This document shows positions 1 to 64,000 of a stretch of DNA of 64,000 nucleotides, in pieces. The notes beneath the pieces were generated by a model. That model made no database searches. It had not been told where the DNA came from and saw only the letters and a list, made by a program, of their open reading frames with translations. The position numbers were made by a program, and so were the translations under genes. The stretch's first letter is position 1. The number at the start of each line of letters is the position of its first letter. The DNA lies in assembly GCA_010405405.1 (NCBI GenBank), contig MU004230.1, positions 2,811,744 to 2,875,743 on the forward strand. The letters run 5' to 3'. The stretch comes from Microthyrium microscopicum. Taxonomy: Eukaryota > Ascomycota > Dothideomycetes > Microthyriales > Microthyriaceae.

Positions 1-3000
1 AAGGAGTTATACTAAGAGTACTTAATTCTTCTTATCTAGAGTAATTAATTAGTAGGTAATAAAGTAAGAGAGTATCTAGTAGTTTAATAGTAGCTCTTTA
101 ATCTAGGCTTAGTTTACTAGTTAAAGAGTAGTGATTGGAGGATTAGTAGAGGATGCCTTCTCTTTACCTTTATTTTAGAATTATAATTAGCTATAGATGT
201 AGCTACTCTTAGCGATTTCTAAAATATTAGATAGTAGAGGTACCTTAGTTATAGAGCTACGACAAGAGTATAAGGAATTACAGCGTGAAGCTTAGCTATA
301 AGGTAGTTTTATTATAGCGTTATCATTATTGCTATTAATCTAAGTATAAGGTAGCATAATTATAAACTAAGTAGTATTCTAAGTCCCTAATTGCTATTAC
401 TTATAAAGACGAAACGCGAAATAGGTCCTATGGGTCTTACTAGTATCTCCTATGGTAAGATAAGGGTTTAATACGGAGCAAGTATAAGTAGTAGGCATAA
501 GCGCTAAGAAGTCTTAAGATAAAGTACAAATAGGTCGTAAAGGTATAATAAGTAATTTAGGAAAAGGAGTAGGAGGTCCAATTTGTTATAGTTCATCTTT
601 AGGGCTCATTATAATATAGCAGAATAAGCAAAGTCTTACTACAGGTATAGTAGTAAAGGAAGATTATTAACTTATAAGTCTAGTAAGGTAGAAGTTCTAG
701 GTTAACTAGGGTCCTTTAAGCCCTTTAATTAGACGCTAAAAGTCTAAGCTTCTAGCGGGGTTAAGGGTTAAGAGTTTACGTATTTACTACGCTAGTAGGT
801 TGGATTTACTAGGATCTAAAAATAGGATTCTATATTTATATAGGTAGACGTATTAAATCTTTAGATTTTAATACACTAAAAATTAGGATTATTTTTTAAA
901 TAGTATAAGGTATTAGTTTTATGTTAGGGACCTATGGGCGTAAGGGTATAAGCTAATAGTAGATATGATTTAAGAAAATTAATACGAAGAATCTAAGAGA
1001 GAGGGCAGGGAATAGTTATAGGTAAGCTGCACTGGATAATCCTCGGGCGCTAAGCCCTTAGCATCACGTAATAGGGGATGCCAATGATGTCACAATAGGA
1101 TTAATAGTAGCAGATCCGTAACAGAAGAATAGCTTATAGACGCTATTACTAATAGTAAATAGGAAGGCTATAGTAAAGGTAAGGTCCTTAAATATAGGAT
1201 TAAATAGAATAATTATTATAATAAGAGTTAGTAACTATAGCAAAACGTGCTTAACGTACCTAATACTATCTTAGAGTTTTATTACCTATATCCTAATAAA
1301 CTAGATCTATATCTCTTATAGAAGCTACTAAAGCCTAACTAAGAAGAAGATTATAATATTAATAGTCTACTTATAGATTAGGATCTTACTATATAAAAGT
1401 ACTTTATTTTTATAGTTTTATACCTCTTATTTTAGGTTTAATTTAATAATACTACTATTAAGATTATTAAATACTATAAACTAGCTTAAATAGATATCTC
1501 TACCTTTATTAATAGGTTTAGATAGTTACTAAGGTTAGTAGATAACGTATTATAGTTTCTCTTAGTAATAATATATATAAAGGAGTTTAGCATTTATATA
1601 GACTAGACTAGACTAAACTAGACTAGCCTAGCCTAGCCTAGAATAGAATAGATTAGAATAGTCTAGGAGGTCTATTTTAGAAGGGGGGAGTTATATAAGG
1701 ATTCCTTATAGGTTTAGTATTTAGTATTAGATCTAAAGATCTAATTTTGTAGATAAGATCTCTTTATTCTATTTAGGGTTAGTATATCTAAGGATCCCCT
1801 AAGCCCTATATCTTTATATCTATAGCTCTATCTCTAGATCTCCTCTCTCTATACGTAGATCTTATAATATTAGCTATATTCTACTTACCTAATTGCGCCT
1901 AATAGCTCCTTACATTAATATTTAAATACTTTAAGATTAAGCTAATTAAAAGCTCTAGATCTTATAGGACTAGTATATTAATAAAATTAGTGCCAAATTC
2001 TAGCTTAATATTATAAAGAAGACTAAATATATTATTCCTATCTTAAATCTTATTAAACTCATTCTAAATAAAGAATAGGCATTTAAAGATTAGATCTATA
2101 CCTTCTAAATACGTTATAGCTTTATAATCTACCTTATAATAGTATATAGGCTAAATATCTATTATATAGCCTCTTATTTAAGCTATTTTAACTAGAATCC
2201 TTCTAAGCTTTACTACTATAAGATTAAAAGAACTATTCTATATCTTTAAGCAATAAAATACCTTGCGCTTAAGTATTATAGAATTGCTAAAGTACCTACT
2301 ACTAGTAAAGAAGTGTTTCTTGTAGCCTATAATGCTATATTTATAGATAATTAAGAGACTTAAAGATTAACTTAGGGCTTTTTATTTAACCTATTTAGAG
2401 GACCTATTAGCTAGTAATCTTTACGCTAGAAGACTATCTTAATATTTATAATAGAAGCAGAACTTCTATTCCTTTTAAACGCCTTAAAAGAGCTAATCTT
2501 AATTTAACGCCTCTTCTTATAGCTTAAGTTTAATCCTAATATTAAAATACTAATATTAAATAATAATACCTAAATAGTAGGTATCATAATAAAGTAGGCT
2601 TAGCTTTTATTTTCTAAATTGAAGTATATTAATATATATTAGTTCTAGCTTCATTAAGAAGTTACAAAGGGCTATATTTCTATTAAATAAGTTTCTATAG
2701 GTAAGATACTAGTAAATAGTTTAATAAAAGCTCTCTTTCTATAAGAATATAAGAAGTTTAAAAAGATACTAAATTTAATAAATATAAAGCACTTAGTGCT
2801 AGCTTAGGAAGATTCTTTTTAAAACGCTATAAATACTTTTACTATTACTATAAATTACTAAATCTCCTATATTTTTATATAAGCTAGATTTCCTACGCTA
2901 GGGCTACTTAATAGTACCCTTTATTTCTTATTTTAATTAGTTTTAATATTTTAGTAGCTTAGTCTTAGAAAACCTAAAAATTAATATTCCTTTATACTTA

Positions 3001-3250
3001 ATACTAAGTATATCTTAAGATCTATAGGTTAAAAACTTAGGGGGTATAATAGAAAGTTTATTCTAAACCCTAGATCTACGCTAGTCTTAATCTAGGATTA
3101 GAAAGCAGAAATACTAAAATTTAGCCTCTATTAGCTATTATATCTTTTTGCCTTTTCTACCCTTTTTTATATATTACTTTTGCCTCTATTATAGCCTAAA
3201 TTCTAGGCTCCAAGAAGACACGTTTTACGTCTTTAACGAGGTATAAATAC
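1..3250. repeat. AT-rich, RIP-degraded repeat block, probably LTR-retroelement fossil
   Basis: The whole stretch is AT-rich and dominated by TA steps, with very few CA or TG steps and no open frame of note. This is the signature of repeat-induced point mutation, which turns CpA into TpA in duplicated DNA. A purine run near 1681-1690, followed by a block opening with TTATATAAGG, resembles a polypurine tract and LTR edge, so a long-terminal-repeat retroelement is the likeliest source. I could not recognise coding domains, so the family is unassigned. It looks old and thoroughly broken. Composition returns to genic values near 3250-3300. The block may hold more than one element, and it runs off the left edge of the window. 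Confidence 0.7.
1600..1668. repeat. Degenerate pentanucleotide tandem repeat (CTAGA/CTAGC/ATAGA type)
   Basis: About thirteen consecutive five-base units of the type GACTA, GCCTA and GAATA follow one another. Neighbouring units differ mostly by one base, as expected of a microsatellite that later drifted or was RIP-mutated. It lies inside the AT-rich repeat block, just before the purine tract near 1685. Confidence 0.75.
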
Positions 3251-3649
3251 CATAGTTATTGCAGTAGTTAGTTAATTAGATTCTTCAATGTTCCCTTCAC
3301 CGATTCTGCATTCCCTGAGCTGCACGGACCGTATTCCGTCAGAATTTTTTGGCCTTTCAGATTTCAGAGGGGAACTGTTCAAGCTGTTCTTTGTCAACAA
3401 ACCTCGACCCAAAGTTTTACCTCAATGTTGCGCATACATAATTACATTTCTAAGCGATGACGAACCTCTACAGCAATGTAGCTACGCGATTAACGATCAT
3501 ACTACGCTCAGAGCCGACCAAATTCACCGCAAAACACAGCAGGGTCAAATGCAAAACGAGCCGCGCAAGATGAAGGTTTAGGCATTCGATATATGGACAA
3601 GTAACGTCGGATTTTATTTCAAACAACTGAAAACGTTGAAGCGCTTCCT
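3251..3649. other. Intergenic, 3' side of the DyP gene
   Basis: Unique-looking DNA between the repeat block and the peroxidase stop codon. A 97-codon open frame (3288-3581) has no recognisable domain and no intron or promoter support, so I do not call it a gene. Confidence 0.5.
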
Positions 3650-4591
3650 CTAACTTTCAATGCTGGCCAACGCTGTAGCAGACGGCGCAAAAAACGTAGT
3701 ACCCGTCACAGCTTTCGAATAGTCCAAAATCCTGTCATGCTTCCCAACAGGTTCGCCAATAAACATGCGCTCCATCATCTTCTCAATAACCCATAACCGC
3801 CTAGAGTACCCGATAAAGTACGTGCCGTATTCCCCAGATGCCGGCGATCCAAAGGGCATATTGTCGCGAAGGATATCATACTCTTCACCATTGTCATCAG
3901 CGATAGTAGCAAGCGTCTTGTGTGCGGCCTGTTCGCCAGGTGCTGCATCATCCAGTTCAACATCATCCGGCTTGGTACGCCCAACAATGGCCTCTTGTTG
4001 CTCCTTCGGAAGCTTGTTCCAACCTGCGAGGTTATGCAAATACTTTTGCACTACAATATAGCTACCGCCGGCAGCGGCTTTATCTTCATCACCGATGATG
4101 ACTGAGTCGTGTAGTTCCTGGCCGGTTGGATTCGCTGTACCGTCGACGAAGCCTAGGAGGTCCCGGAGGTCGAAATAGCGGAAACCAACTGTCTCGTCAA
4201 CAACCTTGACCGCATCGCCCAGTTTGTCTAGCACTTGTCGTTCAAACTCAAAGGTAATGTCCCGACGCTCGGCGCGGATGTGGAATAGTAGGTCACCGGG
4301 TGTTGACACTGCTGTATGCTTTGCGCCCTTTACCTCGGGGAATGGATGAAGCTCCGAAGGTCTAGGGAGAGAAGTCACTTCGTCCCAGATCTGGCTCCCT
4401 ATTCCAATGGTGTATATCAAAGCATCTTTTGAGACTGTTATACCGCTCGCTATGCTGGGAAGACTTGCCAGTAGGGATCGTACTGCTTTGATAGCCTCTG
4501 GTTTACGTTTGACTGATAGTACGAGGAATGTCGCCGCAGTCGTGAGTCCTGCCTCTACTCGCTGGGGTGTGATAGACTGGCCCTGGCTCAT
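3650..4591 (-). CDS. DyP-type (dye-decolorizing) haem peroxidase
   Basis: Haem peroxidase of the DyP superfamily. These enzymes use H2O2 to oxidise dyes, phenols and other bulky substrates. The protein read from the MSQGQS start is 313 residues. The family signature GFVDGTANP lies near residues 147-155, with its Asp as the distal acid. A His in QAAHKTL (about 224) fits the haem-ligand region, and the stretch LRDNMPFGSP followed by GTYFIGYSRR carries the distal Arg region. This order matches the shorter bacterial-like class B DyPs. The gene is a single exon. The frame stays open upstream to an ATG at 4801, adding 70 Arg-rich residues that could be a mitochondrial presequence, so two starts are possible. 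I prefer the MSQGQS start because family likeness begins there. It is divergent from ARPC2. Confidence 0.88.
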   Translation of the reverse strand: MSQGQSITPQRVEAGLTTAATFLVLSVKRKPEAIKAVRSLLASLPSIASGITVSKDALIYTIGIGSQIWDEVTSLPRPSELHPFPEVKGAKHTAVSTPGDLLFHIRAERRDITFEFERQVLDKLGDAVKVVDETVGFRYFDLRDLLGFVDGTANPTGQELHDSVIIGDEDKAAAGGSYIVVQKYLHNLAGWNKLPKEQQEAIVGRTKPDDVELDDAAPGEQAAHKTLATIADDNGEEYDILRDNMPFGSPASGEYGTYFIGYSRRLWVIEKMMERMFIGEPVGKHDRILDYSKAVTGTTFFAPSATALASIES

Positions 4592-5204
4592 TCTGGAAGT
4601 TGTTCCAAGTTCTCTACACGAACGATACTGAAGTACAGGGCGACGATGAGGCCGAGCAGCCTGTTTGATGGATTTTGTGCGGAAACCTTGTCGTAATGAT
4701 TGATTCAGTGAAAATCGCAGGAAAGTTCCAGAGTATACAGGTGTGAGATTTGAGTATGAACCTTTCTGCAAGCTTCTGTAGAAGATATTATGATAGCGCA
4801 TTTGAGCTGAAGGGTCTCATGCCGGTTTTATAAAATCCGAATTTTCCAATTGGCCCCAAGAAATGTAAAAGAACACAACTTGTTGTCAACGTCAAGCCTG
4901 GATTCGGGCGTCTTAGTAATTGTGTATCATCTCTCGTACGAGTCCTCGAAGTTTAGATCTTCTAATCAACTTGATATTGATAGACAATGGGAGAGGAAGC
5001 GACTCTTAGCAGGGTTATCCTTGCTCACCCCACCAAATCTAGCGGCAGGCTATTTTATCCTTTCCCAGGCAAAACAAGCATCAGGATCCTCTGTTAAAGT
5101 GCCAAGTCTACACCACCATCGAATTGCACCCCTCTACCTTGAGACTTGGACAGTTGAATGGCTCCAGGCATCCGTAGCTCGTCTCTCTCCTCCACATCAC
5201 CAAT
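4592..5204. promoter_or_regulatory. Divergent intergenic region between DyP peroxidase and ARPC2
   Basis: About 610 bases separate the two start codons and must hold both promoters. The DyP-side part (4592-4801) is open in frame with the peroxidase and may instead encode its N-terminal extension. I see no clear named binding site. Confidence 0.5.
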
Positions 5205-6361
5205 ATGCTGCTCCTCGATTATCAGAACGTGCTGATCGAGTCGCTGCTCAAAGACCGATTCTCTGGGTAAGGCCTCGCGCATTCGTTTTTGTGAGAGCGT
5301 CAGACTTATACCGAATTAATACAGAGCTCCCCCGGTTGCTATTGATCAAGTCGTTTCCGACTTTGATGGTGTAACCTTCCATATATCAACTCCCGAATCC
5401 AAGTCAAAAATCCTCATATCCATATCGGTCCGCTGCTACAAGGAATTGGTACAATATGGAGCTCAGGCTGTGCTGGAGCGCGAATATGGTCCTTATATCG
5501 TGGACCCAGAATCGGGCTATGACTTTTCGTTACTAGTTGACTTGGAGAATCTCCCAGAGGGTCAAGGTACTATGCATTGGAGCATACGGTAAAGCGAGTG
5601 CTAAGTCATGATCTAGAAGCTCGAGACGATCTGATCCGCCGGATTTCCCTACTAAAGCGCAATGCCATGGCGGCACCATTCGAACAAGCTTTTGACGAAT
5701 TCGAAGCTCTACAAGAAGAAGCCTCCAAGTATACATCAGAGTCCGCGCCCCAAGGTGTCAAGGAGGGTGGAGAAGTTCGTGCAATCCATTATCGAGAGCA
5801 GGAAGCAATATACATCAAAGCCAGTCACGACCGAGTAACGGTTATCTTCAGCACAATATTTTCGGACGAAACAGATCGCGTGTTTGGAAAGGTGTTCTTA
5901 CAGGAGTTCGTGGATGCAAGAAAACGAGCTATCCAGAATGCTCCACAGGTCTTGTTCCGCAATGATCGTCCCCTAGAGCTTTCTCATATTCCGGGGCTTC
6001 CATCTGGAAAAGGGGAGATTGGGTACATTACTTTTGTGCTATTCCCTCGGCATCTGCAGAGAAAACGCAGAGAGGAAGTCATTTCACACATCCAGACTTT
6101 CCGCGATTACTTCCACTATCACATCAAGGCATCCAAGGTAGCTAAATCAAGGCAACCAGTTATATACAATACTAATCATTATATAGGCATACATTCACTC
6201 CAGAATGCGTCGGAGAACGGCAGACTTCCTTCAAGGTAATATGGACTTCTTCTTAGGCGTGGCATTCACTAACTCGCTATCAAGTCCTACGCCGAGCTCG
6301 ACCAGAAGCAGAAGAAAAGGAACGAAAAACAGCAAGTGGCAGATCTTTCAGAGTCCAATAG
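5205..6361 (+). CDS. ARPC2: Arp2/3 complex subunit 2 (ARPC2, p34-Arc)
   Basis: Structural subunit of the seven-protein Arp2/3 complex, which nucleates branched actin filaments for endocytic patches and tip growth. Exons by splice signals: 5205-5266, 5325-5566, 5617-6137, 6187-6235, 6285-6361; 316 residues, normal for the family. The protein opens MLLLDYQNVLIESLL, then SDFDGVTFHISTPE, ALVEREYGP-like LEREYGPYIV, RISLLKRNAMAAPF, GYITFVLFPRH and HIQTFRDYFHYHIKASK, all typical of p34. The tail RMRRRTADFLQVLRRARPE is the Arg-rich C-terminal helix. All five junctions keep frame, and introns are 49-58 bases. A naive reading starting at 5577 runs through the second intron and misses the first 100 residues. 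No defect was seen. Confidence 0.95.
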
Positions 6362-6517
6362 AAGCCCTGGTCAGACTCAGATTGCACTTATGGATATGTA
6401 TAGTATGGCTACCTCAAGCAAAGTAGCTGTACCTCAATTACGAAAAAAACGAAGCATATACAATTATCTGCCTTCCTCCTGAAACTCGCCGTGCACTGAG
6501 TCTCATCCTGAAGCAAT

Positions 6518-8756
<2,239 letters not shown>

Positions 8757-9623
8757 ACCTCTGGGTAGAAACAATAATGATCGATACGATCTCGCTTCGA
8801 AGATCTAGCATTAACGATCTAGCTTTGACAATAGAAGGAAAAGCTTTGGTCGGGGGGTAAAGACTCAGATTCTCAAATCAGAAATATGGTAATCATAGTT
8901 CCTTCCAAAGGGCAAAATAAGAGCGAAGAAACACTAGATATTCTGGAGCTGCCCATCTAATTGTTAGCTAGTACGCTTCTTTGTTGAAATCGATACAGTA
9001 CCTAGCGTGTGAAATGGCCGAATCAGGTAATTACAGATGTTCGGTGTAAACGTTGTGTTCCATTCAGCGCACTTTTACGTCACACGTAGATCATACATAG
9101 ATCTGCCATCGAATCGAAAGTTCCCAAGGCTTCGGGCGAAGTTCTTCCTAGCTACAGGTCGAGTACTAGACTAATATTTCAGCTCAAGTCGGTCGCACGG
9201 AAGTACCCCACTCTGATGTCCTTTTTATTGGACGAGGATGAAAAAATGGTACAGTGTATTTAAGACATTCTAGAGATATTTCAGCGATACAATAGTTTCA
9301 AGCGCATCTTAAACGAGTTTAAAAGCACCGGACATTGGTATGAGAGGTATAAGGCTGACATCAGGCTGATACACGTGACCTCCACTTTTTAGCTCCTGTT
9401 TGGGCCCTTAACTCAACTTCCATCTTGAGTTCACGCGACATTTCTTTGACGTCGCTGATATCATCCGGAATTCATTAGGAGCTTATTTAAAGCTTTGATT
9501 GCGAGGCGCGAAATTCTTGGAGAATACACCTGTCGCGTGAGGCTGGAGCTACTAGACTTTGCGACTTTCAGTCTGGGGAATGGCGAACATCCTCTAGCTT
9601 GAAATCTGTATTTCGGAAGCAAG
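8757..9623. other. Intergenic gap
   Basis: Nothing recognisable. Short open frames on both strands lack domains. It contains the upstream region of the broken oxidase and the promoter of ALG12. Confidence 0.5.
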
Positions 9624-11428
9624 ATGGTTTTCAGATTTGGTCCGTTCATTGCTACTATCACGCTACTGTGTACTAATAAACGAACAAAGACCGCATCATC
9701 TCACTACTGATACCAGGATGTATATTGATACATGTGTTCTTGGCTCCGTACACCAAGGTTGAGGAGTCGTTTAACATTCAGGCGATACATGATATCACCA
9801 GCTACGGTTTTCTTCCTCATCCCAATGGAAGTGTCATTGCACAGCACTATGATCATGTGGAATTCCCAGGCGCAGTTCCACGCACATTTGTTGGTGCATT
9901 ACTTATGTCAGCCCTGTCAAGGCCTTTTCTACAATGGGTAGCTTCACCTGTGGGAAAACAGCTGTTAGGTATGGCAGAGCTCTATAGGTTTTTTCAAAGA
10001 TGCTAATCTGAGAACAGTGCGAGCTATTCTGGGCCTCGTCAATGCTTCAGCTATGCTGAGTTTGCGACAGGTGCTCAAGAGATCCTTTGGCCGATCGACA
10101 GGCAATTGGTACGCGCTTCTTCAGGCTAGCCAGTTCCACATCATGTTTTATGCCTCGAGAACCTTGCCAAATATGTTTGCGTTAGCAATGAGTTTGTGAA
10201 GTCCTTTTCAAGCTATGCGGAATCATGCTAACATTTCAAAGCGACCTACGCTTTAGGAAGATACGTTGAAGCAACATCGTCTCCTAAAATGACGGACCAT
10301 AGTAGGAAAAGAGGGCATATAGTTTCATTGATGCTTCTTACGACTGCCGGAATTATCTTTCGCTCTGAACTGGCAGTCCTCGTTGCCGCAAGGTGTCTCT
10401 TCATACTCTTATCACATCGGACAGCACTGACAAGAATCATCATACCAGCTGGGCTGGTGGGTCTAGTGATTGGCTTCTCAATTACAGTATCGGTAGACTC
10501 TTACTTCTGGAAGCACTTTCCAATCTGGCCTGAGTGGGCGAGTTTCTACTTTAACACCATTTTGGGTAAGTCTTCGGACTGGGGCGTCAGTCCATGGCAC
10601 TTTTACTTTTCCAATGCGCTCCCACGACTGTTGCTCAATCCTCTCACATACAGCCTTCTTGGTCCCCTCGCTCTGCTTTCATCAGTCCCGGGCAAAAGAG
10701 CTTTGCAGATAGCTGGGCCGGACTTGCTATTTCTGTCGCTGTACTCCATTCTTCCACACAAAGAATGGCGCTTCATAGTCTATGTTGTCCCCAGTCTCAC
10801 CGCTGTTAGTGCTATCGGCGCGTCTTGGATCTGGACTCGGCGCTCCAAAACTGTACTATACAAGGTTCTGAATTTGGCACTGATCGGCTCCGTGGTAGCT
10901 ACCTTTGTCGCAAGCTCTGGTCTACTAGCTATCTCCCGTCTAAACTATCCTGGAGGTTTAGCAATGACACGTCTGAACACTATGCTCGCAAGCACTGGAA
11001 ATAGCACAATCAGTGTTTTTGCCGACAACCTCGCATGCCAAACTGGGGTTACTCGATTTCTTGAAGATCGCAAAGCTACGGTATCTGGTCACTCAAAGTG
11101 GCGGTTCGACAAAACGGAGAATCAAACTATACTACACGATCCCTTATTCTGGAACCAATTTGACTATGCCATTGTTGAACACCCAGAACGATGCATTGGT
11201 AAGTGGGAAGTCATAGACGTAGTCACCGCCTATGATGGCCTACAAATTGTTAGACCAGGGAGCGCCTTAGGGCCAGATACAACTACAGACCATCTCCTTC
11301 TTGACGATAGACGAGAGAAGTGGCAGATGTGGAATGACTTTGGTAGGACGATGACGAAGTTTACTAGCGGATGGTGGATTACCATCCGGATGGAGCCGAA
11401 GATTAAAATACTAAAACGACAAATATAG
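9624..11428 (+). CDS. ALG12: ALG12, Dol-P-Man:Man7GlcNAc2-PP-dolichol alpha-1,6-mannosyltransferase
   Basis: ER-membrane GT22 enzyme that adds the eighth mannose, in alpha-1,6 linkage, to the lipid-linked N-glycan precursor. Proposed exons: 9624-9639, 9690-9968, 10018-10191, 10242-11428; 551 residues, the same size as the yeast protein. Evidence: APYTKVEESFNIQA near the N-terminus in the first lumenal loop (the GT22 acidic motif), FYASRTLPNMF, WPEWASFYFNTILGKSSDWG, SPWHFYFSNALPRLL, and HKEWRF near residue 329, the conserved GT22 His-Lys-Glu motif. Many hydrophobic segments are spread through the protein. The first exon, only 16 bases, is inferred: it gives MVFRFDRIISLLIPG and uses a weak GTCCGT donor with a good ACTAATA branch point. 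The other junctions are solid. Confidence 0.92.
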
Positions 11429-11640
11429 GAACGAAAGATTCCCCGGGCTCTGGAAAAGTTATTAGCAGCTGTGTGGAATATGTTGTGCTATAGGGTCCAA
11501 GTTCCAGTTTCATATGCTTAAACACCAAATTAATATATGCTTCCTTGTCAACGCGGAATCAAACAATACATAACCATAACATAAAATTGTCCCAGCGAAA
11601 AGGAAGCGATGAGATTTCCGGCAGAGAAAAGGAAATCAAG

Positions 11641-14600
11641 ATGTTCGGAGCCTTGCTGTGGATTTTCGCCCTCATTGGTTTGGCTCTGAGTACTGATGAT
11701 GGGCTTACTGATAAGGTTTCCTGGGACAAATACAGTCTTATGGTAAACGGCGAACGAGTCTTCATTTTCGCCGGTGAGTTTCACTATCAAAGACTACCAA
11801 TTCCCGAGTTATGGCTTGATGTCTTCCAAAAGTTCAAAGCAAATGGAATGAATGCTGTTAGGTAAGACTAAGATCTCAAGCACTGGGCAATTGCTAACAT
11901 GCATAGCATCTATTTCTTTTGGTCATATCATTCTCCAAATAAGGATACTTATGACTTGACAACCGGAGCACGCGATGTGCAACGCCTTCTGGATTACGCA
12001 AAACAAGCCGGTCTCTATGTTATTGCTCGTCCAGGGCCTTACTGCAATGCTGAAACTAGTGCTGGTGGTGTTGCGCTTTGGACCACCAATGGTAGTGGAG
12101 GGCGATATCGAACTGCAGATGCCAGATACCGACAAGCTTGGGCTCCTTGGCTTCGCGAAGTTGGCGCAATCTTGAAGAGGAACCAAATCACGGAGAACGG
12201 AACTGTAATTCTTCTTCAGATCGAGAACGAGTTGGAGGAACGTTCGTACGATCCCACCGATATCGTCGTCCGTCACATGGAAGATTTGAAGCAGACGTTT
12301 CGAAAACAAGGCATGGTCATTCCTACTATGCATAACGAGAAGGGCATGCGATCTATCTCGTGGTCAACAGACTATAAGAATCCCACCGGTGTGGGCACGG
12401 TCAACATGTATGGACTCGATAGCTACCCCGGCGGATTCAAATGCACAAAGAGTACAGGTTTCAGGCTGGTACGAAATTACTATGACTGGTTCAAGAACTA
12501 TTCTTTCACACAGCCGAGTTTCCAACCAGAATTTGAAGCTGGCTGGTTTCAACCTTGGGGTGGTCAGTTCTATGATGAGTGCACCTCGGAACATTCTCCA
12601 GAGTACGCGGATTTATACTACAAGAACAACCTGGCTCAACGAGTTACGCTGCTGTCCTTGTACATGGCATACGGCGGTACATCCTGGGGACACAGTGCGG
12701 CACCTGTGGTAAGCAACCATACTTTCCAGAGAAGAATATCAGACTAAAGCTTGCAGGTTTACACATCGTACGATTACAGTGCTCCTCTCAGAGAAACACG
12801 TCAAGTTCTCAAAAAGTTCAAGCAGACGAAACTGATTGCTTTGTTCACCCGCGTCTCCAAAGATCTATTGATGACTGATCTGGAAGATCGTGGACCTGGA
12901 AAATCTGTCGGTAATTCTGCGATCTATACCTGGATTCTTAGAAATCCCACCAACAAAGCCGGCTTTTATTTCCTTCAACAAGACAACTCACAGTCACAAT
13001 CAAAGCAAACTACATCTGTGAATCTCAAGACCTCCCTTGGCACCATCGCTGTGCCGAATGTTATCATTGATGGTCGCCAAAGCAAAATCTTGGTTACCGA
13101 TTATAATGTTGGTCCCAACTTCAAGTTGCTCTACGCTACGGCCGACGTTCTGACCTATGGTCAATTCCCTTACCCTGTCCTCGTTATGTACCTTAAGCAA
13201 GGACAGTCAGCAGAGTTTGCCTTTGGGCCAGATGTACAAAATGCAACGTTCAAGGCTCATGGAGCTCCCGCCGACTTTACGTCTTCAGAAGCTCACAGCG
13301 CCAATGGGACACGATACACCAAGTACCTCTGGACTCAACCAAAGGGTCAAACGGTCGTTGACTTTTCAGACCCGGTTGGCACTTTATTCAAGGTGTTTCT
13401 GCTTGACATCCCGACCGCATGGTCCTTCTTCGCCCCTGCGTACACTCTCAATCCAAACGTGAAGCCAACGGAACACATGTTCGTACTTGGACCATATTTA
13501 GTTCGAAGTGCCACCATATTTGGTTCAGAGATCCAACTTACCGGAGATAAAGAAGGCCCCAGTAGCCTAGAGGTATTTGCCGGGGATGTCAATGTCGATA
13601 AAATCGTCTGGAATGGAAAAGCTTTAGCAACTACCAAGTCCCCCTATGGATCATTCCTTGCAAATCTCGACGACTTGGCAACCAAATCAATATCTTTACC
13701 AACACTGTCTGACTGGAAAGTTGCCGACTCCTTACCGGAGATCAAGAAAGACTTTGATGATACCAAATTTGTTACCTGTGGGAAATCACTGCACAGCAGC
13801 GACTACGGCTTCCATGCAGGTATAAAAATCTACCGTGCAACTTTCACAGACAAGTCTGCCGTCAAGGCCAACATAACAGTTCAAGGTGGAACAGCAGCGG
13901 GATGGAGTGCATGGCTCAATGGAAAACTTGTTGGAGGCTCGCCTGGATCTCTAGGGTCAGCTAGTACCACCAGCATGCTGGATTTCAAGAAGGTACAACT
14001 CGAGGCCAAGAACGTACTTACGGTTGTGACTGACTACACTGGCCACGATCAAGCAAGCGTCAAACCAGGAGGCCCTGCCAATCCACGAGGAATCCTCAAT
14101 GCCAAGCTACTCGATGAGCACAATAAAGAAGTCAAGGTTAGTCAATGGAAAATTCAAGGTAATCTAGGGGGCGAGAAGGAGTTGGATCACGTTCGTGGCA
14201 ACATGAACGAAGGCGGACTCTATGGCGAGCGAGCAGGATGGCATTTGCCTGGCTTTGATGCTTCGTCGTGGACCAAAGGATCTCCCACAGAAGGAATTCT
14301 ACATGCTGGAGTCTCATGGTATATCACTAAGTTCAAACTCAACATTCCTTCCAACATGGACGTCCCAATCGGCGTCGAGTTCAATGCACCCAAGGGAACC
14401 ACTGCAAGGATACAGATGTTCGTTAATGGGTGAGTTGGCCGATTGCAAATGGACGATGCAGTGACTGACTGAACTAGATACCAATATGGCAAATACGTTC
14501 CTCACATTGGGCCGCAGACGCAATTTCCTCTCCAGCCAGGTATCTTAAACACCAATGGAGAAAACACCCTTGCTCTGAGTTTGTGGGCGCAGAATGATGT

Positions 14601-14724
14601 GGGAGCGAAGCTGTCAGAAGTGAAGTTGATTACATATGGGCAGTATGAAACTGGGTTTAACTTCACTCAGGACTGGAGCTATCTTCAACCAGGGATAAAC
14701 AAGGGTAGACTTGAGTTATTATAA
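11641..14724 (+). CDS. Secreted beta-galactosidase, GH35
   Basis: Large fungal GH35 enzyme that removes beta-D-galactose from the non-reducing ends of galactans and lactose outside the cell. Exons: 11641-11861, 11907-12708, 12757-14429, 14478-14724; 980 residues, typical of the multi-domain fungal type. A hydrophobic signal peptide ([17 protein letters not shown]) opens the protein. The TIM barrel has [19 protein letters not shown], the acid/base Glu in QIENELEE (about residue 181) and the nucleophile Glu in [15 protein letters not shown] (about 282). The rest corresponds to the beta-rich middle and the two C-terminal jelly-roll domains (e.g. MFVNGYQYGKY). All junctions keep frame. An in-frame ATG lies 96 bases upstream, but it would put a charged stretch before the signal peptide, so I chose the later start. 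Confidence 0.95.
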
Positions 14725-15312
14725 GATACTCTGTTTATAACCGATACTGTAATGCCTGCGTGATCTTGATAGTTCATAAGATCGAATGAAAAGGTGGGAA
14801 TGCTATGAACTTTGAGAGCTCGGGTTAGAAGTAGTATTTACCAAGGTAATAGGCTGGAAACAAAACTGAATCTGCTCTTTGAACTTACAAGAAAGTTAAT
14901 ACAACCCATCAATTGGGCTATACCTAAATAAATTGGTGAAGGTTTTCTGTTTGCCTTGGAGGTTGAGTGTCTGTAGCTGTGTAGACCTTGAGTAATTATC
15001 AGGTCGAACCCGCTCAATCCTAGTTCAACAATTGTGAGTAGAGCTTATCGAATGCCGTCTGAAGGCGCGTGCTCTATGTGCTCATGAGGAATTGAGGTAA
15101 GCACCTCCAGTTCCTGATGCAGTCACTCAGCCTTATGGCCAAAAATGGAAGCTGCGACAAAGCTTGGACCTTGCCGTACTTCAAGTCGCGTGTTTTCTGG
15201 GACCAACTCCCAACGAAACCTTCTTAGTTCCCTTAATACAATGTCGGCCACGGTATCCTAATCGCTTCGCTTCCTTCATCAATCGCAGATCCTATCGATA
15301 CACATCATCACG
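14725..15312. other. Intergenic gap, 3' of beta-galactosidase and Med1 promoter
   Basis: Nothing recognisable. The last 150 bases are open in another frame but look like the Med1 leader. Confidence 0.5.
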
Positions 15313-17557
15313 ATGTCAACCCCGTCAGGCACTGGCGGAGGCAAGCCGCAAGCCGCATCAACTCCACAGTCACATTCCCATCTCAATACCTTCTCCTCGC
15401 CAGCACCTAGAAGCGTGCCCTCGCCAGCGACGAATAGACATACTCAGGCTGGAAAATCGCCATTTAATAACAATGCGTCGGCCGCTAGCCACGGGACTAC
15501 TGCTACTGTGACGGGTGGTACCAGAACCGTTCAACCCTCTCCCTCGAGTTTTCCTAACTGGGATTCGCCTGCAGGCATGCTTCCGAGCCTTAGCAATATG
15601 AGTTTTGCTGATGGGGGTATTGGCATGGCGCTCCAAGGAAGCGGGATGAATGGTGGCAGCTCTGTTGGCGGTAAAATCGACGACCAAGAGCGCCGACGTC
15701 GTCTCGAATACATGCAAGAAACTTTACGAGCTCGGCCTCCAAAGCTGAGTCCGGAGGGCGTCCAGATTGTGGCCGAAAGACTTGGGCTTGACACTATGAT
15801 GGAGCCTGAGCAAGGAACACGCAAAGACGGTACTCGGACTTGTACCATAGCTGGCGAAACTATAGTCGTGGAGGTCCTTTTCAAAGCAAATTACAATGTG
15901 GAGTCTGTGGAGGCTTCTTCGCCTGGTTCTAATGAGCTTGTCTCCCAGCACTTCAAGTCAGCCTCAGAAGTACTTCTACGCGATGTTACCGAACCCCCGA
16001 TGATGCCTCTGCTCCGACAACTAGGTAGTTTCTCTGACAATCTCGAACGGCTGGCAAAAATGGACAAGCTGAATGGGCCTTCTGCTGGTCAAAGTTTTAA
16101 CTGCTTCGAGGCTATTGCTGGAGTTTATACGAGCTTAAAAAAGCTTTTTGAACACGAGAAGCAAGCTGTACTAGCGTTGATTGACTCCAATAAAAATCAT
16201 CGCGAGGCAAGAGCGGAGCGAGAAGTAATGTGCAAGAAGAGCGGCAGACCCTGCATGAACGCCAGGAGTGCCGTTGGAATGAGTCTTGATTACTGGATGC
16301 AAAAGCGGTTCAGTTATCTCGACCATGAAGGCCCACAGAACCCCGATTCAATGGACGTGGATTCAAGACCGCAGACTGATCCTCAGTCAGATCTTCCCAC
16401 CCAAAAACTATTCAGTCTGCTCATCGAATGCGAGCCATACGCATCTGAGCTGTATACTCCTGTTCGAATCAGCACCGAATGGATATCGGACAAGTTTGAG
16501 CAACCTGCAACCGAGATGTTTTCAGGCCTCTTAGACTGGCAACATCCTCCCCCAACCTATCTCCACAGCCCTGGTAGTCTTGAGGCGAACGCAATGACAT
16601 TGGATCAACGAGATAATAAGTTACCGAACATACGTTTCGTGGCAAAGCTAAATCCACCTTTGGTTCTTCCATCATTAGTTGCTGATAACATCCTCTTGTC
16701 GACTGAAACCCAACCAGATGTGAATGAGTTACAAAACCAGATGATCTATCACCATCTGCTGCTAGGAATCAATGATCCTGCTGAGAAGGACTACTACGGT
16801 GGCCCCAGCAAAGTTATACAAACCGAGAGGGTAACAGATCGAAAACTGCCTAATGGTTCTTTTGAGCGAGTTACTCATCGTGACCTTCTTACCTCCAAAA
16901 CTCCAACCGCCTCGCGAACTCTACGGGAAATACCGTTCTATCATCCTAGTCAAATAGTGAACGCACTCCCCGTACGTTGTATTCGAGGGAATAAGCCTTG
17001 GATAAAAAGCTGACGTGTTTCAGATTCTTCGACAATGGGCATGCATTAACTCATTACTAACTCAATCATTCGCATCAATACTTCCCGAGCCAAAGCTCAA
17101 CCCGGAAGACTATCCGTTGGTAGGAAGTGTCGATGTCACATTCGACGCCTCATGCTCTCGTTTCAACATTCGATTTCCGACCAAGGACATCTTTCTGGAG
17201 AAAACGGATATTCTGAAGAAAACCAATGCTAGTTTGTCGGATGTCCTCCGATCACAAAGCAAGAAAAGCCAAGGGGATAACAGTCCTCGTTATTTTGAGG
17301 CTACCTTCGATATCGGGCTCAACGCAAATTTTCTTATTATTCAGCAACACATATCTACCAGCCCAGCTGGAAAGGCGACGAATGAAGTTGGCAAAAACCC
17401 TCAAAAGAGTACCGATGAGATCGAAAAACAGCGGCAATTACTCCTGAAGCTTGGTAAAAACTTTGATGTTACATCTTGTTTGGATATGATGGCCGAGTAC
17501 ATCAAACATTCCCTCTCTATGCCTGACTCTTGGATACAGGCTTTGGTTGATACATGA
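15313..17557 (+). CDS. MED1: Mediator complex subunit 1 (fungal Med1)
   Basis: Component of the Mediator middle module, which links transcription factors to RNA polymerase II in the nucleus. Exons 15313-16971 and 17024-17557; 730 residues. A low-complexity Ser/Thr/Pro/Gly head (about residues 1-115) leads into the conserved fungal Med1 domain: RRRRLEYMQETLRARPPKLS, VQIVAERLGLDT, ETIVVEVLFKANYNVESV, LRQLGSFSDNLERLAKMDKL, CFEAIAGVYTSLKKLFEHE and NARSAVGMSLDYWMQKR. Exon 2 supplies ILRQWACINSLLTQSF and the C-terminal SVDVTFDASCSRFNIRFP. Alternatives: none fits as well. Start chosen at the ATG after an untranslated leader. Confidence 0.9.
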
Positions 17558-18130
17558 TTTACCAGCTCAATTGGTCCTAATTGATGTACCTTGTACAATC
17601 AATGGTTCATTCTTATGGTAGGCAGGCTTTAATAGCAGAGTTGTCTAGTATGTTCGTTTCAGATTGAAATCTCTAATGCTAAAACCCTGGCTCATATCCA
17701 ATATTCCAGAACTACAAGACAATCAAATCACTATTCTGTCTAACCATCTACCCTTAATCTCGCTACATTGATTGCCTTACAAGACTCTAGCCTGCCCTAG
17801 GTCGAATTAACGTTAGCATTCACTAATTTTGCAGAGCGGACGTGACCATTCCAGCGCCTACCTGGGTAAATCTTGCAGGCTTGCTAATAACCATAAACTA
17901 GAAGTTCTTCTAGATGTAATACGAGGATCAACGTATACCTGGTAACAGCTGGTCCGAACCATTGGCAACGACCAACGTATATCAGTGATTTGTTGTATGC
18001 GTGTGCTCGAACTTTCCTACCTAAGTCTTGAACTTTAAGCTGGTTTTAGCGCTTCGTGTTTTCTTTGGTCTCCAGTTCCATACACTCATTTAGTACTATC
18101 AATCACATTCCTTTGAAGTTATACGAAGCC
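17558..18130. other. Intergenic gap
   Basis: No gene, RNA or repeat recognised. It contains the polygalacturonase promoter and leader. Confidence 0.5.
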
Positions 18131-19308
18131 ATGGTCTCCGGCAGCCTTTCAAAGGCAGCTGTCCTCCTCGCTGCCATCTCAGGAGTCACCGCCCAAGGAG
18201 GATGTACAGTGACCTCTTACAGCGCACTAAAAGGTGCCATCGCAAGCTGTACATCAATCACCATCGGGGATCTCGAAGTCCCTCGGAACGAAGCACTTGA
18301 CCTCTCCCTCAAGTCAGGCACAACCGTAAGATCCCGTTACACCTTCTTCCACATTCTATTATACTGTCTCTTTTCTAACATACAGACCAGGTAACCTTCA
18401 CCGGCAAAGTAAACTTCGCCCCAACCCCTAAACCCGGCCGCACAAAACAACTCGTCACAATAACCGGCTCCAACATCAAAATCCGCGGCACAACCGGGCA
18501 CGTAATCAATGGTAACGGGCAAGCCTACTGGGACGGCGTAGGCGGAAACTCTGGAAAAACCATCGACAAGCCAAAATTCTTCCGCCTAAAACTTTCAAAT
18601 AGCGAAATCTCCAACTTGCACGTTAAGAATGTGCCTGTGCACGTTTTTAGTATCTCCGGATGCTCGCACCTTACTTTGGATGGGATAAGGATTGATAACT
18701 CAGCGGGTGATGCGAAAACTAGTGGTGGCAAGAGTCTAGGCCACAATACGGACGCATTCGATGTGGGTGAGAGTAATGATATTACGATATCGAATGCGTG
18801 GGTACATAATCAGGATGATTGTTTGGCGATCAACAGTGGCACGAATATCAAGTTCTTGAATGGGACTTGTATTGGTGGTCATGGCTTGTCCATCGGCTCT
18901 GTAGGAGGGCGAAACAATAATGTTGTTAAAGGTGTTCAGATCCGCAACAGCAAGATCTCCAAGTCGGAAAATGGTGTGCGCATCAAGACGAAGGCTGGTG
19001 AAGGCAAAGGTTCTGTCTCAAATGTTGAGTATAGCAACATTGTGCTTGATGGGATCACGAAGCGTGGTATTGTTATTCAGCAGGACTATGAGAATGGTGG
19101 ACCAACGGGCAAGCCTGGGCCGGAGATTCATATTAGTGATTTGACACTGAGTGGGATTACGGGCAGGGTGGATGGCAAGGCGAAGGCGATTTATGTGCTT
19201 TGTGCGAGTGGTGGGTGCTCGAATTGGAAATGGAGTGGGATTAATATCTCAGGGGGTGGTAGTAGTTGTTCTGGGGCGCCAGCTGGAGCGTCAGCGTTTT
19301 GTAAGTAG
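18131..19308 (+). CDS. Secreted endopolygalacturonase, GH28
   Basis: Hydrolyses alpha-1,4-galacturonan in plant pectin. Exons 18131-18325 and 18391-19308; 370 residues. The signal peptide is MVSGSLSKAAVLLAAISGVTA. The right-handed beta-helix carries all four GH28 motifs: NTD in HNTDAFDVG (about 184-186), DD in HNQDDCLAINSG (about 206-207), GHG in GGHGLSIGS (about 228) and RIK in NGVRIKTKAG (about 261). Paired Cys residues sit near the C-terminus (CASGGCSNW, SSCSGAP...FCK). The intron uses a GTAAGA donor and an ACCAG acceptor 5 bases beyond a decoy ACAG. The sense strand is C-rich in the first part and G-rich in the last part (see findings). Confidence 0.95.
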
Positions 19309-19475
19309 AGATGGTTTGAAGTAATGAATCAGTCAATTTAGCTGGGGAATACCAGTCTATGTACAAATGCTCGCTGTCCGATGCTGGATATCTATGCTGA
19401 AAAGTCAAAACCGTGAAAATCAAGGGAACCCATCCTCTTCGAACGTCCCATACCATCTGCCATATCATTCAGAGA

Positions 19476-20873
19476 CTACACACCCAAGGCGACCAGTCTA
19501 GCCTTGATATCCGCAACACCAGGCTTGCGATTTCGATCCACTACTACGCCTGTCACACTGCCAAACGTCACGACGCCGATATGACCTGGCGCCACCTCGG
19601 TCTGCAATAACTTGATCACTCGCTCTATCTCCTCGCGAGCTAGGGGACTGCGCATCGATGCTTGTACGTTGCGCACTAACATGCTCATTGGAAAGCTTGC
19701 GCGTGCCGAACCTCCTTTTGCTACGGCTAACATCTGGAGTACCTGAAGAACCTCCTCTGCACGCTGTAGAGCCGCCATTCGTTCGCGCTGTTCCTTGGTA
19801 GGTGCCGGAGCGGCACTGGCGGCTGCGGCTTCTTTGGCGTGGATGCGGGCGAGTAGTGACGAGGAGCGATCAGATGGGTTTGCTGGTGGTTCCGGGGTGG
19901 TGTTCTCCTTGTCCTTGCTCACTGGGGCAACGGTAGAAGTATGAGCAGCTTTTGTCCGCTTGAAGGGTCGGGTTGGTGTATGGTCGGAGAGATTGATGTT
20001 CTTGAATGGAGTGAGGACGTCTTCGAGACGGCGCTGCCCTTTTGCGCGGAGCGGTCCAAGTTTGGCTAATGTGGAGGAGGGAACGAGCGGTTCGGGAGAG
20101 ATGGAGGCGGTGAAGCATGAAGATGGGATTTGCTTCGAGTGCGATTCCCAAAGGCTCGCCAGGTTGGCATTGAAGGTTGCAATGGTGTCTGCTTCGTTGA
20201 AGGTACGTTGTGCTGGCCCGCGACCTTTGCGCTGCCGGGCAACGCGCTCGAGGCAGACTTTGCCTTCGCCATAGTCTTTAAGAAGGAAGCGAGTGGCCGT
20301 TGTGGCACTTTTACTGGTTGATGTCGAATGAATGATAGCCACGATTAGACGAATGTCTTCAATGGTGACTTTGCGCTTGCCCCACAGTTTGGTGATTGAG
20401 GGTGTGAGCATTCGAAGATCGACGGTGTTGGAGTTTCCATTGTGAGCATAATGAAGCGAAAGAGCAGATAGGAATGCACAATTTAGACGTTTCAAGTCTT
20501 CTAGTTCATTGGTGAAGCCATTGGAGCGGGTCGGGCTGCTTGGTGGAGAGGAGACAGCAATATCAATTTCTGGAGAGGCATGGCGCTTGCGCTTCAAGTT
20601 GGTGGCAGACGACAAGTTGGAGGCAGAGACTGAGAGGTTGAGATTTGCAATACTATGCTTGATGGCTTTCGTAGGAGTATCAGGGGGGGTAATAACCACA
20701 ACTCTACGCTTCTTGATGGAAGTCGTGACACTCAGACTGGACGGTCGTTCATCATCAGCTGTAGTCGGGTCGTGTTTACGTTTCTTGGACCCGAGATCAG
20801 AATCGGTACCGGGCTTTGAAACGCTACTAAAGTTGAGCGTAGCTCGCTGGACCATAGTTCTTGGACGAGGCAT
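19476..20873 (-). CDS. Cdt1-like DNA replication licensing factor
   Basis: Probable fungal Cdt1, which helps load the MCM2-7 helicase at origins in the nucleus. Single exon, 465 residues from MPRPRTMVQRATLNF. The N-terminal third is basic and Ser/Pro-rich, with nuclear-localisation-like KKRKH and KKRR patches. The middle (about 170-260) contains an alpha-helical block LEDLKRLNCAFLSALSLHYA ... LTPSITKLWGKRKVTIEDIRLIVAI ... YGEGKVCLERV, like the Cdt1 geminin-binding winged helix. The C-terminal block QRAEEVLQVLQMLA ... SFPMSMLVRNVQASMRSPLAREEIERVIKLL ... GHIGVVTFGSVTGVVV is the Cdt1 C-terminal winged helix that contacts MCM. QRATLNF near the start is only a weak PIP-box likeness. The frame is open 58 codons further upstream, but those are Ser/Pro-rich filler. 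Confidence rests on the two winged-helix blocks. Confidence 0.75.
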   Translation of the reverse strand: MPRPRTMVQRATLNFSSVSKPGTDSDLGSKKRKHDPTTADDERPSSLSVTTSIKKRRVVVITPPDTPTKAIKHSIANLNLSVSASNLSSATNLKRKRHASPEIDIAVSSPPSSPTRSNGFTNELEDLKRLNCAFLSALSLHYAHNGNSNTVDLRMLTPSITKLWGKRKVTIEDIRLIVAIIHSTSTSKSATTATRFLLKDYGEGKVCLERVARQRKGRGPAQRTFNEADTIATFNANLASLWESHSKQIPSSCFTASISPEPLVPSSTLAKLGPLRAKGQRRLEDVLTPFKNINLSDHTPTRPFKRTKAAHTSTVAPVSKDKENTTPEPPANPSDRSSSLLARIHAKEAAAASAAPAPTKEQRERMAALQRAEEVLQVLQMLAVAKGGSARASFPMSMLVRNVQASMRSPLAREEIERVIKLLQTEVAPGHIGVVTFGSVTGVVVDRNRKPGVADIKARLVALGV

Positions 20874-21046
20874 TTTTGGATAAGATAAGCTCAAGAAAAG
20901 ATGTGATAAGTATGGAGGGTTGAGCACTGGAAATGTCGAAGGTGAAGAAAAGAAAGATTGTTGTGTGAGATTTTGGTGTGTAGGGGAGTTGAGAATTGAC
21001 CCAATGATAAAGGGAGGCTGGCCGCGACTTCCCCAAATGCTCGTCA

Positions 21047-21052
21047 ACGCGT
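21047..21052. promoter_or_regulatory. MCB-like ACGCGT box upstream of the Cdt1-like gene
   Basis: The palindrome ACGCGT lies about 175 bases before the start codon of the Cdt1-like gene. In yeasts this is the MBF (Mbp1-Swi6) site that drives G1/S genes, including replication factors. Two further CGCG cores follow at about 21070-21090. Binding here is inference. Confidence 0.45.
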
Positions 21053-21204
21053 AGGGCAGGTGCAGCGTGTCGCGAACGTGTCGCGCTAGTGATATGATTG
21101 GCTGGAAGAGACTCGTGGTACTGGCCGAGGTTCAACCAATAGGCGCATGGCTTGGGCCGAAAGCTTGGACCAAGCAAAATGCACTTACCCTTCCTTTTCA
21201 AGTA

Positions 21205-21242
21205 AGACACCTCCACCAACTCCACCAACTCCACCAACACCG
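21205..21242. repeat. Short tandem repeat, nine-base CACCAACTC units
   Basis: Three to four units of CACCAACTC follow one another, ending in CACCAACACC. The repeat lies in the region between the Cdt1-like gene and the 3' end of the mucin-like gene, and it could form a slippage-prone site. Confidence 0.6.
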
Positions 21243-21495
21243 ACAACAGCTCTCATCTGTTTTAGAAATTGAAGTTTGTTCCAAGAAATCAATATGTTGT
21301 ATGTACTGCATAATAATGTACAGGCTACTCTTTCCGAGCGGCCATGTAAGGGTATCCTAAAGCAATCCCAACCATTCTAAACGCCGTGCTGAAAATCAGG
21401 TCCCAACATGTCCAGGAAGGACCAAGCAATCTGGTCTATTCTCATCCAATCCTTTTTCTATCATACATGTCCCATCTCAACTCATAATATTACAT

Positions 21496-22984
21496 TCAAA
21501 ATCTATCCCTAAACGGGTTATTCGGGTCGTTATCATGGCCCACCACTGGATTATTGTTCTCATACAGAGTCGGCATCTGGCTTGCTCGTTGCGATAGCAG
21601 CGGCCGATATCCTGACCGTCGATTTCCTCGCGCACCCGCCGGCCAAGATCCTCTTGGTTGCGGCACAGGCGATCCTTGTGGTGACCCGTTTTGATATTGG
21701 TAGCCATTCTGGTAGCCGTTGTGGTGGTCTTGGTCCCAGGAGTCTGGCGTGCTTGATCGATAAGGTGGGCTGTCTGCTCCATATGCCCTTGGAGGACTCA
21801 CTGCGGCGGCTCCGAATGTTGTGAGCGGCTCGTATCGAGTATGCTGTTGCATTCCTGTGTCGAACATGGACACTTCAGGGCCGTAAATTGAGCTTGCTGG
21901 CGGAGGTGTGACTGGTGGATCGTAGAGGTATGCTTCTTGTGGATAGATGCTTGGCGGTTTCCTGTTTCGCCGCCGTAGGCAGAGGAAAATGAGCGCTAGG
22001 AACGCGATGGTGACTACAGCTGCTGATGTGGTGATTCCTGCGATTGCGCCGGTGCTCAGTGTGGATTTCCGTTGGGTAGACATGTCTCCTGGTGTAGCGG
22101 TTGCACTTATTACCGGAACGTTTTTTAGCGCGGAGGTTGAACTTGAACTTGAAGTCGAACTCGACGAGGATGAAGAAGTATGTGAGGTTGTTGTTGATTG
22201 TGAGGCGCTTGAGGGCGATATACTCATTGATACCGACGAAGAGCTGGGAGTTGCGGAGACGAAGGTAATCGATGGCAGAGACATTAATGATTGTGAGCTG
22301 ACTACAGATTGCGAGGCACTGATAGTTGATTGCGGTTGTTGGCTGCTGGTTACTTGCGCGGACGAGCCCGCTGTTGCTAGAGATGATTGACTTTGCACGG
22401 ACGATCCAGCCGTTGCTAAGGATGATTGACTTTGGAAAAGCCAGCTCAAGCCGCCTGATGAAGATTGACCGCCAATCGTGGACTGGGTAGATTGGCTCAT
22501 GACCCCCGAAATGGTTTGTTTCGCCGTCGTTTGGAGTGTTTGACTGGTTGTCCCTTGCGAAGTCTGGGTGAATGTTGGTTGCGCTGAAGTCTGAGTTGGT
22601 GTTTGGGAGGAGGGTATGATCGGACCAGGTGGAACAAATAACAGACTCGATGATGGTGTAGCCGTTGAAATAGATGGGACAGCAAAATAACTCGAGGCTA
22701 AAGAGGCCAGAACAGACCCAAGTGAGGGTGATATATCGCTAGCGACACTTATTGGCAATGAGGCCAGGTTGAGACTCTCACTCATAGTAGTACCGCTTGG
22801 ATTGGTCACTCGCGGTATTATAGCAGGCGTTGGTGTGGGAATCCTTGTTAAGGATGTTTGCGCGGAGAGAGGGAAGGGGAGGAGTCTAGTCGCTTTAAAC
22901 GATTGGAGCTGTCGTCCTGTTTACCAAAAGTTAGCATCGGTGTTTTGTTTGGACATACTTCAAACTCGACTCACCTTCAATCAT
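21496..22984 (-). CDS. Ser/Thr-rich single-pass membrane protein, mucin-like (sensor type)
   Basis: Unrecognised at gene level. About 300 Ser/Thr/Gln-rich residues, surely O-glycosylated if outside the cell, precede one clear membrane helix (STGAIAGITTSAAVVTIAFLA, then LIFLCLRRRNRK). A cytosolic tail of about 130 residues is rich in Tyr, Pro and Asn (PPSIYPQEAYLYDPPVTPPP ... NNPFRDRF). This layout is that of Mid2/Wsc-like wall-stress sensors. Two copies of a 13-residue unit (QSQSSLATAGSSV/A) sit in the ectodomain. Proposed exons 22975-22984 and 21496-22916, with a start MIEGRQLQSFKATRLLPF. This start gives no classic signal peptide, so the 5' end is uncertain and an internal ATG eight residues into the Ser-rich part is the fallback. 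Confidence 0.6.
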
Positions 22985-23870
22985 GATGATCTCAAATTAC
23001 AAACATTTTTTTTGAATATTTCGTTGCTGCTGCGTTGTGCTTTTAGACAAGCTGAAAGAAAGTTGTGAGAGAGCAATGTCAACAAGTCCAAAACGAGCTG
23101 AAGAGTCGACAAACTTAAAAGCTGGGGAAAAGCGATCTTCAACGCCACCAACGGACAGGATAAAACTGTTTTATTTCAATCAGGTTCCCCTGCCAGGAAC
23201 CGCCTATTCATAGCAAGTCACAGTCCATGTAAAACATGGGTCAACTTTGGAGCCGCCTGGAAATCGTTGCTGTCAACGTTGTTGGGGGCTTAGACCGTTG
23301 ATAATCCCAGACGACCACCAACACAGCGATCAATTCGCCTCCAACACCAAACCTCCATCTACGTTCGTCCAGCATTGCACACTCACGGCGGCGCAGCCGA
23401 TCGATATCACTGGCCTTCCGATATATCATTTTGCTTCCGAGCCTCCTATTCCTTGCTGTTTCACTACGGAAATGGCTATGTTCTTGCCAAATGCATACAT
23501 TTTGTGTATAAGGAGCACCCTGTCCGGCTGGAAGCCTCATCACGACTAAACCGAGCTCTTACACATTAGGTGAGATGCTCTTTGGTCTCTCATTGCTTAT
23601 TCAAATCTCAAATCAAGCCTCAAGGACCCCGGTTATGAACTCGGTTATCGCCTGGCCCGAAGAAGTCGAATAGAACGCGACGACGCCTATGGCTCGTCCT
23701 CATTTTGATACTGGCTACACTGGTTCCCTGGAACCTTGAAGTCCGTCCTTGCAAATGATCCAGGTTTAGATGCTGGAAAGTCCCTTTACGCACTCGCCAC
23801 ACCTTCATCTTGGCCAGCCTGACCAAGATCCTGAGGTTCCGTTCTAGGCGCTTTAGCCACAGGGAAAGTA
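22985..23870. other. Intergenic gap left of the first MITE
   Basis: Short unconvincing frames occur on both strands, for example at 23247-23549. No domain, repeat or RNA gene recognised. Confidence 0.45.
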
Positions 23871-24108
23871 CCGTAGTCGGCGGAACTCATGTTACAGCAC
23901 GGACGCAAAAAGTTAGGCATTAAGCAGTGCACTGACAGATTCTGTATGAGCTTTTTCCATCTGCCTGCATTCTTAGGCGGCTATAGCCTGAGTTTATGCC
24001 TCATAAGCCTGAGAAGTCCTTTTTTGGACCTAAAAACGCCTCTCCCGCGACCATTTACTAGCAATTTGAAAAACGTCCGTGCTGTAACATGAGTTCCGCC
24101 GACTACGG
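23871..24108. mobile_element. MITE with 35-base perfect terminal inverted repeats and TA duplication
   Basis: The first 35 bases (23871-23905, opening CCGTAGTCGGCGGAACTCAT) are repeated exactly, inverted, at 24074-24108. TA flanks both ends (23869-23870 and 24109-24110). The element is 238 bases and has no coding capacity. TA target duplication and long inverted ends are the mark of non-autonomous Tc1/mariner-superfamily elements, such as Fot1/Pogo derivatives in fungi. Perfect identity of the ends suggests recent movement, and no RIP bias is apparent. Confidence 0.88.
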
Positions 24109-24110
24109 TA

Positions 24111-25806
24111 GGCATTTCTCAGGCTATCATAAACAGGTTTATGCACATGCATGTATCTATAATGCGGCCAATGAAGTGCTTGATCAAAAGAAAGGGCCGT
24201 CGAAATCGAGATGATTGTGACCTCTGACGCGTGTAGATCACTAAGTTGGCCAGGCATGAATTTTTCGCCACTTTTGCTCCAGCCACAGTCTATTGCTGCA
24301 ACAAGCAGAATTCAGGTCGATCTTTTGGTCTGGATTATACTTTTTGGTTCATTGATTGATGGACTGGATCTGAAGCAATGTACATGACCTCAAGGCCGCG
24401 TATCAGTATTGAGTGAGGATTTTTTGAGTCTGTGGCATAGCATGGTAGGTTTGTTCTTGGCTCGCATGATCGCATCTTCAAGCATCCGTAATAATCAATG
24501 ACAGTGAACAGCCAAAGACAAAATGATTCCTGGAAATTGAACAAGAGATCTAGAATTCTGCCGCAGAAAAGTTGGGTATGCGTCTCTTGAAAGCATGATT
24601 TAACAACGAATCTTGTCACCTTATGACATCCCGTCATCTCATGATAGTCGATGTAGTCACAATCAAAAGCTATTTGATGCTTGGTTTACGGATCGCATTT
24701 AAAACCAATGCTTCTTTGAATGGGGAAGGTTGAAAGCGGCTTTCACGGGATCTTACTGTTTCTTCCTTCAAATCGTACCCCGAATTACGCTCCAAATCTT
24801 TCAGTAACTCTCGATACTTGGGATGTCTTCTGCACTAAAGGATACAGAGTATTGTACAATACCAGGAGCTCAAATATATTGACAGACAAGAAGGAACGAG
24901 AACTAAAGCTTGCCTCAACCAATATAGCTTTCATACATACCAATTCATTATAGCTCGGCATTGAACACAAAATCATTCAGCCCTGGGAGGACATTACCGG
25001 GCAACAGTCCATGACAACTATCACATCTGCAAACTTTGGTTTAAATATAACCCATACCCGAAGACAAGCTTTTACAAGCCAGGATGGCGATCTTGGACAA
25101 TTGAAGAAAAGGCCCGGCTATGAACAGGGCTTTCGAGCAAGTCAAAGTGGTCGAGGGCTATCAGACTGGTTGAGCTATTACAGATCACCTTCCTCGCCTC
25201 CTGTTCAGTATAGTTTCAGAATCCTACCCTAAGCCCAAGCAAATTCAACGAAAGAAGCTACACGCTTGGAGATAAGCTTTGCAATAAGTCTGACGCTTGC
25301 GCCGCATACTGACACAACATCCTCCCGCGAAAGAGCACACGAGCTTTGCCCGCGTATATATTAAAGAAGGATTCAACCAATCCCACAAGCTGTACTCCTT
25401 CAATAATCATATGTTTTCAAGAGCCCTAGATTAATCACAGCCACAACTATCTCTGGGGAAATAAAGAACTGAGTTAGTAATGAAAGAATACACCGGTTGC
25501 TTTGCGGCGATAAAGCACAATCACTGCCTGGTCAGGAGTAATATATGCTTGGCATATAATGTTTGGAGTCTATCAAAGCTTTGTATACATGCGAATAGCA
25601 CTCGTCTACTATTGACTCCGTGGGTACTTTTGATCCTTCCGAAATCCCTCTGATCCATTTGTGGCTCAGAGACGTGTATAAACCTCTTGCCAGCCCAGAA
25701 CAGTCGGACTCTGCCCCAACTGGTACACTTACACATTGCCTGGATTTTCTGTATATACCAGTGTCAAACAGCAGAGAGAGCTCGTTTACGATACTCAGTT
25801 GCAATC
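24111..25806. other. Gene-poor gap
   Basis: About 1.7 kb without a recognisable gene. Small frames on both strands are inconsistent with domains or splice signals. The right end should hold the promoter of the bestrophin-like gene. Confidence 0.45.
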
Positions 25807-27332
25807 ATGGAGGACCCATCGAAGGTAGCTCGATATGCGCACCCTGGGCCTAATGAGCCAAAACCCAAGGCAAGCAAGAGCAAGTCCTCATATAAGACGA
25901 GAGTGAAAGACTACTTTGTTCGTATACCCTAGCATCTATCAGCAGAATATGAAGCTAACGAGTGATAGTTTGGTCCCCGAGATCCTACAAGACATTCAAA
26001 GATTCCCATGTTCTTTCGCCTTCATGGCAGCATTCTTCCGCATCTGATAGTACCCATGTTTATGATTGGGATATGGTCGACAGCTATTAGCTATATCTTC
26101 CTAAAAACATGGATCGACGATAATGGGAAGAAAACGAATCGTGCCGCCAACCGTAAGACTTGAACTTCTTGACTTTGAGGAATATGGCTAACTTGAGGTG
26201 TGGTATAGACAGTCTTGATTCACTCATGTTGACGGTGATGGGTTTCTTGGTCGGTATTGGTCTTTCTTTCCGAAACAGCACGGCATACGAACGATTCAAT
26301 GAAGGCCGAAAATACTGGTCGGCGCTGACCTCATACACGACGAACTTGGCGAGATTGATATGGATCCATGCCAAAGAGAGAGATGAGTTTCAGAAGGAAG
26401 ATCTTCTCAAGAAAATGTGAGTTTGCACTGGAACAACAGGTCTTGATGGAAAGCTAATTGGAGTAGAACGGCTTTGAACTTGCTTATTGGCTTTAGCAAA
26501 GCACTGAAGCATCGTCTTAGATTTGAGCCATACATCGATTATGAGGACCTCAAGCCCTATGTAGGCTTCTTGGATACCTATGCCCGAGACGCCAATGTTG
26601 GAGTCAGTGTCATCAAGCCAAAAGATCCAAACAAGTTCAAAGCATTCCTCGAGATTTTAGGTCTCAGCTTCGCCAAAGACAATCCTCGAGCCATGTTAAA
26701 GAGCGCAAAAAGGCCACTAGGAAATCTGCCAATGGAGATCTTAGTCTACCTAGGCGGTTACTTCGACGACTGTTTCGAGAACAAGACTCTAACCGTCGCC
26801 GTATACCAACAACAATCCAGTAAGTCCCTAACCCACCCAACCCACTCCTTACACTAACCTTCTTCCAGTAATCGGTCTCCAAAATCTCAAAGACGTCCTA
26901 ACAGGCTGCGACCGCATCCTCAACACCCCAATCCCCATCGCCTACTCCATAACCATCACCCAACTTTCCTGGGCCTACCTCCTAATCCTGCCCTTCCAAG
27001 TCATCAAGAAACTGCACTGGAACACCATCCCGGCCACCCTCCTCGCCGCCTACATCATTCTTGGTCTCGGGTACATTGGGCGCGAAATCGAGAATCCGTT
27101 CGGTCATAATGTAAATGATCTACAACTTGATCAATTTTGCGATCAGATTGAACATGATGTTGATGTTATTATGAGCAAGCCTGCTCCGAAAGCGCCAAAT
27201 TTCATGAAGAAGGCGGATAGTATGCCGTTGTATCCGGCATTTGGAGGGGATTATGATGATTGGGCGGCGAAGAGTAAGGAAGAGATTTTGTGGGCGCTGA
27301 GGGAGAAGATGGAGATGAGAGCGTTTCAGTAG
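25807..27332 (+). CDS. Bestrophin / UPF0187-family chloride channel-like membrane protein
   Basis: Predicted anion channel of the bestrophin-like RFP-TM family. Exons 25807-25917, 25969-26152, 26209-26416, 26467-26819, 26869-27332; 439 residues. The N-terminal half has ILPHLIVPMFMIGIWSTAI, then the family hallmark LTVMGFLVGIGLSFRNSTAYERFNEGRKYWSAL (a membrane helix followed by an Asn/Arg-rich turn). The C-terminal half has CDRILNTPIPIAYSITITQL, LPFQV and YIGREIENPFGHNVNDLQLD, which corresponds to the acidic calcium-clasp region of bestrophins. All junctions keep frame, and introns are about 50-56 bases. The last exon begins C-rich on the sense strand and ends G-rich. Membrane location (plasma or vacuolar) cannot be told from the sequence. 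Confidence 0.9.
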
Positions 27333-27613
27333 AGCGAACAGGCTGAGAGGTCAAATGTGGATGGTTAGATAGGGAAGAAGGGAATTGAGGAGCATATGCA
27401 TTAGCCTAAGCGTTCACATGAAGGATCTTGGATAAACCATGATCTGATGAGGGAGACGGTCGTTGACGATTAACGTAAACTTTTGGCAAAGTACGATACG
27501 GCATAAAGTGGTATAAAAGGGGCAATCGAGATTTTCATTTTCTTTCATCGCATTTCTCATTGTTTTTCGTTGAAATCTCTTGGAATCGACTCGTGATAGG
27601 ATATCATTCATCA

Positions 27614-28693
27614 CTATGCCGAGAGTGCATCGTTCTTGGTGCCATCTCTCACAATCTCTTGGACCCAGTGCGGGAACCCACGAACCAGGGATCCGGTACG
27701 AAGGGACTTCGGGAAGTACAGTTGAGCGCTGGTTCCATGGAGTATTTGTTTCACGATAGCTTTGGAGACAGTTTCTGGCCGGATCACCAAAGACTTGCTC
27801 GTCCTCAAGCTTGATTTGAACGTGTCGATGAGCGCTGTCTTCACATATATTGGATGGATGACAGTAGTTTTGATCTCTGGCGCGTTGTACCGGTGTTTGA
27901 GCTCACTGATCAGTCCTTCGTGAAGAGATAATACAGCTGACTTCGTAGCAGCATAATCGACGAGTCCAGCAGGACCAACGTAGCTTGCCATGCTGGCCAT
28001 GGTGACGATATGTCCCTTCTTGGCTTTAATCATGTCAGGAAGGAAGGCCTGGATGGTGTAGAAGTACGAGATGACATTGACGTCGAATAGCTTATGAAGG
28101 TATTCTGGAGTGGCTTCCAAGATTGTATGGGCATGAGCTATGCCAGCGTTATTTATCAGGATTGTAGGTGGGCCAAAGAAGCTTTTGACGGCCTCCGCTA
28201 CTTCGAAAACATTGTCTCGTGAGGTAACATCACATTTGAAGTACTGGATGTTTTCCACTAGTGACAGTCAGACTGAAGATCCATGGAGAGTCAGTGATGC
28301 TTGATGTCTACCTTCTTCAGATGGCTCGATGATGTCCAAAATGCACACCTTGATACCCTTTGCAGCCAACCCTCTAGCGGTCAAATTTCCCATGCCAGAA
28401 CTACCACCAGTGACAATAGCGATTTCTTTGTCCCAGCCATTTTCACCAAATTTGGAACGTCCACTGAAAAGCCAGTTGTTCTGAGCCCAAGCATTGAGCC
28501 ATGAGTTGACTTGACCTCCAAGACCTGCTATCAAAGCCCATGTGAGAGCTTTTACTAGCTTAGCTTTTGATACATTTTTGGGCAAATACTGAACTATCTT
28601 TTCCTGGACGGCGGGTGATGCTCTAGTGAGGAGGTACAGTAGTGGAGCGGAGATGGTAACCAACGCGTTGGGTCGAAGAGAGGTGAGACTCAT
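27614..28693 (-). CDS. Short-chain dehydrogenase/reductase, SDR16C (retinol dehydrogenase-like)
   Basis: NAD(P)H-dependent oxidoreductase. Exons 28312-28693 and 27614-28257; 341 residues from MSLTSLRPNALVTI. An N-terminal hydrophobic segment likely anchors it to ER or lipid-droplet membranes. The Rossmann motif is TGGSSGMG (about residues 100-107). Others are CDVTSRDNV, NNAGIAHA, the catalytic YAATKSA with Ser in MASMASYVG just before it, and IHPIYVKTALI after it. This resembles the SDR16C group and yeast Env9/Tda5-like enzymes; the substrate is not predictable. A further ATG lies 48 bases upstream in frame; I preferred the later one as a better membrane-anchor start. The gene is divergent from the mitochondrial Obg gene. 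Confidence 0.88.
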
Positions 28694-28970
28694 TTTGAGG
28701 ACGTTGGATGTCACGATGTGTTTTCCAACCGCGAGACACAAGAGACTTGCTCCATGAGAGCGCCGTCAGTAGCTCATATACGAGCGGAGTCGAGAGGCAA
28801 GAGCAAGGTCACGTAACCTTCCACATTGGTAGGACAGTAGCTTGGTGGCCCGAGCTTCTTTAACATGTGCTTCAATCTGAAGATTCAATTGCAACTCTGA
28901 TCATGCCATGCCATTAGACCACGATCATACGCGTGTCAGATCTGGTTGCTATTGACCCAGCTAAAAGTTG

Positions 28971-30611
28971 ATGAATACTCTTGCCCCTTTCCTTTACCCA
29001 TTTTCCCAAGCTGAGCTTCGTGCTGCATCACGATACGCACGGAAATTTGCCTCCTGCTCAAAACCTGGCCATGCTCGTATATCAGCCATTGGAATCCGCA
29101 ATTCTGCGTCCCTCTCGGTAGCATCAGACCCTAGCCGCCTCAATCCCGCGCCAGATGACTATAATATCACTCCCTTTGTCGACAAGTGCGTCTTCACAGT
29201 CCAAGCTGGATCTGGCGGTCATGGATGCGTCTCTTTTCTGAGAGAAAAATATATTCCGGATGGACCACCAAATGGAGGTGATGGAGGTACAGGCGGGCAC
29301 ATTTTCATACAAGCAGTACGATCTTGTACCTCGCTGAACAAGCTGGTCAAGAAACGAGAGTACGCGGCAGGCAGAGGTCAACATGGGCAAGGAGGCGCCA
29401 AAGGAGGCAAAAAGGGCGAGGACATACTACTGGAAGTTCCTGTCGGGACGGTGATTCGAGAAATAAAGAGATGGGATCCAGTGCAAATTCAAATGGATGT
29501 CGAAAAGCAAAACAAGATATCCAAAGGCACCCAGGAAGACCTGGTGGAGAAGCTGATTGACCGATTCCTTTTCTATCCAGGTCTGAAGGCTTCCCAAAGA
29601 CCTGGTTTAGATTCACTGCCGCGACTTCCTCTTGCTCGACGATCATCTATGGCTGCTCTTGCCCCTCAATCGCCTATACGCTTGGATCTGGATGAACATA
29701 TGGACAAACCAATGCTGCTGGCAGCAGGAGCAATAGGAGGTTATGGGAATCCACATTTTGCTGGACGAGATACACCGAAGCCTAAAGTGGCCACCAAAGG
29801 CGATACTGGAATGCGTATTGGTATGGCTCTGGAGCTCAAGCTTGTTGCGGACGTCGGACTAGTTGGGCTTCCAAATGCAGGGAAAAGCACATTATTGCGA
29901 GCAATGAGTAATTCGCGAGCTCGGGTTGGCAATTGGGCTTTCACGACATTGCAGCCTAACATTGGAACTGTTGTCCTCGACAACTACAAAGGCAGACCAT
30001 GGTATAGTGGTCGTCTTTCCATAAAAGATTTATCTGGCAATGGAGAACCGCGAACACGATTTACCATTGCTGATATTCCGGGTATCATTGAAGATGCTCA
30101 TCTCAACAAGGGTTTAGGCCTTGATTTCCTTCGACATATCGAAAGAGCACAGACACTGGCTTTTGTCATTGATCTCTCCGCTGGCGATGCCGTGGAACAG
30201 CTGAATGGCCTTTGGCGAGAAGTTGGAGAATATCAGACAATGAAAGAGCGAGAGAGCATGGAATATTCCCAACGGATCATACAATGGAACCCGTTGGAGG
30301 AAGCCGATACCGATCCTTTTCTTGATGGGATATCATACAAAGAGGCTGAACAGCTACCACCCTTGCTTCTGCCACCAATCACTCGTAAGCCTTGGTTTGT
30401 GGTAGCGACCAAAGCAGACCTACCAGAGACGCAGGACAACTTCCTCAAGCTTCGTGACTATGTTACTAGGCTGGAGAAAGGAGAATTTGATCACCCTAGC
30501 GGCAGGCCAAAAGCTCGAAGAGAAGGAGCTTGCGTTGTGCCAATTTCAGGCATCAAAGGCGAAGGTGTTGATCGCATTGTAGAAGTAGTTGTAAACATGT
30601 TGGACCAGTAG
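28971..30611 (+). CDS. MTG2: Mitochondrial Obg-family GTPase (Mtg2-like)
   Basis: GTPase required for assembly of the large mitochondrial ribosomal subunit. Single exon, 546 residues. The basic, Ser/Ala-rich head (about 1-60) looks like a mitochondrial presequence. The glycine-rich Obg fold follows (VDKCVFTVQAGSGGHGCVSF, GPPNGGDGGTGGHIF, AAGRGQHGQGGAKGGKKG). The G domain has G1 GLPNAGKST (about 299), switch I FTTLQPNIG, G3 DIPGIIEDAH, and G4 TKAD in VVATKADLP, with SG in PISGIKGEG as G5. An insertion of about 50 residues in the Obg domain (EKQNKISKGTQEDLV...) is common in fungi. The start is the first ATG after an in-frame stop-free leader. Confidence 0.93.
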   Translation: MNTLAPFLYPFSQAELRAASRYARKFASCSKPGHARISAIGIRNSASLSVASDPSRLNPAPDDYNITPFVDKCVFTVQAGSGGHGCVSFLREKYIPDGPPNGGDGGTGGHIFIQAVRSCTSLNKLVKKREYAAGRGQHGQGGAKGGKKGEDILLEVPVGTVIREIKRWDPVQIQMDVEKQNKISKGTQEDLVEKLIDRFLFYPGLKASQRPGLDSLPRLPLARRSSMAALAPQSPIRLDLDEHMDKPMLLAAGAIGGYGNPHFAGRDTPKPKVATKGDTGMRIGMALELKLVADVGLVGLPNAGKSTLLRAMSNSRARVGNWAFTTLQPNIGTVVLDNYKGRPWYSGRLSIKDLSGNGEPRTRFTIADIPGIIEDAHLNKGLGLDFLRHIERAQTLAFVIDLSAGDAVEQLNGLWREVGEYQTMKERESMEYSQRIIQWNPLEEADTDPFLDGISYKEAEQLPPLLLPPITRKPWFVVATKADLPETQDNFLKLRDYVTRLEKGEFDHPSGRPKARREGACVVPISGIKGEGVDRIVEVVVNMLDQ

Positions 30612-30819
30612 ATACCCACCAATGTATCATACTATATATTCTAATAATCAATAAACCAATCAATGTCCTTCCCGGTTTTCCCTAAATGTTCCCTTCAACT
30701 TACCTCCCATCATGCATTGCCTCTGTCACCTCCCCAAGCACAGACCACTCCAATTCTGATATCAACCAAACCACCATCACCACCATCCCCTCAACCATTT
30801 CTCTCAAACCACAACAAAA

Positions 30820-31446
30820 ATGTCCGATCCAAAACGAACATCCCGCTCCGCCCCCTCAAAACGCACCTCCCTCCTCCCCTCCGCCCCAAAACCACCTTGC
30901 AAAATCGACCCCGCAGCCACAATCGCCTCCTCCACCGTCCTCGCCGGCATCCACCCCATAACCATCGCCGCCCACGCCGTCCTACACCCACACGCACGCA
31001 TCGTCTCCGCCGAAGGACCCGTCACCATCGGAGAAGGATGTATAGTTTTTGAAAAAGCTACCATTGGCCCTCTTGCCCCCTCTACATCTACCGAATCTGC
31101 CACAATTACCGCACCGCCTAGTACGATTCTTGGGAAAAATGTTACGATATCTACGGGCGTCACGATTGAGGGTTGTGCAATAGGCGATGGCTGCGTGATA
31201 GAGCCGTACGCACGTATTGGGCAGGGCGCGAAGGTGGGTCGGTATTGTAAGGTGGTTGCGTATGGCGAGGTGCCAAAAGGCGCGAAGGTGGATGATTATA
31301 CGGTGGTGTATGGGAAGGGGAAACGGCGGGTTGATCGGACGATGAAGGAGTGGGGAGAGATGAGGGAGTTGAAGGAGGCGGTGCATGAGAGGCAGGTTCG
31401 GGGGTATCAGGGTTTGATTCCTAGTAATATTGCGAAGTGGTCTTGA
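30820..31446 (+). CDS. Dynactin subunit 6 (p27)
   Basis: Pointed-end component of dynactin, the dynein activator that moves nuclei and endosomes along microtubules. Single exon, 208 residues, usual length. The body is a left-handed beta-helix of hexapeptide repeats (VLAGIHPITIAAHAVLHPHA, VTIGEGCIVFEKATIG, ILGKNVTISTGVTIEGCAIG, VIEPYARIGQGAKVGRYCKV). A C-terminal helix ends QGLIPSNIAKWS, as in p27. The N-terminal 25 residues are basic and Ser-rich. Base use changes sharply inside the gene: 30961-31020 has 31 C against 11 G, while 31321-31380 has 5 C against 30 G, counted by eye on the sense strand (see findings). Confidence 0.9.
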   Translation: MSDPKRTSRSAPSKRTSLLPSAPKPPCKIDPAATIASSTVLAGIHPITIAAHAVLHPHARIVSAEGPVTIGEGCIVFEKATIGPLAPSTSTESATITAPPSTILGKNVTISTGVTIEGCAIGDGCVIEPYARIGQGAKVGRYCKVVAYGEVPKGAKVDDYTVVYGKGKRRVDRTMKEWGEMRELKEAVHERQVRGYQGLIPSNIAKWS

Positions 31447-31891
31447 GGAGGGAGTGGTTTGGAAGGGGGATCGGAAGTTGTGAGGCTATAGCTCCTGGAG
31501 AGTTCTTATAGAACTTGGCAGTGCCGTTAGAACGTCGGGTTGCAGGTTCTGGAGGCCCTGTAGTTCGTACTCCTGGATATCGGCGCTGGTGTGGCGTGAA
31601 AACCAGTATTGCATAGCTTGGAGTTGGGTTTACTGCTGATCGAAGCGAACCGGCTGAAGTGCTCAGCTGGATGCTCCATATTTGCGAAATGCAGTCGTTT
31701 ATAGTTCAGCTTGTCAGACGAGGTTCGACAATCACAATATCACTTTGCAGGGCTGACATTGATGTGAGGTCACGCTATACCTAGGTATATGGCAGGCTCA
31801 ATTATCTCTAGAATCAACAAACGAAGATTGTGGGTAATGTTTCTACCGCTACATACAAGTACACACGCCAAACATGGCACACAAGACCTTT
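31447..31891. other. Intergenic gap between convergent genes
   Basis: Holds the 3' ends of the dynactin p27 and ATP synthase gamma transcripts. Nothing else recognised. Confidence 0.5.
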
Positions 31892-32994
31892 TTAAGCATC
31901 TGCGGAGGCAGTAGCACCAGTGATAATCTCGACTAGTTCGTTTGTAATCACAGCTTGTCTGGTTCGGTTGAAAAGAATAGTGAACTTTCCAATCATGTCA
32001 CCAGCGTTTGAGGAGGCGTTCTATATCACATTAGTACATATTAACTGAGAGTATATTCTCATATAACTTACATCCATAGCGTTACGTCGGGAAGCTTGTT
32101 CACAAGCATGACCTTCGGCAAGAGCCCAGTACAGAGAGTTGGCTAAGGCGTACTCCCGGAGATTGGAAAGAACTTCACCTTCGATTTCGAAAGCGGAGTA
32201 GTTGGCTAAGAAATCATTAGTATCAGTGTTGTTGTTTGGACGGAGAGACACATACGTGATTCCGTGATGGCTTCTTCCGAGTAAGCTTCAATGATGACCG
32301 GTTCGAAGCTTGAGGCATTGTTGAACTTGTTGTACATAATCTTGATGGACTGGTAGTTCTCTGGGAGGCGGACAAGTTGATCCGCAATAGCCTGAGCCTC
32401 GCTAAAGGTTGGAATATCACGCCCAATACCAGCGAAACTGAGGACCATGTTCTTGGGGTTTGAACGAGACAGTTGAGCCTTGCACTTTTCTCCAATAACA
32501 GCAATATCGTAGTTTGGGTCCTCAATGAGCATCTTGCGAGTAGCACGAGACATTCCGGAGTGAATACCACCACAAAGTCCCTTGTCTGAGCTGCAGATGA
32601 CGATCAATGATTTCTTGTCTCCTTCCACTGGCTTTGTTTCGGCTTGTTCGAAGACGGTGTTGGAAGTTTGACCATATGCTCGGGAATCTGTCATGGCTCG
32701 TTGAGCGCGATTGAGCTTGGTGGAAGCAACGATTTTCATGGTCTTGGTGATCTTCTCGATGTTGCGAATCGACTTGAGACGCTGCTCAATTTCACGAAGG
32801 GTAGCATAGTTGGCGGCATTCGGGATGTTAGAGGTCGCTGGTCTGTGAAAAAGAGTAACACGTTAGTAAAACCTTTTGATATAGAGGATGGTAGTTCATG
32901 TAGTAGTCGCGAGAAGCTTTGTCCAGAGGGAATCATACCGAGCGACGACTTGAGCTCCTGCCCTGAGAGCGGGACGAGCAGCCCTTGAGAGCAT
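31892..32994 (-). CDS. ATP3: Mitochondrial F1-ATP synthase gamma subunit
   Basis: Central rotating stalk of the F1 motor in the mitochondrial matrix. Exons 32939-32994, 32256-32842, 32072-32205, 31892-32020; 301 residues. The presequence [19 protein letters not shown] is basic and fit for import. The family start follows ([34 protein letters not shown]), then [13 protein letters not shown] and the conserved C-terminal helix [33 protein letters not shown]. Exon 1 carries only the presequence. All junctions keep frame. The gene shares an 880-base divergent region with TOP1. Confidence 0.96.
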
Positions 32995-33878
32995 ATTGAA
33001 GCCAATTGAGAAGTACAAGAGGTTCAATTGACTGGAACAGCGGTGGATGGTGCGGTTGAGATGCTGGCGTGAAGCTCGTCTTGCTCCGGCTTGTTCTCGC
33101 AGCAGAAGTTGAAGCTGCCAAGCCTTTCCTCCAGAGAGCTGTCGGCCCGAAGATTAGCCCGCACTAGCTCATTGATTGGTCAAAATGTCTCATACCACCT
33201 GGCATTCCTTGCCAAATTTGGAAGGCTAATTCGCCGATTACGTACGACCGCTTGTCCCATTATATCTAAATGTGTACAATACAGTCTGATTCAGCTGTTT
33301 CTGAATGAACATTCTTAGCACATTTCGGACAAGCGTTCCTGGATTTGAGAACAGCTATTGGCTGATCACCTCAAGGCCACCAGGTACAGCCAATCACAAT
33401 GGGCAGTCACAAGCATCTTCAAATGCCACAGGATCCTTGTTGGTCGTGAACAGTGAACCCGTGGTGAAATAACGCTTTGCATCTCCAGGTCTTTCGCTCC
33501 TTCCCCCAAAGTCACTCCTCGCTCTTTCCTTCTCCATTTCTGCCTGGACGCTCCTTCCTCACGCTTGCCCGCTCTATAACTACCATCGTCGGCCTTCTCA
33601 GATCTTCTCCCTCTCCAATTGTCCTTTCCTCCTATCTCAATATTCCTCCATTCTGCGCTCTCGCCCCGCGAGGTTACCTTCAAAGCCTCACGCGCCGCGG
33701 CTTCAACCTTCATAAAACAACATCTCTTCATCAGCCTACCATCACCAATTTGGTACAAACCGCTTCTTTCGTCACCAGAACGCGCCTCAACGGCTCAGAG
33801 GCCCTCAAATACCTCCATTCGTCCCCTCACGCGACCAATTACCCCTTCCTAGAGCCTTTAAAGCACCGAACTTCAATC
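32995..33878. promoter_or_regulatory. Divergent promoter of ATP3 and TOP1 with CCAAT boxes
   Basis: CCAAT-type pentamers are visible at 33175-33179 (ATTGG), 33357-33361 (ATTGG) and 33390-33394 (CCAAT). In fungi the Hap2/3/5 complex binds such sites and often regulates respiratory genes like ATP3. The right part, rich in C and T on the plus strand, is probably the TOP1 leader. An open frame across it (33477-33980) is not convincing as a separate gene. Confidence 0.5.
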
Positions 33879-36732
33879 ATGTCTTCATCTGAGGATGACA
33901 TTCCTCTACGGAAGACCAACGGAGGTAAGAATTACTCTCATGTGGCCAGGAATGAGCTTTCCTATTCCAGTGAGAAGTGACTGGAAGGCCTTTTATCTCG
34001 AGTCTTGGACTCGATAAAATCTGTCTCAGCTTCTCCATCTCCTTTCCTCTTCATCTTCACAAACCACAACCTTCAGCATGGCAAATTCTAACAAACATGC
34101 AGTCAAATCAGCCGCAATCGTCTCCAGTCGCGATAAAGCCATGGACGAACACACATCCGGTGGTCTTCAGCCTGGAATTTCTATCCAAAACGGGCCTGTA
34201 GATTCGCCACAGAATGGGCGCTCCACTAACGGCGAGAGCAACGGTCGGCGCAAATCTCGAACAAGCCTCACACAGAAGAAGACTTATAAGGAAATGACAA
34301 GTTCTGATGAGGATGATGAACCACTGAGCAAACGTCGGAAGACTGCAGTTGAAGAAGACTCTTCTGATGACGACGTCCCTTTGGCTAAAAAGGCTCTTAA
34401 GAAACTACCCAAGCCTTCAGCATCTCAGATTGGCGAAAAAGATACCAAAGTGCCCATCAAAAAGCGGTTGATTGAGCAGAAAGCTCAGATTGAAAAGAAG
34501 GCTGAAGTGACCGCCAAAAAGATACGGGCTGAAGACTCCAAGGCCACCAAGAAGCGGAAAGTCAAAGACGAGAGCGATAGTGATGACGATCGTCCACTGG
34601 CCAAATCAGCCAAAACTAAGAAGACCGCGAACGGGACCAAATCGACAGTCAGCAAGACCAAAGTCAAAGCTGAAGCCAGCCCTGTCAAGAAAGGTAAAGG
34701 CAAGGCAGTCTCAACTGATGATGATGCCGACGAAGAAGAAGAGAACCGTTGGTGGGAGAACATGAACAACGACACTTCCGTCAAGTGGAAAACATTGGAA
34801 CACAACGGTGTCCTACTGGCTCCGGAATATGTGCCCCTTCCTCGCGATGTCAAGCTGATCTACAAAGAAGAACCAGTTACTCTGGATGTGCAGGCTGAAG
34901 AGGTCGCCGGCTTTTACGGTGCCATGTTGAACTCGACGGTCAACGTTTCCAATGCCACCTTCAACAAGAATTTCTTCTCGGACTTCAAGAAAATTGTGAG
35001 CAAAACCGGGCATGCCAAGAACTCCAAAGGAGAGGTTGTTAAGATTGAGCATTTCAAGGATTGCGACTTCACCAAGATCTTCGAATACTACGACGCTGAA
35101 CGTGAACGAAAGAAGGCTATACCATCTGCTGACAAGAAGGCAATCAAAGCCAAAAAAGATGAAATCGAACAACCTTACATGTTTTGTAAGTGGAATGGTA
35201 TCAAGGAAAAGGTGGGCAACTTCCGTGTTGAACCTCCTGGTCTCTTCAGAGGTCGCGGCGAGCACCCAAAGACTGGTCATGTGAAGACTCGAGTCAAGCC
35301 AGAGCAGATCACCATCAACATCGGCAAAGGCGCTAAAGTTCCACCTCCTCCTCCGGGTCACAAATGGAAAGAGGTCAAGCATGACGATACTGCTACGTGG
35401 CTTGCAATGTGGCAAGAAAACATCAACGGAAACCACAAGTATGTCATGCTCGCAGCCAATTCCGCTATCAAGGGCCAGAGCGACTACAAAAAATTCGAAA
35501 AAGCTCGAGAGCTGAAGAAGCACATTGATCGGATTCGCAAGGATTACACGAAAGACTTGAAAGTGGAGTCAATGGCTGACCGTCAACGTGCTACTGCTAT
35601 CTATCTTATCGACAAACTGGCTCTCCGTGCCGGCAACGAAAAAGGCGATGATGAGGCAGAGACCGTAGGTTGTTGCTCGTTAAAGTTTGAACATGTCACC
35701 CTTCGACTACCAAAGACTCTCGTGTTTGATTTCTTGGGTAAAGACAGCATTCGCTTTCACCAAGAAGTTGAGGTTGACCCACAGGTCTTTAAGAACATGA
35801 AAATCTTCAAGAAGGCACCCAAAACAAAAGGCGACGATATCTTCGACCGTCTGAACACTGCGGGTTTGAACAAACATCTTGCTACTTACATGACTGGTCT
35901 CACTGCCAAAGTTTTCCGTACTTACAATGCTTCCTGGACCATGGCGACCCTCCTCAAGGAAATGAAGCCCACTGGCACGGTTCCTGAACGAGTGAAGGAG
36001 TACAATGATGCGAATCGCACCGTGGCCATCCTTTGCAACCACAAGCGTACTGTCGGCGCTGCTCACGATACTCAAATGACGAAAATGCTGGAGAAGATCA
36101 AAGGTCTACGATATGAGCAATGGCGCACTCGCATGATGATGCTGAACCTTGAACCCAAGCTCAAGAAGTCACGCGGTGCAGAGTACTTTGAACGTCCTGA
36201 GGATCTGGACGATGAATGGGTTGAGCAGCACCAAGCCGCCGAGGTCGAAGAGAAGCGTCAGAAGATCCAGAAGAAGTTCGAGAACGACAACAAGAAGCGT
36301 GAAGAGAATGGCGAGAAGCCATTGCCCGAGAAGGAGCTCAAAGAGCGACTTGAAGACGCCGATGAGCTTGCAAAGAAGTACCGAAAGGAGAACAAGTCCA
36401 AAAAGGTCGAGCCTGAAGGCAAGGGTCCTACCGTGGAGAAGCTCGAGGCTACGTACGACAAACTCGAGCAGCGCATTGAGAACGCCAAACTGCAGGCTGA
36501 CGACAAGGAGGAGAACAAGGAGGTCGCCCTCGGTACCTCCAAGATCGTGAGTTCGATCTTCCGTTTCGCAGTGAAATCTTGCTAATCATCCCTCCAGAAT
36601 TATATTGATCCTCGTTTGACTGTCGTCTTCGTCAAGAAGTTCAATGTTCCTATTGAGCGCTTCTTCTCCAAGACTTTGCGTGAGAAGTTCGACTGGGCAA
36701 TCAAGTCTGTTGATGAGGATTGGGAATTCTAG
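33879..36732 (+). CDS. TOP1: DNA topoisomerase I (type IB)
   Basis: Nuclear enzyme that relaxes supercoils through a 3'-phosphotyrosyl nick. Exons 33879-33924, 34103-36546, 36598-36732; 874 residues. The head (1-210) is highly charged, with acidic Ser clusters ([21 protein letters not shown]) and nuclear-localisation-like basic runs. The core begins [31 protein letters not shown], with [22 protein letters not shown] (the catalytic Arg region) and CNHKRTVG. A coiled linker follows ([18 protein letters not shown]), and the last exon has the active-site Tyr in [11 protein letters not shown] (about residue 832) on its own 45-codon piece. The 178-base first intron is the longest in the gene; of its possible acceptors only 34102 keeps frame. 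Confidence 0.96.
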
Positions 36733-37989
36733 ATCAGCTTTGGGATTTAAATTGACAGTTGGTCAACCTCTTTTTTGGGACGGCCGAGTATTCTCTATCA
36801 TGGCTCATGGCTTTCCTTCCATGAGTTTCATACTGCATTGATGGTGGCATAGCGATTGATTGCATTTACACACAGATTCCCAACAACATTAGTAGACATT
36901 ATGTCTATCTACTTGTGGGCTTAGATGAAATGTCCCTCACAGGGATAGGTTTAGACATTATTTCCTCATGATTTAGTCTCAATAAAAGTTGTGTTTTCAT
37001 GTTTGTAGGATCCTGAAACCTGTCAGGCGATACATTGTCCGCCTATGTTAAGGTAGCGAAGATGCAATCTATTAGCACTCATAGATTGCTTTGTCCCCCA
37101 AGTTTATCTACATCTTCCTGGCAGCAATGGATATACCTACGAATCTTACACATCTAAATTGCAAATTCTTGTGCTACTGAGTGATGAGCAAGGTTCATCG
37201 TTCTCTCTACTCTGCCAATTGACCGAAATGGTACCGCTGGCTGGGACGGCGGCGTACCTTGAACCCAAGCGTTTCAATGCATGCAACGAGCCGAATGACA
37301 GGCGCCTCCCACGTCAGTTTTGAAACATCTAGATGCTGTGTTTGGAGATCTCTCGATGGTTCGTTCATGAAATCTGATAGTTTTATAGCTACTAGTTTAG
37401 CTAGCTTACCATATTTTCAATGTTGATTTTGCGGGGAATTCTATCTCTTCCTGGAGGAAAGCAATTCATTTGTAAACGAACAGCAAAAACCAAATATCCT
37501 CAGGGGCAAAATACTAGTAGTAATATGGCGGGCGGCACGACGGAATACGGCCTCTTCCGTTCCTAACGGCCTGTCCTTGAGCATACTTCGACAAGGAAGC
37601 AATTCCGGGACTCTGCATACACTCATATAAGCGCCAGTTAGTTTGCAGCAATATCTCATCTTTAATTGACAAGGAATAGATACTCGCAGGGTTGGCGCAT
37701 TGAAATATAAGAATGGGAAAAGGGGGAACTGTAGCTTTCGACCCATATCTAGGGATGCACTTTTGGTAGGGTAGTAGGACAGATCTACCGTTACATCGAT
37801 TTTAGCCAATCAACGTCCACCACCCAACAGCCAAAAATACTATTATTTAAAGCGCAGATTTTATTGCTTTTACCTATGTTGTGATAGGAATATTAGTATT
37901 GAATTAAATATAGGCAAATAGGCAAACATCTACTACAATTCCATTTGCGATTCTTGCGTCTCTCGCTATGACACCGTCACGTAATCTAG
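36733..37989. other. Intergenic gap before the hAT relic
   Basis: About 1.2 kb with no recognisable gene. A 122-codon minus-strand frame (37441-37809) shows no domain. AT content rises towards the transposon from about 37840. Confidence 0.45.
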
Positions 37990-40060
37990 GACGTCCTCTA
38001 GCGCCTATTAAGTGTCTTAAATAGGATCTTTAACTATAACTATATCTTCATTAACGTCTTTAGCGATTATAATATTTGAGGCAAACCGTTTAAAGAATAG
38101 ATTATCTAGTTCGTCTTCTTCTACCGCATCTAGGGTATACTACGTTCTTAGCTTAAATAGCATTCCTATATAGTAGACGCATAGTAAAGTAGAGCCTAGT
38201 TTATTGAGCTTTAGCCCGTTTATAAAGCTAAAAATAAGCTTGTTGCAATGATCTTACGAGAGGTTAGTCCTTTAAGGATTCTACACCCAATTGACTACTA
38301 AAAATGCTCTTTCTAATGGCACAGAGTTGGCGGTTGTTTCAAATAACCTAATAGCGATCTTTGTAAGCTCTGGCGCTACAAAACGAACTAATTCCCAGAA
38401 GTTTAGTAGTTCTTTATGCTTCTAAGGACTACTAGCGCCGTTAGATGTTAAGAAGTAGCTCTATTAATTCCTAAACGCGCAGAATTAGATCACAACGCCA
38501 GAGAAGAGCTTTTTAGCTTCCTTCTTTACCTTATCTAAAGCTAAAGATAAAGCGGCGAGTCTAGATTTAATAGCAGCAATAGCAGCGTTAAAGTATTTGA
38601 GGGAGAGATCTTTACTAATGATGTTTAGATCCAACGCGTATGCTAGATAGTTATCATTAGTAACCTATTGTTTTAAACGTGCGTCAAGATATTAAATAAG
38701 AGAGGCCTAAATCTACTCTACCCCCTTTATCTTAGGGTATAATCTAGCGATTTTAGACTACTCCGCTTTAATCACCATTTAGCCTTTAATTATACGACCT
38801 AAATAATATTATAGAGACTCTAAAGCTTTCTAAGCAATGTAAATAGGCTCCAAGATATAAGAGAAGAATCGAACCTTAGCCCAGAATTTAGGGCTCTTCA
38901 TTCAATTAAAAATAATGCTATTTAAAGCCCTAGCAGCCACCGTAGATCCTAGAACTCTAATAGTTTGAGCAAAGGTCTCTAGAGCTAATTAGCTACGTAG
39001 AACAGAAGTAACAAGGCCAAATTATATTCCCTAGCGTGTAATAATTGATAAACTGAAGGCGTATGATCTTTTGAGCTTTTAGCGTTGAATAGTGCGAAGT
39101 TGAGCGAAGTAGAGGTCCCTAGTCTTGAACTAAACAGCAAGCTCTTGGATATCTAATAGAATAGCTTCTAGAGCAGGGATTTTGGTTAGAATATCCTTTA
39201 TTAGAAGCTAAAGACCGTAAGAGTCACATAGGATAAAAGAGTAGTGTTTAAGGATTCCATCGTTATACTTTTTGAGCAATTCTATAGTAGAACACATAAC
39301 TACGCACGTGTTAAAGCTAATGGAGTTGACGCGGGTAAGATCTCCTATAGTCCAACAAATAAGCCATTCTACTATGAGATTAGCTAGAAATACTGCATTG
39401 GCGTTAGCTCCTTTAAGATTGATATTCTCCAAGAAGAAGGCACCTAAACTAGGAATTACGACGCTAAAGTTGGCAATGCAGCGACCTGCTTGATCTAAGC
39501 TCTCGTCTATGCAGAAGTTAAGGTAAGGTTACTGATTAAGTAGTAATTCAAGCTTTAGAAGATCTTGCTAATAAACCTATTCTACAAGGGGAAACATTTG
39601 CGTTCTTCCTAGTGCTAAGTAGTAAGGAATACCTGCTAAACTAGCTAAGATTCTTTTATTATTCTAGGTAGTAGGGTGTAAGTATTAATTAAATATATTT
39701 AGTGGTAGGCCCTCTTGAACGACTCGCTTTGCACAACGCAGGTCCTATTCTAGGCCACGATTTATGTACAGAATTGGCGTAGATGTTGGATTTGGCTGGG
39801 ACACGCGTTGGACAGGTTGAATTCAACCTTTAGCGATACTGTAGGCTTCTATTCGACCTAAGTGCTTAGAGTAGGATTTGGAGCAGTATTTACAATGGTA
39901 ACGAGTAGGAAGAGAATCACTAATACGTACCTAATTAAATAGGATAGCTTAACGTCAATGCTATGATCTAGGAAGAAATTAAGGCATTTTTAGTAAAGAA
40001 ACGGTATAGTAACAGTTGGCAAAAGATAGATATTCTAGAGGTAGACCGCCATAGCAAATA
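37990..40060 (-). mobile_element. RIP-damaged hAT-superfamily DNA transposon relic
   Basis: Reading the minus strand in conceptual translation gives hAT transposase pieces in the right order. A BED-type zinc finger remnant (about 39870-39930, YHCKYCSKSYSKHLG) is followed by the DUF659-like catalytic region (about 39200-39430: NLKGANANAVFLANLIVEW, FNTCVVMCSTIELL, ILCDSYGLQLLIKDI). Last comes the C-terminal hAT dimerisation region (about 38200-38350: LFETTANSVPLERAF, NKLIFSFINGLKLNKLG). Many in-frame TAA/TAG codons interrupt it, most explainable as CAA or CAG to TAA or TAG and TGG to TAG, i.e. RIP. TA steps are enriched across the block. Ends are approximate: I could not find matching inverted ends or an 8-base duplication. 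Confidence 0.82.
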
Positions 40061-41199
40061 GTAAGCGAATTGTAAATTTTTATTCACTAGACTAAAGAGC
40101 AAGAAAAGAGGAACAAGCTAATATAATTTTCATATATTTATTAGCTTTTTTGGTTATATTGGTAGAGATTAAAAACTATCATATTTATTAATAGTTGATG
40201 TTAGTTGTGGTGGTTAATAATATAAGGAGCTAAGTGCCAGCTACTAAGTAACAGATCAACGCTAATAGTTCCAAAGCTGAATATTCTATAGAATATTACC
40301 CTTTTAGGCTTAGTGCTGCTAGCGTATTGTTAAAACACTAATTAGATGCAGTCCTACCAAAAGGTAGAGAGTAGTACACCGTAATTATCGAGTAGGACTA
40401 ATGCAAATGTCATACCTCCAAAAGGGCGTCTTACGTGCATCCCTACCCATATCGCGATCTTCGCTTGAAATGAGGCTAGGATATGGACAGGCGAGAGCGG
40501 GCAATATCTTGACATTGTGAAACTGCTTGATTGCTCTTCAAGGATGTATTTACCAAGCTTTGTAAGATTCTTCTGGTCTTCGACATTCTTTCTCGAAAAA
40601 GATGGTGGAGATGTTGTAGCACTTTCCCATGGGCCATACAGTATGTAGCGTAATATCTCCATCCATGTAGTTGTCTCCGATCCCCTGCATGTACGCCTCA
40701 ACTCCCCTTCTCTCTACCTCCTCTAGTCACGCTACCATTATCACCAAAATAGCACAGTTTCAGGCTCTCCTAGATCTCTAGAGCTACATAAACTAAATGA
40801 CTAGTCAACATCCCGCCCTTTACCGTAGGAACCACTCTTTCTATCTACCTTAGCCGCCGTACAAGCAGAATCCTGGGATCCAATGCTCGGCAACTAGACT
40901 AGCTTGCGTTAATCGGTCGGTAAAAAGAAAGGCGTGCGGTGACTTCTCTGTCTTGGAGGCCTTTGTTTGAGTTGATCTTGCATTCTGCTTTTTTAACGTT
41001 GTGCCTGCTTCTTGCTCTTGACTTCTTCTGTCCTTCCTGATTTATTGCCCGGTGACTGCTTTGATTGCTGCATCGTGTTTCAGCTTTTTTATTACCTTCC
41101 CTCTGCGAGTTTCGCTCCGCCATATCTTGGAAGATATTGTATCCAGCTTTGCTATAAGATAGCGCTGCGGTCTCGCTTCTCCTATATCATATCGCTGCA
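40061..41199. other. Intergenic gap
   Basis: The AT-rich flank of the hAT relic fades into unique DNA from about 40350. A 115-codon minus frame (40354-40701) and others have no domain. The last few hundred bases are the promoter and leader of the next gene. Confidence 0.45.
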
Positions 41200-42574
41200 A
41201 TGGGCGACACAAAGCCAAAACCTACCGCGGACAGTAAACCTGCAGTATTGATCATAGGCGGCCTTGGTAAGATCATCTTCTACTTCCCAAAATCGCCCAG
41301 TAATTGCGATCAGAGCTAATCCTCTTCCTCAGGCTATGTCGGTCGCTTTCTCGCACTTCACATCCACAAGAACAACTTGGCCTCTGAACTCCGTCTAGTC
41401 GACAAACAACTCCCCGAACTAGCATGGCTCGCCCCCGAATTCGCAGAAGCCTGCTCCCGCGAAAACTACGTCCAAGCAGACGCAAGTAGAGAACGTATGT
41501 GCTCCCCATCACCACTCTGACCCCTCAAATCCACCAGATTCCCAAACTAACTTGATCCCAGAACATCTTCCCCGCATATTCGACCGCGCCAACAACCAAC
41601 AATTCGACTACATCTTCAACTGCGGCGGCGAAACCCGCTACAGCCAAGAAGATGAAGTCTACCGCGCGCGCTCCCACGCCCTCAGCCTTGCTCTCGGCGG
41701 TGAAGCAGCGCGTCGAAAAATCCGCGCCTTTATTGAAGTTTCTACTGGCATGGTGTACAAATCCGACTCGAATCCACGGTCTGAGACTGCGAAGTTGAAA
41801 CCATGGAGTCGGTTGGCAAAGTGGAAGTTGCAGGCGGAGGAAGATTTGGCGAAGATGGATGGGCTAAACTTGGCGGTGGCGAGATTAGCGCATGTATACG
41901 GGCCTTATACGAGCAAGTTTTTGGCGACGGCGCTGTGTTTGGCAAGAGTGTACCAGAGCGAGGAGAGGGAGATGAAGTGGCTGTGGACGAGAGAATTGCG
42001 GACGAATACGGTGCATGTGGAGGACGTGGCGGAGGCGATGTGGGCTTTTGCGGAGTGGTATGTGCGGACGCCGGAGGGGAAGAGGGAGAAGGTGCCGGTG
42101 TTTAATGTGGTGGATCAGGGAAATACTTGTGAGTTCGTTGTAGGTAGGACTAATGGGTGAGTGCTAACGGAGTGCGTAGCGCAAGGGACCATTGCGAGTA
42201 TCATACATGATATCTTCGGCATAGCGACGACATTTCAAGGGACGCTGATATCGCAGTTTGCCAAACTACATCTCGATTCTGTGGTGGACGATCTTAATGA
42301 TGAGGTACTGGATCCTTGGGCGGAATTGCAGCAGCAGGCGGGAACGAAACAGAATACGCCGTTAAGTCCATTCACAGAGAAAGAGTTATTGAAAGATACG
42401 GATCTGAGTATGGATGGGAGTGCTTTCATGAAGGAGCTTGGGTTTCAGTATGTAGAGTTCCCCATCCTGAAAACTCAGACTAACGTTTCCTACAGATACA
42501 AGCATCCAAAACTCACAAAGGAAGAAGTCGAAGCTGTAATAGAAAGCTACAAGAAGATGAACTGGTGGCCATGA
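41200..42574 (+). CDS. Extended-SDR / NAD-dependent epimerase-like protein lacking the catalytic Tyr
   Basis: Rossmann-fold protein of the nucleoside-sugar epimerase type. Exons 41200-41266, 41333-41494, 41562-42128, 42180-42574; 396 residues. The cofactor motif GGLGYVG (20-26) is intact, with DYIFNCGGETRYSQED and FIEVSTGMVYKS in the expected strands, NLAVARLAHVYGPYT and NTVHVEDVAEAMW downstream. The usual YxxxK active-site pair is altered: the Lys aligns in SRLAKWKLQAE, but the place of the Tyr holds Leu, so ordinary dehydrogenase chemistry is doubtful. The function is unknown; it may act as an NAD(P)-binding scaffold or a different catalyst. The sense strand turns from C-rich (41401-41460: 25 C, 12 G) to G-rich (42061-42120: 7 C, 30 G). 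Confidence 0.82.
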
Positions 42575-42976
42575 AACTCAGAAATCAACAATATATAACC
42601 AAAATTTCAGCATGTCTCCTCAGACACAGCGTGTCTGCGTGTGTATACATTTACATTCACATACTAAGCATTATATAGGCAACGGGTTTTCGAATATGTC
42701 ATTATTAATGATAGTTTAACCAGACATAGATATCAAAATATAATCCATTTAGCGATACAAAGACTGTAGAAATATCCAGCTATCTGACGACCAACGAATC
42801 CCTAATCGACCATATATGGACAGCAGCAATGGTCTGAATGACAAACGATTCATCCACTTGCTCGGCCGTGTCCGATCTCTGATCACCTCAATCCTAAATC
42901 CTGTCAGTCAGTCCCCTATGTGATATCGTGCACAGCAGCCTCACTCAGTAACCTCCCATCCCTAGCACCATTTCTT
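42575..42976. other. Intergenic gap between convergent genes
   Basis: AT-rich 3' flanks of the epimerase-like gene and the first Cys-rich gene. Nothing else recognised. Confidence 0.5.
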
Positions 42977-43270
42977 CTACTTCAGATGATATCCATGACT
43001 ATCAAACCAGTCATTGGTACACGTGAGGCACGAAACCTGAACTTTACCCGTTCCACCACACTTTCTACAAGCAGCCTCTTGGACAAAAGTCCAGCTGCTT
43101 CCCTGGCACCGTGTACACGAAGACTGTGCGTTGCCAGCGCATCCAAGTGGGCAAGGAATATAGTGTGCAGCTATTTTGCCTCTGCCGAAGCATTTATCGC
43201 ATTCTGCGAGTCTGTATTCTTTGCCCTGACAATACTCGCAGTTTGGATTCCATTGATCTGATCGCGTCAT
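42977..43270 (-). CDS. Small Cys-rich protein with DnaJ-type CxxCxGxG zinc motifs (first copy)
   Basis: 97 residues, single exon, almost entirely a cysteine-rich zinc module. Two perfect CxxCxGxG motifs (CDKCFGRG, CRKCGGTG), two partial ones (CEYCQGKE, CTRCQGSS) and a final CLTC are visible. This spacing is that of the DnaJ/Hsp40 central zinc domain, here without J-domain or client-binding domains. It has no signal peptide or membrane helix. It could be a stand-alone thiol/zinc chaperone or a decoy-like adaptor; no function can be assigned. A second protein of the same type lies at 47036-47308, beyond the RecQ gene. Reality as a gene rests on the dense regular Cys pattern, which chance would not give. 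Confidence 0.75.
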   Translation of the reverse strand: MTRSDQWNPNCEYCQGKEYRLAECDKCFGRGKIAAHYIPCPLGCAGNAQSSCTRCQGSSWTFVQEAACRKCGGTGKVQVSCLTCTNDWFDSHGYHLK

Positions 43271-43907
43271 ATTGTGTTTAGAGTGTGTGATTTGGGGTAG
43301 CTGGGCTGAGCTATGGGGGGATTAGTTGGTATGAAGATCAATGGATTAAGGGATGCTAACAGACTGACTGATTGGTATAGTTTGAGGCGGTGCTGAGATC
43401 TGATGAAGGCTGGACTTGCTTCAGATAATAGAAACGGGCGGTATCAAGGTTGACATAGGCTGGCTTTAGAATGCCCAGATATATACTGCTTGGCTTTCCT
43501 GGGATTGGAATCTCGCAGAAATGCTGGCAGGACATGCCTTTTTTGGTCCTCCCCGCTCAGCCTGATGGACTCTACAGTTGGCTACCCAATGAAATGGCTA
43601 AGACCTGGCTTCGTACCCACGATATAATTCATGGAAGTGATTTAGACCTTCTGAAAATATAGTTCCTACTCGTCGTTAGTTAAACAGGCTCAGAGCCTGC
43701 AGTCAAGAATCCAAGGCCCAAAACGCCATCTTTGGATCATCACGCGACGTGCATATCGTGGCGTTTGAGCAACCACCAACACCCTCTTATCTAAGTATTT
43801 ACCCCCCTCATTCAGCCGAAAAGACACCTCTGACCAGCGTGATGATGAACCACAGGGTGAACACCATTATCAGATCCGCGACCCGGTATTCTAAATCAGA
43901 ATAAATT
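43271..43907. other. Intergenic gap, RecQ promoter side
   Basis: Divergent region between the first Cys-rich gene and the helicase gene. A 63-codon frame at 43471-43662 has no support. Confidence 0.45.
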
Positions 43908-46550
43908 ATGGTCGAATTAGCAACCTCACACAATGCCCCGTTGCGACGAAGACGCTCGTCTTTAAGCGATGGCAACGATGGACTCACCAGCCCGTCGAAA
44001 CGACGGCGCGCTCTCGATGGTGACGGGGATGGAATCGTTGCCAAATCTCACTGCCCCGACTCGCAAGTCGGTAGAATCGATGCTTCTGAAGAGCAAGGAG
44101 GATCTAAGGGGCCTGAGGACTTCGACGATTCCATTGAATCAAGAATGTCTCTGGCAAGAGATATACTCCAAGCCTACTTCGACTTTGACGACTTCAAATC
44201 CGAGCAGGAAAGTAAGAGATTCCCGTGCCAAATCGCATTTCTTAACGACCTCCGATCAAACCGAAACAACCATACCTCTCATCCCTTTAATGACTACATT
44301 AGAATGCGATGGGAGTTGATTCCACCACAAAAAGACCAATTGGTCTTTCCGGCGTGTTAGCTCCAATCATCATCTTGTACTAAAGAATTCTAGGTGTGAT
44401 CAAAACACTTCTCTCCGGCGAGAACAGCCTTGCCATCCTGCCTACTAATGCCGGAAAGTCGCTATGTTATCAGCTACCTGCACTGTGCTTCGAGGAACTC
44501 GACAAGAAATATGGAGGCAACAAAGAGGGCAAACACGGCATAACGCTGGTGATTAGTCCGCTGATATCCCTGATGTCTGACCAGGTCGCCCGCGCTCCAG
44601 AAGAAGAATATCGCCGCAGACGCGATCAACACTTCCAAGTCGGCCGGCGAGGTGAGGACTATATTAAAATCTCTTGCCGAAGGGAAGCTGAAAATATTGT
44701 TCTGTGCCCCTGAGAAGTTCATGAGTAAGCCCTTTGTGCAAGCTATATCGGCAGTTCCTGGCGGCGTTCGCCTGTTGGCTGTTGATGAGGCGCATTGTAT
44801 CTCAGAGGTAGCCTACTTTAGGATTTTTGGTTTAGTGTGATACTGATAGACTCGTGTAGTGGGGATACAGCTTTCGCCCGGAATACTTACGAGTCTCTCA
44901 ATTTAGCAGAGGTATCAAAGCCCAACAGGTAGTCTGCCTGACCGCTACAGGTACGCCTAGTCCTTTTTAAGATCTAGCCATGACTGATTTCAACCATTGA
45001 AAAGCCACAGAACAAGTCGCCGAAGATATCGCCACATCGTTCAACATCAAGCCAGCCGGTATATTCAAGCAAAGCCTCTATCGGCCCAAGTAAGCTCTTC
45101 ATCTACTCGGAATTATGTTTTGCTGACCTTGAAGCTTAATATTGGATGCGAAAGCTACTACCAATGATTACACCAAACTTGGGCACGTAGAAAATTTCCT
45201 AAGAACTCATCCCGGTCAGACTGTCATTTTCGTCCAGTTCAAGTCGGTGCGTACTCTCTAAAACTTGCCAGTCGGTTCGGGAGACACCGTAGTTGATGGG
45301 AGGGCGCCATTTATTTTGTCGATGATTGACTTGCATGTCGCAAATGCTAATAGCAACCAGACGACAGTTGATCTACCAAGAGAGATCCGAAGTCGGCTTG
45401 GTGACTTTGTAGCAACAGAAGGCTACAGCGGCGGCTTAAATATGAAGAAAAGAAAGGAAGTAGAAGAGCGATTCATGAACGGGGAAATCAGAGTGGTGAG
45501 TACATTGTCATGTTTTCATGAGTGCACTAACCTGGTAGCTCGTCGCAACTCTCGCTTATGGCATGGGAATCGACAAAAAGGACATCAGGAACGTGATTCA
45601 TTACAACGCTGCGCGCAATCTCGAGGAATATAGCCAGCAAATTGGCAGGGCTGGTAGAGACGGCCTTCCCAGTAAGTGCTTGCTGCTCTATGATGATCGG
45701 GACATCGCAACGCACAAAGTAAGGCTCTCCAGAAACCTCAGGGCAGCGAAGACCTAACCTTAGAATTATCAGAAATATGCAACAACTGCTATACCCGCGC
45801 AAGGAGTGATTGAAATCTGCCTAAAGCACTTCTTTAACGGCGCCAATCAACCAGAGATCGGGGTAGGCGACACCTTCGAGGTCGACCACGCTAAAGTCAT
45901 GAAAGCGTGTCGCTTGGATGATGAAATTGTTCAGATAATTTATGCCATCTGCGAAAAGAAGTTCCGTAAGTGCTCATATGTTCGAGATTCACGTCTATAC
46001 GCTGACCTCAAGCTTTAAAGAGCTCTTCGAATTGCGCTCAAAGCAAGAAAGGGAAGTTCGACTCCGTCTTCCTATGACGCGCGGTGCATCAACGCTTAAT
46101 GACTTGAAGAAATATGCCCAGTCTGACACGTCCGCTACTGGAAAAGCACTCAATTTTGTCATAAGCCAGTCTCAAGGACCTACCATCCCCATCCACATCA
46201 TCGATTTAGCCACAAAGTCTGGTCTTGAGCACGATGCCCTAGTAGCCAAAGTTATCGACTACTTCCACGAAGGGCTCATTGCGTGGCCGGAGTTTGAGGT
46301 TGTCTATACCGTCAAGCTACTGCAGCCCGCTCCGACAGCTGTCGAGCAGCTGAAGCTTAGTAGACAGCTGTTCGATGATCTTGATAGAAATGGGCCGCTT
46401 TCGAGGGAGCGAATCAAAAAGCTCGATGCACTTTTTCAAGGGCATGAGTGCTTTGCTGCGGCGTTAACGCGATACTTTGGGATGGGTTTGCCAAACGGGC
46501 TGACTCAGTGCGATCAGTGTACTTGGTGTACAACTCGTAAGGCATTGTAA
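43908..46550 (+). pseudogene. RecQ-family DNA helicase gene with one extra base in exon 2
   Basis: ATP-dependent 3'-5' DNA helicase type. Exons 43908-44211, 44394-44807, 44860-44950, 45005-45089, 45135-45246, 45361-45495, 45539-45718, 45764-45965, 46021-46550. Motifs: [15 protein letters not shown] (motif 0), Walker [75 protein letters not shown] and [13 protein letters not shown]. Odd points: Walker A has Asn where Gly is usual (TNAGKS for TGAGKS). The Cys cluster normally just after the helicase core appears instead at the extreme C-terminus (CDQCTWC after ALTRYFGMG), past about 220 extra residues. Near 44587-44593 a run of three C where two would keep frame shifts the reading. A 16-base intron there is implausible, so the gene is either broken or the base is an assembly error. 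All other junctions keep frame. Confidence 0.8.
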
Positions 46551-47035
46551 GTCCGATGACTTCTTTCAGTGATGACTCCCACGATTGGAAAGCCCTGTTC
46601 CGACATGATCACCTTGGCTTAACAACATTCACAACCTTGGTCAAATTGGGCGACCTAAGAAGCATATCAAGCATATCTACCTACCTAAGCCTGGAAGAGG
46701 AAGTCTTGTCAGGTTTACCCATGTAGGCACAATGTGAGTGTCATGTGCAATCGCAAAGCGCAGTGTATGTTCGACATCGCACTCCATGGGAGGAGTCTAA
46801 TTATTGGTCTACCTCAGAGATGTTTCAGATCAGGCACAACATCCAGCTCTGCATTAGTGGTGGTAAATACTACTGGAAGAGAAATACATAACATGTTGAA
46901 CATTTGTTTGTGACATCCACATTGTCACGCGCTGGACAAGTGCGATGCGAAACTGAATTGTCAGCCTTATACGCACATTGACAGCTTAAGCAGACAGAAT
47001 CCTAGACCATGGATCATGCTGGGCCTCAATAGGGA
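46551..47035. other. Intergenic gap between convergent genes
   Basis: 3' flank of the RecQ gene. Nothing recognised. Confidence 0.45.
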
Positions 47036-47308
47036 TCATTTTCTGGAAGATCCCACTGGCTTTTCCGGGCGACAGCATTCAAAACGCCAGGCTCCTGAGC
47101 CATTACATTCCCGACACTTGATCCACTTGTGTACCTTTTTGGCGCCATGGCATATTCGGCATTTTTGGATGTTCATACATCCCGAACATTTACAGAAATC
47201 GACTCCCCATCCACCCATACCATCACATCCCCCACAGCCATTTGGGTGCTCAACAAACCCTCGGTCCGAGCACCTGTGTTCGGGACAGCGACGGCGCTTG
47301 TTTGGCAT
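47036..47308 (-). CDS. Small Cys-rich protein with DnaJ-type CxxCxGxG zinc motifs (second copy)
   Basis: 90 residues, single exon. The pattern resembles the protein at 42977-43270: perfect CxxCxGxG motifs CGGCDGMG and CRECNGSG, a partial CRICHGAK, and extra Cys pairs (CPEHRCSD, CKCSGC, CC). The start MPNKRRRC is basic. No J-domain, signal or membrane helix. Sequence identity with the first copy beyond the motif looks low, so the pair is either an old duplication or two members of a widespread small family. Both lie on the minus strand and flank the helicase gene, which runs the other way. No function assigned. Confidence 0.68.
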   Translation of the reverse strand: MPNKRRRCPEHRCSDRGFVEHPNGCGGCDGMGGWGVDFCKCSGCMNIQKCRICHGAKKVHKWIKCRECNGSGAWRFECCRPEKPVGSSRK

Positions 47309-48062
47309 GTTATTGCGAGATGAAGACTTTTAGACTAAAGTTAGCGTTGAAGGAATTGGTCGCAGTGACTGACAAAGAAGCGCGAACTGAATTGTGATGA
47401 TGCAAGTAGCAAGAGCTTAGTTCCAGGATTTATAATGGCTATTCGCCTTATTTATATATAGTAGTCTTCATGGTCAATAGCTCACATCTCTTCGTTCGCT
47501 TTACAGTATTAGACGTGTGATATGAAATCCTCAAATGAAGAGACAGTGTTAACACACTAGCGCAAATAGCAACACAAGAAGTATGGCAAAACAATCGATA
47601 TGGTGTTGAATTCTCACTGAACACGCCAGGGTGAGAAGTGCCAGCTCCATACTGAGTCCCAACCTGACACGAATATGACTGAGACAAGCTCGGTAAAGTA
47701 TACTTCCGATGAAGTCAAAAATATCGCAAGTTCATCACGCTCGATGGCTACCACCACATGTGATTGGAATTGAGTGCTATGAAGCCCATCGAATGCGCCG
47801 GGTGTTTGACGGTTTCTATTTAACAGATATCAAATGGTCTTCTTGATCGTGTTGGCTCTGTTTTCGATCTACTGGTGGTTGTAAAGGGGGGAAGAGTCGA
47901 GATGAAGCATTTTAGACCTGTTGAATACGATTGATTTAATGCACTGCAAATCAAAAAAAAAGTATTTGGCGATGATTGGCATTAACCGTCAAGGCCCAGG
48001 AGGCGATCAGCAGGTGAATGGACGACCACTGAAGCACCGAAAAAGGAGGTAGGTAGAGCAAC
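47309..48062. other. Intergenic gap left of the second MITE
   Basis: No recognisable gene. A 79-codon minus frame at 47448-47687 lacks support. Confidence 0.45.
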
Positions 48063-48064
48063 TA

Positions 48065-48658
48065 CGGAAGCGCATTGCGGCCTACCCAGCAACATCAAAG
48101 AAAACCAAAAACCAAAAAACTATCACGCTGTAGACCTATACAAAAAGCACTCTTATGCCCTCGTTTTATGACTTTTGTTATATATTTATATATTGTTAGA
48201 AAGCATAAAATAAGGGCAATCTTTTGGCTTCCTTAAAAATTAAATTGAAGCATTGTGGGTTATCATACTTAACAATGATTGAGCCATAAAATAGAAATCA
48301 TTTTTTGGCTCAATCATTATTGACAAGTGAAAGTAAGAAAGATTATTCCCGCTAAGTTAGTGGAGCACCCACTAAACTAGTGACTCCACCACTAAATCCT
48401 TGCCACGTTCCTATCTTAGCGACTACCTTACTAATTTAGCGACGTTCTCGCTAAACCATCAACCCGTAAAGAATAGAATTTTAATTTCATTGGTTCAGAA
48501 GAAAGCTCTTAATTTACGCTTTATAAAGCTATCTCAAGATATTCTTGAAACCATCAAATGGGGGTGCAAAACGCCCATGAAGTGCCAAAATATGCATTTT
48601 TGGATGTTGGAATTTGGGGATTCTCTGATGTTGCCGGGTAGGCCGCAATGCGCTTCCG
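48065..48658. mobile_element. 594-base MITE-like element with near-perfect inverted ends and TA duplication
   Basis: The left end (48065 onward, opening CGGAAGCGCATTGCGGCCTA) returns inverted at the right end up to 48658. About 37 bases pair with two differences. TA flanks both sides (48063-48064, 48659-48660), pointing to a Tc1/mariner-superfamily target choice. The inside is AT-rich, has an inner hairpin (AATGATTGAGCCA at about 48273 against TGGCTCAATCATT at about 48317) and clustered short units built on ACTAA/TTAGT and CGCTAA near 48350-48460. The short frame inside (48400-48672) crosses the right end and is not a transposase I recognise. It is a different family from the element at 23871-24108. 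Confidence 0.85.
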
Positions 48659-48857
48659 TAAGCAACCCCTGACTCCTGAGTTTTTAACAACAACTTAATC
48701 GATGGTCAGGTGACCCGAGGTTCTTTCGAATGATCTAGATATAATTCCGGAAGGTACAACTTTTGATCATCTAACTTGCCACTTCTTAATCACCACCTGC
48801 GTACCTCTTATCGCCTAGCTCTTTCAATACTACGATATTCCAACAATTCAAGAAAAT

Positions 48858-49878
48858 ATGGCGGATACCTCACCTCCCGTCGCGGTCTTCAAAAAGCGCA
48901 CCACCAAAAACCTCCGGAAACGTCCCGCAACTCCACCACCCGCCTCCTCCTCCGACGAAGAATACTCATCCACCGACGAAGCCGGCCATCGCATAAAACG
49001 GCGTCGACGCGCAGGCGTTGCTGCTGGCTCCACCACCCACAAAGCTGGCAAAGACTCGAGTGACTTGCTCAGCACGACGAAATATGCGGCTGACCGATCG
49101 ACGTTGATCGCAGACTCGAACGATGCTACCAAACAGAGTAATTGGTACGACGAACATGCGCCAGATGCACTCAGCGCAAAATCTTTGCTGGGCACAACAA
49201 GAGCAAAGCCAGCGGTGCCGGATCAGGAGAGAGATGGCGCGTATCATGGGCAGGCGGGGTATACGAATTTTATAGCGAAGAATCCGAATAAACAGGACAA
49301 GGGGATGGGACCTGTGAAGGCGCCGACGAATTTGAGGGCGATTACGATTACGGATTATAGTCCGGATGTGTGTAAAGATGTAGGTTACCCTAGTTCCAAG
49401 AATTCAAGTATACTGCTAACATATGTCGCAGTATAAGCAGACGGGTTTCTGTGGATTTGGCGATAATTGCAAATATTTACACACGCGAGAAGTCTACAAG
49501 CAGGGCTGGGCACTAGACAAGGAGTGGGAGATTCAGACGAGAGGCAAGAAGCTCAAGGGTACGGTGGTAGCGTCGGCGAACCGCAGTGCGATTGATGAAG
49601 AGGAGGAGAAGGATGCTGAGCTGTTGGAGAAGATTCCGTTTGCGTGCATTATCTGCAAGGGGCCATACAAGAATCCGGTGGTGACGAAGTGTGGGCATTA
49701 CTACTGTGAGAGTTGTGCGTTGCAGAAATATCAGAAGAATCCGAGTTGTGTGGCTTGTGGAGCTGGCACGAATGGAGTTTTCAATACTGCGAGGAATTTG
49801 AACAAGCTTTTGGAAAGGAAGAAGAAACGGGAGGAGAGACTGAAGGAATTAGAGCAGGAGGATGAAGATGAAGAATGA
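48858..49878 (+). CDS. CWC24: Cwc24 / RNF113-type splicing factor (CCCH plus RING fingers)
   Basis: Spliceosome-associated protein that guards the 5' splice site in the activated complex. Exons 48858-49379 and 49432-49878; 322 residues. The head is low-complexity and basic (KRPATPPPASSSDEEYSSTD, IKRRRRAG). The conserved middle has GYTNFIAKNPNK and GPVKAPTNLRAITITDYSPDVCKDYKQ, where the intron falls after CKD. A CCCH finger follows ([20 protein letters not shown]), then EWEIQ. A C3HC4 RING finger runs FACIICKGPYKNPVVTKCGHYYCESCALQKY...PSCVACG. The tail is a charged helix ending EQEDEDEE. The first 150 bases are C-rich and the rest G-rich on the sense strand. Confidence 0.94.
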
Positions 49879-50254
49879 ACGGGTATCAGCATTCATAGTC
49901 ACCATTGCATAATCAAAGCCTTGGAACCTGCAAATTCTGCTTCTTTACAGCGAATCATGTACGTTTGCGTTCTAGTGGTTTCTCATACCAACAATCCGAG
50001 GCCTCGCATGGCGCAGTCGCATTGTTGACATGGCTCCTTGCTCGACTTGGAATGCTAATCACAAGATACGAGACGCTCGTCAGACTGTTGCGGCGAGAAC
50101 GAGGATACAAAAGCAACTTTGATCTCTTTGCCGACAACCAGAGTCCAGAACGCTTTCACCTCCTTGAGTCCTTTCTCTAGAGACTCGACAGACAATCTCA
50201 ACACGCGAGCAACAAACTACCTACCACATATTAGTTTCACTGACAAGTTACAAC
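49879..50254. other. Intergenic gap
   Basis: Between Cwc24 and the small orphan gene. No convincing feature. Confidence 0.45.
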
Positions 50255-50782
50255 ATGAGAAACAAGGGCGCAGCACAAGGCAAAGTCTACAAGTTCAAAA
50301 GCAAGTCAGAATGGAGCGATAAAAATGCTCAACTGATCCAATTATCGACGCGCTATCGATCCCATATGGTAGTTGTTCTAGGCAAAGCATTCGGAAGACC
50401 ACCCGGATGGGTCAGAATTGTCAATGTACGTTTATAACATCCTCATACACCGGAACTATACTAATCCCACAAGGTAACTTCAACCTTGCCTGAGGCATAT
50501 GACCCAACTCGCTACCTTCCTATCCACCCAAACAGAAAGTTCCGAAAGGGCGGTATACAACTGAAACTATGTGGAAGTTGGGAACAAGATACTTTGCTCC
50601 CAAAGTTTTCATACATAAGGATCGACAATGTGCAGGAAGTCCCGCTGGAAATTTTGATGGAAACAACGAGGTGGGATGGGCTGGGGGTCATGCTGCAGGA
50701 GAAGTCTTTTAGTACTTTGCTGAGCGTTACAAATGCAGCTGTCGAGATGGAAAGACGCCGAAAGTCAGGCATGTTGACTTGA
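50255..50782 (+). CDS. Small basic orphan protein
   Basis: I do not recognise the family. Exons 50255-50425 and 50474-50782 join in frame across a 48-base intron with a GTACGT donor and an ACTAAT branch point, giving 159 residues. The protein is basic. It opens MRNKGAAQGKVYKFKSKSEW, has a small-beta-domain feel in the middle (MVVVLGKAFGRPPGWVRIVN, IHPNRKFRKGGIQLKLCGSW, FSYIRIDNVQEVPLEIL) and ends in a helical piece (LLSVTNAAVEMERRRKSG). No signal peptide, membrane helix or metal motif. The well-behaved intron and even composition argue for a real gene; the start could lie further upstream. Confidence 0.5.
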
Positions 50783-51967
50783 GTATCATTATGAAATCAA
50801 GGGTAGATCGTGTGTATCAATGAATGTTTTTGAAACAAGCCACGAATAGTGAATAGAAGATGGGATCTTATATGGAATTGAGAGACTATATCTTTAATTC
50901 CTTGTCAAAGATTCAGGGTGTCCACCGCAAGTACGTTCAATCAGTCATCTGAGCAACTAAATAGCTTGCTACGATTAGTTCAGATGTCCCCTATAGCAAA
51001 GTTTGATATGGCGTGCGTTCCACGGCCCTTCGATCAACAAGCTCGTTTTGACACATCGATACATCTTAATCTCAAGAGACTACACGCTAACCTTTTTCGA
51101 ACCCGCATTTGATATGAGCAACGGCACAAAGCTACTCTGCCGAGTATGCGGGCGGTTCAACGACCGTCAGATACAATGAAGAACGACTAGGCCGTCCGTT
51201 TGATCACACGGTTGACCTGCCGCATCGAATCCTTTCCCCAAATCTGTGAATGAAACCAAGCAACACCAGACGAAGCAGCGCCTTCTTCGAATTCATAAAA
51301 GGTTGTCTGGAGGACTTTAGCAGCAAAAGTATAGATGACTGCGTCCACTTGCTCATACGCGCCCACCAACCCACTCCTGCACATGGCCTACTACCGAGCA
51401 TCCTGACCATAATATGGACGCCCTTTGCAGCCAGTATTCTACGCTGGCTAGGCAATACGCAGTCCAGGATCGTCAATGGCTGTATCTTTGGAAAAGTCCA
51501 GGCCATTTTGCACGCCCGACAACAACTGGAAAGCTGATCGCTGGGTTGATCTGCCCGTTTGAAGTCACGGTCTCGGACACCTTTCGATGAGACCAGATAA
51601 CACCGTATTTTCTATTTGATTCGCGTCTGTCTGATTGAATGGTTGGTGGAGTAGGCGGCCGTTGACTGTGTATAGTCAGGAAGTAAGACGAGGAGTCAGA
51701 TGGGCGCAGCATTGTCTGGTGAGTATTGGGCCGAAAGTTCTGGCCACCACACATAAGCAGGATCTATGAGCTTATGGGGCGGTCATGTCGAGAGAATATG
51801 CGGCGTCCTGGAGAGCACATGGCTTGACATTGTAGCTATCAGACCGGTGATCTCTGACATCCGAGGAGCTCTTGAGCAGAGGGTGTGCACGATTGAGGCC
51901 ATCGTGTTGTTTCCGAACATAACGACTGCAAGGAAAGAAATGAGCCGTTTCGATTCTTGATGACATC
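50783..51967. other. Gap with an unresolved coding-like tract
   Basis: The minus strand at 51187-51350 reads YEQVDAVIYTFAAKVLQTTF ... SQIWGKDSMRQVNRVIKR and looks protein-like. A second coding-like stretch, AIDDPGLRIA, lies near 51470 in the same frame but with stops between. It may be the last exons of a gene I cannot assemble, or a decayed gene. No domain recognised. The rest of the gap holds nothing clear. Confidence 0.35.
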
Positions 51968-53510
51968 TCATTCAATCGTGTGGTTTCGATAAGTTCTCAA
52001 TCTCGGCCATTCCGTCTTCCAGAAATCTGGCCCACCAGTCTTTTGAATTGCCTCTAACAGCGCTGTGAGCTCCGGAGAAAAGGCAATATTCTTGAAATCC
52101 AGGAGTTCCAAAGGATACTTTTTATTAGCCTCATTTCTTCCATTTTTGCACTCCACTAGCTCATGCGCAAAGCAAATAGCTTCCCAGGGAAGTCCCATGC
52201 GAATCGCCAGTTTCAGCCCTGCCATATGGACAGGCACGTTACCAGGATCCACATGACCTGTAATCTCATACCAGTCCAAGGCTTTATAATATCGAGTTTT
52301 GCGTTCACCTTCGTATTCCTTGTGGGTGCGATTCTCCCAATCTAGTGTCGATTGGGATATTGAGTCCTGTGTAGTTAAGACTTCGGCCTTTGTTATGCGC
52401 AATGATTCATCTTTCAATACATCGGGTCCCTTCAGCGGATAAGGATGGTAGAAGGACTTCCAGGTATGACGAGGCCAGACAATGTGGAAGTCAGGCAAAC
52501 CTGCCAAAGGATCGCACTTTCCGGGTGTCTCGATGTAATCTCTAGTTGACGCTGACAGCTTACTGAACGTCTCATCGTCAAGAGCACATAAGTCTCCCAG
52601 TCGCTTGCCAACTTCCTGAATGTTCATGTTGCAGCCAGCAAGCAAATGCACCTCCAGAAAGTGTTCGTCGGTAAACTCCATACATTCTAGAAGTTTTGAA
52701 ACTGCTCCTGCGTGCTGATGCTGCAATGTAGCTTCGAGCCAAGCTTTTTTAGCACCATCTTCGTCGTCCTTGTTGCGTTGATGCAGACCGTGAAAATAAT
52801 AAATGTCTCCTATCGACGGAAGTTGCGATTCAAGTCCTGGCAGCGCGTGTGCGTCTTTGTTGGCCTTCCATGTACCGTTTCCAACCATAAGGATGATTTC
52901 TGGCCACAGAATATCGGCCTCGCCCATCGTTGCATTCGTTGGTGGCACAGAACTCAATACAAAGGCTTTGTAAGCCATGGCCTGTAAATCGTTCTTCTCT
53001 GCTAGAGAACCCAGCTCGCGAAGAGCACTCTGGGCTAGGGGTATGTTCCATTGTCCTTGGTCGCCTTGAACTCGAAGTATGCTCTGTATTATGGTGAAAG
53101 TGGTTTCACGGCGAAGTTTTGAGTTTGGACTTTGTATACAGGCACTCAGTATGCGCTGTACATTTTGAATGACTTTGGGATTGTTGCTGTTCACATTGAC
53201 GGGATTGCGAGCCCAGGTCAAGGCTTCTGGTGTTTCGGGGTTTTCTATTCAAGTTAGATATGTGGTATGAAAGATTTGTTGGACCGAAATAGTTACCGCT
53301 TGTCCATGGTAAGACTTTATCGGGATTGCCGGCATCATCTTTGGGGGCAGTTGCACGCTTTGGCTTCGACTGTACTGGTGGGGGCTTTCGATTTGGAGTG
53401 GTTGATTTGAAAGCAACTAGAACATGGCGATTGAAGGGTGTGCAAGCTACTGGTGATAGACGAGGACGAACCGAGAGTTGGGCAAGGCAGGTACGACAGG
53501 TACGAATCAT
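51968..53510 (-). CDS. Mitochondrion-targeted protein of unknown function, helical-repeat type
   Basis: Exons 53297-53510 and 51968-53244; 496 residues. The N-terminus (MIRTCRTCLAQLSVRPRLSP...) is rich in Arg and Ser with few acids, a good mitochondrial presequence, followed by a Pro/Lys-rich linker. The body is all-helical in appearance: paired amphipathic helices such as ALRELGSLAEKNDLQAMAYKAF, YYFHGLHQRNKDDEDGAKKAWLEA and PVHMAGLKLAIRMGLPWEAICFAHELVE resemble Sel1/TPR-like repeats. Conserved-looking FHIVWPRHTWKSFYHPYPLKG lies in the middle. No catalytic motif is visible. Fungal-specific as far as I can tell; function unknown. The intron has a CTAAC branch point and both junctions keep frame. 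Confidence 0.72.
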
Positions 53511-54736
53511 TCTGTGGGGTATGAGGCCTTAAGGGTGGCTAGAAGAATGCTGACCATGGATTGATGGCATATTGAATCCAATGTGATTCCAGATGAGTCT
53601 GGAAGAATTGTTGGAGGTTGATGTTGGGAAAAAAGTGGCTTGCATGAAGTTGGGATGGGGTACCTTGCAGGGGTCTTAGCTAGCGTGTTGAACAAGCTTA
53701 CCAGCGAGAACAAGTATAACGATTTATATCAAAACCAGAGTTTTCTAGGGGATATTTCAGTTATGTTTGATTAGAAGCTATAGAGAATAAGAGTATCTCG
53801 TTCTAAATCGAGATCAGAAAAGAATAGAAGGAACAACCGACTTGGTAGGAAAGAGCAATGAACGATGAGGCAGGCACGACCTGGGTCCTGCAAGCAATTA
53901 TTCTGGCAAGGAAGGCGCGTGTTGATCACGATGCAGGCGAGGCAAGTGCCAGGCACAATCTACAACTTCTACAACTTCTACAATTGGAACATACGACGCC
54001 ACATGGAAAGCGTGAACCACGTTCTTCTCAACTACTCTAGGTTCTCGAGTCCTTTGGACTATCAAAATCACCTTGGGCTTATTTCATTTCGTCTTGTTCA
54101 AGTCAAGTACCTATTCCATCTCTATCTGCAAAGACTGGAACATATCAAGATGCAAAGGTTCAAAATCGCGACCCTCTTCATCTTGTCAAGCGCCAGTCAT
54201 AGGCCAGGGGGAGCAATCCTTAGGAGCAAAGCCAAGCCGGCTCACATCTTCACAGTGGGTGGACCTCTCAACCTAGCCAGCTCTTCCCAGCATCATTGGC
54301 TGTTGCTCCCACCACCAGCGCCTCTCCCTTACTTTAGTCCAGCCGCCTCTATCAATCTAACCTCAACTGTACACACTCAATCCAACCTTCATTCACCCTC
54401 CTTTTCTTTCAACATCCTCTCATTATCATACTGCTTTTCTGTCTCTCTTTAAATCTTTGTGCTGACTTTGTCAATCCTTCAATCACTTGTCTAGGTGCTC
54501 TGCTTACAATTGCACCCTACTCTGACGTTTTGTTTGATCTTCCTGTCCAATCGTTACAACGCTGTCGTCTCAAGCAATATTACCTCTCTTAAGCCCTTTG
54601 CATCTGCACCTACAGCTTCGAATTTATGACCTTGGTCTCTAGGCCACCATCCACCATATATTACTCCCTTTTCGCTGCCAAATACTTCACCCCGCTATTC
54701 CTCTCTATGCCCAAATTTCTATAGCCATCTGCCACC
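53511..54736. other. Intergenic region and long pyrimidine-rich leader of the TBC gene
   Basis: The right half (about 54250-54736) is rich in C and T on the plus strand, typical of fungal 5' leaders, and ends at GCCACCATGG around the TBC start codon. A 195-codon frame (53865-54452) lies in it but lacks any domain. Confidence 0.5.
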
Positions 54737-57700
54737 ATGGCTCTCGTCGAGCAACCCGCTGCTCAGCTTGAGAAACACCTCGAGACTCCACCACAATCAC
54801 CCCAGTCCGACGCTGCCACGCCTGTACCCAAGAAACCTCTCGAAGATATACCTACTCCAACCGATTCTATGGTCAGCATTGATTTGTCTGAGCCCTCGAG
54901 AAATAGTGATGGGTCGATATTAGTTGAGGATACTACTGCCAAAGATTTGGTTGAAGAAGTTTTAAAGCGAGCATCCGAATCGCCGACACGTCACAGATCT
55001 GAAATTGAAGTTGCAGATGTTGTAGATTCACCTGGTGCAGAGGCTCGGTTGATGGAAGAAGTGGCATTTGAAAAGGAGAGGGCCCGTGCTGGTTCAAGGA
55101 GAGGATCTGTTGCAACAACTTCTGGTAGAGATCGAAGTGATTCTGCAGCATCTGAAAAGAGTGTCGACGTTGATTGGGAATCTTTGGATCGTACTGAAAC
55201 CCAACAGACTAACGATCAAGATGATGAAGTGAGTACTACATGTCACTTCTTGGCAATAATTCCGTTACTGACTGGTAATCGCAGCAAACAACACTTTTAC
55301 TCGCTCGATTGGAACAAGAAAACAATGCAATCGCTACCGACCCCAAGAATAGAATACAACGGCGAGTCCGTGGCCAATCCAGACCTCCTTCCATACTACA
55401 TCTTCAAAAACTGGTTCAAGAGCAAGGAGCACGATCCGTCCGATTCTCTCTCTTACCAACCGCCGCTCCCATGACCGAACTCGACTTTTGGGCTGCTCTA
55501 GTCCGCGATTATCCTCAAACTGCTCAACGATTACCAACCATAACTTCCAATAAAATCCGAAGCGGAATTCCTCCACCACTTCGTGGCGTGACATGGGTCA
55601 GCATGTCTGGTGCTCGCGAAAGAGCCATTGAAGAACAATATGACAAATTATACTACGAACCTAGCCCATATGAGAACATGATCGGGAAAGATGTCGGACG
55701 AAGCTTTCCACAGCACGAAATGTTTCGCGATCCAAACGGTGATGGACAAAGGATGCTGGGCAGTGTTCTTAAATGTTATAGTCTGTATGACGACAAGATC
55801 GGATATTGTCAAGGTCTTGGTTTCCTCGTTGGTCCTCTTCTGATGAATATGGGCGACAAGGAAGCATTCTGTATTCTTGTTCGGTAAGTCTCAGATTCAT
55901 ACATACACCACAACATGCAACTAACAGGTCCAGACTTATGGAAGATTATGGTCTTCGATCATGCTTTCTCCCCGATCTCTCCGGACTTCATCTTCGAATT
56001 TATCAATTCAATACGCTACTTCGTCAACATGTTCCAAAAGTTTCAGCACATCTGGAGATGCTAGGGGTGGAAGGAGAATATCTTTCACAATGGTTTCTAT
56101 CATTTTTCGCAGTTACCTGTCCCTTACCCTTACTCTTCCGCATCTACGATGTCATTTTCGCCGAAGGAGCTTCAGAAACCATTATGCGTGTGGCTTTGGC
56201 CATAGTTCGACGCAACGAACGTAAAATTCTCGGTTATTCCGAATTCGAGGATGTTATGCAGTTACTCCTCTCCCGCCAACTTTGGGATGTGTATGGCTTA
56301 AGCCCAGCCTCGGCAGACGAATTCGTGCATGACTTTGTTAGCTTCACCAGCTTGGTCACTCGAGAGAGTTTGAATGCTGTCGAAGCCAACTTTCGTGAAG
56401 CACAAAACAGATCCGGAGGTCGAAACAGCTTTTTGCCCAACGTTAGTAGCGCTGCCTCTCGTTTCCTGGGTCGACTTTGGACAACAACACCAAAACAACA
56501 GACGCTTACTCCTGGAAATGTGCCAATACAACAAAACTCTAGGCCAACCAGTAGGCTTTTACGGACACCATCGAAACAGAGCTTGTCCACAATTAGTTCG
56601 GCAGAAGGCGCTTCAGAATCTTCAGCCAGCACAGCCAGCACAGCAATGACTGATGTGTCCATGATCTCCAGAGACAGTTCGAACGACGCCTTCTCTTTCA
56701 AGTCAAGCAAATCACCAGAATCAATGCCTCCTCCAAGTCGGCATAGACACCAACAGTCGACGAGCACAAGCAAAGAGCGCGAACTTGACAGCCAAATCGA
56801 GGATCTTCTCACTGTGTTAAGTGAGATGCAGAAGAACCAGGCCCTTCTCACAGCCCAATTACAAAAGATGCAAGAAGACCGCAATGAAGACAACATCGCC
56901 GTTCGCGCCTTCATCGACCAAGTCCGTCTCGACATGTCTGTCCCACTTCCCAAAGCCCGCTCTCACCGCCGAGCCGCATCCGCACAAATCACCAAAGCCC
57001 CAGACGCCGACCACCGCAAAATCTCACCCACCACAATCCGCCTCCTCGACTCTTTAGAAACACGGCTCTCCTCGCGCCACCACCGCCGCTCCTCCAACTA
57101 CGAAACAAAAGCAGACCTCCGCCACACCATCGCCACCGTCCGCGAACAACTCCACGTCGAATCCACGCGCTCCCAGGAACTTACCCGCCAACTCGACACG
57201 AAAGAACAAGAACTCTCCAACCTCCGCGACGAAGTCAGCCACGCACGCGCCCGCATCAAAGACTCCCACTTTGACAAACAGCGCCTCGAAAAAACCGTCC
57301 TTGATCTCCGCCAAGCACAGCGAAGACCGAGCCGCACGCCCACCCGCTCAAACAGCAAATCGTCCACGCATAGCGAGCATGAGACTGAGTTACCTGACGC
57401 AGCTGGCAAAGGTGGTCTTCGAGAACTACGACTTGGCCGTGGGCCAGGCATTTCGCGCACCAATAGTAATGGGCCGACGCAAGTCTTCGCCAAACGTACA
57501 TCTAGTCTTGCTTTCACCAACAGCGAGCCTGGCCCTGGATCACTTCGGCACGCAGCAACGGTTAGTGCGCCGACGTTCTCGACGACACATCCGGAGAACG
57601 ACTCGATTCTTCTTGAACTTGCGAATGCCAAGACTGCGGAGGCGATTGCAAGGCAGGAACTGGAGGAGATGCGCGCGCGTTTCGATGCGTTGCGGAGAAG

Positions 57701-57884
57701 TATCTCGAGTGGCGCATCATCACCAGCGCCCACAGCACCCATGACCATCGCGACTTCTGAGCCGCTAGCTGCAACGCGGATTGAAAATAGCAGTGGCGCT
57801 GGGACACCGACAGCTGTGCCGACACCACCAGTGAGCGGAGGCGGCTCGTTTGGTGGGTTCTTTGGCTGGGGAAAGAAAGCTTGA
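54737..57884 (+). CDS. TBC-domain Rab GTPase-activating protein (Gyp5/EVI5-like)
   Basis: Turns off a Rab GTPase in the secretory or endocytic pathway. Exons 54737-55228, 55285-55883, 55934-57884; 1013 residues. The head (1-165) is disordered and acidic. The TBC domain (about 250-470) has motif A SGIPPPLRGVTWVSMSG, the Arg-finger motif IGKDVGRSFPQHEMF (Arg about 301), and the Gln-finger IGYCQGLGFLVGPLLM (about 337), so both catalytic residues are present. Later DYGLRSCFLPDLSGL and LEMLGVEGEYLSQWFLSFF support it. The C-terminal 500 residues hold Ser-rich linkers and long coiled coils (QIEDLLTVLSEMQKNQALL, RQLDTKEQELSNLRDEV). The end FGGFFGWGKK is a conserved tail of Gyp5-type fungal proteins. 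Bases 56880-57330 are markedly C-rich. Confidence 0.92.
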
Positions 57885-59388
57885 TTACTCCTGTAGTTGA
57901 TTTGCACCCTGCAGTTGATTTATATCCTGCAGATGATATTGTTGTACATATACCCTAGAAGGACAAACTTTCGTTTAATGTGTATATAAAGAAGAAATGG
58001 TGTATATAGATGGGGCATATTCGGAGTAGAGATCAAGGCAAGCATGGGTGGTATTTGCTTTGGGATATAGATGATATTGGACAATCTTTTGTCTGTCGGA
58101 TATTCTGAATGAGTTAGATATAATTCACATTTTCGATCCACATTCATGCTAACTCTACGTGGATTCAGCTCACAGCATCCTCCCAAGTCTAAATGTTCTC
58201 CATCCAATTTCAATGTCATGATAGATCGCACCCCTTGAACACTTGAACACCATTTAATCAGGGTTTGTACGATTACTCATACATGGCCTTTTGTTGCAGG
58301 ATCTAACTTCTTGTTTTGATTCATTCGATTCACTTGTTCCTTGGTCATTCAACAAATCATTCGACCATGTACTTCTCCTTGTCGTTGCCGCTGCATGCCG
58401 AGTAAATCCCTGCCTCACTTGGTTGGCACTGTTGGGTTCGTCAAAGCTGGTATCCTGGTATTGAATCAGCGATCGAGTTTTGGCCCTTGACTTTTCGAGT
58501 CCCCTATAGTCCCCTCAATTTCTTTCTGGTCGATCATTTTCCTTGTTCTTGGCAACTCTTTCAGCTCAATCGTCATTGTTGTCTATATCTAGTACCTACG
58601 TTCTTACTACGTTAAAGTTGATAAGAAATTAACCCGAAGTTCACAATAAGGCTGCACAATGTTCCAACTTTTGTCACTGCAGGGAGTGAAATCTGATGTT
58701 GATGTCCTGGTGGCGAAGTTCTACACAGCATGATGTCAAATGCTATAAAGATTAGAATGCAATTCATGGACTGATCAAGCTGCTGACTTGCCTTGCTTGC
58801 GCATAACAAGGGACTTCTCTGGTGCCAAGTATCACCATACATCCAACTTTCTTGCCTCATTATTTGATACAGAGCCCATGCTCCCTGCCATCCTTGATCA
58901 CAAGGCAACAAACAGCTTTTCGTGATTTCAGGGATTGTACATGACAACTCTCCGACCATTGGATCGTATTGTGAAGCTCTGGGATTTGCAGCTAGCATTC
59001 TTTCCCATGTGGTTTTCTGGTCCTATCGTTTTTGGGCGTGAGGGGCTTCTACTGGGACGTTGTTGGCTCTGGTAGAAGGTATACCTGGAGATTGGTAGGG
59101 GATGGTCTCATGAGACACCAGACCCGAAGGTTCCGAATGCCTTGCGGTCTGCTGGTGTAAGGGTATGGGTCTGCTATTGAGTCATTATTACTGGCATTGG
59201 GTTTGTTTTGAAGTAATCGTTAGCGAAGGGGTCAATGGGGATGATGGAGATCGCCTTTGCCGGTTGTATAAAATCTGTCACAGTTCCTGATTTCTCAACT
59301 GTTGGTTCGAACTGTCAATCGTCTTTTCGGATCTTTAAGTAGCATCTACAAGAAGTATAATAAGTACATTCTGGTACCTAAAGAAACC
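57885..59388. other. Gene-poor gap
   Basis: About 1.5 kb. Just after the TBC stop, three imperfect copies of an 18-20-base unit (CCTGTAGTTGATTTG type) run at 57892-57940. A 128-codon minus frame (58612-58998) has no domain. The right end should carry the promoter of the opsin-related gene. Confidence 0.45.
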
Positions 59389-60353
59389 ATGGGCAACCAC
59401 GCACTTGATGTGAACCGTAAGTTATTCCCACCCTTGAAGACCATGTATCTGCCAGTATCCAAAACATCACTAACATCAAATAGCACCATTCGGTGCAGAC
59501 ATCCACATCACCACCCGAGGCTCCGACTGGCTCTGGACAGTTTTCTCCCTCTTCACCCTCGCCACCATCCTCTTCCTAGCACACAGTTTCGTCAAACTCC
59601 CCAGCGAGCGCCTCTTCCACTACATCGACATATCCATCCTCCTCCTCGCCAGCATCACCTACTTCACCTACGCCAGCGATCTAGGCTACGTTGGCATAGG
59701 CGTAGAATTCTTCCGCAGCAACCACAAAGTGCGCGGCGCAACTCGACAGATCTTCTACGTTCATCACATCTATTGGGTCTTGAGTACACCGTTGCTGCTA
59801 CTCAACGTGCTGCTTACTGCCGCTTTACCGTGGACTCATGTCTTTTTTGTGATCCTGGTTTCACTTGTGGCGACGGTGTCGTTTTTGGTGGGCGCGTTGA
59901 TTTCTAGCACGTATAAGTGGGGATTCTTTGTGTTTGGGTTGGCTGCGTTGGGGTATATTGCGTATACGCTTGTCATTCCGGGAAGGAAACATGCTGCGTT
60001 TTTGGGTACGGATGTTGCGAGGGCGTATAATGTAGCTGCATTGCTGCTTATATTCGCTGGATTCTTGTACCCTATTGCTTGGGGAGTCAGGTAAGTAAAA
60101 TCGGCAGATCTACGACAGGGACGGGATACTAACATACTATAGTGAGGGCGGTAATGTTATCTCGCCAGATTCAGAAGCCGTATTCTACGGTATCTTGGAT
60201 CTGTTGGTCGCCTTTGGAGTCTGTGGATGGACTATTTGGGCTCACCACGATATCGACCCCTCAAGACTCAACCTTCGCTTGCGCAGTTACGACGAAGACA
60301 TCCCAGGCGCCAAGGGACATGTTGAGAAACCAAGACCAGCTGCTAATGTCTAG
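59389..60353 (+). CDS. Opsin-related seven-helix protein (Hsp30/Yro2/Mrh1-type), no retinal Lys
   Basis: Microbial-rhodopsin fold membrane protein of the fungal ORP group; yeast relatives are stress-induced plasma-membrane proteins. Exons 59389-59416, 59484-60090, 60143-60353; 281 residues. Seven hydrophobic segments are visible, starting DIHITTRGSDWLWTVFSLFT, then ISILLLASITYFTYASDLGY, GATRQIFYVHHIYWVLSTPLLLLN, LVSLVATVSFLVGAL, YKWGFFVFGLAALGYIAY and NVAALLLIFAGFLYPIAWGV. In helix G (EAVFYGILDLLVAFGVCGW) the position where rhodopsins have the Schiff-base Lys is not Lys, so it should not bind retinal. All junctions keep frame. The sense strand is C-rich early (59521-59580: 27 C, 8 G) and G-rich late (59881-59940: 6 C, 21 G). 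Confidence 0.92.
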
Positions 60354-60875
60354 TATGACGACAGCGGTGCGGTGGAAGTAATAGTAATCACTGGCAAAGA
60401 GAGATACGGTTGTGAGATCTGTCGTTTTTGCAATTATAGTACGATACCCGTTGCGTTTCCAGCATGAAATGATATAATTTATTGAACTTTTTGGAATTTA
60501 GTTCCCGAAGGAGCTTTGTTTTGACATAACATAGCCAAACGCTTGAAAATCAATTCTATATAATTTACATATTTGACCACAGTGCGAAAAGGTCGGTAAA
60601 AAGTGAGGAGGTGAAGGTACTAACATTGACACCAGGGAGCTCATTCATGGCTTGTTGGACAGGAATCCCGATAGCGAAATCTCAGCCTCTAGTTCTTGGG
60701 ATCGTTGCCAGCCCATCTTCAACATCAACGAAACTGATGCCCATACATATCTGGAAACCACAGAACTAGATCTCACCGCCTTGATGGGAGCCATCCAGTG
60801 CGATGTATGTGACTTGATGTAGAAAGAACTTGAACGCACGACTGCGGGGCTATCGAAACCGACAGTCGAATCATC
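60354..60875. other. Intergenic gap
   Basis: Between the opsin-related gene and the HET-domain fossil. No feature recognised. Confidence 0.45.
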
Positions 60876-63154
60876 ATGTCTGGAGTCTCTTATCGCACTC
60901 TCGACGAAGGTGCAAAAGAAGTCCGATTGCTCATAATCGAGGACAAAGTTGAGGATGATAATGCCACAGTATCACCTCTGTTGCGATGCCACCTGGTCAA
61001 AACGTCTTTACACCTCTACAGCTCGGAAGGAGCAATTGTTCCAGGAGGCCCACCAGAAGGTCACTCTTATGCCTCAGAAGAAATAATATCCAGGGGCTGG
61101 ACTGATACGCCTTTTCAAGCCCTCTCATACGTCTGGGGTGATCCAACTCCTGTTAGCGAAATTGAGATCGATGGTCGATTTTGCAAAATATCTCAAAACT
61201 TATCGCAAGCTTTGCTTTCCATATATGACAACACGGCCTTCAGGGTTATCTGGGCTGATGCAGTGAGCATCAACCAACAAGACAATGAAGAAAAATCGTG
61301 GCAAGTACAGCAAATGGTGCATATATATTCTCGTGCTGAGAGTGTCCTCTCATGGCTTGGAGTTGGAGACACCAACAGCACTTTAGCCATGCAACAACTG
61401 AACAACCTTGGGCGCGATCTTACAATCAGCAAATGGAAGTTCACTGGCACTGAAAGCATGAAAAACAAGATTTCAGAGGAACACAACCAAGTTGGTGTGA
61501 AGTATACAGAAGATTCATCAACCTGGAGAGCTCTCATAACACTTACTGAGCGAAGCTAATGGTCTCGACTTTGGGTCTTTCAAGAATTTACCACGGCTTG
61601 AAGTATCGACTTGTTGTGTGGAAACAGCCATATTCAGGCTTGTCGAGATTCACTCATCTTCCTAGTTTGGTGGGTCTACGAAACTGAAGCATATGCCGGA
61701 GGCCTACTTCGATTAGATCAGAGCTTTATCTTTATGATGACCTACTCAGCACAATATCACCACGCCCGAGAAGCTGGATATGACCCCGCTACAGAATTTG
61801 GCCAACTCTTGAAAGCGATGGCCATGTTTGAAGTAACAGATCCAAGAGACGTGATATTTGGGAGTCTTGGTCTTGCTTCTAATAAAGACTGGCTCGGACT
61901 CCAACCAGACTATTCCAAAACTCTGCGAGAGGTTCTGTTGGAGACTGCCCGTGCTTTAGTCACTATGGAATCGACGGGGTGGAACAGTTACGCAGAACGA
62001 GAAAATAGAAATAATGGCATACCCTCTTGGGTACCAGTTTGGTCAAGCAATGCTAGACGATTTCATGCCCATTCTTATAATGCTTGTGGGGATGCTACTA
62101 GGAACGAGGAAACTAACGACGAGGATGAAGATGATGCAGCTTGGGAGGATATGGTCAGTGACGACGAGGACCTTATTGTTCGGGAAGATGAAGCTAACGA
62201 CGAGGACGACACCATAAAGCAGGGAAATCGGACCCCGACCCCCTCTGAAGAAAAAGCTCAAGAGACCATCACATTGGACGGTTATTTGGTTGATGTAATC
62301 ACGGACCTCCTTCCCACTTGCGCGAGAGAACTCTTCAGAACCAGTAAAAGAGTCGGCACGAGAGTTGGAACTGAGGATGGAGAAGAGTCAACAATTTCGA
62401 TCATCGAAAGAGCAGAAAACATCATGAAGCAAAAGAGATCTCCTTTTGCGCAAAAGTCTGATGCATTAGCTCGAACACTAGTGGTAGACATTTTATCAAC
62501 ACCATTTGATCAACGCATTGATCCAGATGTTGACGCCAACCAGTTGTTGCTCAAAATCAAACAAGCTCAAATACAATCTGTGGTCGAGGATTTCTTCCTT
62601 CTCGAAAGCTTCGACGATTGGACCACATTAGAAACAGTACATTGACAACATGGCATTACATATTTTACATGGTGCAAGGCTGTTCTTCACAAAAAATGGT
62701 AAGATTTCCCCATATCAAACCAGGCGACTTAATGACATCAAGTAAACCTAAAAAACATCTTATGTCTCATGGCACTCAACGGTTTCCATAAGGTGTGTTC
62801 CTAATCGAGAGCTATGGATTGCATCTGGATGCGACGGATGCTTTACGTACTTATTTACCGCGAAATACCCAATGTTCTGTTCGAAGCGTGTTGGTTCTGT
62901 TCATAGTTTTATACTTACCAGATCCAGGCTATGTAGGCTTATCGCAACAGAAGCACTGTAAGGTTGGGGATGTCATTGTCATCTTAAAAGGCTCAACTAT
63001 CCCTCACATTCTACGGAGCTACACCATAAGTTTCAACTCCGAGCAAGATCACACTGAAACATTCGAGTTCATTTGTGAAGCTTATGTGCATGGAATCATG
63101 GATGGTCAGTTTGTGGCTCAAGATCCACCGCTCCGTTCTTTCACGCTGCAATAA
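60876..63154 (+). pseudogene. HET-domain (heterokaryon incompatibility) gene fossil
   Basis: HET domains are TIR-like death-triggering modules that act in fungal non-self recognition. The head carries the classical HET blocks FQALSYVWGDP and RVIWADAVSINQQDNEEKS, followed by VHIYSRAESVLSWLG. Further along lie the middle block with TDPRDVIFGSLGLAS, an acidic low-complexity spacer of about 60 residues, and the usual C-terminal block GDVIVILKGSTIPHILR with FICEAYVHGIMDG. The gene is therefore represented end to end, but it is broken, with about three interruptions. Decay looks recent to moderate, since most of the text is still readable. Such genes come in large families with rapid turnover, so broken copies are common. 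Confidence 0.85.
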
Positions 63155-63563
63155 GAAGAGTCTTACTCGTTGTTAATCTCTTTTGGAAACTTGCAAGCAA
63201 GAGATACACAAAGAAAGATATATACATGACAACTTTCGAGGAATTGGCTTACTGAATTCTATAACTTGTAATTCAAAGATATGTAGTTTTAACAGAAACA
63301 ACTATATTCAAATTCGACATAAATTCTCTGCGGCTGAAGACAAGGCTGAAATTGAGACTGACCAATCACAGGAGGTCCCAAAACCAAATTTGGACACGTG
63401 GACGCTCGGCTCGCATAGTGCTCGTGTCACCTTGCTCTTTCCCATCTCCATCACGATATCTCAATATGTGACTATTACTGACGCGCCGAACTATCGCTTT
63501 GCAGCACTCCGCAATCATACAGATGCCAGCGACAAGCTAGCATTTATTGCCCACAATGTGACC
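63155..63563. promoter_or_regulatory. Upstream region of the GPI2 gene
   Basis: Open in frame with GPI2 back to 63183, but the extra residues look random, so I treat this as promoter and leader. No named site is clear. Confidence 0.45.
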
Positions 63564-64000
63564 ATGTCGCAACCCGGTCTCCCAGCCAATCTCTCCGCTC
63601 GACCTCCTCCTCATCTCTACTTCCATCCGCCGAGAGACTCGACGGATCCGCCAAGAAGAGAATCTTCAGAGACGGAGCGCGTAATACAACCCAGCAATGC
63701 CGCCAAAGCCTCGTTGAGTGCTGCGGAACCTTCAACTCGAGGTCGGACGAGGAGAAAGGAACGTCGTCGTCGAGGCGCAAGAACACAGTGGAAAAAGTTG
63801 CTCTGGGTGCGACAAAGCTGTATGTCACTACGACATAAACACGTTCGCGCATGCAGCCGTTTACTAACTTGTGCTTGTCCATATAGTACCGGATAACTAT
63901 ACTGATGCATCCACCTTCCTTGACCACCTTGTAAGGAATCCCAAGCTGCAGCCATACGAGTTCTGGCGGCTAGTTGCCGACTCCACCGTCATCGTACAGC
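63564..64000 (+). CDS. GPI2: GPI2 / PIG-C, GPI-GlcNAc transferase subunit (partial, cut by window edge)
   Basis: Subunit of the ER complex that starts GPI-anchor synthesis by moving GlcNAc from UDP-GlcNAc to phosphatidylinositol. Exon 1 is 63564-63819 and exon 2 begins at 63887 and leaves the window at 64000, so about 123 residues are visible. A disordered Pro/Ser/Arg-rich head starts MSQPGLPANLSARPPPHLYF. The family start follows: QWKKLLWVRQSLPDNYTDAST, FLDHLVRNPKLQPYEFWRLV and ADSTVIVQ, matching the conserved first block of PIG-C before its membrane helices. The intron has a GTATGT donor and a TACTAAC branch point. Confidence 0.88.

Follow-up and report, generated by a model that had tools for sequence, protein, structure and literature searches.

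Opposite GC skew at the two ends of some genes of the fungus Microthyrium microscopicum

In some genes of Microthyrium microscopicum the coding strand is C-rich at its start and G-rich at its end. When the third-position skew of the gene ends was compared with synonymous shuffling, a C-to-G rise beyond z = 3 was found in 19 of 78 genes (304 kb) and a fall beyond z = -3 in 0 of 78; this excess over shuffled synonymous codons had been set as a check in a first-pass annotation of the DNA, and the shuffling rules out chance together with amino-acid content as the cause. The skew is best explained as a strand-asymmetric substitution pattern at gene ends and not as a coded signal. As far as our literature searches reach, the strong differences between genes, the linkage of the two ends and a 3' shift that is approximately the complement of the 5' shift are new.

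Gene sample and affected genes

The sequence read amounted to 304 kb (~0.8%) of one genome, of which 61 kb were masked as AT-rich. Gene models were home-made, using a predictor that scored branch sites and penalized introns more heavily; 23 of the predicted genes scored lay within the window (the whole stretch of 64,000 nt, to which all positions refer) and 55 outside it. The z value was obtained from the third-position skew of the last 100 codons minus that of the first 100, relative to synonymous shuffling within the gene; halves were compared instead in genes too short for two 100-codon windows. The thresholds (z > 3, 100 codons, p < 0.01) were set post hoc, the data having already been seen.

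Values of z > 1.64 were obtained for 34/78 genes and of z < -1.64 for 6/78. Seven of the 23 window genes exceeded z = 3 (those at 18131, 30820, 41200, 43908, 48858, 51968(-) and 59389; Table 1), as did 12 of the 55 outside, one of the 12 lying on another contig. Raw non-overlapping ATG open reading frames, which are independent of the gene models, gave 10/72 above 3 and 0/72 below -3. Models with more than two exons were less often strong than the rest (5/38 versus 14/40), and one sampled stretch (C5) was weak, with 1/10 genes strong. A half-gene split yielded 12/79 above 3 and 1/79 below -3. It was because of this split that the strong genes looked short; with fixed 100-codon ends 5/26 genes of more than 600 codons also passed, and a restriction to short genes was dropped. 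The variance of the end-to-end difference was 0.245, against 0.036 expected from sampling (true between-gene SD 0.46), and neighbouring genes were not alike in skew (rho 0.07, 69 pairs).

Table 1. Gene models and introns in the window, with third-position GC skew of the first and last 100 codons in the sense of each gene (for introns, the skew of the intron)
Feature	Position	Strand	Skew	z	Remarks
Polygalacturonase (GH28) gene	18131..19308	+	-0.79 to +0.57	8.1	Pfam Glyco_hydro_28, E 5e-102
GH28 gene, early intron	18326..18390	+	-0.52		C-rich
Cdt1-like gene	19476..20873	-		1.6	Weak case
Bestrophin-like gene	25807..27332	+	-0.06 to +0.40	2.5	Weak case
Obg-like gene	28971..30611	+	-0.59 to 0.00	1.5	Not clearly affected
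Dynactin p27-like gene	30820..31446	+	-0.96 to +0.71	8.8	Strongest case; single exon, hexapeptide repeats; Pfam Hexapep, E 3e-13
ATP synthase gamma-like gene	31892..32994	-	-0.33 to -0.51	0.1	C exceeds G at either end; neither is G-rich
TOP1-like gene	33879..36732	+	-0.13 to -0.01	0.0	Unaffected
NAD-dependent epimerase-like gene	41200..42574	+	-0.79 to +0.57	7.0	Pfam Epimerase, E 2e-18
Epimerase-like gene, intron	41495..41561	+	-0.59		Within C-rich part
Epimerase-like gene, intron	42129..42179	+	+0.62		Within G-rich part
Epimerase-like gene, intron	42448-42495	+	-0.24		Nearer stop; exception
Unnamed gene model	43908..46550	+	-0.37 to +0.35	4.1	8 pieces, details doubtful
Cwc24-like gene	48858..49878	+	-0.43 to +0.62	6.2	Pfam RING (RING finger); weak CCCH match
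Gene without Pfam match at E 0.001	51968..53510	-	-0.48 to +0.43	4.6	
TBC-like gene	54737..57884	+	0.00 to +0.33	2.1	Weak case
Opsin-related gene	59389..60353	+	-0.84 to -0.21	3.6	Pfam Bac_rhodopsin, E 2e-17

The names dynactin p27-like, Cwc24-like, bestrophin-like, Cdt1-like, TBC-like, Obg-like and TOP1-like are those of the first-pass annotation and are presumptive; the model at 31892..32994(-) we take from its translation to be ATP synthase gamma-like. The end of 30820..31446 was placed by hand at the stop codon of the open reading frame, an extra 3' intron of the predictor being doubtful. The pattern had first been noticed from C and G counts in 60-base lines, and all eight counts were exact on recount: 31C/11G (30961-31020) then 5C/30G (31321-31380) in the dynactin p27-like gene, 25C/12G (41401) then 7C/30G (42061) in the epimerase-like gene, 27C/8G (59521) then 6C/21G (59881) in the opsin-related gene and 25C/6G (18421) then 8C/24G (19141) in the polygalacturonase gene. 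In 300-base steps the skew of the dynactin p27-like gene ran from -0.68 to +0.60. The opsin-related gene turns internally, yet the third positions of its last 100 codons are not G-rich. Among the genes said to follow the same order, Cwc24 is strong, whereas the bestrophin-like, TBC-like and Cdt1-like genes are weak; the strong gene at 51968-53510(-) had been overlooked. TOP1, Obg, Med1 (z -0.9) and the gene model containing ALG12 (z -1.8) lack a clear pattern, as had been reported. The affected genes are indeed unrelated, the strong form being confined to a minority (19/78).

Along the sequence without gene positions, C-to-G turns, which are intragenic, alternate with G-to-C turns, which are intergenic, so that counting turns in this way is uninformative.

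Extent and base spectrum of the end zones

The skewed zones are anchored at both gene ends and are ~300 nt each. The 5' C-rich zone extends from a sharp onset ~130 bases before the ATG to ~300-400 bases inside the gene; the 3' G-rich zone occupies the final 225-300 bases up to the stop codon and reaches outside the gene only to ~+60. Short genes appear to switch in mid-gene because their two end zones meet; in the middle of long genes the skew is near baseline. For 14 genes selected on their twofold codons, the third-position skew lay between -0.58 and -0.71 throughout the first 100 codons and between +0.54 and +0.65 throughout the last 75; these plateaus, of similar size, faded to about zero by ~150 (5') and ~125 (3') codons; the 5' decay was uneven, codons 175-200 being back at -0.33 to -0.47 after +0.03 to +0.08 (75-135 sites). 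Upstream of the ATG (-120 to 0) the skew was -0.31 to -0.42 in 12 strong genes and -0.21 to -0.26 in 55 others. The onset of the 5' zone, near a possible transcript start, would fit a link to transcription, one of two ties that had been suggested; the other, a fixed point in the gene, is not borne out by zones anchored at the ends.

Pooled over 69 genes, the GC skew was -0.17 in the first tenth and +0.13 in the last tenth. A 3' rise was also present in the 59 non-strong genes (+0.13 in the last 25 codons versus about -0.14 to -0.21 starting 75 codons deeper in the gene), the 5' end of which (-0.19) was barely under the mid-gene level (-0.07 to -0.19). The 3' zone showed no detectable dependence on the orientation of the next gene (convergent 0.16, n = 41; tandem 0.07, n = 33; p = 0.21), which counts against the promoter of the neighbour; with convergent ends no weaker than tandem ends, that promoter is unsupported as the source of the 3' zone. 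The Cdt1-like and GH28 genes face each other with their 3' ends across a 167-base gap, and both are G-rich there in their own sense (+0.24 and +0.57, respectively).

The shift lies mostly at third codon positions in the affected genes, as the first-pass annotation had stated: in the 19 strong genes position 3 went from -0.59 to +0.50 and positions 1+2 from -0.12 to +0.28. From 5' to 3' the fourfold GC skew changed from -0.32 to -0.01 in 69 genes and from -0.71 to +0.34 in 12 strong genes. An accompanying change from A early to T late had also been described; it holds at the fourfold sites of affected (strong) genes, where the AT skew fell from +0.24 to -0.02, but not in the overall sequence, where changes in GC skew and AT skew were nearly uncorrelated (r -0.08 to +0.14), and the AT skew was nearly flat in the averages over 69 genes. 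The skew of 123 introns tracked that of the local coding sequence (rho 0.46, p=1e-7), so that codon choice and protein content alone are insufficient, and codon selection as the sole cause is ruled out. The earlier view of a local, strand-asymmetric process, not reducible to codon selection or amino-acid content, is thus upheld by synonymous shuffling and intron skew.

In the 5' zone the gain in C is offset by losses of G and T, A keeping its level; the 3' zone is nearly complementary, with a gain in G offset by losses of C and A and with T hardly altered. For the 14 twofold-chosen genes relative to the other 64, the 5' fourfold shift was A -0.008, C +0.184, G -0.087 and T -0.089 and the complemented 3' shift A +0.019, C +0.205, G -0.122 and T -0.101 (r=0.99 over the four values); these spectra are inferred from composition and not from observed mutations. 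When genes were picked by one end, the opposite end showed the pattern too (25 versus 43 genes, p=2e-4; 11 versus 48 genes, p=1e-4). At 5' twofold purine sites G was shifted to A. The purine content of 5' fourfold sites was 0.335 in the 14 twofold-chosen genes versus 0.428 in 47 controls; transitions alone therefore cannot be the source, and plain deamination alone is ruled out. No simple context dependence of the C gain was obvious by eye in the tabulated values.

Relation to published skews

On average, the fungal coding strand has been found to be C-biased at 5' ends and G-biased at 3' ends, fourfold sites included (McLean & Tirosh, 2011; PMC3315797). That pattern shares with the present genome the opposite skew of the ends, its presence at fourfold sites, the spread into the 5' flank and a 3' peak at the stop codon. 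Differences between genes were present in Candida albicans, where 33% of genes were individually significant in a shuffle test, and the link to expression in Candida was very weak; the same authors argued against C-to-T deamination (PMC3315797). Their species profiles are pooled averages with a flat AT skew, whereas here the fourfold AT skew falls along affected genes. Tests of introns and neighbours, linked ends and a 3' spectrum that nearly complements the 5' spectrum go beyond that work, none of these being seen in the extracts of PMC3315797. An excess of C over G near the transcription starts of plant and some fungal genes was tied to transcription by Fujimori et al. (2005; PMC555766); it resembles the C excess found here near the transcript or translation start, and it concerns the 5' end only, the abstract naming no 3' counterpart. 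Vertebrate genes likewise have opposite GC skew at their ends, tied to substitution bias (2010; PMC2927911), with the sign reversed relative to M. microscopicum: 5' positive (above 0.1 in primates and rodents) and 3' negative except in primates.

Among the matches listed, with most subscription journals outside their scope, no report of gene-specific skew or of a mirror spectrum was found. In 2011 two causes were proposed for the opposite fungal end skews, with no decision between them (PMC3315797); no later resolution was found in the literature searched, and the two citing papers found were, to judge by their titles, both on mitochondrial genomes. The mirror spectrum, the differences between genes and the intron evidence make the cause testable.

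Possible origin of the skew

We tentatively favour a single strand-biased mutational process near transcript starts, acting in sense at the 5' end and, by inference, in antisense at the 3' end. In its favour are the end-anchored plateaus of similar size, the mirror spectrum, the linked ends, the skew of introns, the sharp 5' onset and 3' zones that are no weaker at convergent ends. Its target would be the initial few hundred bases transcribed by RNA polymerase II in either direction, from the promoter in sense and, in short antisense transcripts assumed for this fungus, from near the 3' end. In both cases G would take the place of C and A on the template strand: template deamination or base loss, followed by C put opposite abasic sites, could produce the spectrum at freely changing sites, and plain deamination could produce the G-to-A part at twofold sites. 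In Neurospora, where 9% of genes have them, antisense transcripts tend to begin at the 3' ends of genes (median 251 bp; PMC5738166), and in Aspergillus nidulans the bias is towards the 3' end at 1280 of the 1984 loci for which an antisense bias was defined (PMC4046813). When transcribed DNA of yeast contains abasic sites, their bypass mostly inserts C, giving G>C or T>G/A>C changes (PMC6420880).

Several observations weaken the proposal of antisense starts. It needs damage to the template strand, yet in the yeast reporter of the same review the transcribed strand is annealed to nascent RNA and so is not single-stranded during transcription (PMC6420880). The antisense RNAs described in the literature are fewer and weaker than sense RNAs, whereas the 3' skew comes close to the 5' skew in strength, and C insertion alone does not give the 5' twofold G-to-A shift. 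The 3' zone stops sooner outside the gene than the 5' zone, and no mirrored pyrimidine-rich leader was seen on the antisense strand at 3' ends. The uneven 5' decay, the small share of the genome read, the home-made gene models, the lower frequency among models with more than two exons, the weak C5 stretch and the very weak expression link in Candida also count against it. Moreover, one transcription unit would account for the linked ends equally well.

Such a unit is the basis of one of the two published explanations of the average pattern, in which initiation and termination factors on RNA polymerase II impose two mutational regimes along one sense unit and antisense transcription plays no part (McLean & Tirosh, 2011; PMC3315797). 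We regard it as possible but somewhat unlikely: the linked amplitudes and a skew beginning near the presumed transcript start agree with it, but it gives no reason for a 3' spectrum that nearly complements the 5' one with similar reach, and the 3' zone halts near the stop codon and not at termination, as its authors also noted. The second published explanation, late C-avoidance that speeds the polymerase, may be grouped with avoidance of local mRNA structure and pairing of the mRNA ends as selection on RNA. The first 300 nt of the 19 strong genes were indeed less structured than synonymous shuffles (mean -8.7 versus -10.8 kcal/mol per 60 nt, p=4e-5), and selection on the nascent transcript would reach introns too. 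Skew of any cause lowers structure, however, the 3' effect was weak (p=0.08) and introns, which are absent from mRNA, track the local skew; designed pairing of the two ends was discarded, since it equalled the expectation from end composition (z -0.00, n=19). Selection on RNA is accordingly judged improbable.

Damage to single-stranded DNA from outside the gene, by resection from meiotic promoter breaks or at a mid-gene replication origin, would give a C/A-rich left side and a G/T-rich right side whatever the gene direction, which matches both strands. With breaks born in promoters, 3' zones should be weak where genes converge, but they were no weaker there, and the effect of a mid-gene origin would run past the gene edges, whereas the skew drops within ~130 bases outside the start and ~60 outside the stop and, in long genes, is back at about baseline by mid-gene; we consider either source very unlikely. 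Just as unlikely is the view that only the published average plus random variation is present, with nothing gene-specific: the 59 other genes do share the 3' rise, with a 5' end hardly below their middle, but the variance between genes far exceeds that from sampling.

If antisense starts do underlie the 3' zones, skewed genes should have them near their stop codons and unskewed genes should lack them, and a plain composition scan would map ancient antisense transcription. An extension of this preferred reading, which we think unlikely as a whole, treats the skew as a fossil in the sequence left by transcription in two directions: wherever a 5'-type zone lies, on one strand or the other, it would mark the opening few hundred bases of a transcript in long use. 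The mark would be left by loss of template C and A and Rev1-like insertion of C opposite abasic sites, because of which C would rise and G and T fall, A being constant. DNA alone would then reveal which genes have been transcribed in antisense from their 3' ends over evolution. The shift at positions 1+2 means that the protein sequence of the 19 strong genes is bent too, and gene finders and codon-usage or tree models with one composition per gene could be misled.

Sample and gene models

Genes were predicted in the window, in the surrounding 200 kb of contig MU004230.1 (C1) and in 40 kb of contig C5, out of a genome of 36.9 Mb in 20 contigs, using a purpose-written predictor with a coding Markov model and start, donor, acceptor and branch terms; introns in this genome are short, their donors being of the GTAAGT type and their branch sites of the CTAAC type, features that with the gene content suggest a filamentous ascomycete. 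AT-rich sequence (61 kb of 304 kb) was masked. All counts cover only coding regions no shorter than 450 bases (69 on C1, 10 on C5); one of these (<200 codons) was also excluded from the end-based counts, leaving 78. The 3' end of the dynactin-like gene was corrected by hand. GC skew (negative for C excess, positive for G excess) was read on the sense strand of each gene and was compared with that after shuffling synonymous codons inside the gene, which left the protein and the codon counts unchanged.

Strength and position of the skew zones

The eight base counts quoted in the first-pass annotation for a sense strand that is C-rich early and G-rich late in unrelated genes were all exact. When the first and last 100 codons were compared (halves if short), 19 of the 78 genes rose with z > 3 and none fell with z < −3; at |z| > 1.64 the counts were 34 and six. 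Splitting genes in half gave 12 with z > 3 and one with z < −3, both for the 69 C1 genes and for all 79 with the corrected dynactin model, and among raw non-overlapping ORFs, which are free of gene models, ten of 72 rose and none fell. Ten proteins from the 12 C1 genes strong by half-gene split were scanned, and eight had Pfam matches on the predicted strand. Strong genes (the 19 with z > 3 between ends) were found in every block (left flank 3/16, window 7/23, right flank 8/29, C5 1/10; the C5 median half-split z was −0.26, on the weak side) and made up 5/38 of the models with more than two exons versus 14/40 of those with one or two. The end-to-end difference had a variance of 0.245 versus 0.036 from sampling, so that genes truly differ, and the effect grew with fourfold GC content (rho 0.45).

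The pattern is located at gene ends. Binned by 25 codons from the start, the third-position skew of the strong genes opened at −0.55, −0.61, −0.62 and −0.57 and went on to −0.33, −0.19 and +0.03, followed by an unexpected −0.33 (135 sites) in the eighth bin; backwards from the stop it was +0.48, +0.62, +0.56 and +0.32, then about zero. The shift was mostly at third positions, as had been claimed (−0.59 to +0.50, versus −0.12 to +0.28 at positions 1 and 2). The 59 other genes were distinct in their last 25 codons only (+0.13), the first 75 (−0.19) being barely off the middle. In 12 genes the C-rich zone began sharply about 130 bases upstream of the ATG and the G-rich zone ended about 50–60 bases past the stop. 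In short genes the two end zones meet, which gives the mid-gene switch originally described; the pattern itself is anchored at the ends, where five of 26 genes longer than 600 codons still showed it.

Both ends go together, and with their own gene. The 5' skew was −0.44 in 25 genes chosen by their 3' end versus −0.18 in 43 controls (p = 2e-4), and the 3' skew was +0.50 in 11 genes chosen by their 5' end versus +0.05 in 48 controls (p = 1e-4), within-gene shuffling tying the z-values of the two ends slightly by construction; the 3'-chosen comparison persisted among genes long enough (400 codons or more) to keep the two windows well apart (p = 0.005, 12 versus 23 genes). No clear dependence of the 3' zone on neighbours was found (convergent ends averaged +0.16, n = 41, and tandem ends +0.07, n = 33; p = 0.21), nor any likeness between adjacent genes. 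Among the seven convergent pairs with gaps of no more than 333 bases, both ends were G-rich (at least 0.24, own sense) in three (gaps 62, 167 and 333), one end in two and neither in two. The downstream neighbour was convergent for 13/19 of the strongest genes versus 28/55 of the others whose neighbour is known (Fisher p = 0.28).

Introns, fourfold sites and candidate mechanisms

The 69 C1 genes held 138 predicted introns. Across all blocks, 123 introns of at most 130 bases had enough G+C and flanking codons after masking of splice and branch sites. Their skew tracked that of third codon positions up to 200 bases away (rho 0.46, p = 1e-7; with genes of half-split z > 3 removed, rho 0.38 for 112 introns), which upholds the proposal that codon selection or amino-acid content alone is not the cause. 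Pooled intron skew was −0.43 beside C-rich exons (20 introns) and +0.24 beside G-rich exons (13 introns). In the epimerase-like gene the first three introns gave −0.38, −0.59 and +0.62 and the fourth ran opposite to the trend (−0.24); the introns being predicted, some late ones are possibly misread.

So that the choice would not be circular, twofold codons alone served to select genes, and fourfold sites were read afterwards. Fourteen of 78 genes rose at p < 0.01 and none fell. Relative to the other 64, C was up by 0.184 at their 5' fourfold sites, with G and T down about equally and A unchanged, and G was up by 0.205 at their 3' fourfold sites, with C and A down and T nearly unchanged. The 5' shift and the complemented 3' shift correlated at 0.99, a descriptive value for four numbers summing to zero. 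Choice by the opposite end agreed with this mirror spectrum: the 3' fourfold sites of genes chosen by their 5' end alone had A 0.16, C 0.13, G 0.43 and T 0.28, versus 0.24, 0.25, 0.22 and 0.28 in controls. From 5' to 3' in the 14 genes, C in NNY codons went from 71% to 26% and G in NNR codons from 27% to 77%, in the same codons used for selection. Transitions alone were ruled out by the 5' fourfold purines (0.335 versus 0.428 in 47 controls).

As composition, the shift is strand-asymmetric, end-anchored, nearly mirror-symmetric and present in introns. The average pattern was described by McLean & Tirosh (2011) for almost all unicellular fungi examined, at fourfold sites too and with many filamentous ascomycetes in the species list (PMC3315797); the general phenomenon was therefore already known. 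The measured gene-to-gene variance, linked ends, intron test, neighbour test and mirror spectrum are added here and come from roughly 0.8% of a single genome.

A single strand-biased process acting near transcript starts, over the initial few hundred bases whichever way transcription runs, would be the best, still tentative, explanation; the main rival is the two-regime model published in the same source (PMC3315797). Published work provides the ingredients that a two-direction process would require. Antisense transcripts in Neurospora have preferred starts at gene 3' ends and are 251 bp long at the median (PMC5738166). In A. nidulans, the loci whose antisense bias is defined comprise 1280 3'-biased, 352 central and 352 5'-biased (PMC4046813). 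In transcribed yeast DNA it is mostly C that is inserted opposite abasic sites, which produces G>C and T>G/A>C (PMC6420880, which cites a title on a role of Rev1 in abasic bypass). Against such a process, a mirrored leader signature past the stop codon was absent, known antisense RNAs are low in abundance, and the transcribed strand is described in the same yeast review as annealed to RNA, hence not single-stranded (PMC6420880). This last remark slightly weakens the two-direction process and likewise its reading as a sequence fossil, in which the skew would record long-used two-way transcription and which we consider unlikely.

AT-rich compartments and individual features

Three AT-rich blocks had a very strong RIP-like signature, with TpA/ApT of 1.65–1.75 and (CpA+TpG)/(ApC+GpT) of 0.18–0.28, versus about 0.7 and 1.3 in gene-rich C1. 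Values of this kind indicate RIP.

Coordinates of the features discussed (window coordinates unless prefixed C1)
Coordinates	Strand	Feature	Composition
C1:2811744-2875743		Window	
1-3300		AT-rich block	GC 0.25-0.28
C1:2700001-2718800		AT-rich block	GC 0.25-0.28
C1:2784118-2810000		AT-rich block	GC 0.25-0.28
1-1200	+	AT-rich, G-skewed across 1200 bases; the final models place no gene here	Skew +0.27 to +0.35
10289-14433		Model that appears, from its translation, to fuse an ALG12-like with a galactosidase-like gene	
30601-31500		300-base skew profile	-0.68, -0.26, +0.60
31892-32994	-	Presumed ATP synthase gamma-like gene, from its translation	No G-rich end
37800-40200		Possibly a repeat that underwent RIP longer ago or less severely; the final models place no gene here	GC 0.36; TpA/ApT 1.44; index 0.82
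43908-46550		Ragged model	

The ATP synthase gamma-like gene is probably highly expressed, and selection favouring codons that end in C may hide the end pattern in genes like it. Gene-rich and AT-rich compartments alternate in this region.
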